Shown one piece after another: positions 1 through 64,000 of a DNA stretch of 64,000 nt; positions within the stretch are counted from its first letter, which is position 1; each line of letters begins with the position of its first letter. The notes beneath the pieces are model-generated. The model was not told where the DNA came from. It saw nothing but the letters and a program-made list of their open reading frames with translations, and ran no database searches. Source of the stretch: Nonomuraea rubra (GTDB lineage: Bacteria; Actinomycetota; Actinomycetes; Streptosporangiales; Streptosporangiaceae); the NCBI RefSeq assembly GCF_014207985.1, contig NZ_JACHMI010000001.1, forward strand, positions 9,469,001 through 9,533,000. The letters are read 5' to 3'. The translations under genes were made by a program, and so were the position numbers.

Positions 1-737
1 AGTACGGCGTGGAGCAGATCATCGTCGTGGACGCCTCCGGCGACAGCCACGACGTGGTGGCCGCGCTGGGCTCGGCGGGTGCGACGTACCTCGACGCCAC
101 GCTGATCGGCGGCGAGCACCTGGGCATCTCCTCGTGGAGCGCGAGCCTGCTGGCCACGGTGGAGGCCATGCAGCGCCGCCCGGTGCGGGTGGCCGAGGAG
201 GTCGTGCAGCTCATCGGCGGCGTGGGCAAGGGCTCGGCGCAGGTGCAGGCCACCCGGCTGGCCGCCCACCTGGCCGACCTGACCGGCGCCGAGCCGGTGT
301 TCCTGCCCGCGCCGGGGCTGGTCGGCTCGGCGGTGGCGCGGCAGGCGCTGTCCGACGACCACGTGGTGCGGCAGGTGGTGGACGCCTGGTCGCGGCTGAC
401 GACGGTGCTGGTCGGGATCGGCAGCCTCAACCCGTCGCCATTGCTGCAGGAGAGCGGCAACGCGATCGGCGAGGAGGAGATGGAGACGCTGCGCGGGCTC
501 GGCGCCGTGGGTGACGTGTGCCTGCGCTTCTTCGACGCCGAAGGACGGCTGGTCGACTCGCCGCTGGAGGAGCGCATCCTCGGCATCCCGGCCGCCGACC
601 TGCTGCGCGTGCCGCGGCGCATCGCGATCGCCGGCGGGCGGCGCAAGACCGCCGCCATCAGGGCCGCGCTCAAGGGCGGCTGGGTCAACACGCTCATCAC
701 GGACGTGGGCGTGGCCGAGGAGCTGCTCAAGGACTAG
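1..737 (+). CDS. SorC/DeoR-type sugar-binding transcriptional regulator, C-terminal part (5' end outside window)
   Basis: The reading frame is open from the first bases, so the gene begins upstream and its N-terminal DNA-binding domain is not in the window. About 245 residues remain, against roughly 315 in the family. The visible part is the SorC effector-binding domain: a Rossmann-like start (IIVVDAS), a GIGSL-type loop, and the C-terminal GGRRKTAAIRAAL and TDVGVAEELL blocks that bind phosphorylated sugars. Such proteins repress or activate neighbouring sugar genes in response to a sugar phosphate. It lies just before a pectin-degradation operon on the same strand, so it may control that operon; this is inference from position only. 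A strong hairpin follows at 756-784. Confidence 0.85.
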   Translation, partial: YGVEQIIVVDASGDSHDVVAALGSAGATYLDATLIGGEHLGISSWSASLLATVEAMQRRPVRVAEEVVQLIGGVGKGSAQVQATRLAAHLADLTGAEPVFLPAPGLVGSAVARQALSDDHVVRQVVDAWSRLTTVLVGIGSLNPSPLLQESGNAIGEEEMETLRGLGAVGDVCLRFFDAEGRLVDSPLEERILGIPAADLLRVPRRIAIAGGRRKTAAIRAALKGGWVNTLITDVGVAEELLKD

Positions 738-755
738 CTCCCGCCCCCAGGACAG

Positions 756-784
756 GGCCGCCGTGCGCACGCCGCACGGCGGCC
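756..784 (+). terminator. Hairpin terminator after the SorC-type regulator
   Basis: A perfect 12-bp inverted repeat (GGCCGCCGTGCG and its complement) with a 5-base loop begins 18 bp after the regulator stop codon. No clean U-tract follows, which is common for actinomycete terminators. It probably separates the regulator from the pectate lyase operon. Confidence 0.65.
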
Positions 785-806
785 TTCGCCGTTCCTGGAC
801 GGGTCC

Positions 807-917
807 TGAGAATTTACCGGCGCGTCATCTGGCCGAGAAACCGCTCTTGACAGTCACATCCGTGTCGTTCACGATGTGATGCAATCCACTCCATTCATGG
901 CTGAATAAAAATTCTCA
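807..917. promoter_or_regulatory. Upstream region of the pectate lyase operon: -35 box and dispersed inverted repeat
   Basis: The stretch 738-996 has no gene. Apart from the terminator it contains a consensus TTGACA at 847-852, with only a weak -10 candidate (CACGAT, 870-875). Two arms of an inverted repeat, TGAGAATTT (807-815) and AAATTCTCA (909-917), flank it about 90 bp apart. An AT-rich TGAATAAAAATTC at 902-914 resembles elements upstream of other genes in the island. This would fit a repressible promoter, but the binding protein is unknown. Confidence 0.4.
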
Positions 918-996
918 CCTAGCGACAGCGTGGTCCGGAGTGTGCCGATGCACGGCACAGCCCTGCCTATTCCCGGGGCGGAAAGAGAGCGTTTCG

Positions 997-3342
997 ATGA
1001 CCGAGGCCCCTGGCTTCGATCCCCAGCAATCAGAATTCAGCCGCCGCGCGTTCGTGCGCTCGGCGGCGCTGGCCACGCCGGCCGTGGCCCTGGCCGGTCA
1101 GGCCGGCACGGCCGCCGCCTCGGCGCCCACGCCGTCACCGTCGCCGAGCCCGAGCACGCAGGCGACCACAGCGGCGAAGCCGAAGATCCCGGCCTTCCCC
1201 GGCGCCGAGGGTGCCGGCAAGTACACGACCGGCGGCCGGGGCGGCGCCGTGTACGAGGTGACCACCCTGGCCGACGACGGCCCCGGCTCGCTGCGCGAGG
1301 CGGCCGCCAAGTCGGACGGCACGATCGTCTTCCGGGTCGCCGGCACCATCAGGATCAAGGGCGGGCTCGACATCACCGGGTCCAACCTCACGATCGCCGG
1401 GCAGACCGCCCCCGGTCACGGCATCACCGTCGCCGGCAACGAGACGGCGATCAAGGGCGACAACATCATCCTGCGCCACCTGCGCTTCCGCGGCGGTGAC
1501 GAGATGGGCACCCCGATCGACACGTTCGCCGCCCGCGGCGTGAAGGATCTGATCATCGACCACTGCTCCTTCTCCTGGGGCGTGGACGAGTGCTTCTCGG
1601 TCTACGGCAACACCAACGTGACCGTGCAGTGGTGCATCATCTCCGAGGGCCTGACGAACTCGGTGCACGACAAGGGCCGGCACGGCATGGGCGGGCTGTG
1701 GGGCGGCGACACGGTCACCTACCACCACAACCTGCTGATCCACGAGAACGCCCGCAACCCGCGCTTCAGCTTCGAGGAGGGCATGGCCCTGACGGTGGAT
1801 CACCGCAACAACGTGATCTACAACCACGGCATCACCTCCTGCTACGGCGGCGAGTGGTCCAACGGCATCAACCTGGTCGGCAACTACTACAAGCCGGGCC
1901 CCAACACGCTGCCGAAGACCGCCAGGGAGATCGTCGCCCCCGGCCGGTTCGGCCAGTGGCACGTCAGCGGCAACGAGATCGAGGGCCACGCCGACGTCAC
2001 GGCCGACAACACGCTCGGCATCACCTACCCGATCGGCGGCATCACGCTGCTGCCCAAGCCGGTGGAGTTCGAGCACGGCATCACCGAGCAGAGCGCGCGG
2101 GAGGCGTACGCGACCGTCCTGGAGCAGGCGGGGGCCACCCTGCCGCGGCGGGACGCCATCGACGCCCGGCTGGTCACCGAGGCGCGCACCGGCACGGGCC
2201 GGCACATCAACTCCCAGAAGGACGTGGGCGGCTACCTGCCCTTACCCACCGAGGTACCCGCACCGGCCGACACCGACAAGGACGGTATCCCTGACGAGTG
2301 GGAGACCGCGCAGGGGCTGGACCCGAACAACGCCGACGACGCCAAGGCGGTCGGCGGCGACGGGTACACGAACCTGGAGCGGTACCTGAACTCGATCCAG
2401 CGGGCCGGGGCCCGCAACCCGGAGGTGGCGATCACCTCCCCCGCTGTCGACCAGGTGTTCGCGGCGAACAAGGACAAGCAGCCGGTCGCGATCACCGCCG
2501 ACGCCAGGGCCCTCGACGGGGCGAGCATCGCCAAGGTCGAGTTCTTCCACGGCGACGAGAAGATCGGCGAGTCGGCGGCGGCGCCGTACCAGGCGACCTG
2601 GAAGGGCGTCACCGACGGCACCTACTTCCTGACGGCCAGGGCCACCGACAGCACGGGCTCGGCCACCACCTCCTCGCTGGTGCCGATCCACGTCAACCGC
2701 ACCAGGACGCACCCGGGCTGGCAGGTCAAGGACATCGGCGAGGTGCCGATCCCGGGCAACACGGCGCTCAAGGACGGCGTGTTCACGATCAAGGGGTCCG
2801 GCAAGATCGCCGGGTGGAAGGACTCCTTCCACTTCGCCTACAAGGCGGTCGGGTTCAGCAAGCGCGGCGAGGTCCTGGAGATCACCGCCCGCCTGGACGG
2901 CGTCAGCAAGAATCACGTCGACGCCGTGGCCGGCATCATGGTGCGGCAGGACCTGGAGCCGAACTCGCCGTTCATGATGGCCGGCATCGGGTTCTCGGCC
3001 AGCAACGAGGACGGCTCCCGCAAGCGCGCCAAGGCGATCAGGGTGGCCTCCCACGGCACGGCGCCGAGCGTCGGCGTGTACCCGCCCACCAGCGAGGATC
3101 CGCTGGACGACAAGCCGTACTGGCTGCGCCTGGTCTGCCGGAGCCTGCCGACCGGCGGGGACACCGAGTTCGAGGCCTTCCTTTCGGACAACTCGCTCAA
3201 CTGGGAGCGCATCGGCTACGAGCGCATCGTCATGCGGACCGGACGGTTCTACGTCGGCCTGGCCGTGGACGGCAACCAGGAGGCGAACGGCGTCCACGTC
3301 TACACCACGGCGACCTTCAGCCAGGTCAAGGTCAATCGTTAG
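997..3342 (+). CDS. Secreted multidomain pectate lyase (PL1-like) with calcium-binding and Ig-like modules
   Basis: It cleaves de-esterified homogalacturonan by beta-elimination outside the cell. ATG 997 is chosen because a purine-rich RBS (GAAAGAGAG) precedes it and it gives a proper Tat signal (SRRAF at residues 15-19, then Ala-rich). A Pro/Ser-rich linker leads to a parallel beta-helix lyase domain at about 65-400, with the FPGAEGAGKYTTGG opening typical of pectate lyases. Then come a DxDxDGxxD-type calcium loop (about 425-470), a bacterial Ig-like domain (480-570) and a C-terminal jelly-roll-like domain (575-781). Codon 416 is TTA (2242-2244), rare here. It heads a 13-gene run that includes a complete importer. 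The lyase class is secure; the exact PL subfamily is not. Confidence 0.9.
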   Translation: MTEAPGFDPQQSEFSRRAFVRSAALATPAVALAGQAGTAAASAPTPSPSPSPSTQATTAAKPKIPAFPGAEGAGKYTTGGRGGAVYEVTTLADDGPGSLREAAAKSDGTIVFRVAGTIRIKGGLDITGSNLTIAGQTAPGHGITVAGNETAIKGDNIILRHLRFRGGDEMGTPIDTFAARGVKDLIIDHCSFSWGVDECFSVYGNTNVTVQWCIISEGLTNSVHDKGRHGMGGLWGGDTVTYHHNLLIHENARNPRFSFEEGMALTVDHRNNVIYNHGITSCYGGEWSNGINLVGNYYKPGPNTLPKTAREIVAPGRFGQWHVSGNEIEGHADVTADNTLGITYPIGGITLLPKPVEFEHGITEQSAREAYATVLEQAGATLPRRDAIDARLVTEARTGTGRHINSQKDVGGYLPLPTEVPAPADTDKDGIPDEWETAQGLDPNNADDAKAVGGDGYTNLERYLNSIQRAGARNPEVAITSPAVDQVFAANKDKQPVAITADARALDGASIAKVEFFHGDEKIGESAAAPYQATWKGVTDGTYFLTARATDSTGSATTSSLVPIHVNRTRTHPGWQVKDIGEVPIPGNTALKDGVFTIKGSGKIAGWKDSFHFAYKAVGFSKRGEVLEITARLDGVSKNHVDAVAGIMVRQDLEPNSPFMMAGIGFSASNEDGSRKRAKAIRVASHGTAPSVGVYPPTSEDPLDDKPYWLRLVCRSLPTGGDTEFEAFLSDNSLNWERIGYERIVMRTGRFYVGLAVDGNQEANGVHVYTTATFSQVKVNR

Positions 3343-3361
3343 ACCTGAGAACGGAGCACCC

Positions 3362-5347
3362 ATGACTGACCAAGTTTTCACGAGGAGGAGCCTGCTCCGC
3401 GGCGGAGGTCTGCTGATGCTGGCCACGGCCACCGGCTGCAGCTTCTTCGACACCGACCCGAACACGGGCACCGCCGGCGCCGCACAGGCCGCCGACCTGT
3501 CGGCCAAGGAGGCGCCCGCGCTGGCGGAGCTGGTCAAGGCCGGCAAGCTGCCGCCGCTGGAGCAGCGCCTGCCGAAGAACCCCCTGGCCGTCACCCCGCT
3601 GCAGGAGCCCGGCAGGTACGGCGGCACGTGGAGCTCCGCTCTGGTCGGCGAGGACGACTGGGACTGGCTGATCTTCGCCCTCTACGAGCCCCTCGTCCGG
3701 CTCAAGCCCGGCACGAACGGCCAGAAGGGCCCGGACGACATCATCCCCAACGTCGCCGAGTTCGAGGTGAAGGACGGCGGCCGGGAATACGTCTTCCGCC
3801 TGCGCGAGGGCCTGAAGTGGTCCGACGGGCAGCCCTGCACGGCCGACGACATGCTGTTCGCCTTCGAGGACGTGGCCACCTACCACGACCTGCACACGAC
3901 CGGCATCTACGACCTCTACCTGGAGAACGGCAGCACCACCGAGCGGGTCAAGGTCGAGAAGGTGGACGAGCGGACCGTCCGCTACGTCTACAAGGAGCCG
4001 AAGGCGGGCCTGCTGTTCCAGATCGCGGTCGCCACGTTCGAGCGGGGCGGGGCGAGCGGGTTCCTGCTGCCCAAGCACTACCTCAAGCAGTTCCACAAGA
4101 AGTACAACCCGGACGCCGACAAGCTCGCCAAGGACGAGCAGCTGGAGGACTGGACCCAGCTGTTCATGCAGAAGAACGACGTCCCGCACAACGCCGACAT
4201 CCCCACGCTGCACGCCTGGAAGATCACCAACGCGATCGGCAAGGGCACCGCGGTGGTGGCCGAGCGGAACCCGTACTACTGGAAGGTCGACCAGCAGGGG
4301 CGCCAGCTCCCCTACATCGACCGGTTCAGGTCGGAGATCCTCGGCGACGTCGAGGTGGAGCTGCTGAAGATCATGAACGGCGAGCTGCACATGCAGCTCC
4401 GCAACTTCAACACGCCGGAGAACAAGCCGCTGGTCGCGCAGAACGCCGCCAAGGGCAAGTACCGGATCTTCGACGTGCAGAGCCGGCTGAGCAACACGAT
4501 GATCATCCAGTTCAACCAGACGATAGCCGACGAGGGCCTGCGCGAGCTGTTCAGGAAGAAGGACTTCCGGATCGGGCTGTCGTACGCGATCAACCGCAAG
4601 CAGATCATCGACGGCGTGTACGCGGGCCAGGGCGAGCCCTGGCAGGGCGCCCCCTCCAAGTCCAACGCCCTCTACGACGCGGACTTCGCCAAGCAGTACA
4701 CGGAGTACGACGTCGCCAAGGCCGGCGAGTTCCTGGACAAGGCCGGCCTGACGGAGAAGGACGCCGACGGCAAGCGGCTCGGCCCCGACGGCAAGCCGCT
4801 GATGATCACGGTCATGGCCGACACCGAGTTCCCCCATCACGTCCAGGCGCTGGAGTTCGTCAAGAAGGACTGGGAGGCGGTCGGGGTCGGGCTGCGGGTC
4901 GATCCGGTGTCGTCCACGCTGTACGACGAGCGCACGATGGGCAACAACCCGCAGGCGTCCGCGTACACGTGCAGCGACTTCGACGTGATCACCGGCACCG
5001 GCGGCGACCACTACTACGTGCCGAGCAACTCCGGCAGCGCCCGCTACGCCATCCGCTGGGCCCAGTGGTACGGCAGCAAGGGCAAGAGCGGCGACGAGCC
5101 GCCGGAGGAGGTGCGCAAGCAGCTGGAGGCGTTCACCACCATGCGCACCGAGCCGGACTTCACCAAGGCGCTGGAGCATGCCAAGGAGGTCGTGCGCATC
5201 TCCAAGGAGCAGTTCTACGCGATCGGGATCAGCTCGTACCCGAACGAGTACGGCATCGTCTCCAACAGCTTCAAGAACGTGCCCGAGTCCATGGCCGCCG
5301 CCCCGGTGAACCCCGGGCCGACCATGCCCGAGCAGTACTCCCTCTGA
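3362..5347 (+). CDS. ABC transporter substrate-binding lipoprotein, family 5 (Opp/Dpp type)
   Basis: This 661-residue protein captures an oligomeric ligand outside the membrane for the importer encoded next. The N-terminus has a twin-arginine pair (TRRSLL) followed by a lipobox ending at Cys26 (TATGC), so it is a Tat-exported lipoprotein. The body has family 5 landmarks: LREGLKWSDGQPCTADD near 150 and AINRKQIIDGVY in the C-terminal half. Family 5 proteins bind peptides, nickel or oligosaccharides. The operon context points to pectin-derived oligosaccharides (inference). An RBS (GGAG) lies upstream of ATG 3362, and the first permease begins 9 bp downstream of the stop. Confidence 0.9.
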   Translation: MTDQVFTRRSLLRGGGLLMLATATGCSFFDTDPNTGTAGAAQAADLSAKEAPALAELVKAGKLPPLEQRLPKNPLAVTPLQEPGRYGGTWSSALVGEDDWDWLIFALYEPLVRLKPGTNGQKGPDDIIPNVAEFEVKDGGREYVFRLREGLKWSDGQPCTADDMLFAFEDVATYHDLHTTGIYDLYLENGSTTERVKVEKVDERTVRYVYKEPKAGLLFQIAVATFERGGASGFLLPKHYLKQFHKKYNPDADKLAKDEQLEDWTQLFMQKNDVPHNADIPTLHAWKITNAIGKGTAVVAERNPYYWKVDQQGRQLPYIDRFRSEILGDVEVELLKIMNGELHMQLRNFNTPENKPLVAQNAAKGKYRIFDVQSRLSNTMIIQFNQTIADEGLRELFRKKDFRIGLSYAINRKQIIDGVYAGQGEPWQGAPSKSNALYDADFAKQYTEYDVAKAGEFLDKAGLTEKDADGKRLGPDGKPLMITVMADTEFPHHVQALEFVKKDWEAVGVGLRVDPVSSTLYDERTMGNNPQASAYTCSDFDVITGTGGDHYYVPSNSGSARYAIRWAQWYGSKGKSGDEPPEEVRKQLEAFTTMRTEPDFTKALEHAKEVVRISKEQFYAIGISSYPNEYGIVSNSFKNVPESMAAAPVNPGPTMPEQYSL

Positions 5348-5356
5348 GGGGCCGAC

Positions 5357-6355
5357 GTGCTGGGTTACTTCGGCCGCCGCCTCCTCTACGTGGTGGTGAC
5401 GCTCTGGGCGATCTCGATCGTCACGTTCGTCATCATCAACCTGCCGCCCGGCGACTACGTCTCGACGCTGATCGCGAACGCGGAGTCGGGCGGTGAGGGC
5501 ATCACGCCCGCGGAGGCCGCCAACCTCAGGGCGCGCTACGGCCTGGACGATCCGATCTTCGTCCAGTACTGGCGCTGGATCTCCGCCATCGTGCTGCACG
5601 GCGATTTCGGTCAATCGTTTGCCTGGAACCAGCCGGTCGCCACGCTGATCGGCGAGCGGGTCGTCCTGTCGGCGGTGCTGTCGATCGCCTCGCTGCTGAT
5701 GGTCTGGGCGATCGCGTTCCCGATCGGCATCTACAGCGCGGTCAAGCAGTACTCCTGGGGCGACTACGGCTTCTCCTTCCTCGGCTTCATCGGGATGGCG
5801 ATCCCCGAGTTCATGCTGGCGCTGGTCCTCATGTACGTCGGGTTCCGCTACTTCGGGCAGAGCGTGGGCGGGCTGTTCTCACCCGAGTTCCAGGACGCGG
5901 CCTGGAACCTGGGCAAGGTCCTGGACCTCCTCGGCCACCTCTGGGTGCCGATCGCGGTCATCGCGGTCTCCGGCACGGCCGGCATGATCCGGGTGACCAG
6001 GGCGAACCTGCTCGACGAGCTCTACCGGCCCTACGTGCACACGGCCAGGGCCAAGGGGCTGCCGGAGTGGAAGCTGCTGCTGAGGTACCCGGTGCGGATG
6101 TCGCTCAGCCCGTTCTTCAGCACGGTGGGCTGGCTGCTGCCGGGGCTGATCGGCGGCGAGACCATCGTCTCGGTCGTCATGAGCCTGCCGACCGGCGGGC
6201 CGCTGCTGCTCAGCGGGGTCATGAACCAGGACATGTACCTGGTCGGCAGCTTCATCATGATCCTCAGCCTGCTCACCGTGGTCGGCACCGTGCTGAGCGA
6301 CCTGGCCCTGGCGTGGTGGGACCCGCGAATTCGCAAACGGTACAAGAGAGAGTAG
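5357..6355 (+). CDS. ABC transporter permease (DppB/OppB family)
   Basis: The first of two membrane subunits of the importer. The 332-residue protein starts with the family-typical N-terminal helix (FGRRLLYVVVTLWAIS), has a periplasmic loop ending in the RYGLDDP block, then five more helices. The cytoplasmic EAA-type coupling loop is present (ARAKGLPEWKLL, near 227-238). The start is GTG 5357. The next gene follows after 6 bp. Substrate specificity comes from the binding protein and cannot be read here. Confidence 0.9.
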   Translation: MLGYFGRRLLYVVVTLWAISIVTFVIINLPPGDYVSTLIANAESGGEGITPAEAANLRARYGLDDPIFVQYWRWISAIVLHGDFGQSFAWNQPVATLIGERVVLSAVLSIASLLMVWAIAFPIGIYSAVKQYSWGDYGFSFLGFIGMAIPEFMLALVLMYVGFRYFGQSVGGLFSPEFQDAAWNLGKVLDLLGHLWVPIAVIAVSGTAGMIRVTRANLLDELYRPYVHTARAKGLPEWKLLLRYPVRMSLSPFFSTVGWLLPGLIGGETIVSVVMSLPTGGPLLLSGVMNQDMYLVGSFIMILSLLTVVGTVLSDLALAWWDPRIRKRYKRE

Positions 6356-6361
6356 CGCCGC

Positions 6362-7546
6362 ATGTTTCTCAGGCGACCCACGACGAAGGAAGCAGGGACG
6401 CTGCCGCAGTGGCGGCTGATGTGGCGGCAGTTCCGGCGGCACCGGCTCGCCATGGCCGGTGCGGCGATCCTGATCCCGGTGTACTTCGTGGCGATCTTCG
6501 CGGAGTTCTTCGCGCCGATGTCCAGCTCGACGGCGAACACGTCGATGACGTACGCGCCGCCGCAGGTGCTGCACTTCTCCGGCGAGCACGGCCTGCACGT
6601 GTACGGGTACACGACCGAGCGCGACCCGAACACCTACGAGCAGCGCTACACCGAGGATCCCTCCCAGGTGACCGAGGTCGGGCTGTTCGTGCACGGCGAC
6701 GAGTACAAGCTGCTCGGCCTGATCCCGTCCGACATCCACCTGATCGGCCCCGTGCAGAAGGGCGAGCCGTTCTTCCTCCTGGGCTCCGACCAGAACGGGC
6801 GGGACCTGCTGTCCAGGCTGATCCACGGGGCCAGGGTGTCGTTGTCGATCGGCCTGGTCGGGGTGGCGGCCAGCTTCCTGCTCGGCATGCTCATCGGCGG
6901 CATCTCCGGGTACTTCGGCGGCGGCGTGGACAACGTCGTGCAGCGGGTCATCGAGTTCCTGATGGCGATCCCGACGCTGCCCCTGTGGATGGCGCTGTCG
7001 GCCGCGCTGCCGACCGACTGGGGGCCACTGACCCGATATTTCGCCATCACGGTGCTGCTGTCACTGATCGGGTGGACCGGGCTGGCCCGCGACGTGCGCG
7101 GGCGGTTCCTGTCGCTGCGCGAGGAGGACTTCGTCACGGCCGCCCGGCTGGACGGCGTGGGCCGGCTGTCGATCATCTTCCGGCACATGATCCCGTCCTT
7201 CGCCAGCCACATCATCGCCTCGCTGTCGCTGGCCATCCCGGCCATGATCCTCGGCGAGACCAGCCTGAGCTTCCTCGGCCTGGGCCTGCAGGCGCCGGCG
7301 GTGAGCTGGGGCGTGCTGCTGGAGGGCGCGCAGAACGTGCGCGTCGTCGCGAACGCGCCGTGGCTGCTGGCGCCGGGCGTCGCGGTGGTGGTCGTCGTGG
7401 TCGCCATGAACTTCTTCGGGGACGGCCTCAGGGACGCCGCCGACCCGTACGGAGCGGCGAGCCGAGCCCGGAGAAGGAAGCCCTTCTGGCGTAACCGCGC
7501 AGGGCGACAAGCGAGCGCGACCATCAACACAGCAACAGGAAGGTGA
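6362..7546 (+). CDS. ABC transporter permease (DppC/OppC family)
   Basis: The second membrane subunit of the importer, 394 residues, longer than the usual ~300 because of a ~110-residue periplasmic segment between the first and second helices. It carries the OppC landmarks LGSDQNGRDLLSRLIHGARVSL and the coupling loop FVTAARLDGVGRLSIIFRHM, then LGETSLSFLGLGL. The C-terminal tail is basic (RARRRK). It is separated by 6 bp from each neighbour, so the five transporter genes are clearly one transcription unit. Confidence 0.9.
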   Translation: MFLRRPTTKEAGTLPQWRLMWRQFRRHRLAMAGAAILIPVYFVAIFAEFFAPMSSSTANTSMTYAPPQVLHFSGEHGLHVYGYTTERDPNTYEQRYTEDPSQVTEVGLFVHGDEYKLLGLIPSDIHLIGPVQKGEPFFLLGSDQNGRDLLSRLIHGARVSLSIGLVGVAASFLLGMLIGGISGYFGGGVDNVVQRVIEFLMAIPTLPLWMALSAALPTDWGPLTRYFAITVLLSLIGWTGLARDVRGRFLSLREEDFVTAARLDGVGRLSIIFRHMIPSFASHIIASLSLAIPAMILGETSLSFLGLGLQAPAVSWGVLLEGAQNVRVVANAPWLLAPGVAVVVVVVAMNFFGDGLRDAADPYGAASRARRRKPFWRNRAGRQASATINTATGR

Positions 7547-7552
7547 GCAGGC

Positions 7553-8548
7553 GTGCCCGCAGACGACGTGCTGCTTGAGATCGAGGACCTGCGCACGCAC
7601 TTCCTCATGGACGACGGCGTCGTGTGCGCCGTGGACGGCGTGGACCTGAAGGTGCGCCGGGGCGAGACGCTGGCCATCGTCGGCGAGTCCGGCTGCGGCA
7701 AGAGCGTCATGGCCCGCTCGATCCTGCGCCTGGTCGATCCGCCGGGCCAGATCGAGGGCGGGAAGATCACCCTGCACCGCGAGAGCGGCCCCGTCGAGCT
7801 GGTCGGCGCCGACCCGAAGCTGCTGCGGCAGATCAGATGGAACGACATCGCGATGGTCTTCCAGGAGCCGATGGCCTCGCTCAGCCTGGTGCACACCATC
7901 GGCAGCCAGATCGTCGAGGCGGTGCGGCTGCACGAGAACGTCGGCAAGGCCGCGGCCCGCAGGCGCGCCATCGACATGCTCGACCGGGTCGGCATCCCCA
8001 TGCCGCAGCGGCGGGTGGACGCCTACCCGTTCGAGCTGAGCGGCGGCATGCGGCAGCGGGCCATGATCGCGATGGCGCTGTCGTGCAACCCCAGCCTGCT
8101 GATCGCCGACGAGCCGACGACCGCGCTCGACGTCACCACCCAGGCGCAGATCCTGGAGCTGCTGCGGGACCTTCAGGACGAGTTCGGCATGGCGATCATG
8201 CTGATCACGCACGACCTCGGGGTGGCGGCGCAGGTGGCCGACAGCATGGCCGTCATGTACCTGGGGCGGGTGGTCGAGTACGGCGCCGCCGAGCAGGTGC
8301 TGGCCGCCCCCCGCCACCCCTACGCGCAGGCGCTGCTGCGCTCGATGCCCCGGCTGGGCCGGGCCAGGCAGCGGCGGCTCACCGCGATCAAGGGCATGGT
8401 CCCGCCCCCGTACGCGCGGCCGGACGGGTGCTTCTTCCACCCGCGCTGCGACCACGTGGTGGCCGGGCGGTGCGACGCGGTCGAGCCGCGCCTGCTCCAG
8501 GTGGCGGACCGCGAGGTCTCCTGCCTGCTGTACGAGGAGGACGTATGA
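7553..8548 (+). CDS. ABC transporter ATP-binding protein (DppD/OppD family)
   Basis: One of the two ATPases that power the importer. It has Walker A (GESGCGKS, about residue 43), Q-loop (FQEPMASL), ABC signature (LSGGMRQR), Walker B ([12 protein letters not shown]), the switch His (LITHDLG) and the C-terminal oligopeptide-transporter extension with its Cys-rich DGCFFHPRC segment. The start is GTG 7553. The stop overlaps the next start by 4 bp (ATGA), indicating translational coupling. The symbol is left blank because substrate is not known. Confidence 0.92.
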
Positions 8549-9585
8549 GCGAGGAACCCCTGCTCAAGCTCGAAGGGCTGGCCAAGCACTTCCCCATCCG
8601 CAGCGGCCTGCTGGGCCGGCAGGTCGGCACGGTGAAGGCGGTCGACGAGGTCGATCTGGACATCGCGGCCGGCACCACGCTCGGCCTGGTCGGGGAGTCC
8701 GGCTGCGGCAAGACCACGCTGGGCCGGTGCATCGTGCGGGCGCACGACCCGACCGGCGGGCGCATGCTCTACCGGCGGCCCGACGGCTCGGTGATCGACG
8801 TGGCGGGGCTGAGGGAGAAGGAGCTCAAGCCGTACAGGGCCGAGGTGCGGATGATCTTCCAGGACCCGCACTCGTCGCTCAACCCGCGCAAGACGCTGCG
8901 CGAGATCATCGGCGAGCCGATGCGCGTGCACAGGTACGGCACCCCGGACGAGATCGACCAGCGGGTCGGCGAGCTGCTCGAACGCGTCGGCCTGCGCCCC
9001 GAGTACGCCAACCGCTACCCCCACGCGTTCAGCGGCGGCCAGCGGCAGCGGGTCGGGATCGCGCGGGCGCTGGCGCTCTCGCCCCGGCTGGTCGTCGCCG
9101 ACGAGGCGGTCAGCGCGCTGGACGTGTCGGTACGCGCCCAGATCCTCAACCTGCTCATGGACCTCCAGGAGGAGTCGGACCTCGGCTTCCTGTTCGTCAG
9201 CCACGACCTGGGCATCATCGAGCACGTCGCGGACGTGGTCGCGGTCATGTACCTGGGCCGGGTCGTCGAGCAGGGCCCGACCGAGGAGCTGTACGCGCGG
9301 CCCCTGCACCCCTACACCGAGGCGCTGCTGTCGGCCGTGCCCGACCCGGACCCGGCGGCCAAGCGGCACCGCGAGCGCATCAAGCTGCTGGGCGACATCG
9401 CCGACCCGGCGCACGTGCCGCCGGGGTGCCCGTTCAACCCCCGTTGCGTGTACGCCAAGGACGAGTGCCGCACCGAGCGGCCGCCGCTGCGCGAGGTCGG
9501 GGGCCGGCGCGTGGCCTGCCACTTCGCCGAGGAGCTGGACCTGCGCGGCGTCCCCGACCCCGACGTACGAGAGGTGACCGCGTGA
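8545..9585 (+). CDS. ABC transporter ATP-binding protein (DppF/OppF family)
   Basis: The partner ATPase of the importer, 346 residues. The start ATG 8545 overlaps the previous stop by 4 bp and gives the family N-terminus (LLKLEGLAKHFPI). Motifs are Walker A GESGCGKTT, Q-loop IFQDPHSSLNPR, signature FSGGQRQR, Walker B LVVADEAVSALD, H-loop VSHDLG and the C-terminal Cys cluster (GCPFNPRCVYAKDEC). It ends in a GTGA overlap with the next gene, tying the importer translationally to the carbohydrate-active genes that follow. Confidence 0.92.
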   Translation: MSEEPLLKLEGLAKHFPIRSGLLGRQVGTVKAVDEVDLDIAAGTTLGLVGESGCGKTTLGRCIVRAHDPTGGRMLYRRPDGSVIDVAGLREKELKPYRAEVRMIFQDPHSSLNPRKTLREIIGEPMRVHRYGTPDEIDQRVGELLERVGLRPEYANRYPHAFSGGQRQRVGIARALALSPRLVVADEAVSALDVSVRAQILNLLMDLQEESDLGFLFVSHDLGIIEHVADVVAVMYLGRVVEQGPTEELYARPLHPYTEALLSAVPDPDPAAKRHRERIKLLGDIADPAHVPPGCPFNPRCVYAKDECRTERPPLREVGGRRVACHFAEELDLRGVPDPDVREVTA

Positions 9586-10727
9586 CCGACCCCCGATCCG
9601 ACACGACCGTCCAGGCGACCGGCCCCCGACCCGAGACGACCGTCGAGGCGGCCGGCCCTCGATCCGTCACGGCCGGGCAGGCGGCCGATCCCCGCTTCGA
9701 CGGCATCGTGCGGCCCTCGGCCGTGCTGCCGGGCACCCGCGAGGCGCTGCTGCCGGTGCCGCACGGCCCCGACAACCACGCGGCCAACCTGCTGCGCACC
9801 CGCGGCGGCGAGCTGCTGTGCACCTGGTTCAGCGGCCCGCAGGAGGGCGACCCCGGCACGAACGTGGTGGTCTCGCGCCTGACCGGCGGCCGCTGGGAGC
9901 AGCCGCTGCTCATCGCGGCCGACCCGCGGCGCAGCGAGCAGAACCCGGTGCTGTTCGAGGACGGCGACGGGCTGGTGTGGCTGCTGCACACCTCCATGGA
10001 GCCGCACGACCAGACCACCGCGCACGTGGTGGCCCGCACCTCGCCCGACGCCGGCCGCACGTGGAGCGAGCCCCGCGTGCTGTTCCCCGAGCCGGGCAGC
10101 TTCGTCCGGCACCCGCCCGCCGTCCTGGACGACGGCACGTGGGTGCTGCCCGCCTACCACTGCACCGCCACCGGCGACCACAGCGTGGTCAAGACCAGCG
10201 CGGACGGCGGGCGCACGTGGACCGAGCACCAGGTCCCGGGAAGCGCGGACCTGGTCCAGATGACGATCGCGCAGCGGCCCGACAGGCGGCTGCTGGCGAT
10301 GTTCCGCGACCGGCGGGCGGGGCGGATCCACGCCTCCACCTCCTCCGACGGCCGCACCTGGTCCGCTCCCGAGCGGACCGAACTGCCGAACAACGACTCC
10401 TCCGTCCAGCTCACGAGGCTCGGCGACGGACGGCTCGCGCTCGTCTACAACGACGCGAGCCTGGAGCGCGACCAGTTCAGATGGGTGACCAAGAACGGGG
10501 AGCGGCGCAGGAAGGCGCTGCGCACCCCCCTGGTCGTCGCCCTCTCCGAGGACGGCGGCGAGAGCTGGCCGCACCGGCGGACCGTGCAGGAATCCGACTC
10601 CGAGTACTGGCAGAACGAGCTCGGCTACTCGTATCCGAGCGTCATCGACGGCCGAGAAGGACGGCTGGACGTCGCCTTCTCCTATCTGCGGAAGACCATC
10701 AAACACCTGGAGATCGACGCTTCATGA
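9582..10727 (+). CDS. Sialidase-fold (BNR-repeat) beta-propeller protein, cytoplasmic
   Basis: This 381-residue protein has several Asp-box motifs (SPDAGRTW, SADGGRTW, SSDGRTW, SEDGGESW) spaced as in six-bladed sialidases, and resembles the BNR_2 group. No signal peptide is present, so it would act on imported material. Genuine sialic acid is unlikely in a pectin locus; related folds cleave keto-deoxy sugars such as Dha or Kdo in rhamnogalacturonan II, or rhamnose (known for GH33 and GH145 members), and assigning one of these here is inference. The N-terminus before about residue 38 is three tandem 11-residue repeats encoded at 9588-9686 and may not be part of the fold. The start is GTG 9582, overlapping the previous gene. 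Confidence 0.75.
   Translation: MTDPRSDTTVQATGPRPETTVEAAGPRSVTAGQAADPRFDGIVRPSAVLPGTREALLPVPHGPDNHAANLLRTRGGELLCTWFSGPQEGDPGTNVVVSRLTGGRWEQPLLIAADPRRSEQNPVLFEDGDGLVWLLHTSMEPHDQTTAHVVARTSPDAGRTWSEPRVLFPEPGSFVRHPPAVLDDGTWVLPAYHCTATGDHSVVKTSADGGRTWTEHQVPGSADLVQMTIAQRPDRRLLAMFRDRRAGRIHASTSSDGRTWSAPERTELPNNDSSVQLTRLGDGRLALVYNDASLERDQFRWVTKNGERRRKALRTPLVVALSEDGGESWPHRRTVQESDSEYWQNELGYSYPSVIDGREGRLDVAFSYLRKTIKHLEIDAS
9588..9686. repeat. Three 33-bp tandem repeats at the 5' end of the beta-propeller gene
   Basis: Three imperfect in-frame 33-bp units encode DPRSDTTVQAT, GPRPETTVEAA and GPRSVTAGQAA; a partial fourth unit begins DPRFDG. The expansion lies between the GTG start and the first propeller blade. 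It either lengthens a flexible N-terminal tail or means that translation starts further downstream. Confidence 0.8.
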
Positions 10728-11905
10728 GAATTCGGCAGAGCCTTTTATACGGCGCCCTGGCGGTGGCCGTCGGCGTGCCCTCGTACGTGACGGGCGGGCT
10801 CGGCGACGGCGACGTGCGGGTGGCGCCCACCGGGGCGTACGCCTGCCGCCAGGACGTGGCGGCCCCCGACCCGGACGTCCCCAAGGTGCACGCGGCGGCC
10901 ATCACGCAGGCGCCGACCGGTGACCTGCTGACCGTCTACTACGGCGGCACGTCGGAGGGTGCCGCGAACCAGGCGCTCTACCTGTCACGGCTGGCGACCG
11001 GCAAGCAGACCTGGTCCAAGCCGGAGGTCGTGGTCGACGAGCCCGGCAAGGCCGACGGCAACCCCGTGTTGTGGTCGGACGGCAAGCGGGTCTACCTGTT
11101 CTACGTCGTCATCGAGGGGCACGGCTGGGAGCAGGCCTCCATCCGGCTCAAGACCTCCGACGACGGCGGCCGCACCTGGAGCGAGCCCACCGTCATCCGC
11201 TCCGAGTGGGGCTGGATGGTCGGCACCAACCCGATCCGCATGTCGAACGGCGAGGTGCTGCTGCCCATCTACGACGAGGCGAACTCCAGCTCCGGCTTCT
11301 ACGTCTTCAGCCAGGACCTGAGCACGTGGAAGGCGTACCCGGAGGACACCGGGGCCTGGATCCGCACGCCGGAGGGCTCGATCCAGCCGACCGTGGTGGA
11401 GGTGGAGCCCGGACGGCTGGCCGCGTACATGCGGACCGGTGACAACGCGATCTACAAGAGCGAGTCGACCGACTTCGGCCGCACGTGGAGCGCTCCGGTG
11501 GCCGAGCCGATCGGCAACCCGAACTCCCGCGTCGCCGCGCTGAAGCTGGCCAACGGCAAGCTCGTGCTGGCCTACAACCCGTGGGTCGAGCACCGCTCCC
11601 CCATGCGGCTGTCGCTCTCGCCGGACAAGGGGCGCACGTGGGAGAACTCGGTGGACGTGGAGGCCCAGTCGGGCCCGCAGTTCACCTACCCGGTGCTCAC
11701 CCAGAGCTCCGACGGCTTCATCCACCTGGTCTACTCCTACAACCGCAACAACATCAGGCACGTGGTCCTCAACGAGGAATTCCTGCGCAACGCGGTCGGC
11801 CTGCTCTCGAACTGGCCCGAGCACACGATCACCGAGTTCAAGAACAACGTCCGGCGCAATGTCGTGCGCCAGTGCAGCTATTCCCCCGTCAAGGAGAGTC
11901 AATGA
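10724..11905 (+). CDS. Secreted sialidase-fold (BNR-repeat) beta-propeller protein
   Basis: A second propeller of the same class (393 residues), but with an N-terminal hydrophobic segment (LLYGALAVAVGVPSYV), so it is exported or membrane-anchored. Asp boxes are TSDDGGRTW, STDFGRTW and SPDKGRTW. The start ATG 10724 overlaps the previous stop by 4 bp. Codon 8 is TTA (10745-10747), so expression may require the bldA leucyl-tRNA. Two Cys near the N-terminus and C-terminus (YACRQD and VRQCSY) could form a disulfide. It is probably the extracellular counterpart of the preceding protein on the same polysaccharide feature; the actual substrate is unknown. Confidence 0.75.
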   Translation: MRIRQSLLYGALAVAVGVPSYVTGGLGDGDVRVAPTGAYACRQDVAAPDPDVPKVHAAAITQAPTGDLLTVYYGGTSEGAANQALYLSRLATGKQTWSKPEVVVDEPGKADGNPVLWSDGKRVYLFYVVIEGHGWEQASIRLKTSDDGGRTWSEPTVIRSEWGWMVGTNPIRMSNGEVLLPIYDEANSSSGFYVFSQDLSTWKAYPEDTGAWIRTPEGSIQPTVVEVEPGRLAAYMRTGDNAIYKSESTDFGRTWSAPVAEPIGNPNSRVAALKLANGKLVLAYNPWVEHRSPMRLSLSPDKGRTWENSVDVEAQSGPQFTYPVLTQSSDGFIHLVYSYNRNNIRHVVLNEEFLRNAVGLLSNWPEHTITEFKNNVRRNVVRQCSYSPVKESQ

Positions 11906-13335
11906 TGAGCAAGGTCCGCGGGATCGCGCTGCTGGCGCTGGCCCTGTCCGTCACCGCCGTCCCCGCCAACGCTTCCGCCGCCGCTTGCAAGGACGTGCCG
12001 AACCGGTACAACCTGCCGTTCAGCGTCTGCGACGACGAGCTGTTCATCTTCGCCGCCAACTACAAGCCGTTCGAGGCGACCGTCGAGGACGAGCAGGGGG
12101 CCGCGACGAGGGTCTTCGACGAGATCATCGGCAACAAGCTGCGCGCGGCGTTCCCCGACGTCAAGATCAAGTACGCGACGTGGGACTACCCCGTGCGGTA
12201 CGAGGACCTCAAGAAGGCCGGGGTCACCCCCGACCTCATCATCGAGGACCCGAAGAACCGCATCGACCGCGACCTGGAGCCGATGGGCTGGGTCGGCGAC
12301 CTCACCGCCGACCTCCAGAAGGCGGGCATCGACCTGAACACGCTGAACCAGGCCGCCGTGGAGCTGACCAGGTCGCGCTCCGACGGCGGGATCTACGGCG
12401 TGCCGCTGTTCATCGACGAGCACGTGCTGCTCTACAACAAGAAGATCTTCGACAAGTTCAAGGTCAAGTACCCCTCGCCCGGGATGACCTACGACGAGGC
12501 GTTCAAGAAGGCCAAGCAGCTGACCAGGGACGACGGCCTGGATCACTACAAGGGCTACATGCAGCACCCCGACCAGTACCTGGACTTCAACCAGGCCGGG
12601 CTCTACCCGTTCCTGCCGACGACCAGCGAGCAGCCCGCGCCCGAGGACGTCAAGGTCGACATCAGCAGTGACGCCTGGAAGACGTACGTCGACAACCTGT
12701 ACCGCTTCCTGGAGATCCCGCGCAACGACTTCACCACCGTCACCGACTTCTTCAAGGGCGACATGAGCCAGCCGGGCCACCTGGCCATGGCGGTCGACAC
12801 GCTGTCGCGGCTCAACATGTACGCCGGCAGCGAGCTGTTCATCGAGGACGGCGACGAGGCGGCCTTCGCGGAGCAGGCCAAGAGCGTCGACATCGGCGTC
12901 AGCGCGATCCCGGTGCTCAAGAGGGGCGACAAGACGATCTACCAGCCGAACACGCGGGCCGCGTTCGTGCCGCCGGCTGCAGCGCACAAGGATCAGGCGC
13001 TGCAGCTGGTGAAGTGGATGGTCTCCGAGGAGGGTCAGACGGAGCTGTCCAGCCACGGCGTCAAGGCGGTCCTGCAGACCGACAAGGTCGTGCAGAGCTT
13101 CGGCAAGGCCATCCCCGAGCTGGCGAAGATCGACGCCTCGGCCCTCTACTGGGGCGAGAACGCCGCGATCTCGAACTACCAGAACACCGAGTACTGGGAC
13201 CTGCCGCTGTGGTCGGTCTACCGCCAGCACATCCTGCGTGACGGCGGGACGCCCGAGCAGGCGCTGGCCCTGTCCCAGCAGCAGGACATCCCCAACTACA
13301 TCAAGGCGCAGGCCGCCGCAGGGAAGGATTGGTAA
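11902..13335 (+). CDS. Extracellular solute-binding protein, family 1 type (orphan)
   Basis: This 477-residue protein has a classic Sec signal (ALLALALSVTAVPANASA) and a family 1 sugar-binding fold (ITYGVPLFIDE-like segment YGVPLFIDEHVLLYNKKIF, and the hinge sequence DTLSRLNMYAG). Family 1 proteins normally work with two MalF/MalG-type permeases, but none are encoded in the window. The importer upstream already has its own family 5 binding protein. It may use permeases encoded elsewhere or act as a surface sugar binder. The start is ATG 11902 or the adjacent ATG 11905, after AAGGAGAG; it overlaps the upstream gene by 4 bp. Confidence 0.8.
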   Translation: MMSKVRGIALLALALSVTAVPANASAAACKDVPNRYNLPFSVCDDELFIFAANYKPFEATVEDEQGAATRVFDEIIGNKLRAAFPDVKIKYATWDYPVRYEDLKKAGVTPDLIIEDPKNRIDRDLEPMGWVGDLTADLQKAGIDLNTLNQAAVELTRSRSDGGIYGVPLFIDEHVLLYNKKIFDKFKVKYPSPGMTYDEAFKKAKQLTRDDGLDHYKGYMQHPDQYLDFNQAGLYPFLPTTSEQPAPEDVKVDISSDAWKTYVDNLYRFLEIPRNDFTTVTDFFKGDMSQPGHLAMAVDTLSRLNMYAGSELFIEDGDEAAFAEQAKSVDIGVSAIPVLKRGDKTIYQPNTRAAFVPPAAAHKDQALQLVKWMVSEEGQTELSSHGVKAVLQTDKVVQSFGKAIPELAKIDASALYWGENAAISNYQNTEYWDLPLWSVYRQHILRDGGTPEQALALSQQQDIPNYIKAQAAAGKDW

Positions 13336-14732
13336 CACTGTCCCCCACCGTGGAACGCTGGGGCGTCCACGAGATCGAGCTGACCGGGCCGTCCGACGGC
13401 AACCCCTTCGCTGACGTTCGTCTGTCGGCCCGGTTCCAGTTCCGCAATCGCATCGTCGAGGCCGACGGCTTCTACGACGGCGACGGCGTCTACCGCGTCC
13501 GGTTCATGCCGGACGCGGTGGGTCCGTGGAGCTACACCACCGTCAGTAATGTGACCGAGCTGGACGGCCACGCGGGCTCCTTCGAGGTGTCGCCCGCGTC
13601 CGAGGGCAACCACGGCCCTGTGCGCGCGTCCGGCACCGACTTCGAGTACGCCGACGGCACGCCGTACCTGCCGTTCGGCACCACGACCTACCACTGGACG
13701 CACGACCTGGACGAGGAGCGCGAGCGGCAGACGCTGCGGACGCTCGCCGCCTCCCCCTTCAACAAGCTGCGCATGTGCGTGCTGCCGACCGGCGCGATGT
13801 CGCCGCCCGAGGTGCCGTTCGCCGGGCAGGACCCGGACGGGCTGGACTTCACCCGGTTCAACCCGGTCTTCTTCCGCCACCTCGAGACCCGCGTCCGGGA
13901 TCTGCTCGACCTGGGCATCGAGGCCGACATCATCCTGTTCCATCCGTACGACTTCGGCCGGCGCGGCATCGAGGACCTGGGCCGCGAGACCGACCACGGC
14001 TACCTCCGCTACGTCATCGCCCGCCTGGCCGCCTACCGCAACGTGTGGTGGTCGGCCGCCAACGAGTACGACTTCAACCAGGCCAAGACCGTCGAGGACT
14101 GGGACGACATCCTGCGGACGATCGCCCGGCTGGACCCGTACGAGCACCTGCGCTCGATCCACAACGGGACCCGCATGTACGAGGTCGCGACCCTGTACGA
14201 CTTCACCAAGCCCTGGGTGACGCACCAGAGCATCCAGCACTGGGACGTCACCCCCACCGACGAGTGGCTGCGCACCTGCCTCAAACCGGTGGTGCTCGAC
14301 GAGATCTGCTACGAGGGCAACATCGGCAAGCGCTGGGGCAACATCACCGGCGAGGAGCTGGTGGACCGGTTCTGGGAGGGCATGGCGCGCGGCGGCTACG
14401 TCGGCCACGGCGAGTCGCTGGCCGGCTTCCAGGAGCGGGCCTGGATCGGCAACGGCGGCGGCCTGTACGGGGAGAGCCCCGCCAGGATCGCCTTCCTGCG
14501 CCAGGTCATGGAGGCGCGCGGCGACGGCGTGCTGCTGCGGTACCTGGGGCGGCGGCAGGCGGCCTCCGTCACGGTGGACCTGCCCGACGACGGCTCCGCC
14601 TACGAGGTCGAGCTGATCGACACCTGGAACATGACGATCACCCCGGTGGACGGGGCGCACCGGAAGCAGGTGCGGGTGGCGCTGCCGCGCCGGCCGTACC
14701 TGGCGCTGCGGATGACGAGGGTTGCACGATGA
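13329..14732 (+). CDS. Putative clan-A glycoside hydrolase with DUF5060-like N-terminal domain (DUF4038/DUF5605 type)
   Basis: A beta-sandwich of about 95 residues (DUF5060-like, with FMPDAVGPWSY) precedes a TIM barrel and a short C-terminal sandwich. Clan-A catalytic glutamates are plausible at Glu246 (SAANEYDF, acid/base after strand 4) and Glu325 (VVLDEICYEG, nucleophile after strand 7). No signal peptide is seen. Members of the DUF4038 superfamily include the GH140 apiosidase of rhamnogalacturonan II, so an apiosidase or arabinosidase-like role is possible but not shown. The start is uncertain: TTG 13329 overlaps the previous gene; CTG 13338 and GTG 13350 are alternatives. Its own tail overlaps the next gene, a diverged paralogue. 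Confidence 0.75.
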   Translation: MVTLSPTVERWGVHEIELTGPSDGNPFADVRLSARFQFRNRIVEADGFYDGDGVYRVRFMPDAVGPWSYTTVSNVTELDGHAGSFEVSPASEGNHGPVRASGTDFEYADGTPYLPFGTTTYHWTHDLDEERERQTLRTLAASPFNKLRMCVLPTGAMSPPEVPFAGQDPDGLDFTRFNPVFFRHLETRVRDLLDLGIEADIILFHPYDFGRRGIEDLGRETDHGYLRYVIARLAAYRNVWWSAANEYDFNQAKTVEDWDDILRTIARLDPYEHLRSIHNGTRMYEVATLYDFTKPWVTHQSIQHWDVTPTDEWLRTCLKPVVLDEICYEGNIGKRWGNITGEELVDRFWEGMARGGYVGHGESLAGFQERAWIGNGGGLYGESPARIAFLRQVMEARGDGVLLRYLGRRQAASVTVDLPDDGSAYEVELIDTWNMTITPVDGAHRKQVRVALPRRPYLALRMTRVAR

Positions 14733-15730
14733 TCATCGATGGGATGGCGACGACCGCGCTCGCCTGGCACCTTCAGGGCGCCAACCGGCGCGCGCGGACG
14801 CTCGCCACGCTGCAGGCCTCCCCCTTCGACCGGGTACGGATGGCGGCGCTGGCCGGCCGGTGCACGCTCGACTCGCTGGAGGAACGGGTGGCGGAGCTGG
14901 CCGGGATCGGGGTGACCGCCGAGCTGGTGCTGCTGCACCCCGACGACGGCATCGCCGACGTGGCGGCCGCGGCGCGCTACCTGGAGGAGGTCGTCCCCCG
15001 CCTGGCGCAGCACCCGAACGTGTGGTGGTCGCTGTCGGCCGACCCCTCGCTCCTGCCCGGCATCTCCGAGCACGACTGGGTGCGGCTGGCGAACCTGGTG
15101 GCCGAGGAGGACCCCGGCCACCATCCGCTGTCCATCACCGTCCCGGCCGGCTCGCCACTGCTGTGGCGGCGCGGCTTCACGCACGGCAGCGTCACCGCGC
15201 GCAGCCCGCGCGACGCATGGGTCCAGACGCGCGACCACCACAGGCCGGTCGCCATGGACATGTGCGGCTACGAGGGCGACGCGCCCGACCCGTGGCTCAG
15301 CCTGACCCCGCAGGAGGTCGTGACCCACGCCTGGGACGGCGCCGTGCGGCGGCGATGCGTCACGCACGGGGAGTGGTACGTGGACGAGGACGGGCTGACC
15401 TGGTCGCAGAACGGCGGCACGCTCGTCGGCGAGGCGGTGCCGCGGCTGGGACTGCTGCGGCAGGTGCTCGTCGCGATCCCCGAGGAGGCGCGGTACCGGG
15501 ACAGGGACGCGCCGATGCTGAAGGTGCCCGGGGAGTTCTACCTGGAGTTCTGCGGGGAGCATCGGTTCCCGCAGCGCGAGTACGACGTGCCGGAGGGGCG
15601 GTACGAGGTCGAGGTGATCGACACGTGGGGGATGACGGTGACGCCGCACGGGGTGCAGGAAGGGCCGGTGGTGACGGTGCCGCTGCCGGGGGTGGTCGGG
15701 CAGGCGATCCGGTTGCGGCGGGTGCCATGA
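14729..15730 (+). CDS. Diverged, probably non-catalytic paralogue of the preceding glycosidase
   Basis: The 333 residues align with the barrel and C-terminal domain of the upstream protein: ASPFDRVRM for ASPFNKLRM, PNVWWSL for RNVWWSA, IDTWGMTVTP for IDTWNMTITP. The N-terminal DUF5060-like domain is missing. The acid/base position is Asp105 instead of Glu, in a context (SLSADPS) lacking the preceding Asn. The nucleophile position is Met178 (MDMCGYEG against LDEICYEG). A retaining hydrolase with these changes would not be expected to work. The frame is intact and tightly coupled to both neighbours, so it is probably a maintained pseudoenzyme, perhaps a partner subunit or sugar binder. Confidence 0.75.
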   Translation: MIIDGMATTALAWHLQGANRRARTLATLQASPFDRVRMAALAGRCTLDSLEERVAELAGIGVTAELVLLHPDDGIADVAAAARYLEEVVPRLAQHPNVWWSLSADPSLLPGISEHDWVRLANLVAEEDPGHHPLSITVPAGSPLLWRRGFTHGSVTARSPRDAWVQTRDHHRPVAMDMCGYEGDAPDPWLSLTPQEVVTHAWDGAVRRRCVTHGEWYVDEDGLTWSQNGGTLVGEAVPRLGLLRQVLVAIPEEARYRDRDAPMLKVPGEFYLEFCGEHRFPQREYDVPEGRYEVEVIDTWGMTVTPHGVQEGPVVTVPLPGVVGQAIRLRRVP

Positions 15731-18039
15731 CCTCGGTACGCGAGTCACCGGACCAACGATCCGGCCCCCGGACCGACCCACCGGACCGGCCGTCCGGCGG
15801 CAACCCGACCCAACCACCGGACCAACGATCCGGTAACTGGACCGAGGCTCCGGCCTGCGGTACCGACGTCCGGGCCGACGCTGGTGGCGTGCGGGCCGAT
15901 GCCGGTGGTGTGCGGGCCGGCGCCGGTGGCGTGCTCGCCGCCATCGCCGAGCCCGGTGGCAAGGTCGTCGAGGTGGTGTGCGCCTCTGGCGGTCCCGAGG
16001 TGCGGCTGGGCTGTCGCGGCGCGGCCGGCCCGTACCTGCGGGCACCGCTGCGCGGCCTGCTCACCGCCTCGGCGGGCCGCCCCTGGCACATCGAGCCCGC
16101 CGAACCGGGCACCGTGCACCTCCGCCGGCCGGACACAGGCGAAGCACCCGACGCGAGCGCGGCGCCGGACGCCCGCGGAGCGCCAGCCGCCAGCGCAGCA
16201 CCGGATGCGGGCGGGACGGTGGTGGTGACGGCGCGGGCCGGGGGGTTGAGTGCGGAGCTGGAGCTGGCCTTCACCCCGGACGGCCTGCTCACCCTCACCA
16301 CCACCTGGCGCAACGACTCCGGCACCGAGATCACCGACGTGGCGGCCGGCCTCCTGCTCCCCCTCCCCACCCAGGACGCCCACGTCACCATGCCGGGCGT
16401 GCTCTACAACGACAACCCCTCCTCCGACCCCGCGAGGAAGGTCCCCCGCATCCCGTACGTCGCCGAGGAGCACCGCCTCCCGATCCCCGCCGTGAACGCC
16501 GCCTGGGACGGCCGCTACGTCAGCCTGTTCGCCCACCCGGAAGCCACCCGCGACCACGAGGGCAGGGTGACCTACGGCTCGCTCGGCGTCGTCAGGTCCC
16601 CCGGCCCGGCCGTGGCCGCCCTGACGGGTGTGATCATGTTCGACGGCGAGCCGGACGTCTGTTACGTCAGCAAGGCGGAGGTGGCGGACCGCCCGATCGG
16701 CTACCGTGACCTGGCCCCGGGCGCGACGATGACCACCCGCCACACGCTGGACTGGGGCCCGGTGGAGCCGCGCGGCCTCGGCTTCAGGACGCTGGTGCAC
16801 ACCAGGCTCTACCGCGACGAACCCGCCAGGCCGCTCTCGGCGGACGACCTCGTCCGGCTCAAGACCAACGCCATGGACGCGCGCTGGAACGGCGACGGCT
16901 ACCTCGCCTACGAGGGCACCCGCCACGGCCGCCCCCGCTCGTACCTGTACGGCTGGACCGGCCAGTGCATGAAGCTGGCCCTGTGCGACGCCCTGCTCGG
17001 TCTCGATCAGGACGAGCGGGACGAGCGGGACGGGCGGGACGAGCCGGAGCGCGTCGAGCGGGCCCGTCGCGCCGCCGGCTTCTACGTCGAAGGCAGCGCG
17101 ACCCCGGTACGCGGCCTGCGCGCCGCCCGCTACCTGGTCGACGAGGGCCGCTGGGAGATGTTCCGCAGGGACGGCGCCGACTTCGTCTCCAGCCGCGCCC
17201 TGGGCGAGACGATCACCGACCTGGCGGCGCTGACCCTGCTGTTCAGGGACGCGGAATTGGAGGTGCCGCCGGAGTGGGAGGAGGCGGTGACGGACGCCGC
17301 CGCCGTCTTCTGGCACACCAGGCTGCCCGAGGGCGTCGTCCCGCTCGGCTGGACCCCGATGGGCACCCCTGTCTCGCCGATGGTGAGCGCGGCGGGCATC
17401 TCGTGCGTGCAGGCGATGCTGGGCGCGTACCGGCTGAGCGGGGAGCGGATGTGGCTGCTGCGGGCCGAGGAGGTGCTCGGCCACTACCACCGGCTGCACG
17501 CGGCCACGTTCGAGCGGCCGTTCGCGCACGCCACGCTGGACGCCTCCGGGGAGGACAAGGAGGCCGGGATGTACTTCTTCCTGGCCGCCCACGAGCTGTT
17601 CCGGCTGACCGGGCGGGAGACGTACGCGCGGTGGGCGGAGGTGGCGGCCGACTGGCTGCTGACGTTCGTGTACGCGTGGTCACCGGAGTTCGACAGGGGC
17701 AGCACGTTCGAGCGGCGCGGCTTCAAGGCGTGCGGCTGGCCGTCGGTGAGCGTGCAGAACCATCACCTCGACGTGTTCTTCCCGACCTCCGAGCTGATGG
17801 AGTTCGGGCGGGCGACCGGCAGGGCCGAGTACGCGGAGCAGGCGGACCGGATCCTGCACGCCATGGGCCAGGGCATCTGCACGGAGCCAGGCGACTGGGG
17901 TTTCCGGACGCCGGGCGAGCAGGGCGAGGGCTTCTTTCAGACCAACTGGCAGCGTACGGGCGAGGCGAACACCTGGAACCCGTCCTGGGTGATCGCACTG
18001 CCCCTGTACCACGCACTACGGATGAGGAAGGTGTCGTGA
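15727..18039 (+). CDS. Unknown large protein with (alpha/alpha)-barrel-like C-terminal half
   Basis: I do not recognise a named family. The frame from ATG 15727 (4-bp overlap with the gene before) gives 770 residues. The first ~70 are low-complexity, with two PDQRSG copies and three VRADAGG-type repeats, so the true start may be near GTG 15931. A beta-sandwich-like half follows (about 75-380, with a second low-complexity insert at 138-165). The C-terminal half from about 420 is helical, with Trp/Tyr-rich segments (LYGWTGQCMKLAL, AGMYFFLAAHELFRLTGRETYARWAEVAADW), the look of six-hairpin glycosidases and unsaturated uronyl hydrolases. No signal peptide is seen. Its place between a glycosidase and a GH28 suggests a cytoplasmic carbohydrate-active role. 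Confidence 0.7.
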   Translation: MTSVRESPDQRSGPRTDPPDRPSGGNPTQPPDQRSGNWTEAPACGTDVRADAGGVRADAGGVRAGAGGVLAAIAEPGGKVVEVVCASGGPEVRLGCRGAAGPYLRAPLRGLLTASAGRPWHIEPAEPGTVHLRRPDTGEAPDASAAPDARGAPAASAAPDAGGTVVVTARAGGLSAELELAFTPDGLLTLTTTWRNDSGTEITDVAAGLLLPLPTQDAHVTMPGVLYNDNPSSDPARKVPRIPYVAEEHRLPIPAVNAAWDGRYVSLFAHPEATRDHEGRVTYGSLGVVRSPGPAVAALTGVIMFDGEPDVCYVSKAEVADRPIGYRDLAPGATMTTRHTLDWGPVEPRGLGFRTLVHTRLYRDEPARPLSADDLVRLKTNAMDARWNGDGYLAYEGTRHGRPRSYLYGWTGQCMKLALCDALLGLDQDERDERDGRDEPERVERARRAAGFYVEGSATPVRGLRAARYLVDEGRWEMFRRDGADFVSSRALGETITDLAALTLLFRDAELEVPPEWEEAVTDAAAVFWHTRLPEGVVPLGWTPMGTPVSPMVSAAGISCVQAMLGAYRLSGERMWLLRAEEVLGHYHRLHAATFERPFAHATLDASGEDKEAGMYFFLAAHELFRLTGRETYARWAEVAADWLLTFVYAWSPEFDRGSTFERRGFKACGWPSVSVQNHHLDVFFPTSELMEFGRATGRAEYAEQADRILHAMGQGICTEPGDWGFRTPGEQGEGFFQTNWQRTGEANTWNPSWVIALPLYHALRMRKVS
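15868..15930. repeat. Three 21-bp tandem repeats near the start of the unknown gene
   Basis: Three in-frame 21-bp units encode VRADAGG, VRADAGG and VRAGAGG. A separate 20-bp near-identical direct repeat (ACCGGACCAACGATCCGG core) occurs at about 15748-15767 and 15814-15833, giving two PDQRSG copies. These repeats make the annotated start doubtful. Confidence 0.8.
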
Positions 18040-19331
18040 ACGAGGAAGAGGCCTGGCGGTACGCCGACGAGCTCAGGGACAGGGTGCGCCCGCCGGAGTT
18101 CCCCGACCGCTGGTTCGACGTGACGTCCTACGGCGGCGGGGAGCAGTGGACCGAGGCGTTCCGCGCCGCGATCGAGGCGTGCCACGAGGCGGGCGGCGGC
18201 CACGTCCGGGTGCCGCCGGGAACGTACCCGACCGGGGCCATCCACCTGCTCAGCAACGTGGACCTGCACGTCGAGCCGGGCGCCACGATCCTGTTCAGCA
18301 CCGACCCCGCCGACTACCTCCCGGTCGTCCACACCCGCTTCTCCGCCATCGAGTGCTACAACTACTCCCCCTTCGTCTACGCCTACGGCCAGGAGAACAT
18401 CGCGATCACCGGCGAGGGCACCCTCGACGGCTCGGCCGGGCCCGAGCACTGGTGGCCGTGGGTGGGCACGCCGGAGTTCGGCTACCGCGAGGGCATGCCG
18501 CACGAGGCCGGCGACTGGGCCGAACTGCAGCGCATGGCGGCGGAGGGCGTACCGGTCGAGGAGCGCGTCTTCGGGGCCGGACACTACTTCCGGCCCAACA
18601 TGATCCAGCCGTACCTGTGCCGCGACGTCCTGGTGGAGGGCGTGCGCATCGTACGTTCCCCCATGTGGGAGATCCATCCGGTGCTCTGTGAGAACGTCCT
18701 GGTCAGGAACGTCTCCATCTACTCGCGCGGCCCCAACAACGACGGCTGCGACCCCGAGTCGTGCAAGTCCGTGGTCATCTCCGGCTGCGTGTTCGACGTC
18801 GGCGACGACTGCATCGCCATCAAGGCCGGCCGGGGCCCCGACGGGCGGCGCGTCGGGGTGCCGTGCGAGGACGTCCTGATCGAGGACTGCGAGATGCGTT
18901 ACCGGTACGGGTCCGTCGCCATCGGCACGGACACGACCGGCGGCATCCGCAACGTGTTCGTGCGACGCTGCCGCTGGGGCGGCGAAGGGCTGTACTTCGG
19001 GCTCTACATCAAGACGAACTCGGTGCGCGGCGGCTACGTGGAGAACGTCTTCGTGCGCGACGTGGAGATCAGCGAGCTGACCAAGGAGGCCGTGTCGATC
19101 GACCTGTACCACGGGGACGGGCACAACGGCGACGATCCGCCGCCGATCCGCAACATCCACGTGGCCGGGGTGCGCAGCGATCGCACGCGCAGCGCGTACC
19201 TGCTGAGGGGGTATCCCGAGCAGCCGCTGCGGGAGATCTCGATCCGGGACAGCTCGTTCGCCCGGGTGTCGCGTGCGGACGTGGCCGCCGACGTCGAAGG
19301 CCTGTCGATCGCCAGGGTCACGGTCGGCTAG
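18036..19331 (+). CDS. GH28-family glycoside hydrolase, cytoplasmic, with altered catalytic motifs
   Basis: A right-handed parallel beta-helix enzyme of 431 residues, GTG start overlapping the previous stop. GH28 landmarks are present: RGPNNDGCDPES (the NxD motif) and VGDDCIAIK (the DD motif). The usual GHG is replaced by a YGS segment (RYGSVAIG), and the usual RIK by YIK (GLYIKTN), so both the His and the Arg that contact galacturonate differ. No signal peptide is visible, in contrast to the exported GH28 at 40622. It may act on imported rhamnogalacturonan or decorated galacturonan oligomers rather than plain polygalacturonate (inference). It is the last gene of the first operon. Confidence 0.85.
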   Translation: MNEEEAWRYADELRDRVRPPEFPDRWFDVTSYGGGEQWTEAFRAAIEACHEAGGGHVRVPPGTYPTGAIHLLSNVDLHVEPGATILFSTDPADYLPVVHTRFSAIECYNYSPFVYAYGQENIAITGEGTLDGSAGPEHWWPWVGTPEFGYREGMPHEAGDWAELQRMAAEGVPVEERVFGAGHYFRPNMIQPYLCRDVLVEGVRIVRSPMWEIHPVLCENVLVRNVSIYSRGPNNDGCDPESCKSVVISGCVFDVGDDCIAIKAGRGPDGRRVGVPCEDVLIEDCEMRYRYGSVAIGTDTTGGIRNVFVRRCRWGGEGLYFGLYIKTNSVRGGYVENVFVRDVEISELTKEAVSIDLYHGDGHNGDDPPPIRNIHVAGVRSDRTRSAYLLRGYPEQPLREISIRDSSFARVSRADVAADVEGLSIARVTVG

Positions 19332-19374
19332 CAAGTTTCCGACGCCGTACCCGTTTCCGTGACAGACTGTGGCC

Positions 19375-20970
19375 ATGCGGCCACCCCGAGCGAAGTACTT
19401 CAACACCACCGGCCCGTGCGATCCGCGGCTCCACTACATGCTGCCCCCTACGCCGCGGCTTCCGCAGGCGCGGGTGCTGATCGAGATGGACCGCTACTTC
19501 GTGCTGCACGCGCCCCGGCAGACCGGCAAGACGACCACGCTGCGCACCCTGGCCTCCGAGCTGACCGCCGAGGACGACATCGCCGCCCTGATGTTCTCCT
19601 GCGAGCGCGCCAAGGTGGCCAGCGACGACTACCCCGCCGCGGAGGAGATTCTCCTGGATTCCCTTCGCAAGGCCGCGGAACGGTCGGGATGGCCGGAGGA
19701 ACTGATGCCGCCGGATGTCTGGCCGGAGGCCCCGGCGGGCGGCCGGTTCAGTGCGGCGCTGAGCGAGTGGTGCCGTCGCTGCCCGCGCCGGGTGGTGTTG
19801 TTCCTCGACGAGATCGATGCGCTGCAGGGCGACAGCCTGGTCAGCATCCTCAGCCAGCTACGCGACGGCCACAACGCCCGGCCGGAGGGAGAGCCGTTTC
19901 CCGCATCCGTGGTGCTGTGCGGGTTGCGCGACCTGCGTGACTACAAGGTCGCATCGGGTGGGGAAGCCAGCCGGTCGAACCCATCCAGCCCGTTCAACAT
20001 CGTCGCCGAGTCGCTACGCCTGGGCGACTTCACCACCGACGACATCGCCGAGCTGTACGACCGTCACACACAGGCGACCGGCCAGGAGTTCACCAAGGAC
20101 GCGGTGGATCAGGTCTTCGAGCTGACCCAGGGACAACCCTGGCTGGTCAACGCCCTCGCCCATGAGATCACCTTCAAGATGGGGGTGACCGGCACCATCA
20201 CCGCCGGGCAGGTGGAGGAGGCCAAGGAGCGGCTGATCCGGGCGCGCGCCACCCACCTGGACTCCCTCGCGGCCCGGCTGCACGAGCCCCGGGTCAAGCG
20301 GGTGATGGAGCCGATCGTGGCCGGCGACCACTACACCGACCGCCGCAACTCCGACGACCTGTCCTACGCCCGCGACCTGGGCCTGATCACGCAGAAGCCT
20401 CCGCCACAGGTGGCCAACCCGATCTACCGCGAGGTCATCCTGCGCGTGCTGGGCGACCTGACGGAACAGAACGTCCACGCCGACCCGCACAGCTTCGTGC
20501 TCCCCGACGGCCGCTTCGACCTGCCGCGCCTGCTGGACGAGTTCGTGGTGTTCTGGCGGGAGCACGGCGAGGTTCTCATCCAGCAGGAGGGCTACCACGA
20601 GGCCGCCTGCCAGATCATCCTGATGGCTTTCCTGCACCGCCTGGTCAACGGCGGCGGCTACCTCGACCGCGAGTACGCCGCCGGCACCAAACGCCTGGAC
20701 GTGCTGATCCGCTGGCCCTACCCCGGCCCCGACGGCAAGCGGCTGATGCAGCGCGAGGCCATGGAGCTGAAGGTCTGGCGGGCGGGCGAGAGCGACCCGC
20801 TGCCCGACGGCCTCGTCCAGCTCGACCGGTACCTGGACCGCCTCACCCTGCCCACCGGCGTGCTGGTGATCTTCGACCGGCGGCCCGAGGCCCCGCCGTG
20901 GCAGGAACGCGGCACTTTCGGGCAGGCGACCACGCCGTCCGGCCGCCAGGTCACCCTCCTGCGGGCGTGA
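19375..20970 (+). CDS. AAA-family ATPase (AAA_35-like) with PD-(D/E)XK nuclease-like C-terminus
   Basis: The N-terminal ~300 residues form a P-loop NTPase: Walker A (PRQTGKTT, about residue 44), Walker B (VVLFLDEIDAL), and the TQGQPWLVNALA segment typical of STAND-like AAA proteins. The C-terminal part has a Lys/Asp/Glu pattern (KRLDVLIRW, then MELKVW, then a QLDRYLDRL helix and GVLVIFDRR) that fits a PD-(D/E)XK nuclease fold. Such ATPase-nuclease fusions are widespread but poorly characterised; a defence or mobile-element role is possible. No SD is seen before ATG 19375, and a CAGACT -10-like hexamer lies 6 bp upstream, so a leaderless mRNA is likely. It is unrelated to the sugar genes on both sides. 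Confidence 0.8.
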   Translation: MRPPRAKYFNTTGPCDPRLHYMLPPTPRLPQARVLIEMDRYFVLHAPRQTGKTTTLRTLASELTAEDDIAALMFSCERAKVASDDYPAAEEILLDSLRKAAERSGWPEELMPPDVWPEAPAGGRFSAALSEWCRRCPRRVVLFLDEIDALQGDSLVSILSQLRDGHNARPEGEPFPASVVLCGLRDLRDYKVASGGEASRSNPSSPFNIVAESLRLGDFTTDDIAELYDRHTQATGQEFTKDAVDQVFELTQGQPWLVNALAHEITFKMGVTGTITAGQVEEAKERLIRARATHLDSLAARLHEPRVKRVMEPIVAGDHYTDRRNSDDLSYARDLGLITQKPPPQVANPIYREVILRVLGDLTEQNVHADPHSFVLPDGRFDLPRLLDEFVVFWREHGEVLIQQEGYHEAACQIILMAFLHRLVNGGGYLDREYAAGTKRLDVLIRWPYPGPDGKRLMQREAMELKVWRAGESDPLPDGLVQLDRYLDRLTLPTGVLVIFDRRPEAPPWQERGTFGQATTPSGRQVTLLRA

Positions 20971-20972
20971 CG

Positions 20973-20984
20973 GCCGTCGACGGC
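20973..20984. terminator. Palindrome between convergent genes
   Basis: A perfect 12-bp palindrome (GCCGTCGACGGC) lies in the 25-bp gap between the ATPase stop and the convergent GH127 stop. It may serve as a short bidirectional terminator; there is no U-tract. Confidence 0.35.
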
Positions 20985-20995
20985 TTGCGGCCAGG

Positions 20996-23002
20996 TCAGT
21001 GCATCGGCGTCCAGATCGTCATCGGGCCGGTGCCGCGGTTGGCCCAGGCGTAGTAGGGCACGAACGTGAGGGCGACCGGGCCCTCGTGCTCCGGCTCCCG
21101 GGGCGCGCCCGCGGTGCGGTACGGGAAGCCCGCGTCGTCCGCGCGGTGCACGTGCGCCCTGCCCCGTGCGACGACCGGCACCACCTCGGCGGGCAGGCCC
21201 GTCACCGGGCTCCCGTCGCGCAGGCCGGGGTTCGTGTCCAGGCACAGGTCGTCCACGATGACGCCGGGGTGGTCGGCCTGCTCCAGGCAGTAGACGAGCG
21301 GGCCGCGCTCCACCGCGACCTGGCCGCGGGCCACGTCCAGCCTGGGCACGGCAGCGGTGAGGCGGGGGCGGACGGCGAGGTCCAGCGTGACGCGGTCGCC
21401 CCGCCGCCACACGCGCCGGACGCGGTGATACCCGCCGGGCGCGACCGTCCGCCCATCGACGCCGGGGTCGGCCCGCTGGTCGCCCCCGCCGAACCGCGCC
21501 TCCACCCCCGCCCCGTCGGCCCATGCCGGGATGCGCAGTGCGAGCGTCCACGGGTGGTCGGGCGTCTCCCGGACCACGAGCTCGACGCGCCCGCCCCACG
21601 GGTAGTCGGTCTCCACCTCCAGCAGCACGCCCCCCGCCCGGATCGTGCCGGGCGCGTACAGGTGGACCTGGACCCCCTCGTCGTCGCCGGTGGCCAGGTA
21701 GTGGTCGAGCGAGGAGAGCAGGCGCATGACGTTGGGCGGGCAGCAGGCGGTGCCGTACCAGTCCTGGCGGCCCCTGGCGGCGGCGCGGCGGTCGTCGGGG
21801 TTGGCGCCGGCGCGCACCCGTAGCGCGTTGACGTAGAAGAAGCGGTCGCCGCCGAGGGAGATGCCGGGCAGGACGGCGTTGTGGAGGGTGCGCTCCATCA
21901 GGTCGGCGAAGGCGGCCTCGCCGGTGGCCAGGAGCATGCGCCAGGACCACTGCACGCTGCCGACCGCGGCGCAGGTCTCGCAGTAGGCGGTCTCCGGGGT
22001 CAGCTCGTGCGGGCCGCCGAACTGCTCGCCGTACCAGACGGAGCCCAGCCCTCCGGTCAGGTACGTCTTGGTCGCCACCATGTCGCGCCACTGGCGGGTG
22101 AGTGCGGCGAGCAGGTCGGCGTCGGCGGTCTCGACGGCGACGTCCGTGGCGCCGGCGGCCAGGTACATGGCGCGGACCGCGTGGCCCTCCACCGTGGTGG
22201 CCTCCCGGAGTGGCACCCGGTCCTGGCGGATGCCGGGGCCGTGGTGGCCCTTGAGCGGCAGGCGTTCCCCGCCCCGGTCCGTGACCATGCGGATGGCGAG
22301 GTCGAGGTAGGGGCGGGCGCCGGTCTCGCGGTAGAGCTCGGCCAGGGCGGTCTCGATCTGGGGGTGCCCGTCGAGCGCGCCGGCGGGCAGGTCCTTGACG
22401 AGGTGGTCGGCGAGGCGGGTCGCGACGCGCAGCAGCGTGTCGTCGCCGAGGGCGCGGCTGCCGGCGACGGCGGCCTGCATGAGGTGGCCGGCGCAGTAGA
22501 GCTCGTGGCTGGAGGCCAGGTCGGAGTAGGGTTCGCGGCCGGTGAGCTGGGTGTGGGTGTGCAGGTAGCCGTCCGGGCGCTGGGCGGCCGCGACCAGCGC
22601 CACCGCCTCCTCGTACGCCCGCGCGAGCCCATCCCCACCGGCCTGCGACCGCCCGCCTTCGCCATCGCCGGCGTACGGCCGCCCGAGGTCATCGCCGCCC
22701 GTCCGTCCGCGTTCATCGTCACCGGCCCGGCCGCGTTCCCAGGCCACGGCCTCCAGCCACTTGTAGACGTCGGAGTCGGCGAAGACCTTGCCGCGGTGCT
22801 CCCCTCCAGCACCGCGGGCTGCCGCCTCCAGGTTGGCGAACGCGCCGGACTCGCGGATCCGCTCCCCACCCAGGGGGATCGTGACGTCGCGGTTGACCCG
22901 CTGCCGATCGCCCCAGAACCCGCCCTCGATCCGCGCACCGGCGGCGGGTCGCAGGGTCACTGCCGCTTCCGGGCGCGGCCGCACCACCGCATCATCGCTC
23001 AT
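20996..23002 (-). CDS. GH127-family beta-L-arabinofuranosidase (DUF1680)
   Basis: It releases L-arabinose from beta-linked arabino-oligosaccharides such as those on pectin side chains or extensin. The 668-residue protein has the GH127 signature, including the metal/cysteine active site: Glu and Cys in YCETCAAVGS and the Cys pair in YGTACCPPNVMR, plus SSHELYCAGHLMQAA and the (alpha/alpha)6 barrel. No signal peptide is present, so it acts in the cytoplasm. A Gly/Asp/Arg-rich insertion at about 100-132 is absent from relatives and looks like a repeat expansion. ATG 23002 is taken; GTG 23020 is an in-frame alternative. An 18-bp inverted repeat lies just upstream. Confidence 0.9.
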   Translation of the reverse strand: MSDDAVVRPRPEAAVTLRPAAGARIEGGFWGDRQRVNRDVTIPLGGERIRESGAFANLEAAARGAGGEHRGKVFADSDVYKWLEAVAWERGRAGDDERGRTGGDDLGRPYAGDGEGGRSQAGGDGLARAYEEAVALVAAAQRPDGYLHTHTQLTGREPYSDLASSHELYCAGHLMQAAVAGSRALGDDTLLRVATRLADHLVKDLPAGALDGHPQIETALAELYRETGARPYLDLAIRMVTDRGGERLPLKGHHGPGIRQDRVPLREATTVEGHAVRAMYLAAGATDVAVETADADLLAALTRQWRDMVATKTYLTGGLGSVWYGEQFGGPHELTPETAYCETCAAVGSVQWSWRMLLATGEAAFADLMERTLHNAVLPGISLGGDRFFYVNALRVRAGANPDDRRAAARGRQDWYGTACCPPNVMRLLSSLDHYLATGDDEGVQVHLYAPGTIRAGGVLLEVETDYPWGGRVELVVRETPDHPWTLALRIPAWADGAGVEARFGGGDQRADPGVDGRTVAPGGYHRVRRVWRRGDRVTLDLAVRPRLTAAVPRLDVARGQVAVERGPLVYCLEQADHPGVIVDDLCLDTNPGLRDGSPVTGLPAEVVPVVARGRAHVHRADDAGFPYRTAGAPREPEHEGPVALTFVPYYAWANRGTGPMTIWTPMH

Positions 23003-23026
23003 ACCGCCATCGTGCCTCACGGTTTA

Positions 23027-23044
23027 CATATCCAACAAGATATG
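23027..23044. promoter_or_regulatory. 18-bp inverted repeat, operator candidate between divergent GH127-type genes
   Basis: CATATC, six bases (CAACAA), then GATATG form a perfect interrupted palindrome. It lies between the divergent starts at 23002 (minus) and 23136 (plus), within an AT-rich island unusual for this genome. Position and symmetry fit a repressor site controlling both genes. Confidence 0.55.
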
Positions 23045-23123
23045 AATATTTATACAGATCTTGACGGCGACCTCAGAGGCGAAGGAGGCTGAATGAGTGG
23101 TTTATGCGCCCTTGAATATTTAT
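23043..23123. repeat. Direct repeat TGAATATTTAT, two copies 70 bp apart
   Basis: The 11-base sequence TGAATATTTAT occurs at 23043-23053 and again at 23113-23123. The second copy is inside a 10-codon upstream ORF. Similar TGAATA plus AT-rich elements occur at 902-914 and 33484-33496, upstream of the pectate lyase and the GH42 operon. Confidence 0.6.
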
Positions 23124-23125
23124 GA
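23093..23125 (+). CDS. Putative 10-residue leader peptide with two TTA codons (MSGLCALEYL)
   Basis: ATG 23093 follows a near-perfect Shine-Dalgarno (AAGGAGG, 23082-23088) at 4 bp. Ten sense codons run to TGA 23123-23125, and the downstream enzyme starts 10 bp later at 23136. Codons 4 and 10 are TTA, the rare codon read by the developmental bldA tRNA in streptomycete-like bacteria. Poor decoding could stall ribosomes here and alter initiation of the next gene. Whether it is translated is unproven. Confidence 0.45.
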   Translation: MSGLCALEYL

Positions 23126-23135
23126 GGTGTAGAAG

Positions 23136-24830
23136 ATGCCGGACATTCCCGACACGGTGTTGCTCGAGGAACGGGCCGAGCTGGCGATGAACGCGGTGGC
23201 CGGGCTGCCCGACGCGGACCTGGGCGGCATCCCGTACTTCAGCGCCGACCTGCTGGCCCGCCCGGCCACGCTGCAGCACGGCGACTGGGACTGGGGCTCC
23301 AGCCACGGCCGGCTGCTCGACGCCTGCCTGCTGGCCAGGCAGATGACGGGCAAGGACACCTGGCGGGAGGTCGAGGACGGCTTCCGTACCAGGCTCGTCG
23401 GCTTCTTCGGCGCGGACGGGCTGAGCTACCGGCAGGCCAGGCCCGAGCGCGGCTGGCCGGCCAACGCCAACCTCATCGACCAGCGGGCCGTGCTGCTGTC
23501 GCTGACCACGTGGTTCGTCTCCGACGGCGACCCCGAGGCCAGGAAGCTGGTGGACCGGCACGTGGCCGCGCTCAAGCGGATCGCGATCAAGGAGCGGGAC
23601 GTGTGGTTCTACCCCGCCTCCGAGTACACCCCGGACGGCTGGCCGTCCCCCAACGCGATCGCGCTGCACCTGGCCCCGGACCCGGCCTCGTTCAGCGGCC
23701 GGTTGATCATGCCGCTGCTCCGCTACCACCAGGCGACCGGCAACGAGGACGCGCTGGAGCTGTGCGGGTGGTTCGCGCGGCTGATCGTGCACAAGAGCGG
23801 CGTGTTCAACGAGGACGGCAGCTTCAACGCCGCCCGCGCCTACCGCAGCGGCCACTTCCACACCCGGCTGGGCACCCTCGAAGGGCTGGCCCGCTACGCC
23901 CGCCACACCGGCGACCACGAGCTGACCGCGTTCGTACGCCGCGCCTACGACTGGGCGCTCGGCCAGGCCACCGCGTTCGGCTGGACCCCGGGTGACCTGG
24001 CCGACCAGCGGTACGAGCACGAGAGCTGCTCCCTGGTCGACCTCATCGGCACCGGCACCACACTGGCCGCGTCCGGGCACACCGCGTACTGGGGCGTGGT
24101 CGAGCGGTTCCTGCGCAACCACCTCGTGGAGTCGCAGCTCCTCGACCTGGGCTGGGTCGAGTCCGCGCTCGACACCTCCGGCGACGAGCCGGGCTGGACG
24201 ACGCACGTCCGGGTGGGCGAGCGGGTGCGCGGCGCGTTCGCCGGCTACGGCGCGCCCAACGACTTCGTCTGCGACGTCGAGCTGGGCCGTGGCCACACCG
24301 CCGACGTGCAGGCGTGCTGCGTCGGCTCCGGCGTGCGCGGCCTGTTCTGGGGCTGGAACTCGATCGTCACCGGCAACCGGATCAACCTGCTCCTCACCCG
24401 GGCCACCAGGCAGGTCACCGTGCTCAGCCACCTCCCGCACGAGGGCCGCGTGGACCTGGACGTGCACGAGGACCTGCCGGAGCTGCGGATGCGGGTGCCC
24501 GACTGGGCCGGGTACGCCAAGGTCCGCGTGTCCCGCGGCACCGGGAGCTTCGACGGCACCCAGCCGGGGGCCTGGGCTCCGGACGGTTACCTGTCCATCC
24601 CCGCCCCCCGAGCGGGCGAGCGCGTCACGGTCACCTTCCCCGTCCCCGAGACCACCAGCACCGAGGTCGCGGCCGGCCGCGAGTACCAGGTGCGCTGGCG
24701 CGGCGACGACGTGATCGGCATCAGCCCCGAGGGGACCGCCCGGCCGATGTACAGCGGCCGCAAGGTGCACCCCACCGCCCCCAGGCGGAACTACGAGCTG
24801 GCCCGCCCCGCGAAGGAGTGGACGTGGTGA
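23136..24830 (+). CDS. GH127-related (alpha/alpha)-barrel protein, putative glycosidase
   Basis: This 564-residue cytoplasmic protein is only distantly like the divergent GH127, but it keeps the same active-site pattern: a Glu-x-Cys (HESCSLVDLIG, about residue 297) and a Cys pair (VQACCVGSGVRG, about 390). These match the catalytic Cys and zinc ligands of beta-L-arabinofuranosidases, so a cysteine glycosidase mechanism is plausible. N-terminal WDWGSSHGRLLDACLLARQ and GWPANANLIDQRAVLL are barrel helices. It probably belongs to the GH127/GH146 superfamily; the sugar removed is unknown. A GAGG RBS lies 8 bp before ATG 23136. Its end overlaps the rhamnosidase gene. Confidence 0.75.
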   Translation: MPDIPDTVLLEERAELAMNAVAGLPDADLGGIPYFSADLLARPATLQHGDWDWGSSHGRLLDACLLARQMTGKDTWREVEDGFRTRLVGFFGADGLSYRQARPERGWPANANLIDQRAVLLSLTTWFVSDGDPEARKLVDRHVAALKRIAIKERDVWFYPASEYTPDGWPSPNAIALHLAPDPASFSGRLIMPLLRYHQATGNEDALELCGWFARLIVHKSGVFNEDGSFNAARAYRSGHFHTRLGTLEGLARYARHTGDHELTAFVRRAYDWALGQATAFGWTPGDLADQRYEHESCSLVDLIGTGTTLAASGHTAYWGVVERFLRNHLVESQLLDLGWVESALDTSGDEPGWTTHVRVGERVRGAFAGYGAPNDFVCDVELGRGHTADVQACCVGSGVRGLFWGWNSIVTGNRINLLLTRATRQVTVLSHLPHEGRVDLDVHEDLPELRMRVPDWAGYAKVRVSRGTGSFDGTQPGAWAPDGYLSIPAPRAGERVTVTFPVPETTSTEVAAGREYQVRWRGDDVIGISPEGTARPMYSGRKVHPTAPRRNYELARPAKEWTW

Positions 24831-27514
24831 ACATCATGCCGGACGACTGGTCGCTGCCCGAGCCCCCTGCCGCCGCCGCCCTCCAGCCGTACGACCTGCG
24901 CTGCGAACACCTGCGCACCCCGCTCGGCATCGGCACCCCCACGCCCAGGCTGGCCTGGCGGCTGGCCTCCGACCGGCGCGGCGACGCCCCTGCCGCCCAC
25001 CGCGTCACCGTGCACGGCCCCGGCGGCGCCCTGGCCTGGGACAGCGGCTGGATCGACGGCCAGGACGTGAGCGCCGACTACGGCGGGGCGCCGCTGGTGT
25101 CGTTCGCCCGCTACGACTGGCGGGTCGAGGTGCGCGGCGGCGGGTCGGCGCGGTCGTGGTTCGACACCGGGGTGCTGCACGCCGACGAGTGGCGGGCCGC
25201 CTGGATCGGGCACGACCCCGAGACGGACCCGCCGTTCGAGCCGCCCACGGACGACCGCGAGCCCCGCACCCCGCGTACCGCACACCTGCCCGCGCCCCGC
25301 TACTTCCGGCGCGTCGTGGACCTGCGGCCCGCCACCGCCGTACGGATCGCCGTCACCGCCCGCGGCCTGTACGAGCTGCACGTCAACGGTCACCGGGCCG
25401 GCGACGGCGAGCTGACGCCCGGCTGGACCGACTACCGGCGGCGCGTCCCGTACCAGGTGTACGACGTCACGGACCTGGCCGGGGACGGGCCGCTGTGCGT
25501 GGGCGCGGTGCTGGCGGACGGCTGGTGGTCGGGCAGCCTCGGCTGGGACGGGCGGCAGCAGGCCCAGCGCTACGGCCGGCACCCGCAGCTCCTGGCCCAG
25601 ATCGTGGCCGAGCACGCGGACGGGTCCCGCACCGTGATCGGCACGGACGGGCGCTGGCGGGAGACGATCGGCCCGCTGCGCTACGCCGACCTGCTCATGG
25701 GCGAGCGGTACGACGCCCGCCTCGACCTCGGCGGCTGGGACCTGCCGGGCTTCGACGACTCCTCCTGGGCGCCGGCCCGCGTCGCGGACACCGATCTCTC
25801 GGTGCTGGTGCCGTCCGTGGCCGAGCCCGTACGGGTGACGCGGGACCTCGTACCGGTGGAGGTCCGCTCCCACGACGGCAGGACGATCGTGGACCTCGGC
25901 CAGAACATCGCCGGCCGCGTCCGCCTGACCGTGCGCGGCGCCGCGCCGGGCACCCGCGTCACGCTCAGGCACGGCGAGGCACTTACCGACGACGGCGGCC
26001 TCTACACCGCCAACCTGCGCTCCGCCGAGGCCACCGACCACTACGTGGCGGCGGGGGTCGCGGAGGAGACGTACGAGCCGCGCTTCACCGTGCACGGCTT
26101 CCGCTACGTCGAGGTCACCGGGCACGCCGACGTCGCCGTGGTGGGCCGGGCGATGCACTCGGACACGCCGGTGGCGGGCGAGTTCTCCTGCTCGGACGCC
26201 ATGGTGCGGCAGCTCATGAGCAACATCCGGTGGAGCCAGCGCGACAACTTCGTCTCCGTCCCGACCGACTGCCCGCAACGGGACGAGCGGCTCGGCTGGA
26301 CGGCCGACGCGCAGGTGTTCCTGCCCACGGCCTGCTACAACGCGGACGTGGCGGCGTTCTTCACCAACTGGCTCGCCGACCTGCGCTGCGCGCAGGACGC
26401 CGCCGGCGGCGCGGTGCCGGACGTCGTGCCGCACGTCATCACCGAACGGCACGGCACCCCCGCCTGGGGCGACGCCGCCACGATCGTGCCGTGGCACCTG
26501 TACGAGGTGTACGGCGACGAGCGGGTGCTGCGCGACAGCCTGCCCAGCATGCGCCGCTGGGTCGACCACGTCGAACGCCACAACCCCGGCCTCGTCTGGC
26601 GCGACAAGGTCGGCAGCCACTACGGCGACTGGCTGCAGGCGGACGTGCGCACCGACCGCGACGTGCTCGCCACCGCCTACTTCGCCCTCAGCGCCGACCT
26701 GACGGCCAGGGCGGCCGCCGTGCTGGGCGACACCGAGGCCCGTGACCGGTACGCGGGGCTGCGAAAGCGGATCGGGGAGGCCTTCGCGCGCGAGTTCGTC
26801 TCGCCGGACGGGCGCATCACCGGCGACACGCAGACCGGCTACCTGCTGGCGCTCGCGCACCGCCTGGTCCCCGCCGGCCTCGTGCCCGCCGCCGTCGCCC
26901 ACCTCGTGGCCGACCTGGAACGGCGGGGGCGGCGGCTGACCACCGGGTTCGCCGGGGTGGCGCTGCTCGGCCCCGTCCTGTCGGCGCACGGGCACGCCGA
27001 CCTCGCGTACGCGCTGCTGCACGACGACCGCTACCCGTCGTGGGGGTACTCGATCAAGCGCGGGGCCACCACGATCTGGGAGCGGTGGGACGGCTGGACG
27101 GAGGAGACCGGCTTCGGCCCCGTCGCCATGAACTCCTTCAACCACTACGCGCTCGGCTCCGTCGGGGCGTGGCTGTACGGCGGGGTCGCCGGGCTCGGGC
27201 AGGAGGAGGGGTCGGTGGGCTTCCGGCGTCCCCGGATCCGGCCGCTGGTCGGGGGTGCCCTGCGGTGGGCCTCGGCCGCGTACGAGACGCCGCTCGGGCG
27301 GCTGGCCAGCCGGTGGGAGCTCGCCGGTCGGGGTGAGTTGCGGCTGTCGGTGCAGATTCCGCCGGGGGCGCTGGCGACCGTGCACGTGCCGACGACGGAT
27401 CCCTCGTCGGTGCGCGAGTCCGGCGAGCCCGTGAGCGGGGTGGTGGGGCGGACCGGGTCTGCGGTGGTGTGCCAGGTCGGGTCCGGGCGGTACTCGTTCA
27501 CCTCGGCCTGGTGA
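24827..27514 (+). CDS. Alpha-L-rhamnosidase, GH78 family
   Basis: It removes alpha-linked L-rhamnose from rhamnogalacturonan oligomers or glycosides. The 895-residue protein has the full GH78 architecture: N-terminal Ig-like and jelly-roll domains, the concanavalin-like domain, and an (alpha/alpha)6 barrel with the canonical DCPQRDERLGWTADAQVF motif (around 480) carrying the catalytic acids, then ATTIWERWDGW and a C-terminal beta domain. No signal peptide is present. The start GTG 24827 is placed 8 bp after AAGGAG and overlaps the previous stop. Its stop overlaps the GTG of the esterase gene. Confidence 0.92.
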   Translation: MNIMPDDWSLPEPPAAAALQPYDLRCEHLRTPLGIGTPTPRLAWRLASDRRGDAPAAHRVTVHGPGGALAWDSGWIDGQDVSADYGGAPLVSFARYDWRVEVRGGGSARSWFDTGVLHADEWRAAWIGHDPETDPPFEPPTDDREPRTPRTAHLPAPRYFRRVVDLRPATAVRIAVTARGLYELHVNGHRAGDGELTPGWTDYRRRVPYQVYDVTDLAGDGPLCVGAVLADGWWSGSLGWDGRQQAQRYGRHPQLLAQIVAEHADGSRTVIGTDGRWRETIGPLRYADLLMGERYDARLDLGGWDLPGFDDSSWAPARVADTDLSVLVPSVAEPVRVTRDLVPVEVRSHDGRTIVDLGQNIAGRVRLTVRGAAPGTRVTLRHGEALTDDGGLYTANLRSAEATDHYVAAGVAEETYEPRFTVHGFRYVEVTGHADVAVVGRAMHSDTPVAGEFSCSDAMVRQLMSNIRWSQRDNFVSVPTDCPQRDERLGWTADAQVFLPTACYNADVAAFFTNWLADLRCAQDAAGGAVPDVVPHVITERHGTPAWGDAATIVPWHLYEVYGDERVLRDSLPSMRRWVDHVERHNPGLVWRDKVGSHYGDWLQADVRTDRDVLATAYFALSADLTARAAAVLGDTEARDRYAGLRKRIGEAFAREFVSPDGRITGDTQTGYLLALAHRLVPAGLVPAAVAHLVADLERRGRRLTTGFAGVALLGPVLSAHGHADLAYALLHDDRYPSWGYSIKRGATTIWERWDGWTEETGFGPVAMNSFNHYALGSVGAWLYGGVAGLGQEEGSVGFRRPRIRPLVGGALRWASAAYETPLGRLASRWELAGRGELRLSVQIPPGALATVHVPTTDPSSVRESGEPVSGVVGRTGSAVVCQVGSGRYSFTSAW

Positions 27515-28662
27515 CGGCTGCCGGTGGTCGTCTCGTGACCACGTGGGCCGCCTCCGCTGAGGGGCTCGGGGGCCGGTTGCGGGATGTGACGGTGCGGAAC
27601 GTGGTGCGTACGTCCGTGGGCGGGGCCGGGTTGCGGGTGCGGCTGACCAACGCCTTCGGGGGGCGGGCGGTGACGTTCGGCCGGGTGTGCGTGGGCTTGT
27701 CGCGGGCGGGGGCCGCGCTGGAGCCGGGGTCGAATCGGGGGGTGACGTTCGGGGGGTGTGCCGGGGTGACGGTGGGGGCCGGGGAGACGGTGGTCAGTGA
27801 TCCGGTGGCGGGGTGGGTGGATGGGTGGCGGCGGGTGGCGGTCAGCGTGTACGTGGCGGGAGAGTGCGACACGCTGACGGGCCGCAACCGCGCCACCGCC
27901 CCGCCCTACCCGCCGTTTGCCGCACCGCCCGGCGCGTGGGAGCCTGCCGTTTCGCCCGCGTACCGGTCGCTTCCCGGCGATCATGCCGGCGACGAGGGTG
28001 ATGGCGCGTTCGTCGAGCCCGTCGCGGTGTGGCACTGGATCGACGCGCTGACCGTGGTGACGCCCGAGCCGGTGCGGGTCGTGGCTGCGGTCGGCGACTC
28101 GTTCACCGTCGGCGTCGGCTCGGAGACCGGTCACGGCTGGGCCGACCTGCTCGCCCACCTCTCGGGGGTGCCGGTGCTCAACGAGGGGGTGTCGGGCGGG
28201 AAGGTGCTCGCGGCGGGCACGGGGCGGCCCGCCGAGGTGCGGCTGACCGCCGAGGTGCTGACCAAGCCGGGCATCGGCACCGTGATCGTCCAGGCGGGCG
28301 TCAACGATCTCGGCGCGGGCGCGCGGGCGGACGACCTCGTCGCCGCGTACCGCCGCATGGCGGCCGCGGCGCACGCGGCCGGGGTCCGGGTGATCGGCGG
28401 GACGATCACACCGTTCGCGGGCGCCGACTACCACACCGAGCAGGGCGAACGGGCCCGGCAGGCGGTCAACGCGTTCATCCGGGAAGGCGGCGCGTTCGAC
28501 GCGGTGGCCGACTTCGACGCCGCCCTCCGCGACCCGGCCGCCCCCGCCCGCCTGCTGCCCCGCTACGACAGCGGCGACCACCTGCACCCGAGCGCGGCCG
28601 GCCACCAGGCGATGGCGTCCGCGCTCGACGTGCGACCCGATCCACCCGCCGGACGGCTCTAG
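27511..28662 (+). CDS. SGNH/GDSL hydrolase family esterase
   Basis: This 383-residue protein has an N-terminal beta-rich domain and a C-terminal SGNH domain: block I GDSFTVG (catalytic Ser, about 197), block III GVNDL and block V DHLHPSAAGH (Asp and His). The family includes carbohydrate deacetylases such as rhamnogalacturonan acetylesterases, which fits the coupling to a rhamnosidase (GTGA overlap at 27511). No signal peptide is seen. Its TAG stop overlaps the stop of the convergent gene by two bases. The exact ester substrate is inferred from context. Confidence 0.85.
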   Translation: MTAAGGRLVTTWAASAEGLGGRLRDVTVRNVVRTSVGGAGLRVRLTNAFGGRAVTFGRVCVGLSRAGAALEPGSNRGVTFGGCAGVTVGAGETVVSDPVAGWVDGWRRVAVSVYVAGECDTLTGRNRATAPPYPPFAAPPGAWEPAVSPAYRSLPGDHAGDEGDGAFVEPVAVWHWIDALTVVTPEPVRVVAAVGDSFTVGVGSETGHGWADLLAHLSGVPVLNEGVSGGKVLAAGTGRPAEVRLTAEVLTKPGIGTVIVQAGVNDLGAGARADDLVAAYRRMAAAAHAAGVRVIGGTITPFAGADYHTEQGERARQAVNAFIREGGAFDAVADFDAALRDPAAPARLLPRYDSGDHLHPSAAGHQAMASALDVRPDPPAGRL

Positions 28663-30326
28663 GCCGGATGGCTGATCGCCGGCTCCGGGCGGTGGATCCC
28701 CCGGGGCCGGTAGCCCAGGGTGTCCGAGATGCCGAGGTAGTCGGACAGCAGCCAGATGATGGCCAGCCACATCTCCGTACCCTGCAGCCCGGGCGTGCGT
28801 GCCGCGCCGCTCCCTCCGGTCAGCGCGAAGCTGAGCCCGGCGCCGTCGTGCCAGCCGCCCAGCGCGCGGGCGAGGTGCTCCCTGGCCCACGCCTCGCCCT
28901 CCGCCCTGCGGTGCGGGGTCTGCCGGCCGAGCAGCCACAGGGGGTGGATGACGTCGAGCACGTTGCAGGCGTTCCCGGCGCCCGGGCCGAAGTAGCGGGG
29001 GTCGCGGGCCTGGGTGAGCACGGTGTCCACGGCCCGTTCCGGGTACGGCAACGGCAGCCCGAACTGCGCGAACGTGCCCCGCGTGAGCCGGTAGAAACCG
29101 TTGACCACCATCAGCCAACCGGAGTCGGAGTCCGGCTCGCCCCACATGCCGTGGGTCCGGCGCACGCGGGTCAGCAGCCAGCCGTACAGGGTCTCGACGT
29201 CGCCGCGCAGGCCGAAGTCGGCGAGGTTGCGGTAGAGGCCGGTGCCGATGGCGTCCACCACCGAGCCGGACGTCCACGCCTCTCGGGTCCAGTCGAGGCC
29301 GTCGAGCAGGGTGGTCAGGTCCTGGGAGCGGAGGTCGTGGACGGCGTGGACGGGGTGGTGGAAGGTGGTGCCGAGCAGGTTGAGGGCGTATCCGGCGCAG
29401 AGCACGTGGTAGGCGGTCACGCCCTCCAGCTCCGGCCGTGCCGCGTCGCCCGCCTCGGGTGAGCCGGGGGCGCCGAGCTCGGGGATCAGGCCGGTGCCGG
29501 GGTCCTGGCGGTCGCGGAGGAAGGCGACGATGTCGTCGCGGGCCGGGGTGGGGGGAGGGCCGCCGAGCAGCAGGTCGGCGATCTCCACCGCGTCGCACCA
29601 GGCGCGCACGGTGGGCTGGGCGCCGGGCCGGTCCACGTACCGGTCGCCGGTCCAGCAGCGCGCCAGCACCGCCTCGGCCTGCTCCCGCGCCCGCCCGGCG
29701 AACGCCACCAGCCTCCCCTCCAGATCCCCGCCCGCCGGAGGAAGGGCCTCGGTCGGGGTGGGGCGGGGGGTGCGGCGGTCGCGGAGGGGGCGGGCCGGGT
29801 TGCCTGCCACCATGGCCCAGGCGGGGACGTCCTTGGTGACGACCGAGCCCGCCCCGATGATCGCGTGGTCGCCGATCGTCACGCCGTCGAGCACGACGAC
29901 GTTCGAGCCGATCCACACGTCGTCACCGACGCGGATGCCCTTCGAGGTGATCGGCTGGCGGAAGACGGGCCGGTCGGGGGCGGTGCCGTGGTTGAAGCCC
30001 AGCAGGGACGTGTGCGCCCCGATCCGCACCGCGTCCCCCAGCTCGATCCGCCCCCGCACCACCGCGTACGGGTTGACGGTGCAGTCCTCCCCCATCGAGA
30101 CGTCGTCCGTGACGTACGCGTGGGCGGCGAGGTAGCAGAAGTCCCCCATGCGCAGCCGGTCGGTGTGCACGGCCGCGAGCGGCGAGATGAACACCTTCCC
30201 CGACGCGTCGAGCCCGATCCGTTCCCGGAGCCCGGCCTGGTGAAGTTCCTGGGCGCGGCGGTCCTCCTCGGTCGCGTGGTCCCAGAACAGCCAGGGGCAG
30301 AAGTCGAACTTGGACGGTTCTGTCAT
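28659..30326 (-). CDS. Fusion protein: hexapeptide-repeat O-acetyltransferase plus helical-barrel domain
   Basis: Residues 1-185 form a left-handed beta-helix acetyltransferase of the maltose/galactoside type, with hexapeptide turns (IGAHTSLLGFNH with its catalytic-type His, GDDVWIGSNVVVLDGVTIGDHAIIGAGSVVTKDVPAWAMVAGNPARPL). A Pro/Thr linker (186-205) leads to about 340 residues of helical repeats rich in Trp and Tyr (WCDAVEIADLL, SGWLMVVNGFYRLTRG, NACNVLDVIHPLWLLGRQ) resembling an (alpha/alpha) toroid glycosidase or lyase. I do not recognise the second domain by name. Transferring acetyl groups while processing a sugar would be unusual. It convergently overlaps the esterase and lies 4 bp after the GH2 gene's end region on the same strand. 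Confidence 0.75.
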   Translation of the reverse strand: MTEPSKFDFCPWLFWDHATEEDRRAQELHQAGLRERIGLDASGKVFISPLAAVHTDRLRMGDFCYLAAHAYVTDDVSMGEDCTVNPYAVVRGRIELGDAVRIGAHTSLLGFNHGTAPDRPVFRQPITSKGIRVGDDVWIGSNVVVLDGVTIGDHAIIGAGSVVTKDVPAWAMVAGNPARPLRDRRTPRPTPTEALPPAGGDLEGRLVAFAGRAREQAEAVLARCWTGDRYVDRPGAQPTVRAWCDAVEIADLLLGGPPPTPARDDIVAFLRDRQDPGTGLIPELGAPGSPEAGDAARPELEGVTAYHVLCAGYALNLLGTTFHHPVHAVHDLRSQDLTTLLDGLDWTREAWTSGSVVDAIGTGLYRNLADFGLRGDVETLYGWLLTRVRRTHGMWGEPDSDSGWLMVVNGFYRLTRGTFAQFGLPLPYPERAVDTVLTQARDPRYFGPGAGNACNVLDVIHPLWLLGRQTPHRRAEGEAWAREHLARALGGWHDGAGLSFALTGGSGAARTPGLQGTEMWLAIIWLLSDYLGISDTLGYRPRGIHRPEPAISHPA

Positions 30327-30330
30327 GCGA

Positions 30331-33300
30331 TCAGCTTCCTCTCACCACGGTCAGCGTCATGGACCAGGAGTAGCGGCGGACCTCCAGGCGGTACCGCCCG
30401 GGCAGCGCGGGGCCGCAGGAGGCGCTGCCGAGGCCCTGCTGGCCGTGGTCGAGGTTCAGCCACACGCGCCCCGAGTCGGTCAGGTCGTGCGGGCGGCGGG
30501 CGGCCTGCAGGGCCTCGCTCGTCCAGCGGCGGGCGGTGAAGTCCAGGTGCGGCTCGCCGTCCACGCGCAGGGTCGGCAGCCCGGGGCCCGACAGCTCCAG
30601 CCAGCGGGTCTCGACGTGGTTGCCGTTCTCCTGGGGAACGGGGTACGGGGTCTGGAGCGCGTCGATGGACCTGGCGTACCTGCCGACGCGGGCGGCGGCG
30701 CGGCTGTCGGCGTACGACTCCCCCGGGCCCCGGCCGAACCAGGTGACGTCGGTGTAGCCGCCGGGGAGCGACCATCGGGTGCCCATGCGGGGCGGGGTGA
30801 CGGTGAGGTGGCCGTAGGCGGTGTCGTCCCAGTCGCCCACGGGGTCGGCCTCGACGAGGAGGTGGAGCGTGCCGTCCTGCCAGCGGTAGGTGTAGGTGGT
30901 GCGGAAGCCGAGGGTGCGGGTGGCGGGGCCGCTGCGGCCGCGTACGACGAGGGTGTGGTCGTCGGGGCGGTCGAGGCCGTCTGCGCGGTGCAGGAAGCGG
31001 TGCAGGAAGCGGTCCAGGCCGACGGCCTCCCAGTCCGCCGCCAGGGCGTTCCTCGGGCCCTGGCCCCGGTCGTTCTCGGTGGGGGCGCGCCAGACGTCGA
31101 GCACGGGGCCGTCCAGTTCGAGCCCGCCGAGGCTGGTCAGGCGTCCGGTCCTGCCGTCGAACGCCGCCTCGCCGACCCGCACCCGCACCTCCCCCGCCCG
31201 GCCACCCTCATCGGCGGGCCGCGGCCGGTGGGAGGCGGGGCTGTGGGAGACGGGGCCATGGGAGACGGGGCTGTGGGAGGCGGGGCTGTGGGAGACGGGG
31301 CTGTGGGAGGTGGCCGAGTCGAGCCTGGCCTGACCCCAGGCGATCACGTGACCGGCCGGAGCCCAGCGCGTGTCCTCGGCGAGCACCGCCTCGATGGTCA
31401 GCCACACCTCCCCGGACGCTTCGACCGGCTGCCGCTCCCCACCGGCCGGCGCCGCCGGGTGTGGCTCGGGCAGCATGGCGGTGACCGCGTCGGGCAGGGG
31501 CACGCGTACCTCCGACCGCGCCGGACAGTCCGGCACCTCCAGCGTCCCAGCCGCCCGGCGGATGCCGTCCACCTTCACCCGCCACCGGAAGCCCAGGTGC
31601 GCCAGCGACACCGCGTCGTGCTTGTTGACGACCACGACCTCCCGGCCCTCCACCGAGATCGACACCGGCTCGATGGCCTTGCGCAGCTCGCCCAGCCCGG
31701 GCGACGGCGTGCGGTCGGGGAACAGCAGCCCGTCCAGGCAGTACCGCCCCCCGTTCGGCTGGTGGTCGATGTCACCGCCGTGCCGGTAGTACCGGCGCCC
31801 GAACGCGTCCACCCCCGCCAGCCCGTGATCGATCCACTCCCACACGAACCCCCCGCAGAACCGCTCGTACGACTCCAGAATCGCCTGGTACTCCACGAGC
31901 GACCCGGGCCCGTTCCCCATCGCGTGCGCGTACTCGCACAGCAGGAACGGCAGCCCCCGCCGCCGGACGTCATCGTCCGACCCGGGCTCGACCCCCGAGG
32001 GGGTCTCCTCCTTGCGCCGCCCGATGCGTTCGAGGTCGTCCAGCGACGGATACATGAGGCTGTAGAAGTCGGAGTGCCGGTAGCTCGGGTCGCGCTCGTA
32101 GTGCAGCGGCCGGGTGGGGTCGCGCTCGCGGATCCAGGTCTCGAGGTCGGCGAACGCGGGGCCGCTGCCGCTCTCGTTGCCGAGGGACCAGATGACGACG
32201 CTGGGATGGTTCTTGTCCCGCTCGACCATGCGGCGGGTACGGTCGAGCAGGGCCTCGCGCCACATGGGCTCGGCGGGCGGGTTGCCCTCCCAGCCGGAGT
32301 AGATGAAGCCGTGGGTCTCGATGTCGCACTCGTCCACCACCCACAGCCCGTACTCGTCGCACAGCCGCAGGAACTCGGGGTGCGGCGGGTAGTGGGCGGT
32401 GCGGACGGCGTTGACGTTGTGCCGCTTCATCAGCTCGATGTCGCGGATCATGGTCTCGCGGTCGAGCGAGCGGCCCCTGTCGGGGTCGTGCTCGTGCCGG
32501 TTGACGCCGCGGAACAGCACCGGCGCCCCGTTGATCAGCAGCCGCCCGCCGGAGATCTCGACGGTTCTGAAGCCGATGGCCAGCTCGATCGTCTCCCCGG
32601 CGGCGGTGAGGGTGCCGTGGTAGAGGCGGGGGTGTTCGGCGCTCCACGGCTCCACCCGGGCGATCGTGACCTCCTGTCCGGTGGCGACGGCCAGGCCCAG
32701 CTCCGGCACCTCCACCAGGCCGGGGGCGTCGGCGGTGACCAGGAGGGTGCCCGAGCCGGAGGCGTAGGAGGCGCGTACGGTGAAGTCGTCGATGCCGCCC
32801 TCGGGCCGCGACAGGAGCTCCACGTCGCGGAAGATGCCGGGCAGCCACCACATGTCCTGGTCTTCGAGGTAGCTGCCCGACGACCAGCGCTGCACGCGTA
32901 CGGCGAGGACGTTGCCGCGCGGCCGGACCACCCCGGTGACGTCGAACTCGAACGGCAGCCTGCTCCCCTTGGAGTGCCCGAGCAGCTCGCCGTTCAGCCA
33001 GACGGTGCCGCAGGAGTCGACGCCCTGGAAGCGCAGCACCGCGCGGCCGTCCGGCCAGCCGGGCGGGAGGTCGAAGCGCAGCCGGTAGTCGCCGGTCGGG
33101 TTCAGGTCCGGCAGGTACGGCGGGTCGATGGGGAACGGGTAGGCGGTGTTGGTGTAGAGGGGCTGGTCGTGCCCTTCCAGCACCCAGTGCGACGGCACCC
33201 TGATCGGGTCCCAGCCGGTGTCGTCGAGGCCGGGGTCGGAGATCGAGGGGCCGGTGCCGGCGGCGGTGCCGGAGAGCCGGAAGCGCCACCGCCCGTTGAG

Positions 33301-33387
33301 CGACAGCCGGGGCGCGTCGGAGACGAAGTCCGCGCGCGGCGCCCGCCGCCCTGAGCCCGGCCCGGGGTCCTCATGGAACTCCACCAT
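30331..33387 (-). CDS. Beta-galactosidase, GH2 family (LacZ-like)
   Basis: It hydrolyses terminal beta-D-galactose, as on galactan or arabinogalactan side chains of pectin. The ~1018-residue cytoplasmic protein has the LacZ order: sugar-binding sandwich, Ig domain, TIM barrel with WSLGNESGSG (acid/base Glu) and LLCEYAHAMGNGPGS (nucleophile Glu), second Ig domain, and the C-terminal galactose-mutarotase-like domain 5. Between the last two is an extra Ser-His-Pro repeat segment (SHSPV/SHSPA) encoded at 31228-31312. An RBS (GGAGGG) precedes both GTG 33390 and ATG 33387; ATG is taken. Divergent from the GH42 operon with LacI-like sites between. Confidence 0.92.
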   Translation of the reverse strand: MVEFHEDPGPGSGRRAPRADFVSDAPRLSLNGRWRFRLSGTAAGTGPSISDPGLDDTGWDPIRVPSHWVLEGHDQPLYTNTAYPFPIDPPYLPDLNPTGDYRLRFDLPPGWPDGRAVLRFQGVDSCGTVWLNGELLGHSKGSRLPFEFDVTGVVRPRGNVLAVRVQRWSSGSYLEDQDMWWLPGIFRDVELLSRPEGGIDDFTVRASYASGSGTLLVTADAPGLVEVPELGLAVATGQEVTIARVEPWSAEHPRLYHGTLTAAGETIELAIGFRTVEISGGRLLINGAPVLFRGVNRHEHDPDRGRSLDRETMIRDIELMKRHNVNAVRTAHYPPHPEFLRLCDEYGLWVVDECDIETHGFIYSGWEGNPPAEPMWREALLDRTRRMVERDKNHPSVVIWSLGNESGSGPAFADLETWIRERDPTRPLHYERDPSYRHSDFYSLMYPSLDDLERIGRRKEETPSGVEPGSDDDVRRRGLPFLLCEYAHAMGNGPGSLVEYQAILESYERFCGGFVWEWIDHGLAGVDAFGRRYYRHGGDIDHQPNGGRYCLDGLLFPDRTPSPGLGELRKAIEPVSISVEGREVVVVNKHDAVSLAHLGFRWRVKVDGIRRAAGTLEVPDCPARSEVRVPLPDAVTAMLPEPHPAAPAGGERQPVEASGEVWLTIEAVLAEDTRWAPAGHVIAWGQARLDSATSHSPVSHSPASHSPVSHGPVSHSPASHRPRPADEGGRAGEVRVRVGEAAFDGRTGRLTSLGGLELDGPVLDVWRAPTENDRGQGPRNALAADWEAVGLDRFLHRFLHRADGLDRPDDHTLVVRGRSGPATRTLGFRTTYTYRWQDGTLHLLVEADPVGDWDDTAYGHLTVTPPRMGTRWSLPGGYTDVTWFGRGPGESYADSRAAARVGRYARSIDALQTPYPVPQENGNHVETRWLELSGPGLPTLRVDGEPHLDFTARRWTSEALQAARRPHDLTDSGRVWLNLDHGQQGLGSASCGPALPGRYRLEVRRYSWSMTLTVVRGS
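31228..31312. repeat. 15-bp tandem repeat inside the GH2 gene
   Basis: Five full and one partial 15-bp units (GTGGGAGRCGGGGCT on the plus strand) encode alternating SHSPV and SHSPA pentapeptides in the GH2 reading frame. The repeat lies in a linker before the last domain and keeps the frame. It is prone to length change by slippage. Confidence 0.85.
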
Positions 33388-33416
33388 CACAGAGCGTCCC
33401 TCCGCCGAGGTGCGAC

Positions 33417-33516
33417 AAAACGTTTTAACCCTATAAGCGTTATCGCCCCTAGACCAGATCTCACAGGCATTGACATCCGGCCGTGAATAAATATATCATC
33501 TGGTAAATCGTTTTAA
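33417..33516. promoter_or_regulatory. Three LacI-type palindromes between divergent GH2 and GH42 genes
   Basis: A perfect AAAACGTTTT lies at 33417-33426, a near-palindrome ATAAGCGTTAT at 33433-33443, and AAATCGTTTTAA at 33505-33516. All share the central CG with A/T arms that LacI/GalR-family repressors recognise. The first two are close to the GH2 start, and the third lies just downstream of the GH42 -10 box. No LacI gene is in the window, so the repressor would be encoded elsewhere. Confidence 0.6.
33470..33499 (+). promoter_or_regulatory. Sigma-70-type promoter of the GH42 operon
   Basis: TTGACA (33470-33475) and TATCAT (33494-33499) are separated by 18 bp, a near-consensus pair. It lies 35 bp upstream of the GH42 start and is followed directly by a LacI-like site, which would block transcription when occupied. 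Confidence 0.65.
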
Positions 33517-33533
33517 GATTCGCTGGGGACTTC

Positions 33534-35564
33534 ATGACGCCATCACCCCCGACGAGCAGCACCGGCATCCGCTTCGGCACCGCCTACTACTGGGAATACC
33601 AGCAGTCCCCCGACCTCGAACGCGACCTCGACCTCATGGCGCGGGCCAGGATCGACACCATCCGGGTCGGCGAGTCCGTCTGGTCCACGTGGGAGCCCCG
33701 CGACGGCGAGTTCGACCTCGGCTGGCTGACCCCCGTCCTGGACGGCGCCCACGAGCGCGGCATGAAGGTCCTGCTCGGCACCCCGACGTACGCCGTCCCG
33801 CCGTGGTTGCAGCGCAAGCACCCCGAGCTGGCCGTCGTACGCGCCGGCGGCCACCGGATCCCCTGGGGCGCGCGCCAGGAGGTGGACTTCACCTCCCCCA
33901 CCTTCCTCCAGTACGCAGAACGCGTCATCCGCCAGGTCGCCGGCCACCACGGCGGCCACCCCGCCGTGCTCGGGATCCAGCTCGACAACGAGCCCGGCCT
34001 GCACCTCATCCACAACGAGCCGGTGTTCGAGCGGTTCAAATCCTGGCTGGCGGAGCGGTACGGCGACGTCGGCAGGCTGAACGACGAGTGGGGGCTGGCG
34101 TACTGGTCGCACCGCCTCACCTGCTGGGACGAGCTGTGGCGCCCGGACGGCAACACGACGCCCTCCTACGACCTGGCCTGGCGGCGCTTCCAGGCCGAGC
34201 TGACCACCGAGTTCATCGCCTGGCAGGCGGCCCTCGTGCGCGAGCTGGTCCCGGAGGACCGCGAGCTGACCACGTGCCTGGCCTACCAGCGCCCGGCGTT
34301 GCACGACGCCGAGCTGTCGAAGCACCTGACGGTCACCAGCGGGAACGCGTACTACCTGCCGCAGGACGCGCTGGCCCGCGACTCGCCGGTGGAGATCACC
34401 TGGTTCGCCACCGACCCGGCCGGGCTGCTCCAGACGGCCGACCGCATGTACGCCTCCAGGCGGCAGCGGTTCTGGGTGACGGAGACCAACGCCGGCTCCA
34501 TCGCCGGGTCCCAGCTCAACCTGCCGCCCTACGACGGGCAGCTCCGCCAGGCGGCGTGGGCGCTGGTGGCGCGGGGCGCGGAGATGATCTCGTACTGGCA
34601 CTGGCACACGCTGCCCTACGGCGCGGAGACGTACTGGGGCGGGATCCTCGGGCACGCCATGCGGCCGGGCCGCGTCTACGACGAGGTGGCGGCGCTCGGC
34701 GCGGAGCTGGAACGGGCGGCCGGGGACGTCACGGGCCTCACGCCGGACGCCGACGCCGGGTTCCTGTACTCGCACGAGAGCAAGTGGGCGCTGACCTTCC
34801 AGCCGCCGCTCACCCTCGACGGCCGCAACCCCGACCGGGACTCCTACGAGCGGGTTCTGGCCACGTTCTACCGGGGCGCGGTGGACGCCGGGCTGCAGGT
34901 GGCGTTCGTGTCACAGGTCAAACGTTTGCCCGTGCTCGTGGCGCCCGCGCTCTACTGCCTGGCGGACGAGCCGGCGCTGGAGCTGGAGGACTACGTGCGC
35001 GGCGGCGGGCACCTGGTGATGACCTTCCGCACCGGTTACGCGGACGAGGAGGCCAGGGCGCGGGCCGAGGTCGCGCCCGGCCCGCTGCGCGCCCTGGCCG
35101 GGGTGCGTTACCTCGAATACTCGACGCTGCTGGAGCCGGTGCCCCTCCACGGGCTCGGGAAGCGGGACGTCGCCCGGCACTGGGCCGACGGGCTGGAGCT
35201 CGAAGGAGCCGAGCCGCTGGCCCGCTACGACCACCACCACTTCGGCCGCTGGCCCGCGATCACCCGCCACCGCGTGGGCGCCGGCACGGTGACCTACGTG
35301 GGCACCCTTCCCGGCCGCGAGCTGACGGCCGAGCTGTTCCGCCGGCAGCGGCCCGCGGGCCTGGTGACGGCGGAGTCACCGCAGGTCACCCTGCACTCGG
35401 CGGTCAACGCGCGCGGCGAGCGCCTGTGGTTCGCCCACAACTGGTCCGACCGTGAGAGCACGGTGACCCTGACCGCCCGGGCGACCGAGGTCACCGGCCG
35501 CCGCCAACCGTTACCGCCGGGCCCGCTGCGCCTGGCTCCCTTCGACGTACGAGTGGTGAAATGA
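33534..35564 (+). CDS. Beta-galactosidase, GH42 family
   Basis: A 676-residue cytoplasmic enzyme that removes beta-galactose from short oligosaccharides. The TIM barrel begins GTAYYWEY and has the acid/base in LDNEPG (about 155) and the nucleophile in VTETNAGS (about 320). It is followed by the glutamine-amidotransferase-like trimerisation domain and a C-terminal beta domain, as in the family. With the GH2 upstream it gives two unrelated galactosidases, suggesting different galactan linkages. The gene opens a five-gene operon ending at 42076, with an ATGA overlap to GH29. Codon 660 is TTA (35511-35513). Confidence 0.92.
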   Translation: MTPSPPTSSTGIRFGTAYYWEYQQSPDLERDLDLMARARIDTIRVGESVWSTWEPRDGEFDLGWLTPVLDGAHERGMKVLLGTPTYAVPPWLQRKHPELAVVRAGGHRIPWGARQEVDFTSPTFLQYAERVIRQVAGHHGGHPAVLGIQLDNEPGLHLIHNEPVFERFKSWLAERYGDVGRLNDEWGLAYWSHRLTCWDELWRPDGNTTPSYDLAWRRFQAELTTEFIAWQAALVRELVPEDRELTTCLAYQRPALHDAELSKHLTVTSGNAYYLPQDALARDSPVEITWFATDPAGLLQTADRMYASRRQRFWVTETNAGSIAGSQLNLPPYDGQLRQAAWALVARGAEMISYWHWHTLPYGAETYWGGILGHAMRPGRVYDEVAALGAELERAAGDVTGLTPDADAGFLYSHESKWALTFQPPLTLDGRNPDRDSYERVLATFYRGAVDAGLQVAFVSQVKRLPVLVAPALYCLADEPALELEDYVRGGGHLVMTFRTGYADEEARARAEVAPGPLRALAGVRYLEYSTLLEPVPLHGLGKRDVARHWADGLELEGAEPLARYDHHHFGRWPAITRHRVGAGTVTYVGTLPGRELTAELFRRQRPAGLVTAESPQVTLHSAVNARGERLWFAHNWSDRESTVTLTARATEVTGRRQPLPPGPLRLAPFDVRVVK

Positions 35565-37066
35565 CCCAGTTCAAGCCCACCTGGGAGTCCCTGCGTACCC
35601 ACCGCATCCCCCAGTGGTTCGGCGAGGCGAAGTTCGGCATCTGGTCGCACTGGGGCCCGCAGTCCGTGGCCCGTTCAGGCGACTGGTACGCCCGCCACCT
35701 CTACGGCATGCAGCCCTGGTCCGAGCCCTGGGAGCGCAAGCGCGCCGGCCGCCAGCACGCCCACCACCGCGCCCACTTCCAGGGCGGCGCCAAGGACCTG
35801 TTCCGGCAGTGGCGGGCCGAGCGCTTCGACCCGGACGAGCTCATGGACCTGTACGTGAGCAGCGGCGCCCGCTACTTCGTCGCCCTGGCCACCCACTGCG
35901 ACAACTTCGACCTGTGGAACTCCGAGCAGCACGGCTGGAACGCCGCCAGGGTCGGCCCGGGCCGCGACATCGTGGCGGCCTGGGAGCGGGCGGCCCGCAC
36001 GGCCGGCCTGCCGTTCGGGCTCAGCTTCCACCACAACTGGACCTGGCGCTGGCTGGACGTGGCCCACGGCCGCGACCCGGAGACCGGCGAGCCCTACGAC
36101 GGCGCCCTGACCAGGGCCGACGGAGCCGGTACGTGGTGGGAGGGCCTCGACCCCGCCGAGCTCTACCCGGAGCGCCACGAGCCGGGCACGAAGCCGCCGG
36201 CCCGCGAGGCGGAGCGGTTCTACGCCCGCGTCCGCGAGGCGCTCGACCGCTACCGGCCCGACCTGGTCTACCTCGACGACGGCCGCCTGCCCTTCGGCGC
36301 GGGCAGCGTGGTCGAGTCGCAGCCGGTCAGCACGGCGGGCCTGGACCTGCTCGCCCACTACTACAACACCTGCCGGAGCGGCGGCCTGGTCACGCTCAAG
36401 GACGTGCCGGACGCGGACCGCACGGCCGTCCTGCTGGACTGCGAGCGCCGCCAGCTCGACGAGGCCCAGCCGTACCCCTGGCAGTTCGACACGAGCGACG
36501 GCGAGTGGTTCGACTGCTCCGACGACGACCCGATGTTCCACCCCCGCAAGACCGCGCAGCAGGTCGTGCACACGCTGATCGACGTGGTCAGCAAGAACGG
36601 CTGCCTGCTGCTGAACATCCCGCAGCACGCCGACGGCACGGTGGACGCCCGCGCCCGCGAGCTGCTGGCCGAGGTGGGCGCCTGGCTGCGGGTCTGCGGC
36701 GAGGGCGTGTACGGCACCACGCCGTGGCTGCGCGCGGCGGAGGGCTCGACCGGGCTCGGCGACGTCAAGGGGTACGAGGGGTACAACGAGGCCGACCGCG
36801 CCTACCGCGCCGCCGACGTGCGCTTCACCCGGCGCGGCGACACCCTCTACGCCACCCTCCTGGCCTGGCCGGAGGACCGGACGGCGACGATCACCAGCCT
36901 GGGCGCCACCGCCGGGCTGCTCAAGCGCCCACCGGCGGCCGTCGAGCTGCTCGGCCACGGCCCCGTCGCGTGGCGGCAGACCGGCCTGGCGCTGCACGCG
37001 GACCTGCCGCCTCGGCCGCCGACCAGGGCCGCTCACATGCTCAAGATCACGGGAGCCTCATGGTGA
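35561..37066 (+). CDS. Alpha-L-fucosidase-like protein, GH29 family
   Basis: The 501-residue protein has the GH29 N-terminus (WFGEAKFGIWSHWGP) and the strand LVYLDDGRLPFG, which holds the catalytic Asp nucleophile, then NGCLLLNIPQHADG near the barrel end. No signal peptide is seen. It probably removes alpha-linked L-fucose (or a fucose-like residue) from imported oligosaccharides; fucose occurs in rhamnogalacturonan II and xyloglucan. The acid/base position cannot be assigned by eye. It overlaps its neighbours on both sides, so it is fully within the GH42 operon. Confidence 0.85.
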   Translation: MTQFKPTWESLRTHRIPQWFGEAKFGIWSHWGPQSVARSGDWYARHLYGMQPWSEPWERKRAGRQHAHHRAHFQGGAKDLFRQWRAERFDPDELMDLYVSSGARYFVALATHCDNFDLWNSEQHGWNAARVGPGRDIVAAWERAARTAGLPFGLSFHHNWTWRWLDVAHGRDPETGEPYDGALTRADGAGTWWEGLDPAELYPERHEPGTKPPAREAERFYARVREALDRYRPDLVYLDDGRLPFGAGSVVESQPVSTAGLDLLAHYYNTCRSGGLVTLKDVPDADRTAVLLDCERRQLDEAQPYPWQFDTSDGEWFDCSDDDPMFHPRKTAQQVVHTLIDVVSKNGCLLLNIPQHADGTVDARARELLAEVGAWLRVCGEGVYGTTPWLRAAEGSTGLGDVKGYEGYNEADRAYRAADVRFTRRGDTLYATLLAWPEDRTATITSLGATAGLLKRPPAAVELLGHGPVAWRQTGLALHADLPPRPPTRAAHMLKITGASW

Positions 37067-39603
37067 AGAACCTGCGTACCTGCGACCTGACCGATCCCCT
37101 CGGGCTCGAGACCACCCGTCCCGCCCTGAGCTGGCAGCTCGCGGGCGTCACCGCGCAGACCGCCTACCACGTACGCGTGGACGGGCTGTGGGACAGCGGC
37201 GAGGTCGAGTCGGCCGACCAGCGGGTGATCTACGGCGGCGAGCCCCTGACGAGCAGGACCGCCGCGCGCTGGCGGGTGCGGGTGCGCGACGCGGACGGCC
37301 GCTGGTCCGGCTGGAGCGAGGAGGCGCGCTTCGAGCTGGGGCTGCTCTCGGCCGGCGACTGGAGCGCCGCCTGGATCACCCACCCGGACTGGTACGACGA
37401 GCACGACGACCCCCGCGTCGGCGAGGGGCGCCCGCTGCCGCTGCTGGCAGGCGAGTTCACCCTGGCCGCGCCCGTACGCAGCGCCCGGCTGTACGTCTCC
37501 GGCCTGGGCGTCTACGTGGCGTCGGTCAACGGCTCCCCGGTGACGGACGCCGTGCTGGAGCCGCCGTACTCGGACTTCACCAAGCGGGTGGTGTACGCCA
37601 CGCACGACGTGACGGCGCTGCTGCGCGAGGGCCGCAACGCGATCGGCCTGGCGCTCGGCCCCGGCATCGCGCACGTGTTCCCGCACCAGGACCGCTACAT
37701 GAAGTTCTTCGGCTCCAAGGCGGCCCCCCGGGCGATCGCGCAGCTCGAAGTGCGGTACGCCGACGGGACGACCGGCCGGTTCCGCACGGGTGCCGACTGG
37801 CTGGCCACCGAGGGGCCGACGACACGCTCGCACTGGTACGGCGGTGAGGACCACGACGCCCGCCTGGAGATCCCCGGCTGGGACGTCCCCGGCACGGACC
37901 GCTCCGGCTGGCGGCCGGTGACCGTACGGCCGGAGGGGACCGGGATGTTGCGGTCGCGGGCCTGCCCGCCGATCAGGGTCACCGAGGAGCTGCCCGCGGC
38001 GCGGAAGCTGGTCGCCACCGACGGCACGGCCGTGTTCGACGTCGGCGCGGTCACGGCCGGCTGGGCCGGGCTGCGGCTCGACCTCCCGGCGGGGCACTAC
38101 CTGCGGCTGCTGCCCGGTGACCAGCTCGACGCGTTCGGCCGCGTGGTGCAGTCGAAGCCCACGACCGGCGCGCCGATCTTCAACACGTACGTCACCAAGG
38201 ACGGCCCGCAGACCTGGCACCCCGCCTTCCGCTACGACGGCTTCCGCTACGTCGAGGCGCAGGGCCTGCCGGAGCACGTCGGCGCCGAGGCCGTGACGGC
38301 GCTGGTGCTGCGCGCGGACAACGAGCACATCGGCCGGTTCGAGACCTCCGACCCGCTGCTGAACGACATCCACCGGATCATCGACCGCGCGGTGCGCGGC
38401 AACATGTACAGCGTCCTGACCGACTGCCCGCACCGGGAGAAGCTGGGCTGGCTGGAGCAGGCCCACCTGCTGTTCGACGTCGTCGCCTACAACTACGACG
38501 TGGCCGCCTACTGCCGCGAGCTGCTGACCGGCATCGCGGAGGCGCAGACCGGGGACGGGCTCGTCCCCGACACGGCGCCCGAGTACGTGGTGTTCGACGG
38601 CGCGTTCAGGGACGACCCGAACTGGGGCGGCGCGCTGATCCGCATGCCGTGGCAGATCTACCGCTGGTACGGCGACACCACGGCCATGGAGCGGCACTAC
38701 GACGCGATGGGCCGCTACCTGGACTACCTGACGGGCAAGGCCGAGGACGGCCTGCTCGGGCACGGGCTCGGCGACTGGTTCGGCCTGGACCACTCGACGC
38801 CGGTGCCGCTGGTGTCCACGTGGGGCTACTGGCGGGCGGCGGCCACGATGGCGAAGGTCGCCGGCGTGCTCGGCCGCGACGACGACGCCAAGCGCCACCG
38901 GGCGCTGACGGAGTCGATCTCGGCCGCGTTCACCGGCGCGTTCCGCCAGGCGGACGGCGGCTTCGGCGGGCAGGCGTCGCAGGTCTTCGCGCTGGACATG
39001 GGCGTGGTCCCGGACGAGCTGGTGCCGGCCGCGCTGGACCGGCTGAGCAGGGACGTGCGGGAGGGCGCCATCACGGTCGGGGAGATCGCGCTGCCCGCCC
39101 TCTACCAGGTGCTGACCAGGGCGGGCCGGCACGAGGCGCTGTGGGGGTTCGCCACCTCGACCAGCCATCCGAGCTACGGCTACCAGGTGCGGCACGGCGC
39201 CACCGCACTCACCGAGGCGTGGGACGGGCCGACGCGCGGCCTGTCGCAGAACCACTACATGCTCGGCGCCATCGACGCCTGGTTCTACCGGGGTCTCGGC
39301 GGCATCGGCCAGGCCCCCGGCTCTCGGGGCTTCCGGCGGCTGCTCGTCGCGCCCGCCGCTCCGGGCGACCTGGAGTCGGTACGGGCGGCCACGCGGACGC
39401 CGTACGGGCAGGTCGGCGTGGCGTGGCAGCGGTCGGGCGGGGAGTTCGCGCTGGAGGTGGAGGTGCCGCCGGGCTCGTCGGCCGAGGTGCGGCTGCCGGA
39501 CCTGGGCCTGACCCGGCACGCGGCGCCGGAGGGAGCGGTCGCGGCCGGGGAGCGTGCCTGGCAGGTGGGGGCGGGGCACTGGACGTTCGGAGCCTCGAAG
39601 TGA
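37060..39603 (+). CDS. Alpha-L-rhamnosidase-like protein, GH78 family (second copy)
   Basis: An 847-residue cytoplasmic relative of the GH78 at 24827, strongly diverged. The N-terminal domains are similar (AAWITHPDW, ARLYVSGLGVYVASVNG), but the barrel motif is DCPHREKLGWLEQ, one residue shorter and lacking the Asp-Glu-Arg run of the other copy. This motif marks a separate GH78 branch, so the two enzymes probably act on different rhamnose linkages. The start is ATG 37060 (or GTG 37063, better spaced from GGGAG); both overlap the GH29 stop. Its end overlaps the next GTG. Confidence 0.88.
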   Translation: MVKNLRTCDLTDPLGLETTRPALSWQLAGVTAQTAYHVRVDGLWDSGEVESADQRVIYGGEPLTSRTAARWRVRVRDADGRWSGWSEEARFELGLLSAGDWSAAWITHPDWYDEHDDPRVGEGRPLPLLAGEFTLAAPVRSARLYVSGLGVYVASVNGSPVTDAVLEPPYSDFTKRVVYATHDVTALLREGRNAIGLALGPGIAHVFPHQDRYMKFFGSKAAPRAIAQLEVRYADGTTGRFRTGADWLATEGPTTRSHWYGGEDHDARLEIPGWDVPGTDRSGWRPVTVRPEGTGMLRSRACPPIRVTEELPAARKLVATDGTAVFDVGAVTAGWAGLRLDLPAGHYLRLLPGDQLDAFGRVVQSKPTTGAPIFNTYVTKDGPQTWHPAFRYDGFRYVEAQGLPEHVGAEAVTALVLRADNEHIGRFETSDPLLNDIHRIIDRAVRGNMYSVLTDCPHREKLGWLEQAHLLFDVVAYNYDVAAYCRELLTGIAEAQTGDGLVPDTAPEYVVFDGAFRDDPNWGGALIRMPWQIYRWYGDTTAMERHYDAMGRYLDYLTGKAEDGLLGHGLGDWFGLDHSTPVPLVSTWGYWRAAATMAKVAGVLGRDDDAKRHRALTESISAAFTGAFRQADGGFGGQASQVFALDMGVVPDELVPAALDRLSRDVREGAITVGEIALPALYQVLTRAGRHEALWGFATSTSHPSYGYQVRHGATALTEAWDGPTRGLSQNHYMLGAIDAWFYRGLGGIGQAPGSRGFRRLLVAPAAPGDLESVRAATRTPYGQVGVAWQRSGGEFALEVEVPPGSSAEVRLPDLGLTRHAAPEGAVAAGERAWQVGAGHWTFGASK

Positions 39604-40592
39604 GCGGCTACGATCCGGTGCGGATCAGGACGCCGCACAAGGCGGGCCGCCTGCTGATCGGCCCGTCCGGCGAGCCGGGCCGATTCGACGGCCTCTTCGT
39701 GGACTGCCCGTTCGTCTGCTCCGACGCCGGCGAGTACCTGATGACGTACGTCGGCTTCGACGGCACCGGGTACCAGACCGCGCTGAGCCGATCGGCCGAC
39801 CTGGAGACCTGGAGCCCCGGCGAGCTGATCTTCCCGCGCGACCCTGATCACCCGTACCGCCGCTACAACGCCGCACTCACCTCGATCGTGCGCGACAACC
39901 GCCTGGACTCGGACGGCCAGGTGACCTGGCTGGACGGGCAGGCGATCGGCACGTACCACGCCTACCCCGAGCCCGGCATGGAGACGGGCGCGGCGATCAT
40001 CGGGTTCTGCGCCAGCGGCGACCTGCGTACCTGGAAGGACACCGGCTCGGTGCTGCGCCCGCAGGACGGCGGCGAGTGGGAGCGCGGCGGCCTGTACAAG
40101 TCGTGGCTGCTGCGCCACGACGGCCTCTACTACTGCTTCTACAACGCCAAGAACCGCACCTACGACGGCTGGCGCGAGCAGATCGGCTACGCCGTCTCCC
40201 CCGACCTCGAACGCTGGGAGCGCCCGCGCGCCACCCCGGTCGTGCCGAACGGCGGGCTCGGCGCGTTCGACGAGCGCTTCGCCTCCGACCCGTGCGTGCT
40301 GCGCGACGGCGGCTGGTGGGTGATGTTCTACTTCGGGCTCTCCTTCGACGGGCACGCCCGCGAGGGTTACGCGGTCTCGCGCGACCTGCGGACGTGGGAG
40401 AAGAGCGACGAGATCCTCGTCGACGTGGGCCCGCCCGGCTCCGCCGACGACACGTACGCGCACAAACCGGCCGTCGTCACCCGCGACGGCCACCTGCACC
40501 ACTTCTACACGGCGGTGCGGCGGGCCGAGCCGTACCGGGTCGGCGAGCACCCGATGGCCGAGCGGCGCGGCATCTCCGTGGCCCGGTCATGA
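39600..40592 (+). CDS. GH43-like five-bladed beta-propeller protein, putative glycosidase
   Basis: A 330-residue protein built of blades with the GH43/GH117/GH130 look: LFVDCPFVCSDAGEYLMTYV, LYKSWLLRHDGLYYCFYNA, ASDPCVLRDGGWWVMFYFG and AHKPAVVTRDGHLHHFYTA. Acidic residues suited to an active site open the first and fourth blades (VDCP, SDPC). I cannot assign a CAZy family with certainty; arabinosidase, galactosidase or phosphorylase activities are all possible. No signal peptide. GTG 39600 overlaps the rhamnosidase stop, and an ATGA overlap exists with the next frame, so it is cotranscribed. Confidence 0.7.
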   Translation: MSGYDPVRIRTPHKAGRLLIGPSGEPGRFDGLFVDCPFVCSDAGEYLMTYVGFDGTGYQTALSRSADLETWSPGELIFPRDPDHPYRRYNAALTSIVRDNRLDSDGQVTWLDGQAIGTYHAYPEPGMETGAAIIGFCASGDLRTWKDTGSVLRPQDGGEWERGGLYKSWLLRHDGLYYCFYNAKNRTYDGWREQIGYAVSPDLERWERPRATPVVPNGGLGAFDERFASDPCVLRDGGWWVMFYFGLSFDGHAREGYAVSRDLRTWEKSDEILVDVGPPGSADDTYAHKPAVVTRDGHLHHFYTAVRRAEPYRVGEHPMAERRGISVARS

Positions 40593-40621
40593 CCCCCCAA
40601 CCCACGCAACGGAGGACATCG

Positions 40622-42076
40622 ATGCAGCCATCACCCCCGCACTCGCGCAGGCGCTTCCTGGCCCTGGCGGCGGCCGGCGTCGGCGGCGCCCTGGTGACCG
40701 CCCCGGCGGCCGCCCAGGCGCAGTCGGCCGGAACGCAGGCGGTCCAGGCCGCCGGGGCACACGTGAGCTCCGCGGATCGGGCCGCCGCGGCGTGGGCGCG
40801 GGTGCCCGCCATCCGGCGGCGCATCCGGCCGCCCCGCTTCCCCGCCCGCACCTTCCCGATCACCGACCACGGGGCCGCAGGCGACGGGACGGCCACGTGC
40901 ACCGAGGCGTTCAGGCGGGCCGTCGAGGCGTGCGCGGCGGCGGGCGGCGGGCGCGTGCTGGTGCCCGCGGGCACCTGGCTGACCGGCGCGATCCACCTGG
41001 CCGACAACGTCGAGCTGCACCTGGAGGCGGGCGCGACGATCCGCTTCAGCCGCGACCCGGCCGACTACCTGCCGGTGGTGTTCACCCGGTACGAGGGCAT
41101 CGAGCTGATGAACTACTCCCCGTTCATCTACGCCCACGGCCGCACCAACGTGGCGATCACCGGCGCCGGCGTGATCGACGGCCAGGCCGACGCCACCCAC
41201 TGGTGGGACTGGTCGAGCGACCCCGCGCCGTCGGAGGGCCCCGACAAGAAGCTGCTGGCGCAGCAGGCCGAGGCCGGCGTGCCGGTGGCGGAGCGGGTCT
41301 TCGGCGAGGGCCACTACCTGCGGCCGAACCTCATCCAGCTCTACCGCTGCCGCAACGTGCTCATCGAGGGCGTGACGGTCAGGGACTCCCCCATGTGGAA
41401 CATCCACCCGGTCCTGTGCACCAACGTCACGATCCGCGAGGTCACCGTGGACAGCCCGCGCGGCCCCAACAACGACGGCTGCGACCCGGAGTCGTGCGAG
41501 GACGTGCTGATCGAGCGGTGCGAGTTCAACACCGGCGACGACTGCGTGGCGATCAAAGCTGGCAAGAACGCCGACGGCCGCCGGGTGAACGAGCCGTCCA
41601 TGAACGTGCTGGTCGACTCGTGCGTGATGCGCGACGGCAACGGCGGCGTGACGGTCGGCAGCGAGACGACCGGCGGGGTGCGCTGGGTGTTCGCGTGGAA
41701 CTGCACGATGAGCAGCGCCCGCCTGGAACGGGCGATCCGCGTCAAGACGAACCCGGAGCGCGGCGGCTACGTCAGGGACCTGTACTTCAGGGACATCACG
41801 GTGGGACAGGCCGCCGACTCGGTGGTGGAGGTGGCGCTCAACTACGAGAACAAGCACACCGGCCCGTACTTCCCCGACGTCGGCACGATCGACATCCGGG
41901 GCCTGCGGGCGGGCAAGGCGCCCAGGGCGTTCTACCTGATCGGCAACCCGGGCAACCCGATCAAGGGCGTGACGGTGCGCAACAGCGTGTTCGAGGAGAT
42001 GGCCGAGGCCGACGTGGTGACCGACGTGAGCGGCTTCGGGCTGCGCAACGTGTGGGTGAACGGGCGGCGCGTGTAG
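40622..42076 (+). CDS. Secreted GH28-family polygalacturonase-like enzyme
   Basis: A Tat-exported beta-helix enzyme (484 residues): SRRRFLALAAAG at about 10-21, then Ala-rich. GH28 motifs are GPNNDGCDPES, TGDDCVAIK, NGGVTVGS (the GHG position, with Asn for His) and IRVKTN (RxK kept). It is about 60% similar by eye to the GH28 at 18036, but is exported and retains the Arg. The start ATG 40622 follows GGAGG by 6 bp; ATG 40589 overlaps the previous gene but would spoil the signal peptide. It probably trims galacturonan or rhamnogalacturonan outside the cell and closes the operon. Confidence 0.88.
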   Translation: MQPSPPHSRRRFLALAAAGVGGALVTAPAAAQAQSAGTQAVQAAGAHVSSADRAAAAWARVPAIRRRIRPPRFPARTFPITDHGAAGDGTATCTEAFRRAVEACAAAGGGRVLVPAGTWLTGAIHLADNVELHLEAGATIRFSRDPADYLPVVFTRYEGIELMNYSPFIYAHGRTNVAITGAGVIDGQADATHWWDWSSDPAPSEGPDKKLLAQQAEAGVPVAERVFGEGHYLRPNLIQLYRCRNVLIEGVTVRDSPMWNIHPVLCTNVTIREVTVDSPRGPNNDGCDPESCEDVLIERCEFNTGDDCVAIKAGKNADGRRVNEPSMNVLVDSCVMRDGNGGVTVGSETTGGVRWVFAWNCTMSSARLERAIRVKTNPERGGYVRDLYFRDITVGQAADSVVEVALNYENKHTGPYFPDVGTIDIRGLRAGKAPRAFYLIGNPGNPIKGVTVRNSVFEEMAEADVVTDVSGFGLRNVWVNGRRV

Positions 42077-42105
42077 CTCCCGCCAGCCGGACGGCCGCGG
42101 CACGG

Positions 42106-42813
42106 TTACCTCAGGAGTTGCGTGGACGTCCGCGAGGTCGTCGCGCCCTGCCCCCGGGAGCCGGGTGCCGGCGTGTCCGTGCCCACGCCGGCGGGCCTGC
42201 CCCTGCCCAGCAGCAGCGTGCCCAGCCACAGCACCGCCATGCCCAGCGCGACCAGGGCCGAGTTCCTGCCCGCCTCGAACGTGGCCACCGCCAGCAGCAC
42301 CACGCCCCCCGCGGTGACGGCGGCGCTGACGGGCGTGACCCGGCGCAGCACGGCCAGGACGACGGCGTGCGCGAGCACCGCGGCGTAGAAGAGCTGCGCC
42401 CCCGGGCCGTAGACGACCGGCTCGACCCCGGGATAGCCCTTGACGTCGTCCAGCAGGCCGCGCAGGGCCTCGCCGTCCGCCGCGGCGAACCCGGTGTAGA
42501 GGTCGATGGCGAGCTGGGCGAGGTTGGCCGCCACCCCGAACAGCGCCAGGACCGTCACCGACTCCACGGCCACCCGCCGGCCGCCCGTCACCGGACGCGA
42601 CGGGTCACGCATGGCCAGGCCGCGCATGGCCAGGGTCATCAGGCCGAACATCGCGAAGGCCGCCAGCCAGGCCAGGTGCGCGGCCGTCCACCAGGGGCCC
42701 GGTTCGAGGCCGCCGTGGATGGGGCGCATCAGGAACCAGCCGGCCAGCAGGGCGGCCGGTCCGGCGGTGAAGGAGATCTGGGCCAGGCGGTTCGCGGGGT
42801 TCATACCTGCCAC
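42106..42813 (-). CDS. Integral membrane protein, DUF998-like
   Basis: A 235-residue protein with about seven hydrophobic segments (for example AAHLAWLAAFAMFGLMTLAM, LFGVAANLAQLAIDLY, ALVALGMAVLWLGTLLLG). The pattern is DUF998-like; no function is known. The start is GTG 42813 or ATG 42804. It is convergent with the GH28 operon and downstream of the transporter on the same strand, with a terminator-like hairpin between (42850-42883). Confidence 0.65.
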   Translation of the reverse strand: MAGMNPANRLAQISFTAGPAALLAGWFLMRPIHGGLEPGPWWTAAHLAWLAAFAMFGLMTLAMRGLAMRDPSRPVTGGRRVAVESVTVLALFGVAANLAQLAIDLYTGFAAADGEALRGLLDDVKGYPGVEPVVYGPGAQLFYAAVLAHAVVLAVLRRVTPVSAAVTAGGVVLLAVATFEAGRNSALVALGMAVLWLGTLLLGRGRPAGVGTDTPAPGSRGQGATTSRTSTQLLR

Positions 42814-42849
42814 GATGCCTTGCGGCGCCCGACCGGCTCATCGGTGATT

Positions 42850-42883
42850 GTCCCTGATTTCTCCCTGGGCCGGGATCAGGGAC
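42850..42883 (-). terminator. Hairpin after the transporter gene
   Basis: GTCCCTGAT (42850-42858) and ATCAGGGAC (42875-42883) can form a 9-bp stem with a 16-base loop, 12 bp beyond the ArsB/NhaD stop codon. The arm ATCAGGGA also recurs in the tandem repeat at 44311-44375. Confidence 0.5.
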
Positions 42884-42894
42884 CGGCTCGGGTC

Positions 42895-44181
42895 TCAGAG
42901 GAAATAGCGCATCCAGACGTACAGCCAGGCCAGCACCATGCTGAAGGCGGTGACGACGATCCCGTACCGGGTGAACTGCCAGAAGCTGATCTTGTGTCCG
43001 TTGCGGGCGGCGATGCCGAGGGCCACCACGTTGGCGCTGGCCGCGACCGCGGTGCCGTTCCCGCCGAAGTCGGCGCCGAGGGCGAAGGCCCACCACAGCG
43101 CCTGGCCGGTCTGCGGGTCGGGGGCCGCGGCGACCACGCCCTCGACGATGGGGGCGGTCGTGGCGACGTACGGGATGTTGTCGAAGAAGGCGCCCAGCAC
43201 GCCCGAGCCGAACAGCAGCGCCGTCGCGGCCACGAAGTAGTCGTCGCCCAGCGTGTCCAGCGCCCACGTGCCGATCGCGGCGATCACGCCGGTGTGCACC
43301 AGTCCCGCGACCATGACGAACAGCCCCGTGAAGAACACCAGCGTCGGCCACTCGACCTCGTCCAGCACCTCGGAGACGTTCGCGCGGGAGACCAGCAGCA
43401 TCACGCCCGCGCCGACCAGCGCCACGATCGACGGCTCGACGTGCACCACCGCGTGCAGCCCGAACCCGGCCACGACCGCGGCCAGCACCACCAGGCAGCG
43501 CACGAGCAGCCGCGGGTCGGTGATGGCGCGCCGCTCCTGCAGCGCCATCACCTCGGCCACGCGGTCGGCGTTGTACTGGAAGGAGCCGGCGAACAGCCAC
43601 CGGGAGGCCAGCACGAACACGGCGAAGATGACCACCACGATCGGCGCCATGTGCACCAGGAAGTCGTTGAAGGTGAGCCCGGCGCGGCTGCCGATGATGA
43701 TGTTCGGCGGGTCGCCGATGAGGGTGGCCGCGCCGCCGATGTTCGAGGCGAGGACCTCCGCGATGAGGTACGGCTGCGCGGCGATCCGCAGCCGGTTGCA
43801 GACCACGATGGTGACCGGCGCGACCAGCATGATCGTGGTGACGTTGTCGAGGAACGGCGAGGCGATGGCGGTGATCGCCATCAGCATCACCATCAGCCGG
43901 TACGGGCGTCCCTTCGACCTCTTGGCGGCCCAGATGGCGAGATAGTCGAACACGCCCGTCTGCTTGATGACGCCAACGATGATCATCATGCCGAGCAGCA
44001 GGAAGATGACGTTCCAGTCGATGCCCTCGTGCTCGGAGAAGAACACCCCTGCGCCGGGGATCAGGCCGAGCACGGCCATCAGCCCGGCGGCGATCAGCAC
44101 CACCTTGACCTTGTTCGCCTTCTCCGTCGCGATGAAGTAGAAGGCCACCAGGAAGATCGCCAGTGCGGCGAAGGCGCTCAT
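42895..44181 (-). CDS. ArsB/NhaD-family ion transporter (SLC13-like)
   Basis: A 428-residue membrane protein with the ArsB/NhaD fold: two homologous halves of about six helices each, a re-entrant region with SPFLDNVTTIMLVAPVTI and the matching FFDNIPYVATTAPIV, and NIGGAATLIGDPPNIIIGS. Members are Na+/H+ antiporters, arsenite pumps or anion carriers; the ion cannot be told here. ATG 44181 overlaps the TGA of a 24-codon leader ORF, so its translation is probably coupled. The CBS-domain gene upstream may sense adenylates for it (inference). Confidence 0.85.
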   Translation of the reverse strand: MSAFAALAIFLVAFYFIATEKANKVKVVLIAAGLMAVLGLIPGAGVFFSEHEGIDWNVIFLLLGMMIIVGVIKQTGVFDYLAIWAAKRSKGRPYRLMVMLMAITAIASPFLDNVTTIMLVAPVTIVVCNRLRIAAQPYLIAEVLASNIGGAATLIGDPPNIIIGSRAGLTFNDFLVHMAPIVVVIFAVFVLASRWLFAGSFQYNADRVAEVMALQERRAITDPRLLVRCLVVLAAVVAGFGLHAVVHVEPSIVALVGAGVMLLVSRANVSEVLDEVEWPTLVFFTGLFVMVAGLVHTGVIAAIGTWALDTLGDDYFVAATALLFGSGVLGAFFDNIPYVATTAPIVEGVVAAAPDPQTGQALWWAFALGADFGGNGTAVAASANVVALGIAARNGHKISFWQFTRYGIVVTAFSMVLAWLYVWMRYFL

Positions 44182-44252
44182 CCGGTCTGCCCCGGCGGCC
44201 CGGACCGGTCCACCGGGCGGGATGAGTGCGGGGCGGGACAACAGCGGATCAT
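44178..44252 (-). CDS. Putative 24-residue leader peptide coupled to the transporter
   Basis: ATG 44252 follows a perfect GGAGG (44262-44258) at 5 bp. The ORF encodes 24 residues beginning MIRCCPAPHSSR, and its TGA overlaps the transporter ATG (ATGA). The transporter has no Shine-Dalgarno of its own, so ribosomes finishing this ORF would start it. Adjacent Cys codons suggest possible attenuation by cysteine or metal stress, as in other actinobacterial leader peptides, but this is not shown. Confidence 0.5.
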   Translation of the reverse strand: MIRCCPAPHSSRPVDRSGPPGQTG

Positions 44253-44310
44253 GGTGACCTCCGTCAGGTGGGCATGCTTCGGCCCGGGCGGGCCCGCGGG
44301 GCCCGTCCGG

Positions 44311-44375
44311 TGATCAGGGAAAGTGATCAGGGAGGGTGATCAGGGAGGGTGATCAGGGAGGGTGATCAGGGAGTA
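44311..44375. repeat. Five 13-bp tandem repeats (TGATCAGGGAGGG)
   Basis: Five consecutive 13-bp units, the middle three identical, fill the gap between the CBS gene and the transporter leader. Each holds the palindrome TGATCA. The regular phase could array a binding protein, or the tract may be simple slippage DNA. Confidence 0.85.
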
Positions 44376-44379
44376 GGTG

Positions 44380-44838
44380 TCAGTCGGCCTGGCCGGAGAG
44401 CGCGAGGCAGGTCAGCAGCCGTTCCAGGGTGATCGCCCCGGCGAGCACGCCGTCGCGGCCGACCACCGCGACGATCGGGCTGCGCAGCCTGGCCATCAGG
44501 GCGGCCACTTCGAGCAGGGTCGCGTCGAGCGGCACGGTCGCCGGCGTGGCGGGCCTGCCCGGCAGGCAGTCGCCCACCGTCAGGTCGCCCAGCTCGCCCC
44601 AGAACAGGTCGGCGTGCGCCTCGTCGATCGTCCGGCAGAGCGCCGGATCCTCCTGGTACGCCCCCGGCACCGCCAGCCGCAGCACCTGCGTCCCCGGGAG
44701 CACGGCCGACGGCCGGCCCCTGCCGTCCACGACGATCAGGCCGGGCATCCGGCCCAGCGCCATGATCCGCACGGCCTTGGTGACGGGGTCGTGCGCGGTC
44801 ACGGTCGGCAGGTTCACGGCGATGTTGCCGGCTTCCAT
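44380..44838 (-). CDS. CBS-domain pair protein
   Basis: A 152-residue cytosolic protein made of two CBS motifs ([30 protein letters not shown] and [30 protein letters not shown]). Such pairs bind adenosyl ligands and regulate partners, often transporters. The start ATG 44838 follows GGAGGGAGGA. It lies on the same strand upstream of the ArsB/NhaD transporter, 127 bp before the leader ORF, and is divergent from the histidine kinase. A regulatory link to the transporter is inferred. Confidence 0.8.
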
Positions 44839-45003
44839 GTCGCTGTCCTCCCTCCGGCTCCGGTCCATCCTCCAGGCGGGCGCGCGCGGGGGCTATCGGG
44901 TCCGGCACCCATCTGGGCAGGGATAGAACATGTAGGGACGTACTTCTTGATGGGGGTCAGACCGCATGGACAATCGCACGCTCGGACGACGAGGCTAGAG
45001 GGG

Positions 45004-46050
45004 ATGAACGATCGCGCGAAGGGCGGCACGGGGGACGCGCCGCCGGCCGGGACGCGTCGCGCGGGCGCGCCGCGCGGCGCGTCCCGGCCGGCGGCTCAGG
45101 GCCTGTTCCTGCGGCTGGTCGCCATCAACGGCCTGGTGTTCGCGACCGGCACGCTGGTGCTCGCGATCTCCCCCGCGACCGTCTCCGCCCCGGTCGTGTG
45201 GGCCGAGGTGCCGGTCCTGGTGATCGGGCTGGCGGTGATGCTGGCCGCCAACGCGCTGCTGCTGCGCCGCAGCCTGGCCCCGCTGGACGCGCTGACCACG
45301 CTGATGCAGCGGGTGGACCTGTTGCGTACCGGCGACCGCCTGTCCGAGAGCGGCAACAGCGACCTCACCCACCTGATCGCCACGTTCAACGCGATGCTGG
45401 ACCGGCTGGAGGCCGAGCGCAGTGCCAGCAGCGCCCACGCGCTGGCCGCGCAGGAGGGCGAGCGGCAGCGCATCGCCCGCGAGCTGCACGACGAGATCGG
45501 CCAGAGCCTGACCGTGGTGCTGCTGGGCCTCAAGCGGGTGGTGGACCGCGCCCCCGCCGACCTGAAGGAGGACCTGCACGGCGTGCAGGAGACCGTACGG
45601 GCCAGCCTCGACGAGGTACGCCAGGTCGCCCGCCGCCTGCGCCCCGGCGTGCTGGAGGACCTCGGGCTGCACAGCGCGCTCAGCGCCCTGACCGCGGACC
45701 TCTCCCGGATGAGCGGCATCCCGGTGACCCGCCACCTGCAACCCGACCACCCGGCCCTGGGACCGGACGTCGAGCTCGTCCTGTACCGGATCGCGCAGGA
45801 GAGCCTGACCAACATCGCCAGGCACGCCCGAGCCACCCGCGCCGAGCTGTCGCTCGTGACCGAGGACGGCCGCCTGGTCCTGCGCATCACCGACGACGGC
45901 CGGGGCGGCGCCCTCCGGGACGGCGCCGGCATCCGGGGCATGCGCGAGCGCGCCCTGCTCATCGGCGCCCGCCTGACCGTCGACTCACCGCCGGGCGAGG
46001 GCACCCGCGTCAGCCTCGTCATCCCTCAGGACCGAAGGACGGACCCGTGA
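45004..46050 (+). CDS. Sensor histidine kinase, NarL/DesK type (HisKA_3)
   Basis: A 348-residue membrane kinase: two helices (about 36-56 and 66-86) with almost no extracellular loop, a HAMP segment, then the dimerisation domain RELHDEIGQSL with phospho-acceptor His162, and a HATPase_c domain (AQESLTNIARHA; DDGRGG; GIRGMRERA). The tiny loop suggests sensing within the membrane. AGAGGGG precedes ATG 45004. It overlaps its response regulator by 4 bp. It faces the CBS/transporter genes, but the signal and target are unknown. Confidence 0.9.
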   Translation: MNDRAKGGTGDAPPAGTRRAGAPRGASRPAAQGLFLRLVAINGLVFATGTLVLAISPATVSAPVVWAEVPVLVIGLAVMLAANALLLRRSLAPLDALTTLMQRVDLLRTGDRLSESGNSDLTHLIATFNAMLDRLEAERSASSAHALAAQEGERQRIARELHDEIGQSLTVVLLGLKRVVDRAPADLKEDLHGVQETVRASLDEVRQVARRLRPGVLEDLGLHSALSALTADLSRMSGIPVTRHLQPDHPALGPDVELVLYRIAQESLTNIARHARATRAELSLVTEDGRLVLRITDDGRGGALRDGAGIRGMRERALLIGARLTVDSPPGEGTRVSLVIPQDRRTDP

Positions 46051-46697
46051 ACAAGACCCGGATCCTGCTGGCCGACGACCACGCGCTGGTCCGCCGGGGC
46101 CTGCGGCTGATCCTCGACGCCGAGCCCGACCTGGAGGTGGTCGCCGAGGCCGCCGACGGCGCCCAGGCCGTCGCCGCGGCCTCGGAGGAGCACGTCGACC
46201 TGGCCATCCTCGACATCGCGATGCCCCGCATGACCGGACTCCAGGCGGCCAGGGAGATCTCCCGGCGGGCGCCGGGCATCCGCATCCTGATCCTGTCGAT
46301 GTACGACAACGAGCAGTACTTCTTCGAGTCGCTCAAGGTCGGCGCGTCAGGTTACGTGCTCAAATCGGTCGCCGACCAGGACCTGCTGGAGGCCTGCCGG
46401 GCCACCATGCGCGGCGAGCCGTTCCTCTACCCGGGTGCCGTGACCGCCCTCATCCGCGACTACCTGCAGCGGGACCGGGAGGGGGAGCGGATGCCTGAGA
46501 GCATCCTGACGCCGCGGGAGGAGGAGATCGTCAAGCTGATCGCCGAGGGCAACTCGGCGAAGGAGATCGCCGAGACGCTGGTCATCAGCGTGAAGACCGT
46601 TGACCGGCACCGCGCGAACATCCTGCAGAAGCTGGGCATGCGCGACCGCCTGGAGCTGACCAGGTACGCCATCCGCGCCGGCCTCGTCGAGCCCTGA
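46047..46697 (+). CDS. Response regulator, NarL/LuxR family
   Basis: A 216-residue partner of the kinase. The receiver domain has Asp10/Asp11, phospho-acceptor Asp56 (ILDIAMP) and the conserved Lys (VLKSVAD). The C-terminal LuxR HTH starts at about 150 (LTPREEEIVKLIAEG, SVKTVDRHRANILQKLGMRDR). GTG 46047 overlaps the kinase stop. Its TGA directly abuts the stop of the convergent nrfD-type gene, with no spacer, so the two units read into each other. Confidence 0.92.
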   Translation: MNKTRILLADDHALVRRGLRLILDAEPDLEVVAEAADGAQAVAAASEEHVDLAILDIAMPRMTGLQAAREISRRAPGIRILILSMYDNEQYFFESLKVGASGYVLKSVADQDLLEACRATMRGEPFLYPGAVTALIRDYLQRDREGERMPESILTPREEEIVKLIAEGNSAKEIAETLVISVKTVDRHRANILQKLGMRDRLELTRYAIRAGLVEP

Positions 46698-47600
46698 TCA
46701 CACCTGGACGCTGAAGATGATCGCCGCCCGCAGGGCCAGCACCCCGGCCAGCACCAGCAGCGGCAGCACCACCGAGTACCGCACGGCCACCGCCGGGCCG
46801 GCCGACAGGCGCTCGGTGGCCAGCCCGTACAGGCCGGGAACCAGCCCGGCGAGCACCACGACCCACAGCAGCGACCACGGCAGGCCGAACACGATCTCCT
46901 GCGTGCCCGCGACGATCAGCGTCACCGCGAACACCACGATCAGCGCCAGCTCCAGCAGCGAGTACAGCCGCTCCGAGACCGACAACATGGGCGCGCTCGG
47001 CCGCGCCTCCGGCCGGTAGCGGGCCAGCAGCAGCATCAGCGCCGCCGACCCCGCCAGCCCGGAGGCCAGGAAGAGCCCGCCCAGCGCGAACGTGTCACTC
47101 CACACCGGCTGGTTCGACACCGACAGCAGCACACCCGTGTACCCGGCGACGAACAGCCCGAACAGGGAGCCGGCGACGTTGAGCACCCGGCCGTCCAGCC
47201 GCACGACGAGCGGGATCCGGAGCTTGCCGTCCCGCACGAGCGCCGCCGCGAACGACACCGTGGTGATCGCCGCGAACACCGTCAGGGCCCAGATCCCGAC
47301 CGACATCGGCGTCCAGTACTTGAAGTTCACCCCGAGATGGCCGGGCGTGGTGTTGACCAGCATGTGCCAGAACCGCATCGGCTGCCCGAGGTCCAGCGTG
47401 AGCAGCAGCGGCGCGATGAGCATGGGCGGGAACGCGATGTAGTAGCCGATCCGGGCCATGGGCTCGTCCCCGGGCGCGTCGCGCAGCCTGAGCAGGGTGG
47501 CCAGCACGTACGAGCCGCCGGACAGCCCCGCGAGGAAGAAGTAGAACAGGATGTACCAGAGCCAGTCCGGCGGGCCGGCGAAGTGCTGCACGTCACCCAT
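46698..47600 (-). CDS. nrfD: NrfD-family membrane subunit of formate dehydrogenase
   Basis: The 300-residue quinone-interacting membrane anchor, with about eight helices and NrfD landmarks (FAGPPDWLWYILFYFFLAGLSGG split across the first helix, LDLGQPMRFWHML). It would pass electrons from the Fe-S subunit to menaquinone. Its start overlaps the Fe-S subunit's end by 8 bp (ATG 47600, stop 47593), so it is coupled. Use of NrfD rather than a cytochrome b subunit is common in actinobacterial formate dehydrogenases. Confidence 0.88.
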   Translation of the reverse strand: MGDVQHFAGPPDWLWYILFYFFLAGLSGGSYVLATLLRLRDAPGDEPMARIGYYIAFPPMLIAPLLLTLDLGQPMRFWHMLVNTTPGHLGVNFKYWTPMSVGIWALTVFAAITTVSFAAALVRDGKLRIPLVVRLDGRVLNVAGSLFGLFVAGYTGVLLSVSNQPVWSDTFALGGLFLASGLAGSAALMLLLARYRPEARPSAPMLSVSERLYSLLELALIVVFAVTLIVAGTQEIVFGLPWSLLWVVVLAGLVPGLYGLATERLSAGPAVAVRYSVVLPLLVLAGVLALRAAIIFSVQV

Positions 47601-48411
47601 CGGCCGGCCCCTCCACCTTCTCCTTGCGGCGGCGCAGCGCGACCAGGCCGCCGAGCACGCCCAGCACGGCCGTGACGGCGGCGGTCAGGTAGCCGCCCGC
47701 GTTGTTGCGGCTGGGCAGCACGGCGTTGCGCTCGTCGGGCAGCCCGTACCTCTCCGGCTCGTCCATGAGCAGGAAGAACGCGTTCAGGCCGCCGTACACC
47801 CGCTCGTCGTGCCCGTACAGCCTGGCCTGCGTGACGCCCTGCCCGCGCAGGATCTCCAGCCGCTTCGCCGCGGTCTGCCGCAGCTCGGAGACCGGGCCGA
47901 ACTGGATCGACTCGGTGGGGCAGGCCTTGGCGCAGGCCGGGGTCATGTCGTTCTGGAGGCGGTCGTAGCAGAGCGTGCACTTCTGCGCGATGCCGGTCGT
48001 CTCGCTGGCGCCGATCACGTCGTACGGGCAGGCCGCGATGCAGTTGCGGCAGCCGTTGCAGACGTCCGGCTGGATGAAGACGCTGTCGAACTCGGTCCTG
48101 ATGATCGCGTTCGTCGGGCAGACCTCCATGCAGCTCGCCTGCTTGCAGTGCTTGCAGACGTCCGACATCATCAGCCACGCCGCGCCGTTGCCCGGGGTCA
48201 CGGCCTCGTCGGGGACGTTGTCGTGGAACTGCACGTGCCGCCAGGTCTCGGCGTCCAGCCTGCCGGTGTTGTCGAAGCCGTCCAGGAACGACGGCGCGTG
48301 GCCCTCCAGCTGGTTCCACTGCTTGCAGGCCACCTCGCAGGCCTTGCAGCCGATGCACACGCTGGTGTCGGTGAAGAACCCGTACGCCTGTCCCGGTGTG
48401 ATGTGCGGCAT
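47593..48411 (-). CDS. fdhB: Formate dehydrogenase iron-sulfur (beta) subunit
   Basis: A 272-residue electron-transfer protein with four [4Fe-4S] cysteine clusters: CIGCKACEVAC near 19, CKHCKQASCMEVC, CNGCRNCIAACPYDV, and CTLCYDRL with CAKACPTE. A C-terminal helix (YLTAAVTAVLGVLGGLVAL) followed by basic residues anchors it in the membrane. No Tat signal is present; it would be exported in complex with the alpha subunit, whose signal carries SRRRF. It lies 1 bp from the FdhE-like gene and overlaps the NrfD gene. Confidence 0.92.
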   Translation of the reverse strand: MPHITPGQAYGFFTDTSVCIGCKACEVACKQWNQLEGHAPSFLDGFDNTGRLDAETWRHVQFHDNVPDEAVTPGNGAAWLMMSDVCKHCKQASCMEVCPTNAIIRTEFDSVFIQPDVCNGCRNCIAACPYDVIGASETTGIAQKCTLCYDRLQNDMTPACAKACPTESIQFGPVSELRQTAAKRLEILRGQGVTQARLYGHDERVYGGLNAFFLLMDEPERYGLPDERNAVLPSRNNAGGYLTAAVTAVLGVLGGLVALRRRKEKVEGPADG

Positions 48412-48412
48412 G

Positions 48413-49282
48413 TCAGAACCCCATCAGGTTGGCCGTGATCTTGGTGTGCCCCTGCTCGGCCATGTACAGATCGACGGGCACCGCCGCCAGCTCGTCCACC
48501 CGCGGCACCGCCCCCGGGTCGCGGCCCAGGTCGACGTCGATGAGGTAGCGGTGACAGCTCTCGCACGACTCGGCTCGTAGCTGCGGGAACATCGCCTCCG
48601 GCACCGGCCCGTGCCGCCCCACGTACGGCCCCGTCCTGCTTGCAGAGCCCGCCTCCGGAGAGGCCGCCGGCGGGTTCGCGTGCGCTTCGGCGTGGACCGT
48701 GCGCTTGCCGCTCTCGCCGCAGTTCGGGCAGGTGGTGGCGGAGAAGCTCCACTCGTGCGGGCAGGCGGCGCAGGCCAGCATGCGCCGCCCGCTGACGAGC
48801 GGATCCTCGCTCGCGAGCCGGTAGCTGAGCTGGGGCGGCCCGCCGCAGGCGGGACAACGTCCCGCCGCACTCTCCGGGCGCCGCTCGACCGGGACGACGC
48901 GCATCGTGGCGCGGGCCAGGAAACGTTCGACCGGCGTGAGCTCCTCGCCCGCGACCCAGGCGGCCAGCAGCCCCGCACCGTCACCGGCCCCGACCCCGCC
49001 GACGGCCTCGGCGAGCGGGCGCGGACCATGGGCCGCCGTGGCCGCCATCACCCGCGGCAGCACCACCGCCGCGGCCCACTCCAGCCACGCGTTCCCGCCC
49101 GGGGCCGCACCGCGACCCTCGCCCGCACCGCTGCTCGGAACGGAACCGCCGTCCGCGCGGACGCCGCCGGGGTCCGCCGACTCCCAGACGTCCACCAGCG
49201 CCAGGTACAGCCCCAGCACCTCACGCGCATGCGGATACCGTTCCCGCAGCTCCAGGGCCCGTGCCCGCTCCTGCCCGTACAT
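48413..49282 (-). CDS. FdhE-like formate dehydrogenase accessory protein
   Basis: A 289-residue protein with four CxxC pairs in its C-terminal half (CPACGG, CAAC, CPNCGE, CESC), the rubredoxin-like iron site of FdhE, which helps mature or protect formate dehydrogenase before export. The N-terminal helical half contains Gly/Ala-rich insertions. ATG 49282 overlaps the alpha subunit's TGA by one base (TGATG), so translation is coupled. The C-terminus ends 1 bp before the Fe-S subunit gene. Confidence 0.82.
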   Translation of the reverse strand: MYGQERARALELRERYPHAREVLGLYLALVDVWESADPGGVRADGGSVPSSGAGEGRGAAPGGNAWLEWAAAVVLPRVMAATAAHGPRPLAEAVGGVGAGDGAGLLAAWVAGEELTPVERFLARATMRVVPVERRPESAAGRCPACGGPPQLSYRLASEDPLVSGRRMLACAACPHEWSFSATTCPNCGESGKRTVHAEAHANPPAASPEAGSASRTGPYVGRHGPVPEAMFPQLRAESCESCHRYLIDVDLGRDPGAVPRVDELAAVPVDLYMAEQGHTKITANLMGF

Positions 49283-52200
49283 CAGATCTTCTCGATGTCG
49301 ACCAGGAACGCCTTGTACTCGGGCGTCCGCGCACTCGCGTCGCCCACGAACGGCGTCAGGGCGTTGGCCAGCCAGTGCTGCCCGGTGTTGATCCCGACGA
49401 ACCCCCAGTGGATCGGGATCCCGATCTGGTACACCTGCCGCCCGTCCACCTGCAACGGGCCCAGCCGCTTGGTCACCACGGCCCGCACCTCGAGCTTCCC
49501 GCGCCGCGAGGAGACCCGCACCAGGTCCCCTGTCTCGATGCCCTTCTCCCGCGCCAGCCCCGCCGGCACCTCGACGAACGCCTCCGGCTGCAGCTGGACG
49601 AGGTGCTCGACGTTCTGGGTGACGTAGTGCTCGTGCTCGGTGAGCCGGTACGAGGTGGCCACGTACGGGTAGTCGGCCGGGGTGCCGAACCGGGACGCGC
49701 GCCCGGCCCGCTCGTCGTACATGAACGCCACCGGCGTCGCCGACTGCTGCGGGTGCAGCGGGTTCGCGATCGGCGACTCGATGGGCTCGTAGTGCTCGGG
49801 GAACGGCCCGTCCGCGACGGCGTTGCTGAACAGGCGGCCCACGCCCTCGCCGGTCATGATGAACGGCAGCGGCGCGTCCGGCCCCGGGCCGGTCGTCGGC
49901 GGGTAGTCGGGCACGTCGCCCACCCACTTGCCGCCCGCCCAGGCGATGCCGGGGCGTTCGGGGTCCCAGGGGCGGCCGTTCTCGTCGGCGGAGGCGCGGT
50001 TGTAGAGGATGCGGCGGTTGGCGGGCCAGCTCCAGGCCCAGTTCGGGTAGAAGCCCATGCCGCTGGGGTCGTTCCTGCCGGGGTCCTGGACGCCGTCGCG
50101 CCGCTTGGTCAGGTTGCCCTCCTCGGGGTAGTGGCCGGTGTAGATCCAGTCCCCGGCGGCGGTGGTGCCGTCGTCGTTGAGATCGACGAACGTGGCGAGC
50201 CGCTTGCCGGTCCGCAGGTCCCGGCCGTTGATCTCCTGGGCGATCTCGTCCAGCTCGGGCTTGCGCGGGTTCCGGTACGGCATCGTCAGCTTCAGCACCG
50301 GATCGGGGAACCTGCCGCCCTGCGTCTGGTACAGCTCGCGGACCCGCAGGAACAGCTCGGCGAGGATCCAGTGGTCGTGCCTGGCCTCGCCCTCCGGCGG
50401 CAGCACCTGCTCCTTCCACTGCGCCCACCGGCCGCTGTTGGTGAACGAGCCGTCCTTCTCGATCCAGTGGGTGGCCGGGAGCATGAACACCTCGGTCTGC
50501 ACCTTCGCCGGGTCCATGCCGGGCGCCCGCCAGAACTCCGAGCTGGTGGTGTTGAACGGGTCCATGACGCACAGCCACTTGAGGTTCGACAGCGCCTGGA
50601 GGACCTGGTTGGAGTCGGGGCCGATGCTGGTCGCGGTCATCCCGGACAGCATCACTCCCTGCATCTTGCCCCGCAGCGCCTGGTCGAAGATCGAGATCCA
50701 GGAGGCGTTCGCCGCCGGTTTGGGCAGGTAGTCGAAGGCGAACTCGTTGTCCTTCGTGGCGGCGTCGCCGTACCAGGACTTGAGCAGGCTGACCAGGTAG
50801 CGGCGGTAGTTCTCGCCGAAGAAGTTCACCGCGCGCGGGTGCTGCTTGATGCTGGCGCTCTCGTCCAGGTACGCCTTGATGTCCTTCTGTCCCGGGGCGG
50901 GGATGCGCAGGTAGCCGGGCAGGATGTCCCAGGAGATGGCGTGGTCGGTGTTGCCCTGGATGTTGGCGTGGCCGCGTTCGGCGTTCATGCCGCCGCCGGG
51001 GCGGCCCATGTTGCCGAGCAGCAGTTGCAGGATGGCGCCCGAGCGGATGAGCTGCACGCCGGTGGTGTGGTGGGTCAGGCCGACGGCGTACACGATGGTC
51101 ATGACCTTGTCCGGCCGTCCCATCTCGCCGACCAGCCCGGCCACCTGCATGAACTGCTCGCGCGGGATGCCGGTGATCCTGGACACCGTGTCGGCGTCGT
51201 AGCGGCGGTAGTGGGCCGCCATCAGGTTGAGCACCGACCGCGGGTGGTCGGGGTCGATCCTGGCGTGGCCGTCCTGGTCCGTCTCGTACGCCCACAGCTT
51301 GGTGTTGTAGACGCCCTGCTCGCGGTCGAAGCCGTTGAACATGCCGTCCTGGAAGGCGTACCCCTCCTTGACCACGAAGCCGGCGTTGGTGGCCCAGCGG
51401 ACGTAGTCGTCGTGGTAGAGCCGGTTGCTCAGCACGTGGTTGATGAGCCCGCCGAAGTAGGCGACGTCCGTCCCGGTACGGATGCGCACGTACGTGTCGG
51501 CCACCGCCGACGTCCTCGTGAACCGCGGATCCGCGTGGATGATCTTCGCGCCTCTGTCGAGCTTGGCGCGCATCAGCCAGCGGAAGCCCACCGGATGGGC
51601 CTCGGCCGGGTTGGCCCCGTTGACCAGGATGAGATCGGCGTGCCTGATGTCACGCCAGTGGTTGGTCATGGCCCCTCGGCCGAACGTGGCAGCCAAACTG
51701 ACCACCGTGGGACCGTGTCAAACACGGGCCTGTTGTTCGAGGTGAACCAGGCCCAACCCCCTCATCAGCTTCGTCGCGAGATATCCCTCTTCCGAGCTGA
51801 ACGCCGCCCCTCCGGCGAAGGCGATGCCCTCGCAGCGGTTGACGACGTTCCCTTCGGCGTCCTGCGTGACGAACGTGGCGTCGCGCGAGGCCTTGATGTT
51901 CCTGGCCAGGCGGTCGAGCATGAACTCCCAGGAGACCTTCGTCCACCCGGCCGCGCCGGGGGCGCGGTAGAGCGGCTGCGGCACCCGCCTGCGCGAGACG
52001 GCCAGTTGCAGCGACGTCGCGCCCTTGGGGCACAGCGTGCCCTCGTTGACGGGGCTGTCCGGGTCGCCCTCGATCTGCAGCAGCTCGGTCCTGCCGTTCG
52101 CGGCCTTCCTGGTGTAGGCGATGATCGAGCAGCCGACCGCACAGTACGGGCAGAGCGAGTGGGCCAGCGTGGCTCCCTCGATGCGCAGGCGCTGCTTGAC

Positions 52201-52293
52201 GTTGATCGACTCGGTCAGGTCGAACCCCAGGGCCGATCCGCCGAGCACGCCCACCGGGCCGATGCTCAGGAACCGCCGTCGGCTGACCTCCAT
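49282..52293 (-). CDS. fdhA: Selenocysteine-containing formate dehydrogenase alpha subunit (molybdopterin, Tat-exported)
   Basis: It oxidises formate at a Mo/W-bis-MGD centre. The frame runs from ATG 52293 to TGA 49282 with one in-frame TGA at 51718-51720, codon 192, read as selenocysteine; the downstream sequence continues the same protein without a gap (QARV-U-HGPTVVSLAATFG). The context VU(H)GPTV is the active-site signature. N-terminus: Tat signal SRRRFLSIG, then [4Fe-4S] ligands in CPYCAVGC and LCPKG. The C-terminal half has the molybdopterin-dinucleotide domain. About 1003 residues including Sec, normal for the family. A hairpin follows the UGA. selB and tRNA-Sec are upstream on the same strand. 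Confidence 0.93.
51682..51720 (-). promoter_or_regulatory. SECIS-type hairpin after the selenocysteine UGA
   Basis: Counting the U of UGA as 1, GTGG (16-19) pairs with CCAC (32-35) and CAG (21-23) with CTG (29-31), leaving a bulged U at 20 and a UUUGG loop. This matches the bacterial SECIS layout of an apical stem with a bulged U shortly after UGA, as in E. coli fdhF. SelB would bind it. Confidence 0.6.
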
Positions 52294-52364
52294 GGTGCGG
52301 CCTCCCCTCAGCTGCGGGCCGCTGGGTACCGTTTTTTCACCGTATGAGCGGATCCTTGGCGCGT

Positions 52365-53030
52365 CTACCCCTGGGCGAGTTGCAGGTCGTGACGGCCTTC
52401 CGGATCTTCCGGGTTGCGCAACAGGTCGAGCAGCCTGGGGTCGGCGGGGACGAGCACGCCGCGGTCGCCGCGCGCGGCCGCTGCCTGCAACGACTCCCGC
52501 CACGCCGCCCTCCCGGCCGGCACCGCCACCGGCACCCACCGCCCGCCGCCCTGCCCTTCACCCCCGTCCTCGCCTTCGCGCGCGCCCTTGCCCTCGGCCT
52601 CGCTTGCGTGCTTGCCTTCGCTTGCTTGCTTGCCTTCGGTCTCCAGGCGTTCGTGGTAGCTGCCGTCCTCCCGTCGCACGACGGTTCGCACCGCCGCCCC
52701 CTCGCCGGCGTCGCCGATGAGGGCGAGCCGGCCCCGGCTCAGCCGTTCCACGGTGGCGAGCGCGTGCGATCGGCCGGCCTCCGGCACGGCCACGACCAGC
52801 AGCGACCGGTAGGTGACCGCGGCCAGGGCGGCGGCCAGCGTGAGGGGATCGAGCCGGGGCGCGGCACCGTGCTCCACCCACAGCGCGTCGGCCCCCGCCG
52901 CCTCGAACGCCACCGCGTCGGTCAGCCACTCCCCCGGATCGTCCTGCGGCCTGGGCAGCACGATCCCCACCCTGACCCGCTCCCCTGCCCGCCCGGGCAA
53001 GCCCTCCCCACTCGCGATCTCGTCCGTCAT
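52365..53030 (-). CDS. Truncated luciferase-like (LLM) flavoprotein fold, unknown function
   Basis: The first ~110 of 221 residues resemble LLM-class flavin-dependent oxidoreductases (VGIVLPRP, AVAFEAAGADALWVEHG, RLDPLTLAAALAAVTYRSLLVVA, ATVERLSRGRL), but the family is usually about 300 residues and the second half of the barrel is missing. Residues 135-165 are a Glu/Gly/Lys low-complexity stretch with EGKQAS-like repeats. It overlaps selB by 4 bp (ATGA) and lies just before fdhA, so it belongs to the selenium/formate unit. Function unknown; a vestigial or specialised accessory protein are both possible. Confidence 0.65.
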   Translation of the reverse strand: MTDEIASGEGLPGRAGERVRVGIVLPRPQDDPGEWLTDAVAFEAAGADALWVEHGAAPRLDPLTLAAALAAVTYRSLLVVAVPEAGRSHALATVERLSRGRLALIGDAGEGAAVRTVVRREDGSYHERLETEGKQASEGKHASEAEGKGAREGEDGGEGQGGGRWVPVAVPAGRAAWRESLQAAAARGDRGVLVPADPRLLDLLRNPEDPEGRHDLQLAQG

Positions 53031-54862
53031 AACGGTCCCTCCTCCAGGTCGGTGACCACCCGGAGCCTCTCGTCGAGGCGGCGGGTGAGGCGGAGCCGGT
53101 CGAGGTGCTCCAGCAGCGGGATCACCACGCGCCGGTTGGTGCCGAGCGCCGCCCGCGCGTCCCCCGCCGTGAACGGCTGCGGCAACCGCGCCAGGACGCG
53201 GGCCGCCGCGACATCGGCCCCCGGCAGCAGTACGACCCCGTCGGCCAGCCGCAACACCAGGCCGGCCCGCGCGGCCAGCGCCACCGCCTGACGGGTGAGT
53301 CCCAGCTCGGGGAGCCGCGCCGCTTCCGGCGCCAGGTACGGCGCCCGTGCCAGCTCCTCCCGCAGCCGCCCGACCGCCTCGGCCACCGCGCCCGGCACCC
53401 GGTCCCCGTCGATCCGGCCATCGGAGACCCGCAGCGGCGGGCACGCCCTGACCAGCGCCTCGACAAGCTCACGCGCGGGCAGGCCGAGCGCGGTGCGGGC
53501 GGCGTCCACCGGGATGCCGGGCTGCTCCGCCACGATCGCCCCGAGCCGCTCCCCCAGCTCTTTCCACCGCCCGGCGTCCACCAGCCAGTCCCCCGCACCG
53601 GGCACGTCCAGCGGACGCGGGTCGAGCCCCATCGCGACCTGCACGTCCAGCGGGTCGAGCCCCATCGCGACCAGCTCGGAGCGCCGCACCATCCCCCGCC
53701 AGCCCAGCACGGTCGCGGCATCCGGCATCCGAGCCGTCGCACGGTCCGATGCGGCGAACGGCGCCAGCTCCGCGGCCCGTCTGGTGCCCGCCCCGCGACC
53801 GCGCAGCGGCGACGGCAGAACGTCCAGCACGACCACGCCGGTGATGGGCCGCCCGGAGCAGCGCAGCAACGCCCGATCCCCGACCCGCAACGGCAACGCC
53901 CGCGCCAACACCAGCCGAACCGCACAGGCCCCGCCGGCGGCGTGCACCGGGCCGAACGGGCGTACCCGGACCGGGACCGAGGCCGACCCGATGTGCAGCA
54001 CCGCCTCGCGCGGCGGTTCCCCCGAGCCCGCCCCCATCTCCAGCCGCACATCGGCCACGGACGTCTCCACCCAGCCCCCGGGCGTGAGCAGCGCCTTCCC
54101 CCGCGACACCCGCTCCAGCTCCACCCCCCGCAGGTTGACCGCCACCCGAGCCGCCCCTCGTACCGACTCCACGGCCTCCCCGGTCACCTGCAGCCCCTTC
54201 ACCCGCACCCGCTCCCCGTCCAGCACCAGCACGTCCCCGACCCGCAGCCGCCCCGCGGCCAGCGTCCCGGTGACCACGGTGCCCGCGCCCCTGATGGTGA
54301 AGGCCCGGTCGATCCACAACCGCACCGGAGCCCGGGCGTCGGCCACGGGCAGCCCCGCCACCATCCGGTCGAGCGCGGCCCGCAGCTCGCCGAGCCCTTC
54401 CCCCGTGCTCCCGGCCACCGTGACGACCGGCCACGCCACCCGCTCCCTGGCCTCCTCCACCGCCGGCGCCGGGTCCATCAGGTCGCACCGGGTGACCACC
54501 AGCAGCCCCCGCTCGACCCTGAGCGCCTCGATCGCCTCCCAGTGCTCCTGCGACTGCGCCTGCCACCCCTGATCCGCCGCCAGCACGAACATCACGGCCG
54601 GCACGGGCCCGAGCCCGGCCAGCATGTTGGTGACGAAGCGCTCGTGCCCCGGTACGTCCACGAACGCCAGCCGCCGCCCCGAGGGCAGCGTGGTCCAGGC
54701 GAAGCCGAGGTCGATGGTCATGCCGCGGCGGCGTTCCTCGGCCCACCGGTCGGGTTCGATCCCGGTCAGGGCGCGGACCAGGGTGGACTTGCCGTGGTCC
54801 ACGTGCCCGGCCGTGGCGATCACGTACATGCCGGCACCGCGCGGGGGCCGGTCGCCTGTCAC
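53027..54862 (-). CDS. selB: Selenocysteine-specific translation elongation factor SelB
   Basis: It delivers Sec-tRNA to the ribosome at UGA codons followed by a SECIS. GTPase motifs: G1 AGHVDHGKST, G3 DVPGHE, G4 TRCDL, then the EF-Tu-like domains 2 and 3 (GAGTVVTGTLAAG) and C-terminal winged helices for SECIS binding. GTG 54862 is preferred because AGGAGG stands 6 bp before it; ATG 54829 (MYVIATAGH) is the alternative and matches homologue starts. About 611 residues. It lies 49 bp after tRNA-Sec on the same strand. selA and selD are not in the window. Confidence 0.95.
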   Translation of the reverse strand: MTGDRPPRGAGMYVIATAGHVDHGKSTLVRALTGIEPDRWAEERRRGMTIDLGFAWTTLPSGRRLAFVDVPGHERFVTNMLAGLGPVPAVMFVLAADQGWQAQSQEHWEAIEALRVERGLLVVTRCDLMDPAPAVEEARERVAWPVVTVAGSTGEGLGELRAALDRMVAGLPVADARAPVRLWIDRAFTIRGAGTVVTGTLAAGRLRVGDVLVLDGERVRVKGLQVTGEAVESVRGAARVAVNLRGVELERVSRGKALLTPGGWVETSVADVRLEMGAGSGEPPREAVLHIGSASVPVRVRPFGPVHAAGGACAVRLVLARALPLRVGDRALLRCSGRPITGVVVLDVLPSPLRGRGAGTRRAAELAPFAASDRATARMPDAATVLGWRGMVRRSELVAMGLDPLDVQVAMGLDPRPLDVPGAGDWLVDAGRWKELGERLGAIVAEQPGIPVDAARTALGLPARELVEALVRACPPLRVSDGRIDGDRVPGAVAEAVGRLREELARAPYLAPEAARLPELGLTRQAVALAARAGLVLRLADGVVLLPGADVAAARVLARLPQPFTAGDARAALGTNRRVVIPLLEHLDRLRLTRRLDERLRVVTDLEEGPL

Positions 54863-54903
54863 GGCGGGCCTCCTGGGGGTGCGGATGTCACGGCGGGTCT
54901 CCT
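54857..54903 (-). repeat. Direct repeat duplicating the selB start region, with a 10-residue ORF
   Basis: Two 18-bp copies (54857-54874 and 54886-54903, 17 of 18 identical) each contain a GGAG-type Shine-Dalgarno, CCCGCC and GTGACA. The upstream copy's GTG (54891) opens a 10-residue ORF whose TGA (54861-54859) overlaps the selB GTG. This may couple selB translation, or be a duplication by-product. Confidence 0.65.
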
Positions 54904-54911
54904 TGAGGGTG

Positions 54912-55003
54912 CGGAGGCGCACGGGGATCGAACCCGCCGGCGACGCCGCGCGCCGCCCACCGATTTTGAAGACCGGGGTGCCCACCAGAACACACGCGCC
55001 TCC
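54912..55003 (-). tRNA. selC: tRNA-Sec (UCA anticodon)
   Basis: The 92-base gene has an 8-bp acceptor stem (GGAGGCGC with GCGCCTCC), an anticodon arm CCGGT-CTTCAAA-ATCGG with TCA in the loop, a long GC-rich variable arm, and a T arm with GGTTCGATCCC. The long variable arm and 8-bp acceptor stem identify tRNA-Sec rather than tRNA-Ser. Discriminator base G; the 3' CCA is not encoded. It precedes selB on the same strand. Confidence 0.95.
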
Positions 55004-55060
55004 AAGGCCGTCATCTCACGATATGACGGGCAAGGCCGTTGAGCACTCCGGGCGAGCCGG

Positions 55061-55381
55061 CTACTTACGCCGGGGCAGCTGTCCGGTGGGCCCTCCGGCG
55101 ATGACGAGCTTCCCCGGGCCGGAGGTGACGGTGAAGCGCCCCGGCCCGAAGGTGTTCTCTCCGGTGGGTCCCAGTGGCACCGACATCCCTCCTGCCTGGA
55201 GGTCCGCTTCGAACCCGGGCAGCTTCAGCCGGATCAGCGCGGGCAGCAGCGCCGAGACGGTGATCAGCCCGACGAGTATCGGCGTGTTCACCAGCAGCAG
55301 CGCCACTCCCGCCACGAAATGCGGGTCCGCCTCGTGGTTCGGGGCGAGGCCGATGGAGGCTTCGCCCGACGGTGTGATCAC
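55061..55381 (-). CDS. Small membrane protein of unknown function
   Basis: I do not recognise it. The 106-residue product has one long hydrophobic segment (VAGVALLLVNTPILVGLITVSALLPALI, about 24-51) after a short polar N-terminus and a hydrophilic C-terminal half. The start GTG 55381 lacks a clear Shine-Dalgarno, so the start is uncertain. It is upstream of tRNA-Sec on the same strand and divergent from the gene at 55465. Confidence 0.5.
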   Translation of the reverse strand: MITPSGEASIGLAPNHEADPHFVAGVALLLVNTPILVGLITVSALLPALIRLKLPGFEADLQAGGMSVPLGPTGENTFGPGRFTVTSGPGKLVIAGGPTGQLPRRK

Positions 55382-55464
55382 CGAAAGCGACGCAGCTCTG
55401 ACGAGCCGGCCGCGATGCGGCCTTGATCGTCCGGTGGGCCTCGGTGTTACGTTGAGAGTGAGAC

Positions 55465-56037
55465 GTGCCCGACACCTGCGCGAAGGACGTGGTCACCGTG
55501 CTCTACCTCTTCGGTTTCGATCGGATCGGCGTGGCCGTGAGCGACATCTACTTCGTCGACCCCAACCCCCTCGAAGGCCAGGAGGGCGCCGAGCGCGGCG
55601 TCCGGCTGGAGCTGCGGCGGCTGGAGAGCGGCGACCTCAAGGGCTCGATCTACTCCTCCCGGCCCATCACCATCGACCGGCCGATCTGGCGCGTCGACCT
55701 GCTGGAGTCGGTCACCGGCACGCCGGGCAGCTTCGACCGCACCCACCACCACCCCGGGGTCAAGGGGTGGGAGCCGGGGCGGCGGGTGTTCGACGAGCGG
55801 CTGTCGGAGGAGCCGCTGAAGTGGCTCGGCGAGCGGCTGGCCGACCTGGAGGGGGTGCTGGACGAGTCCGGGGTCGGGCGCGACGAGGTCGGCCCGGACG
55901 ACGTGACCGGCCTGCGCGACCGGGCTCCGGAGATCGTCGAGACGGTCGCCCGCCTGCTCGACACCGTACGCAGTACCGGCCCCGGCGCACCGGCCGGCGC
56001 CGAATCGGCCACGAGCGTGCGGGCGAGCTGGTTGTAG
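55465..56037 (+). CDS. Conserved hypothetical protein
   Basis: No family name is recognised. The 190-residue protein is soluble, with an acidic, well-ordered N-terminal half (VLYLFGFDRIGVAVSDIYFVDPNP, EGAERGVRLELRRLE, RPIWRVDLLESV) and a helical C-terminal tail. GTG 55465 follows GAGAGTGAG; GTG 55489 and GTG 55498 are alternative starts that would drop the first residues. Codon use is typical of the genome, so it is very likely a real gene. It lies between the selenium island and a PPOX-type gene. Confidence 0.65.
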   Translation: MPDTCAKDVVTVLYLFGFDRIGVAVSDIYFVDPNPLEGQEGAERGVRLELRRLESGDLKGSIYSSRPITIDRPIWRVDLLESVTGTPGSFDRTHHHPGVKGWEPGRRVFDERLSEEPLKWLGERLADLEGVLDESGVGRDEVGPDDVTGLRDRAPEIVETVARLLDTVRSTGPGAPAGAESATSVRASWL

Positions 56038-56128
56038 CCCGGTCCGCGGTGAGGCGATGAGTTTCCGGTGACTCCGCAGTCGGTACCCGCGGAGCTGTCA
56101 GTGCCTGTGGACGAGGAAGGACATGGTC

Positions 56129-56617
56129 ATGAAGGACCTCTCGCAGGGTGACGTGCGGTTGCTGGAGACCGAGATCGCGCAGCGCCTGCTGCACTCCACG
56201 ATCCCCGCCCGGCTCGCGTACGTCGCCGCCGACGGCACACCTCGCGTGATGTCGACCTGGCACGTCTGGACGGGCGAGGAACTCGTCATGGCGACGTACG
56301 TCCATTGCCCCCCGATGGGGATCACCCGGCCCGCCCGGCGGCTGCACGCCCTGCGGGCCCGGCCGGACGTCGCCGTCACCATCGACACCGAGGCCCAGCC
56401 GCCGGAGGTGCTGCTGCTGCGCGGCCGGGTCTCGATCACCGAGGTCGACGGCATGGTGCCCGAGCAGGCGCAGGCCGCGCGCCGGTTCCTCGGCGAGGAG
56501 GGCGGCGCGGGGTACGTCGCGCAGGCCGATCATCCCGAGACGAGGATGGCCCGCATCGCCCTGCGGCCGGCCTGGGTGGGTGTCCTGGACTTCCAGACCC
56601 GCTTCCCCGGCTCCTGA
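56129..56617 (+). CDS. Pyridoxamine 5'-phosphate oxidase (PPOX)-type flavin-binding protein
   Basis: A 162-residue split-barrel protein. PPOX landmarks: an N-terminal helix (LLHSTIPARLAYVAADGTPRVMSTWHVWTGEELVMAT in two parts), then PARRLHALRARPDVAVTID and LRGRVSI. Such small proteins bind FMN, F420 or heme; the cofactor and substrate are unknown. ATG 56129 is chosen because GAGGAAGG is 8 bp upstream; ATG 56123 is only 2 bp from it. Confidence 0.8.
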   Translation: MKDLSQGDVRLLETEIAQRLLHSTIPARLAYVAADGTPRVMSTWHVWTGEELVMATYVHCPPMGITRPARRLHALRARPDVAVTIDTEAQPPEVLLLRGRVSITEVDGMVPEQAQAARRFLGEEGGAGYVAQADHPETRMARIALRPAWVGVLDFQTRFPGS

Positions 56618-56632
56618 CCACGGACGGAGTAG

Positions 56633-57448
56633 TCAGCTCGGCCTGGTGATGCGTTCGGCCAGGTCGACGACCGCGCCGACGAGCTCCCGGCCGTTCAGCA
56701 GGGCGAGGTCGTTGTGCCCCGCCCCGGCCACCTCCACGGTCGTCGCCCGCGCGGCGCCGGCGACCGCGCGGCTCAGGTGAGGGGGGACGATCGTGTCGCC
56801 GGTGCCGTACACGACCACGACCGGGGCCCGTACCGAGGCGATGCCGTCGGCGACGGGGAAGCGGTCGCGCAGCAGCGCGCGTACCGGCAGGAACGGGTAG
56901 TTGACCTGGCCGGCGGCGGCCAGGTCGGTGAACGGTGAGCGCAGCACCAGCCCGTCGGGCGGGCGTTCCAGGGCGAGCCTGGTCGCCACCGCGGCGCCGA
57001 GGCTCTCGCCGAAGTAGATGACGTGCGGGCTGCGGATGGCGTCGCGGGCGGCCAGGGCGTCGAGGTGCAGGCCCTCCTCGGTGGGGTTGCCGGGGTTGCC
57101 GCCGTAGCCGCGGTAGTCCATGAGCAGCACCGGCAGCCCGTGCGCGGCCAGCGCCCTGGCCAGCGGCGCGCGGTGCAGCCGGTTGCCCGCGTTGCCGCCG
57201 GTGACCAGCACGGTCACGTCGTGGTGGCCGGGCACGTACCAGGCGGCCAGGCGCAGCCCGTCGCGGGTCGTGAGCGTGAGGTCCCGCGCCCCCGGCAGCA
57301 CCGAGGCGGCCGGCGGCGCGGGGTCGCTGTCGGGCAGGTAGATGAGCCGCCGCTGGAACACCCACAGCAGCCCGAGCAGCAGGATGAGCACCGCGGCGAC
57401 GACCAGGGCGGTGCGCGCGAGCGTCGTCACGACGCCCACGGTACGCAC
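56633..57448 (-). CDS. Membrane-anchored alpha/beta hydrolase
   Basis: The 271-residue protein has an N-terminal helix (ALVVAAVLILLLGLLWVF) that anchors it, then an alpha/beta hydrolase fold like the BEM46/ABHD13 group: DYRGYGGNPGNP, nucleophile elbow GESLGA (Ser about 147), Asp in YGTGDTIVP and His in GAGHND. The substrate is unknown. GTG 57448 is taken as the start; several in-frame GTGs follow. It is convergent with the PPOX gene. Confidence 0.85.
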   Translation of the reverse strand: MRTVGVVTTLARTALVVAAVLILLLGLLWVFQRRLIYLPDSDPAPPAASVLPGARDLTLTTRDGLRLAAWYVPGHHDVTVLVTGGNAGNRLHRAPLARALAAHGLPVLLMDYRGYGGNPGNPTEEGLHLDALAARDAIRSPHVIYFGESLGAAVATRLALERPPDGLVLRSPFTDLAAAGQVNYPFLPVRALLRDRFPVADGIASVRAPVVVVYGTGDTIVPPHLSRAVAGAARATTVEVAGAGHNDLALLNGRELVGAVVDLAERITRPS

Positions 57449-57578
57449 CCCGCCCGACCGCCGTCACGGCCACCACGGCACGCACACCGCCAGAGCCTCG
57501 ACCCGCCGCCAGCGGCACGCCCACGGCCGACCGCACGAAGGGCTACGCGAGCACGTCCGTAGCCGGCCGCGCGGAGGG

Positions 57579-58784
57579 CTAGACGAGTGCGCCCGCCTGG
57601 ACGACGTGCCGGACGTGCCCGGGGTCGGCCAGCACGCCGATGTCCTCCAGCGGATCCCCGTCGAGCACGAGCAGGTCGGCGTGCGCGCCCACGGCCAGCG
57701 TGCCGATCTCGCCCGCCAGCCCGACCAGCTCCGCCGCCCCCGTGGTGGCGGCCCGCAGCACGTCGATCGGCCGCTGCACCTCGGCCCTGAGCCGGAACTC
57801 CTGGTTCTGGTGCCGGTGCATGCCGCCGAGCAGGTCGGTCCCGTACGCGAGCCGCACCCCTCCCCGCGCGGCCCGTTCCAGCGCGACGAGCCCGGCATCG
57901 AGCACTTCGTCCACCTTGCGCCAGCTCCGCTCGGGCAGGCCGAACTCGCGGCCTTCCTCCTTCAGCGCCCAGTACGTCACGAGCGTCGGCACCAGGTACG
58001 CCTCGTGCCGCAGGAACAGCTCCACGCTCGTGTCGTCGATCAGGTTGCCGTGCTCGATGGAGCGCACCCCCGCCTCCAGGGCCCGGTTGACGGCCCGGGC
58101 GGTGTAGGCGTGGGCGGCGACGTACCGGTTGGCGGCCTCGGCCTCCTCGACGGCGGCGCGCAGCTCGTCCATCGAGTACTGGGTGGAGTCGATGCGGTCG
58201 GTCGGCGAGGCGACGCCGCCGGACGCCATCAGCTTGATGTGGTGGGCGCCCTTGCGCAGCTCGTCGCGGGCGGCGGTGCGGACGGCGTCCACGCCGTCGG
58301 CGACCCGGCCGACTCCGGCGCAGCACGGGTGGTCGTCCTTGAGGTGCTCGCCCCGGCCGCGGAAGTCGGCGTGCCCGCCGGTCTGGCTCAGGCCCTTGCC
58401 GCAGAACAGCAGGCGCGGGCCGCGTACGAGACCCTCCGCCTGCGCGTCGGCGAGGCCGAAGTCGGCGCCGGACGCGTCGCGGACCGTGGTGAAGCCGCGG
58501 CTCAGCATGTCGCTCATGATGCGGGCGCTGTGGGCGGCCACGTAGGAGGGGGACATGGAGCCGAGCGTGCCGAGGTTCGCGGTGGAGGCGGTGACGTGGA
58601 CGTGCGCGTCGATCAGGCCGGGCACGACGCGGGCGCCCGCCAGGTCGAGCACCCGGGTGCCGTCGGGGGCGGTGAGCCCGGTGCCGGTCTCGGCGATGCG
58701 CCCGTCGGCGCACCGCAGGTCGGCCTCGGTGTACTCGCCGGTCCGCACGTCGAGCAGCAGCGCGTTCCTGAGGAGCAGGCTCAT
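57579..58784 (-). CDS. Amidohydrolase-family metal-dependent hydrolase (imidazolonepropionase-like)
   Basis: A 401-residue TIM-barrel hydrolase with a two-metal site: HxH in DAHVHV (about 61-63), the Lys of HIKLMASGG (likely carbamylated), His in AAHAYT, EHGN and Asp in GTDLLGG. Relatives include prolidases and carboxypeptidase-like amidases. It is translationally coupled to the GAF protein (4-bp overlap), which is in turn coupled to an MFS permease, so it probably hydrolyses something that the permease imports. The substrate is unknown. Confidence 0.88.
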   Translation of the reverse strand: MSLLLRNALLLDVRTGEYTEADLRCADGRIAETGTGLTAPDGTRVLDLAGARVVPGLIDAHVHVTASTANLGTLGSMSPSYVAAHSARIMSDMLSRGFTTVRDASGADFGLADAQAEGLVRGPRLLFCGKGLSQTGGHADFRGRGEHLKDDHPCCAGVGRVADGVDAVRTAARDELRKGAHHIKLMASGGVASPTDRIDSTQYSMDELRAAVEEAEAANRYVAAHAYTARAVNRALEAGVRSIEHGNLIDDTSVELFLRHEAYLVPTLVTYWALKEEGREFGLPERSWRKVDEVLDAGLVALERAARGGVRLAYGTDLLGGMHRHQNQEFRLRAEVQRPIDVLRAATTGAAELVGLAGEIGTLAVGAHADLLVLDGDPLEDIGVLADPGHVRHVVQAGALV

Positions 58785-59203
58785 GCCGCACCGCCCTTGA
58801 GCCAGGCGGCGGCGTCCCCGGCGATGGCCTGGGCGGCGGCCACGGACGCGTCGTCGTAGGCACCCTCGGCGTCGAGGATGTTGAGCACGCCGAGCACCTC
58901 GCCGTCGTCCCCGAGCACGGGCACGTTGATGATGGAGCCGCAGCCCAGGCTCTCGATCAGCTCGTGGTCGGCGAAGATCTCGCGTACGGCGGCCCTGTCC
59001 CGGCCGAAGTACGGCTGCCGGCCCTCGATGCAGGTGGCCAGCCAGTCCTGGGCCACCTCGACGGTCTTCTCGCCGCCCACCGGGTACTGCTCGGGGTGGC
59101 TGCTGTGCACGCGGCGCAGCGCCCGCCGCTCGGGCACCCAGGCCAGTACGGTGAACAACCGCACGCCCACCTCCCGGCGCACCCTCTCCTCCAGCTCGTT
59201 CAT
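58781..59203 (-). CDS. GAF-domain protein
   Basis: A stand-alone 140-residue GAF domain, with LFTVLAWVPERRALRRVHSS, the GCGSIINVPVLGDDGEVLGVLNILD core and a C-terminal helix. Free GAF proteins bind small molecules or redox signals. It lies between the amidohydrolase and the MFS transporter with 4-bp overlaps on both sides, so it may be a ligand-binding accessory or a modified enzyme of that pathway (inference). Confidence 0.8.
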   Translation of the reverse strand: MNELEERVRREVGVRLFTVLAWVPERRALRRVHSSHPEQYPVGGEKTVEVAQDWLATCIEGRQPYFGRDRAAVREIFADHELIESLGCGSIINVPVLGDDGEVLGVLNILDAEGAYDDASVAAAQAIAGDAAAWLKGGAA

Positions 59204-60576
59204 CGGGCTGCCTCCTCAGTCGTCTCCGTCAGCTCTTCCAGTGATCGTCCTGCCGTGGCCAGCCCGAACACGACCACGCACACCACCCCGGCCACCAGCA
59301 CCGCGGTCGTGAGGCCGAACACGCCGGCGAAGCCCAGGCTCGCGGCCGACAGGCCGATGATCGTCGGTGCGAGGATGCTGCCGACCCGGCCGAACGCGCT
59401 CGACAGCCCGGTGCCGGTGGCACGGATCCAGGTGGGGAACACCTCGGGGGTGTAGGAGTAGACGCCGGCGTACGTGCCGTTCAGGAAGAACGACAGCACC
59501 GCGCCCGCGAGCGTGATCGTGACGGGCGAGTCCATCTGCGACAGCCAGAACGCGCTGACCGCCGAGCCGGCGAGGTAGAGCGCGATCGTGTTCTTGCGGT
59601 CCATCCGCTCCGACAGCCAGGCCGCGGAGAAGTACCCCGGGATCTGCGCCAGGTAGATGATGATCGAGAACTCGAAGCTCTTGGTGACCGTGATGCCGCG
59701 CTGCACGAGCAGCGTGGGGATCCAGGAGAAGAACCCGTAGTACGAGAACGTGATCACGAACCACACCAGCCAGATCACCGCCGTGCGCCTGGCCATGGCC
59801 GGGCTCCACAGGAAGCGCAGCGCGCTGAACAGGTTCACCTTCGCCGCGCCGGCGGAAGTGGGGGCGACGGCGGTCTCGGGCACCGGCGGCAGCGGTTGTC
59901 CCGTCGCCCGCTCGACGCGCCGCTCCAGGTCGGCGACCACCGCCTCGGCCTCGCCCGTACGGCCCTGCTGGAGCAGGAAGCGCGGCGACTCCGGCAGCGA
60001 GCGGCGCCACCACAGCAACATCACGATCGGCAGCGCGGTGATCACCTGGGCGATCCGCCAGCCGTCGTCGAACGTCGGCACGACGAACCGACCGATCAGC
60101 GCCGCCATCACGAACCCGAACGAGAAGAACCCGGCCAGCGCCCCGATGAACCACCCGCGCCGCTTGGCGGGCACGAACTCCGACAGGAACGGCGCGATGA
60201 TCGCGCTCTCCGCCCCCGCGCCGGCCCCGGCGAGCACGCGGGCGCCGAGGAACACCTCGTAGTTCGGCGCGAACGCGGCCACCACGGAGAAGACGGCGTA
60301 GAAGGCGAGCGCGTACATCATCACCTTCTTGCGGCCGATGCGGTCGCCGAGCAGGCCCGCCACGGTCGCGCCGAACAGGAACCCGAACGGCGTCGCGGAC
60401 CCGATGAAGCCGAGCTGGCCGTTGGACAGGCCCCAGGCCTCCTGCGCGCTCGGCAGCAGGAAGGCGACGACGGCCGAGTCCATGCCGTCGAAGGTGTAGC
60501 CGAGGCCGCCTATCAGGAGCAGGACGTAGTGCGGACGGCTCAGCGGGAGCCGGTCCAGACGGGCCAACAAGGTCAT
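59200..60576 (-). CDS. MFS transporter (aromatic acid/sugar-porter type)
   Basis: A 458-residue, 12-helix permease. Landmarks: GYTFDGMDSAVVAFLLPS in helix 1, the GDRIGRKKVM signature in loop 2-3, SLPESPRFLLQQGR after helix 6 and SERMDRKN in loop 8-9. The first helix and the PESPRFL box point to the metabolite:H+ symporter/sugar-porter group. ATG 60576 follows AAAGG. It is the first gene of the amidohydrolase operon and is divergent from the RpiR regulator. Confidence 0.9.
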   Translation of the reverse strand: MTLLARLDRLPLSRPHYVLLLIGGLGYTFDGMDSAVVAFLLPSAQEAWGLSNGQLGFIGSATPFGFLFGATVAGLLGDRIGRKKVMMYALAFYAVFSVVAAFAPNYEVFLGARVLAGAGAGAESAIIAPFLSEFVPAKRRGWFIGALAGFFSFGFVMAALIGRFVVPTFDDGWRIAQVITALPIVMLLWWRRSLPESPRFLLQQGRTGEAEAVVADLERRVERATGQPLPPVPETAVAPTSAGAAKVNLFSALRFLWSPAMARRTAVIWLVWFVITFSYYGFFSWIPTLLVQRGITVTKSFEFSIIIYLAQIPGYFSAAWLSERMDRKNTIALYLAGSAVSAFWLSQMDSPVTITLAGAVLSFFLNGTYAGVYSYTPEVFPTWIRATGTGLSSAFGRVGSILAPTIIGLSAASLGFAGVFGLTTAVLVAGVVCVVVFGLATAGRSLEELTETTEEAAR

Positions 60577-60615
60577 CGAAGCACACCTTTCACCAGGTCA
60601 TGGCCCTGCAAGTCG

Positions 60616-60670
60616 ATTGCGCAGCAACATATAGTGCAAATTGGCAAAATTGCAATGGTCTTTGCAAGTT
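60616..60670. promoter_or_regulatory. RpiR operator candidate between MFS and regulator genes
   Basis: The AT-rich 147-bp gap holds a near-perfect inverted repeat, TGCAAATT, GGCA, AAATTGCA (60635-60654), flanked by TTGC-GCA-GCAA (60617-60627) and a further TTTGCAA (60661-60667). Repeated TTGCA/TGCAA half-sites between a divergent regulator and its target are typical of autoregulation. Confidence 0.55.
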
Positions 60671-60723
60671 TGGTGGGCGGCGAGCGCGTACCATGGCGAC
60701 GTCCGACCTCGGGAAGGGATCAC

Positions 60724-61596
60724 GTGACGGAGCGGGCCACCGACAGCTTCCAGGACTGGTTGCGCGAGCGGCTGCCGGAGCGCGGGCTGCGCGGCAAGGC
60801 CGCCGCGGTGCTGGAGCTGCTGCTCTCACAGCCGCGCCGGGCCGCGTTCGGGTCGGCCGGGGAGCTGGCCCAGCTCGCGGGCGTCAACGTCGCCACCGTC
60901 ACCCGTACGGCACAGGCACTCGGCTTCTCCGGCTGGCCCGCCCTGCAACAGGAGCTGCGCGCCCGCTACCTGTCCTCGCTCAGCGCCGGCCAGGTCGCGG
61001 CCGAGCACCGGGGCACCGGCTCGCCCTCCTCACGCTCGCTGCGCCGCGACCTCGACAGCCTGGCCCTGCTCAACCGCCGCCTGGACGAGGGCGTGCTGCT
61101 CACGATCGCCGAGGCCATCGCGCGGGCCCGGCGTACGGCGATCGTCGCCGACGGCAGTTACGCGGCCGTCGGGATCGCGCTCGCCCACAACGCCCGGCTG
61201 GCCGGCTACCCGGTGCAGGCCGTGACGGGCGGCGACGCGGAGCTGGCGAACGTGATGGCCGCGATCGGCGAGGGGGACGTGCTGATCGCGATCAGCTTCT
61301 GGCGGCTGTACGAGAGCACCGTGCTGGCCGCCAACGAGGCCCGCTCGCGCGGGGTCCGCGTGTTCGCCGTCACGGACGCCGCCAGCCCGGCGCTGGCCGC
61401 CGCCGCGGAGGAGGTCGTGATGGTGCCGGCGGAGGGCGAGGCGTTCTTCCCCTCGCTGACGGCCGGCATCGCCGTCGCCCAGGCGCTGGTCACCCAGCTC
61501 GCCGCCATGGACCCGGCGCGCACGGGCGCCTCGATCGAGGCGGCGGAGGCGATGTGGGCCAGGTTCGGCCTCCTGCACCGCCGCCCCGCCTCCTAG
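60724..61596 (+). CDS. RpiR/MurR-family transcriptional regulator
   Basis: A 290-residue regulator: N-terminal HTH_6 domain (FGSAGELAQLAGVNVATVTRTAQALGFSGW split over residues 40-72) and a C-terminal SIS domain (about 120-250; TAIVADGSYAAVG, VLIAISFWRLYEST, VFAVTDAASPAL) that binds a sugar phosphate or similar ligand. GTG 60724 follows GGGAAGGGA at a good distance. It is divergent from the MFS/GAF/amidohydrolase operon, which it probably controls. Confidence 0.9.
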   Translation: MTERATDSFQDWLRERLPERGLRGKAAAVLELLLSQPRRAAFGSAGELAQLAGVNVATVTRTAQALGFSGWPALQQELRARYLSSLSAGQVAAEHRGTGSPSSRSLRRDLDSLALLNRRLDEGVLLTIAEAIARARRTAIVADGSYAAVGIALAHNARLAGYPVQAVTGGDAELANVMAAIGEGDVLIAISFWRLYESTVLAANEARSRGVRVFAVTDAASPALAAAAEEVVMVPAEGEAFFPSLTAGIAVAQALVTQLAAMDPARTGASIEAAEAMWARFGLLHRRPAS

Positions 61597-62315
61597 TACG
61601 CGTTCCCCGGGCTCACCGCGTCGAGGATCAGGTCGATCACCTCGGTACGGCGCGGGGCCAGGTAGAAGTGGCCGCCGGGCAGGACGTGCAGCTTGAAGCC
61701 GGCACGGGTCAGCTCGGCCCAGCCGGCGGCGTTCGTGGTGTCCACCTCGGGGTCGCTGTCGCCGATGATGGCCGTGATGGGGCAGTCCAGCGGCTCGGCG
61801 TGGCGGCTGCGGTAGGTCTCGGCCAGGCGGTAGTCGGCGCGCACGATCGGCAGGATGTACGCGCGCACGTCCGGGTCGTCCAGCAGCTCGGGCTCGGTGC
61901 CGCCGAGCCGCCGCAGCTCGGCCGTCAGTTCCTCCTCGGTGCCCAGGTGCACGGTGCCGGGGCGGGGCAGGTTCGCGGCCCGGCGGCCCGAGACGACCAG
62001 GTGGGCGGGGCTCACGCGCAGCGCCGTCTCGTACGCGATCAACGAGCCCAGGCTGTGCCCGAACAGCACGGCCGGGCGGTCCAGCAGCGGGCGCATGGCC
62101 TCGGCGATCAGGTCGGCCAGCGCGTGCGCGTCGTGGAGGGGCGCCTCGCTTGCGCGGTCGGCGCGGCCCGGGTACTGCACGGCCCGCACCTCCACGCTCG
62201 GCGGGACCGCCCGGTGCCAGTCCCGGTAGGCCGCGGCGGCGCCGCCGGCGTGCGGGAAGCAGAACAGCCGCATGGCGGCGTGCGGGCGGGGGTCGAGCGA
62301 GTGGAACCAGGTCAT
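61593..62315 (-). CDS. Type II thioesterase (natural-product editing thioesterase)
   Basis: A 240-residue alpha/beta hydrolase of the TEII group: FCFPHAGGAAAAYRDW, the QYPGRADR box, nucleophile GHSLGS (Ser about 86) and the C-terminal GGHFYL His. Such enzymes clear misloaded acyl groups from polyketide or peptide synthetases; no synthetase is in the window. ATG 62315 follows GAGGAG. It overlaps the truncated exporter gene by 4 bp, consistent with a leftover from a biosynthetic cluster. Its stop overlaps that of the convergent RpiR gene. Confidence 0.88.
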   Translation of the reverse strand: MTWFHSLDPRPHAAMRLFCFPHAGGAAAAYRDWHRAVPPSVEVRAVQYPGRADRASEAPLHDAHALADLIAEAMRPLLDRPAVLFGHSLGSLIAYETALRVSPAHLVVSGRRAANLPRPGTVHLGTEEELTAELRRLGGTEPELLDDPDVRAYILPIVRADYRLAETYRSRHAEPLDCPITAIIGDSDPEVDTTNAAGWAELTRAGFKLHVLPGGHFYLAPRRTEVIDLILDAVSPGNAY

Positions 62316-63037
62316 ACGATCTCCTCGGGCGGCCGGCGGCTCCTCGTCCCGCCATTCTGAACCAGCCCACGCCCCAGCCCGAGCAGCACCAGCCCAGGCA
62401 GCACCCGCACCCACGAGGCCCCGGCGTCGGCCAGCAGCAGCGCGCCCAGCCCGGCCGCGGAGACGAGGAACCCGGCCGCGGCCAGCGCTCCGAGCGGCAC
62501 CTTGGCCGCCGCCCTGGCGGACACGAGCGCGGCCCCGGTGAAGGACCTGATCCGGAACAGCGACAGGTCGAGCAGCGGCCGCCGTCCCCGTGCCTGCGTC
62601 ACCAGGAACGCGCCGAGCCCCAGCACCCCCACCCCGGCCTGGGCCAACGTGGCGAAGCTGGTCCAGCCCTGCGCCTCGCCGCGCAGCAGCGCCAGCGTGA
62701 CCGCCGACACCCAGGCGGCCAGCGTGATCACCCCGGCCACGTCCACGTGCGCGGGCCCGCGCCGGGCGGCGTCGGCGGGCAGCCGCCGCGCGGCCGGCCA
62801 GCAGAGCAGCAGGCCGAGTGGCACGTTGATGATGAACATGCTGCGCCAGCTCACCGACTCCACCAGCACCCCGCCGGCCAGCGGGCCGAGCGCTCCGGCT
62901 CCGGTCGTGGTGGCGCCGAAGATCGCGATGGCCCTGGTCCTGGCCGCGTCGCCGTACGAGGCCGCGATGATCGCCATGGACGGCGCGAACGCGAACGCCC
63001 CGCCCACGCCCTGCAGAGCCCGCATGACGTCCAGCAC
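62312..63037 (-). pseudogene. Truncated DHA2-type MFS drug exporter
   Basis: The remaining 241 residues begin in the fourth helix (LDVMRALQGVGGAFAFAPSMAI, motif of loop 3-4) and include motif C-like GPLAGGVL, VESVSWRSMFIINVPLG and RRPLLDLSLFRIRSFTGAALVS. The first three helices are missing. After SFTGAALVS the protein jumps to SARAAAKVP, skipping about two or three helices, and the C-terminus ends early. A functional exporter of this family needs about 470 residues. It is a decayed gene with at least two deletions. At its 5' end the sequence changes directly into a TetR fragment on the other strand. Confidence 0.8.
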
Positions 63038-63329
63038 CGCGACCGTGGGCGCCCTGATCGGCTACGGCTTCTCCGTCGAGAACGCGTTCCTGGCCGTGGA
63101 CACGGTCTTCGACCTGGCCATCGACGTGTTCAGCAGGGGCAGGCAGCTGGACGCCGCGGTGGGCGGGAGCAACGTCCGCGACAGCACGGCGCAGGCGTGG
63201 GCCGAGGCGGTGGGGCCGGAGGTGGCGCCGGTCATGCGGCAGGCGCTCGCGGATCCGGCCGCGACGTGGTTCGACCGTAAGCTGAAGCTCGTCCTCGACG
63301 GCATCGCGGCGGGGCTCGCACCCACGTAG
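63038..63329 (+). pseudogene. TetR-family repressor, C-terminal remnant
   Basis: About 97 residues resemble the ligand-binding half of a TetR-type regulator (GALIGYGFSVENAFLAVDTVFDLAIDVFSRGR, then a helical tail to the stop at 63327-63329). No HTH domain or start codon is present; the open frame to the left is antisense to the exporter. It presumably was the divergent repressor of the truncated MFS gene, and its 5' half was removed by the same deletion. Confidence 0.65.
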
Positions 63330-63355
63330 GATCCGGTCGTGAGCCAGGAGGCCCG

Positions 63356-63943
63356 ATGAGACCTGTGGATCGTGCCGAGTACCTGGGGTACACACCCGAC
63401 ACCGAGAGCCGCCGCCTCATCGCGCACGGCCTGCCGAAGGAGCTGCCGGAGACGCTCGGCGGCCGGCACCGCTTCACCCCGCTCTCCCTGTACGTCGGCG
63501 ACCGCCTGGCGGCCGCGGCCTTCGCCCGGCTCGACGGGGTGGGGCTGTTCTGGCTGGACGTGTGGCTGCTGTCCCCGAGGCGCGGCGGCCGGTGGAGCCT
63601 GCGTGCGGGCGGCACCGCCGCGGCGGACCCGTCCGACGAGAGCGTCCTGCGGCCGCGCCCGGGGTGCACCGTGCTCGACGGGCACGCCCACGCCGGGGAG
63701 AGCGCCCGCTTCAACGCCAGCCCGGTGCCGTGGCTGCGCCGGCCGTACCGGTGGGTCGGCTACGGGATCGTGCGGCTGTCGGCCGAGGTGGGGGCGGTGC
63801 GGCTCGGGGAGCGGGACATCATGGTCCCCGAGCACGGCCTGCAGGCGCTGGCGTGGCAGGCCGGCCGTACGGGGGCCGAGGTGGACCTGCTCGGCCACCG
63901 CGGCGAGCACCTCTCAGCCCTGCCCCTGCCCACGTACACCTAG
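63356..63943 (+). CDS. Hypothetical protein
   Basis: No family recognised. The 195-residue product has no signal peptide or membrane helix. It is Arg/Gly-rich, with LPLYVGDRLAAAAFARLDG-like and RWVGYGIVRLSAEVGAVRLG segments suggesting a beta-rich fold. AGGAGG stands 4 bp before ATG 63356, a strong initiation signal. It lies 26 bp after the TetR remnant on the same strand. The last 57 bases of the window contain no recognisable gene. Confidence 0.6.
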   Translation: MRPVDRAEYLGYTPDTESRRLIAHGLPKELPETLGGRHRFTPLSLYVGDRLAAAAFARLDGVGLFWLDVWLLSPRRGGRWSLRAGGTAAADPSDESVLRPRPGCTVLDGHAHAGESARFNASPVPWLRRPYRWVGYGIVRLSAEVGAVRLGERDIMVPEHGLQALAWQAGRTGAEVDLLGHRGEHLSALPLPTYT

Positions 63944-64000
63944 TCGCCGGGCGTGAGGGGAGCTCTGCCCTGGTCGCCGGGTGCGAGGCGGGCGAGGTGC

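Follow-up and report, generated by a model that had tools for sequence, protein, structure and literature searches.

Rhamnogalacturonan-II (RG-II) is a conserved plant pectin and the most complex one, and the known bacterial pathway of its degradation comes from gut Bacteroides; the RG-II utilisation loci of Bacteroides thetaiotaomicron are reportedly the subject of Ndeh et al. 2017. These loci are also described in PMC7939467. According to a genome survey (PMC7922503), the group GH137/138/139/141/142/143 belongs for the most part to two phyla, Bacteroidetes, with 52 species, and Acidobacteria, with five.

We analyzed 64,000 nt of the genome of the soil actinomycete Nonomuraea rubra (assembly GCF_014207985.1, contig NZ_JACHMI010000001.1, positions 9,469,001-9,533,000 of the forward strand; hereinafter the window, to which all coordinates refer), with an island at 997-42076 as the object of study, and also scanned the 60 kb preceding the window. 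Genes were called and matched to Pfam, NCBIfam and PDB, and leaders were called by a simple heuristic. The CAZyme-type genes and the complete Opp-type importer that the first-pass annotation had listed for 997-42076 are all present (Table 1), with one label changed: the product of 39600-40592, described there as GH43-like, is GH137-like by its matches to NF049877 and PDB 5mt2. That list lacked a second DUF5605 protein (g12) and a 702-aa protein (g13); an AAA ATPase and a hexapeptide acyltransferase-like protein are further members of the island, and related genes continue upstream, beyond the window, for 42 kb or more. From the gene content, family matches, heuristic leaders, linkage, and joint presence and absence of the genes, we infer that the island most probably (roughly 0.8) is a Gram-positive RG-II system with an ABC importer, including RG-II as the substrate, each of the cleavages and the import step outlined below.

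Table 1. Features encoded in the N. rubra window, with supporting matches.
Feature	Position	Strand	Evidence
SorC-type sugar-binding regulator, C-terminal part	3..737	+	PF04198 4.5e-57; after upstream transketolase/kinase genes
PelZ-like pectate lyase, Big_7 domain, Tat-type leader, probably secreted	997..3342	+	NF041900 2.6e-46 (below its cut-off); PDB 9buj pectate lyase 7.5e-60; leader heuristic
SBP_bac_5 solute-binding protein of importer	3362..5347	+	PF00496 2.3e-57; RR motif and lipobox-like start from 3362
Two Opp-type permeases and two ATPases	5357..9585	+	PF00528, PF12911, PF00005, PF08352
g8, leaderless BNR_2 sialidase-fold protein; candidate ulosonic-acid (Kdo/Dha) hydrolase	9582..10727	+	
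g9, second BNR_2 protein, secretory-type leader	10724..11905	+	PF13088 5.7e-57; leader heuristic
Extra SBP_bac_1 solute-binding protein	11902..13335	+	PF01547 3.3e-14
g11, DUF5060-DUF4038-DUF5605 glycosidase; candidate non-GH140 apiosidase	13350..14732	+	PF16586, PF13204, PF18310
g12, twin of g11, DUF5605	14729..15730	+	PF18310
g13, unnamed beta-sandwich and (alpha/alpha)6-barrel protein, 702 aa	15931..18039	+	
GH28, without leader	18036..19331	+	PF00295 8.1e-17; leader heuristic
AAA ATPase	19474..20970		
g16, GH127	20996..22960	-	PF07944 2.6e-81
g17, divergent GH127-like	23136..24830	+	Alignment to g16
GH78, alpha-L-rhamnosidase type	24824..27514	+	PF17389 2.2e-119
SGNH/GDSL hydrolase	27469..28662	+	PF13472 1e-25
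Hexapeptide acyltransferase-like protein	28659..30326	-	PF00132 1.2e-19
GH2, beta-galactosidase type	30331..33387	-	PF02836 8.4e-94; NCBIfam LacZ-type models, all below cut-off
GH42	33534..35564	+	PF02449 2.5e-82
GH29, alpha-L-fucosidase type	35561..37066	+	PF01120 1.4e-70
GH78, alpha-L-rhamnosidase type	37060..39603	+	PF17389 1.5e-86
g25, GH137-like; candidate beta-L-arabinofuranosidase	39600..40592	+	NF049877, PDB 5mt2
GH28, Tat-type leader, probably secreted	40622..42076	+	PF00295 3.3e-28; leader heuristic

The GH137-like protein, g25, is a candidate beta-L-arabinofuranosidase; its best match is to the arabinofuranosidase domain of BT0996, classified as GH137. Its match to NF049877 (4.4e-21) spans model positions 28-339 of 1400 and scores 74 bits versus a cut-off of 1800 bits. 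Residues 9-312 align to 41-357 of PDB 5mt2 (E 9.8e-17); the second-ranked PDB match, a 1,2-beta-oligomannan phosphorylase, reaches only 2.8e-8. PDB 5mt2 and 5mui, which are named only 'Beta-galactosidase' in the database, presumably represent the GH137 catalytic domain of BT0996, with E159 and E240 as the presumed catalytic glutamates. The alignment covers most of this domain, and both glutamates are retained as E128 and E193 of g25, being invariant in 30 of 30 sequences; the two PDB sequences aligned with g25 differ at position 240 (Q for E). Unlike BT0996, g25 is a stand-alone, leaderless protein of 330 aa, without the fused GH2 part.

The sole NCBIfam match of the GH127 protein g16 is aceric acid hydrolase (395 bits versus a cut-off of 950). 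The divergent g17 falls below the Pfam cut-off (20.7 versus 24.9 bits); its residues E296, C298, C394 and C395 align with the E-x-C and C-C of g16, presumably the GH127 Zn-Cys active-site motif, and are invariant in all 34 aligned sequences. GH2, GH42, GH29 and GH78 are found in many pectin loci, and GH78, GH127, GH2, GH42 and GH28 are all compatible with RG-I; moreover, beta-L-arabinofuranose is present also in arabinan and arabinogalactan proteins (PMC10850190). The island could then be a generic or RG-I/arabinan/galactan pectin locus, in which the products of the RG-II-like genes target side chains of RG-I or arabinogalactan protein, and the apiose genes lie nearby by chance. We find this explanation improbable given the distribution of the island markers across genomes.

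The query that defined the related loci (79 altogether) was g13, a protein with no Pfam or NCBIfam match that represents a family without a name. Within Nonomuraea, g13 is present in 13 of the 54 genomes, and the GH137-like gene in the same 13, whereas the RG-I lyase (PF18370), the control, is found in 44 of the 54 regardless of the presence of the island, and none of its seven matches in the N. rubra genome falls within the window or the upstream 60 kb. An OiaX-like gene accompanies g13 in 12 of the 13 genomes and is absent from the other 41 (Fisher 3.8e-11). In all eight genomes that have g13 and OiaX on one contig, the two are 37-87 kb apart. The almost exact tracking of g13 by the GH137-like and OiaX-like genes argues against an RG-I locus, as do the GH138-type genes, which are present in 33 of the 49 g13 genomes outside Nonomuraea. 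In these 49 genomes, OiaX-like genes (at least 260 bits) were found in 41, and one or the other in 45, leaving four (L044, L047, L056 and L077) with neither; the background of OiaX in the family is 4/250, and one of the four g13 genomes in the family sample (G064) has no OiaX match. None of the GH138-type matches in the 33 genomes passes the cut-off. The respective model, NF049878, which we take to be the GH138 alpha-galacturonidase, has no match in the N. rubra genome, and GH138-type genes are absent from all tested Kribbella, Streptomyces and Streptosporangium g13 genomes. Among the Nonomuraea genomes, G255 has the g13 match in two pieces and G274 has it with a stop, the GH137-like match contains a stop in G268 and G272, and an AptA-like gene (at least 83% identity) is present in only 8 of the 13 g13-bearing genomes. 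Transfer or loss of the island as a whole could account for the co-occurrence of the genes in Nonomuraea even if they shared no substrate.

The sialidase-fold protein g8 has the GH33 fold, but the RIP arginine and the glutamate typical of sialidases appear to be missing. Two arginines and the GYS tyrosine align with sialidase positions, whereas an invariant His occupies the place of the RIP-motif Arg, and a residue other than Glu that of the glutamate. In plants, Kdo and Dha are known from RG-II only (PMC12168206).

The DUF4038 protein, g11, had been likened to the GH140 apiosidase in the first-pass annotation, as one pillar of the RG-II assignment. We rejected it as a GH140 member because the architecture, the catalytic pair and the profile all differ. 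With the GH140 apiosidase BT1012 (PDB 3KZS), g11 shares PF13204 (DUF4038) but has DUF5060 and DUF5605 in place of PF12904, which has no match in the N. rubra genome; a motif check shows that it carries both putative catalytic glutamates, E239 and E318, in contrast to the Asp187/Glu284 pair given for BT_1012 in PMC4032388; and no BT1012 structure is listed for its profile at E up to 1. The nearly full-length match of g11 is PDB 4n0r (E 8.2e-137), named just 'putative glycoside hydrolase'. Family assignment, one of the checks suggested in the first-pass annotation, made the propeller of 39600-40592 GH137-like and placed the DUF4038 protein outside GH140; the idea of an actinobacterial RG-II locus survives the loss of GH140 through the GH137-like gene, the upstream GH95, GH106, GH141-like, pectinesterase and apiose-type genes, and the joint presence and absence. 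The tested actinobacteria without the g11-g12 pair carry a GH140-type gene instead. The twin, g12, is probably inactive: it has Asp and Met at the two catalytic Glu columns, and the nucleophile-column Glu is absent in 34 of 34 second copies. In P0182, a g12-type protein is fused to a g13 homolog. We tentatively propose, at somewhat below even odds, that Actinomycetota and Bacillota possess an RG-II pathway of their own, mostly intracellular, with a non-GH140 apiosidase formed by active g11 and its conserved inactive twin, and with g13 as a new (alpha/alpha)6-barrel enzyme family physically partnering the twin, a partnership suggested by this natural fusion.

The 60 kb upstream contain GH95 and GH106 genes, a pectinesterase gene (PF01095) and two GH141-like genes with 72% mutual identity, which match PF21231 (GH141_M) with 31.9 and 34.8 bits versus a cut-off of 27 but cover fewer than 50 of the 156 positions. 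The same region encodes OiaX-like (379 bits) and OiaK-like (211 bits) proteins, both below the curated cut-offs of 700 bits; for OiaX, 3-oxo-isoapionate-4-phosphate decarboxylase, this is the NCBIfam equivalog cut-off, and its model is still the best-scoring RuBisCO-like one by 177 bits. A transketolase pair, an FGGY kinase and a SorC regulator (37% identity at full length) are 37-44% identical to genes of the D-apiose cluster of Escherichia coli SE15 (aplK, aptA, aptB and regulator), identified by locus tags (PMC13001218). The four homologous genes are adjacent in both organisms but, in N. rubra, are located on one strand, beside the pectin island, whereas in E. coli the kinase and the regulator are opposed to the transketolase genes; the isomerase-like gene in N. 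rubra has no assignment. The stretch separating the OiaX pair from the window includes genes of unrelated kinds, among them those for an enoyl-CoA hydratase and a CoA-transferase. These apiose-catabolism-like genes, along with GH28 and pectate lyase, would also fit an island that targets another apiose polymer, such as apiogalacturonan, found in duckweeds and seagrasses, or apiosyl glycosides; this is highly improbable given that such targets would require neither the GH137-like, GH95, GH141-like, GH106, GH78 and sialidase-fold proteins nor the GH138-type genes of the relatives.

No Sus-type (SusC/SusD) families were detected among the scanned window genes; the importer consists of SBP_bac_5, BPD_transp_1 and ABC_tran proteins. 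Importer permease clusters are represented in 31 and the SBP_bac_1 cluster in 25 of the 79 g13-related loci, and the hexapeptide acyltransferase-like cluster in all seven Streptomyces loci. Conceivably, the island comprises two or three adjoining loci, for RG-II fragments, galactosides and other pectin, with no common substrate, such that only about 3.4-19.3, 23-27.5 and 39.6-42 kb are RG-II-related: the AAA ATPase and acyltransferase genes intervene, and in other actinobacteria the 22 kb surrounding g13 seldom contain a GH42 or GH29 resembling that of the window. We consider this partition unlikely because GH2 and GH42 adjoin g13 in 17-20 of the 28 Paenibacillus loci, although these proteins are only distantly similar to those in the window (24-28% identity for GH42, mostly 35-38% for GH2).

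Under the RG-II reading, the leader-bearing enzymes, that is, the pectate lyase and one GH28 from the window together with the upstream GH95, GH106, two GH141-like proteins and pectinesterase, would cut and trim RG-II extracellularly. The fragments would enter through the Opp-type ABC importer, served by one or both of the solute-binding proteins, and be finished in the cytoplasm by the leaderless enzymes. There, beta-L-arabinofuranose and, possibly, aceric acid would be the targets of the GH137-like protein and the GH127s; the GH78s would release rhamnose, GH2 and GH42 galactose, GH29 fucose, g8 Kdo or Dha, and GH28 backbone GalA. Apiose would be released by g11, accompanied by its inactive-looking twin, and g13 would cleave an unassigned linkage; the freed apiose may then enter the route encoded by the upstream OiaX/OiaK-like and split-transketolase/kinase genes.

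With the RG-II loci of B. thetaiotaomicron, the Nonomuraea region shares GH137-like, GH78, GH106, GH127, GH28, GH2, GH95 and GH141-like genes, a candidate keto-deoxy-sugar hydrolase and a pectin methylesterase. It differs in having an ABC importer and leaderless enzymes in place of the SusC/SusD scheme, a CE8-type (PF01095) esterase, and a genome without PF12904 (GH140) and GH138 matches. Judging by sequence, some of the Nonomuraea enzymes are unlike those known from gut Bacteroides; to our knowledge, the RG-II loci there contain nothing equivalent to the g11-g12 pair, g13 or g17. If the RG-II assignment holds, this Gram-positive route would reveal which organisms recycle RG-II in soil, g13, the g11-g12 pair and the g17 branch would be candidates for new enzyme families, and cell-wall research would gain tools to cleave RG-II.

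The genome that carries the window is 12.88 Mb in size, and the window lies on its main contig at 9469001-9533000; among named proteins, the nearest to its products come from Nonomuraea. Genes were called on the basis of codon usage and then scanned against Pfam and NCBIfam, which bore out every gene that the first-pass annotation had named between 997 and 42076; two genes beyond that list, g12 and g13, are included in the table. For the product named there as a 'GH43-like propeller' (g25, 39600-40592), the GH43 label was dropped because the domain of BT0996 gives a better score. The top NCBIfam match of g25 is the model 'beta-D-glucuronidase/beta-L-arabinofuranosidase' (N-terminal model positions 28-339, 4.4e-21), which we take to be BT0996. 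The nearest solved structures are PDB 5mt2 and 5mui (9.8e-17), entries named only 'Beta-galactosidase' and presumably representing the GH137 domain of BT0996, followed by a 1,2-beta-oligomannan phosphorylase at 2.8e-8. Residues E128 and E193 of g25 align with E159 and E240 of the 5mt2/5mui chain and are invariant in 30/30 aligned sequences; at position 240, one of the two printed chains (5mt2, 5mui) has Q where the other has E.

Genes related to the island extend upstream of the window, where we searched the preceding 60 kb and found putative apiose catabolism genes together with additional glycoside hydrolases. Other kinds of genes, including those for an enoyl-CoA hydratase and a CoA-transferase, lie between the OiaK/OiaX pair and GH95. 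The D-apiose genes of E. coli SE15 are given by locus tag in PMC13001218; compared with this cluster, the upstream transketolase halves show 44 and 41% identity, the kinase 40% and the regulator 37%; gene order and strands are unlike those of E. coli.

Features of the window and of the 60 kb upstream (upstream genes in order; the 635-aa protein is placed only by its remark)
Feature	Position	Strand	Remark
OiaK-like kinase	upstream, first		211 bits; below the 700-bit cut-off, yet the OiaK model is the best match
OiaX-like RuBisCO-like protein	upstream		379 bits; below the 700-bit cut-off, yet the OiaX model is the best match
GH95	upstream		
635-aa protein	L082 (upstream stretch):14147-16054		no Pfam/NCBIfam match; after an SBP/permease set, before the GH141-like genes
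two GH141-like proteins	upstream, after GH95		72% identity to each other
GH106	upstream		
pectinesterase	upstream		PF01095
xylose-isomerase-like protein	upstream		
split transketolase	upstream		
FGGY kinase	upstream		
SorC-type regulator	upstream, last		extends into the window
g12	14729-15730		DUF5605 only
g13	15931-18039		without a hit in Pfam or NCBIfam
AAA ATPase	19474-20970		breaks up the island
hexapeptide acyltransferase-like protein	28659-30326		555 aa, inside the island
selenocysteine formate dehydrogenase region	46698-55003	minus	
formate dehydrogenase catalytic subunit	within 46698-55003	minus	one in-frame TGA read through at residue 192
NrfD-type, 4Fe-4S and SelB-like genes	within 46698-55003	minus	
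tRNA-Sec	54911-55003	minus	

The AAA ATPase gene was found by tblastn in only one of the 79 related loci described below (L001). The acyltransferase-like protein, an acetyltransferase type that is an odd fit to a degradation island, belongs to a cluster present in 7/7 Streptomyces loci with g13.

A PDB search with g13, a predicted beta-sandwich and (alpha/alpha)6-barrel protein, gave nothing better than E 0.33. Fold comparison, which barely covered the N-terminal 300 residues, showed similarity to GH76 and AGE-epimerase, but identity reaches only about 10%, so that both candidates were rejected and no family was assigned. The GH127 protein g16 may or may not be an aceric acid hydrolase: other GH127 structures outscore 5mqo, presumably BT1003, and the cut-off of the NCBIfam model for this enzyme was missed.

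The DUF4038 protein g11 had been proposed to play a GH140-type role. This family is ruled out: g11 has the architecture DUF5060-DUF4038-DUF5605 without PF12904 and the pair Glu239/Glu318, whereas BT_1012 contains PF12904 and Asp187/Glu284 (PMC4032388), and the g11 profile matched 4n0r at 8.2e-137 with no BT1012 structure among its matches at E up to 1. In 34 loci, a first DUF4038-type copy is followed by a second one, represented in the window by g12. Both Glu residues are kept in 33/34 first copies, the exception being L055, where the gene call seems out of frame. Among the 34 second copies, the nucleophile column contains no Glu (Ala in 11, Asp in 9, Met in 8, another residue or a gap in 6), the acid/base column holds Asp in 16, a gap in 8, Leu in 5, Glu in 3 and other residues in 2, and the N-E motif is kept in none; g12 itself has Asp and Met at the two Glu columns. 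Judging from these residues, the second copies are likely inactive, if not certainly so everywhere, because five of the 34 (four from Streptomyces, one from Streptosporangium) have Asp at both columns. Pairwise comparison of the window with three related loci (L006, L007, L009) gives dN/dS values of about 0.22-0.32 (g12) and 0.27-0.35 (g11), so that selection acts on the twin as it does on g11. A natural fusion of a g12-type twin with a g13 homolog also exists (P0182). It seems an even bet that the apiosidase step is performed by g11, perhaps with g12.

Scanning with the g13 profile confirmed 96 places, the 80 best of which yielded 79 related loci, namely, 10 in Nonomuraea, 9 in Kribbella, 7 in Streptomyces, 7 in other actinobacteria, a total of 28 in Paenibacillus plus a Bacilli MAG, 13 in Lachnospiraceae and other clostridia, and 5 in Lentisphaerae, Oligosphaeraceae and Phycisphaerales. 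The locus stretches are at most about 22 kb long, so a gene missing from a stretch is not necessarily missing from the genome, and the neighbor clusters, each named from one or a few scanned members, were found in the following numbers of the 79 loci: DUF4038 type 47, GH28 40, BNR_2 35, Opp permeases 31, GH106-like 26, SBP_bac_1 25, GH42 20, one GH2 cluster 20, GH127-like 19, GH95 18, GH78 18, CE8-type pectinesterase 17, OiaX-like 14 and GH138-type 7. A member of the last cluster scores 1029 bits (cut-off 1300) against the alpha-D-galacturonidase model NF049878, which we assume to represent BT0997/GH138. In Paenibacillus, three genes are conserved near g13 in L011, L024 and 17 further loci, encoding a Gfo/Idh oxidoreductase, a TIM barrel of xylose-isomerase-like type and a protein of 553 aa that has no match in Pfam; this trio perhaps catabolizes a rare RG-II (rhamnogalacturonan-II) sugar.

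Among 54 Nonomuraea genomes, 13 carry g13. The GH137-like gene is present in exactly these 13 (Fisher p 9e-13), an OiaX-like gene in 12/13 against 0/41 of the others (p 3.8e-11), and the RG-I lyase used as a control in 44, that is, 13/13 with and 31/41 without g13 (p 0.095). These p-values overstate independence, since the genomes share ancestry and the island may be transferred as a whole. The independence of this control from the island argues against reading the island as an RG-I system. Where both lie on one contig (8 genomes), g13 and OiaX are 37-87 kb apart; they are on separate contigs in four genomes, and OiaX is missing in one. Several of these genes appear defective, with g13 split in G255 and interrupted by a stop in G274, and the GH137-like gene interrupted by a stop in both G268 and G272. 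AptA is not a perfect marker: a transketolase match at E 1e-60 occurs in 25/54 genomes, a close copy in only 8, all among the 13 g13 carriers.

Beyond Nonomuraea, whole-genome searches covered 49 of the 69 loci and recorded presence anywhere in the genome rather than nearness to g13. OiaX-like matches of at least 260 bits were found in 41/49 genomes (44/49 by the search threshold), GH138-type matches in 33/49, and one or both in 45/49, none of them above the curated cut-off; neither was detected in L044, L047, L056 and L077. Left out of the OiaX count were three genomes (G286, G292, G300) with sole matches of 131-141 bits, probably other RuBisCO-like proteins. As background, a sample of the bacterial family has OiaX at E 1e-60 in 4/250 genomes, three of them with g13; another g13 carrier in this sample, G064, has no OiaX match. 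Two loci without a strong OiaX match (L023, L031) have an AplK-like gene within the g13 stretch, and L012, outside the OiaX search, has transketolase-like genes beside g13.

Of 22 tested actinobacterial genomes outside Nonomuraea, 19 carry the DUF4038-type gene, single or paired, close to g13, with PF12904 in 0/19, whereas the three without (L053, L054, L057), which seem to be close relatives, have PF12904 in 3/3 (p 6e-4). In L057, a gene with PF13204 and PF12904 directly follows g13; its cluster is also found in 7 Lachnospiraceae loci (members from two were scanned), and none of these 8 loci contains a g11-type gene. A clean replacement of the pair by GH140 fails in Paenibacillus, where 3/26 tested genomes have both PF12904 and a DUF4038-type gene, and 8/26 have no PF12904 and no DUF4038-type gene called in the g13 stretch, 6 of these 8 also lacking a tblastn match to such a gene. 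Genes of GH140 type (PF13204+PF12904) lie beside g13 or g13-GH28 in L064, L057 and L062, in Lachnospiraceae and Pseudactinotalea, which points to gut clostridia as users of RG-II.

Breakdown of RG-II has been described in B. thetaiotaomicron (PMC7939467, PMC10850190), whose BT1017 mutant makes a pentasaccharide containing apiose (PMC7939467), and the RG-II group GH137/138/139/141/142/143 occurs mainly in Bacteroidetes and Acidobacteria in a genome survey (PMC7922503). A literature search found no RG-II degradation system reported for Actinobacteria or Paenibacillus, a weak negative given that Ndeh 2017 and Carter 2018 were outside its reach. The island and the B. thetaiotaomicron system share the glycan and several families but differ in import logic, and several core proteins of the island have no family assignment. 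With all functions predicted, the island would thus be a variant of known RG-II degradation.
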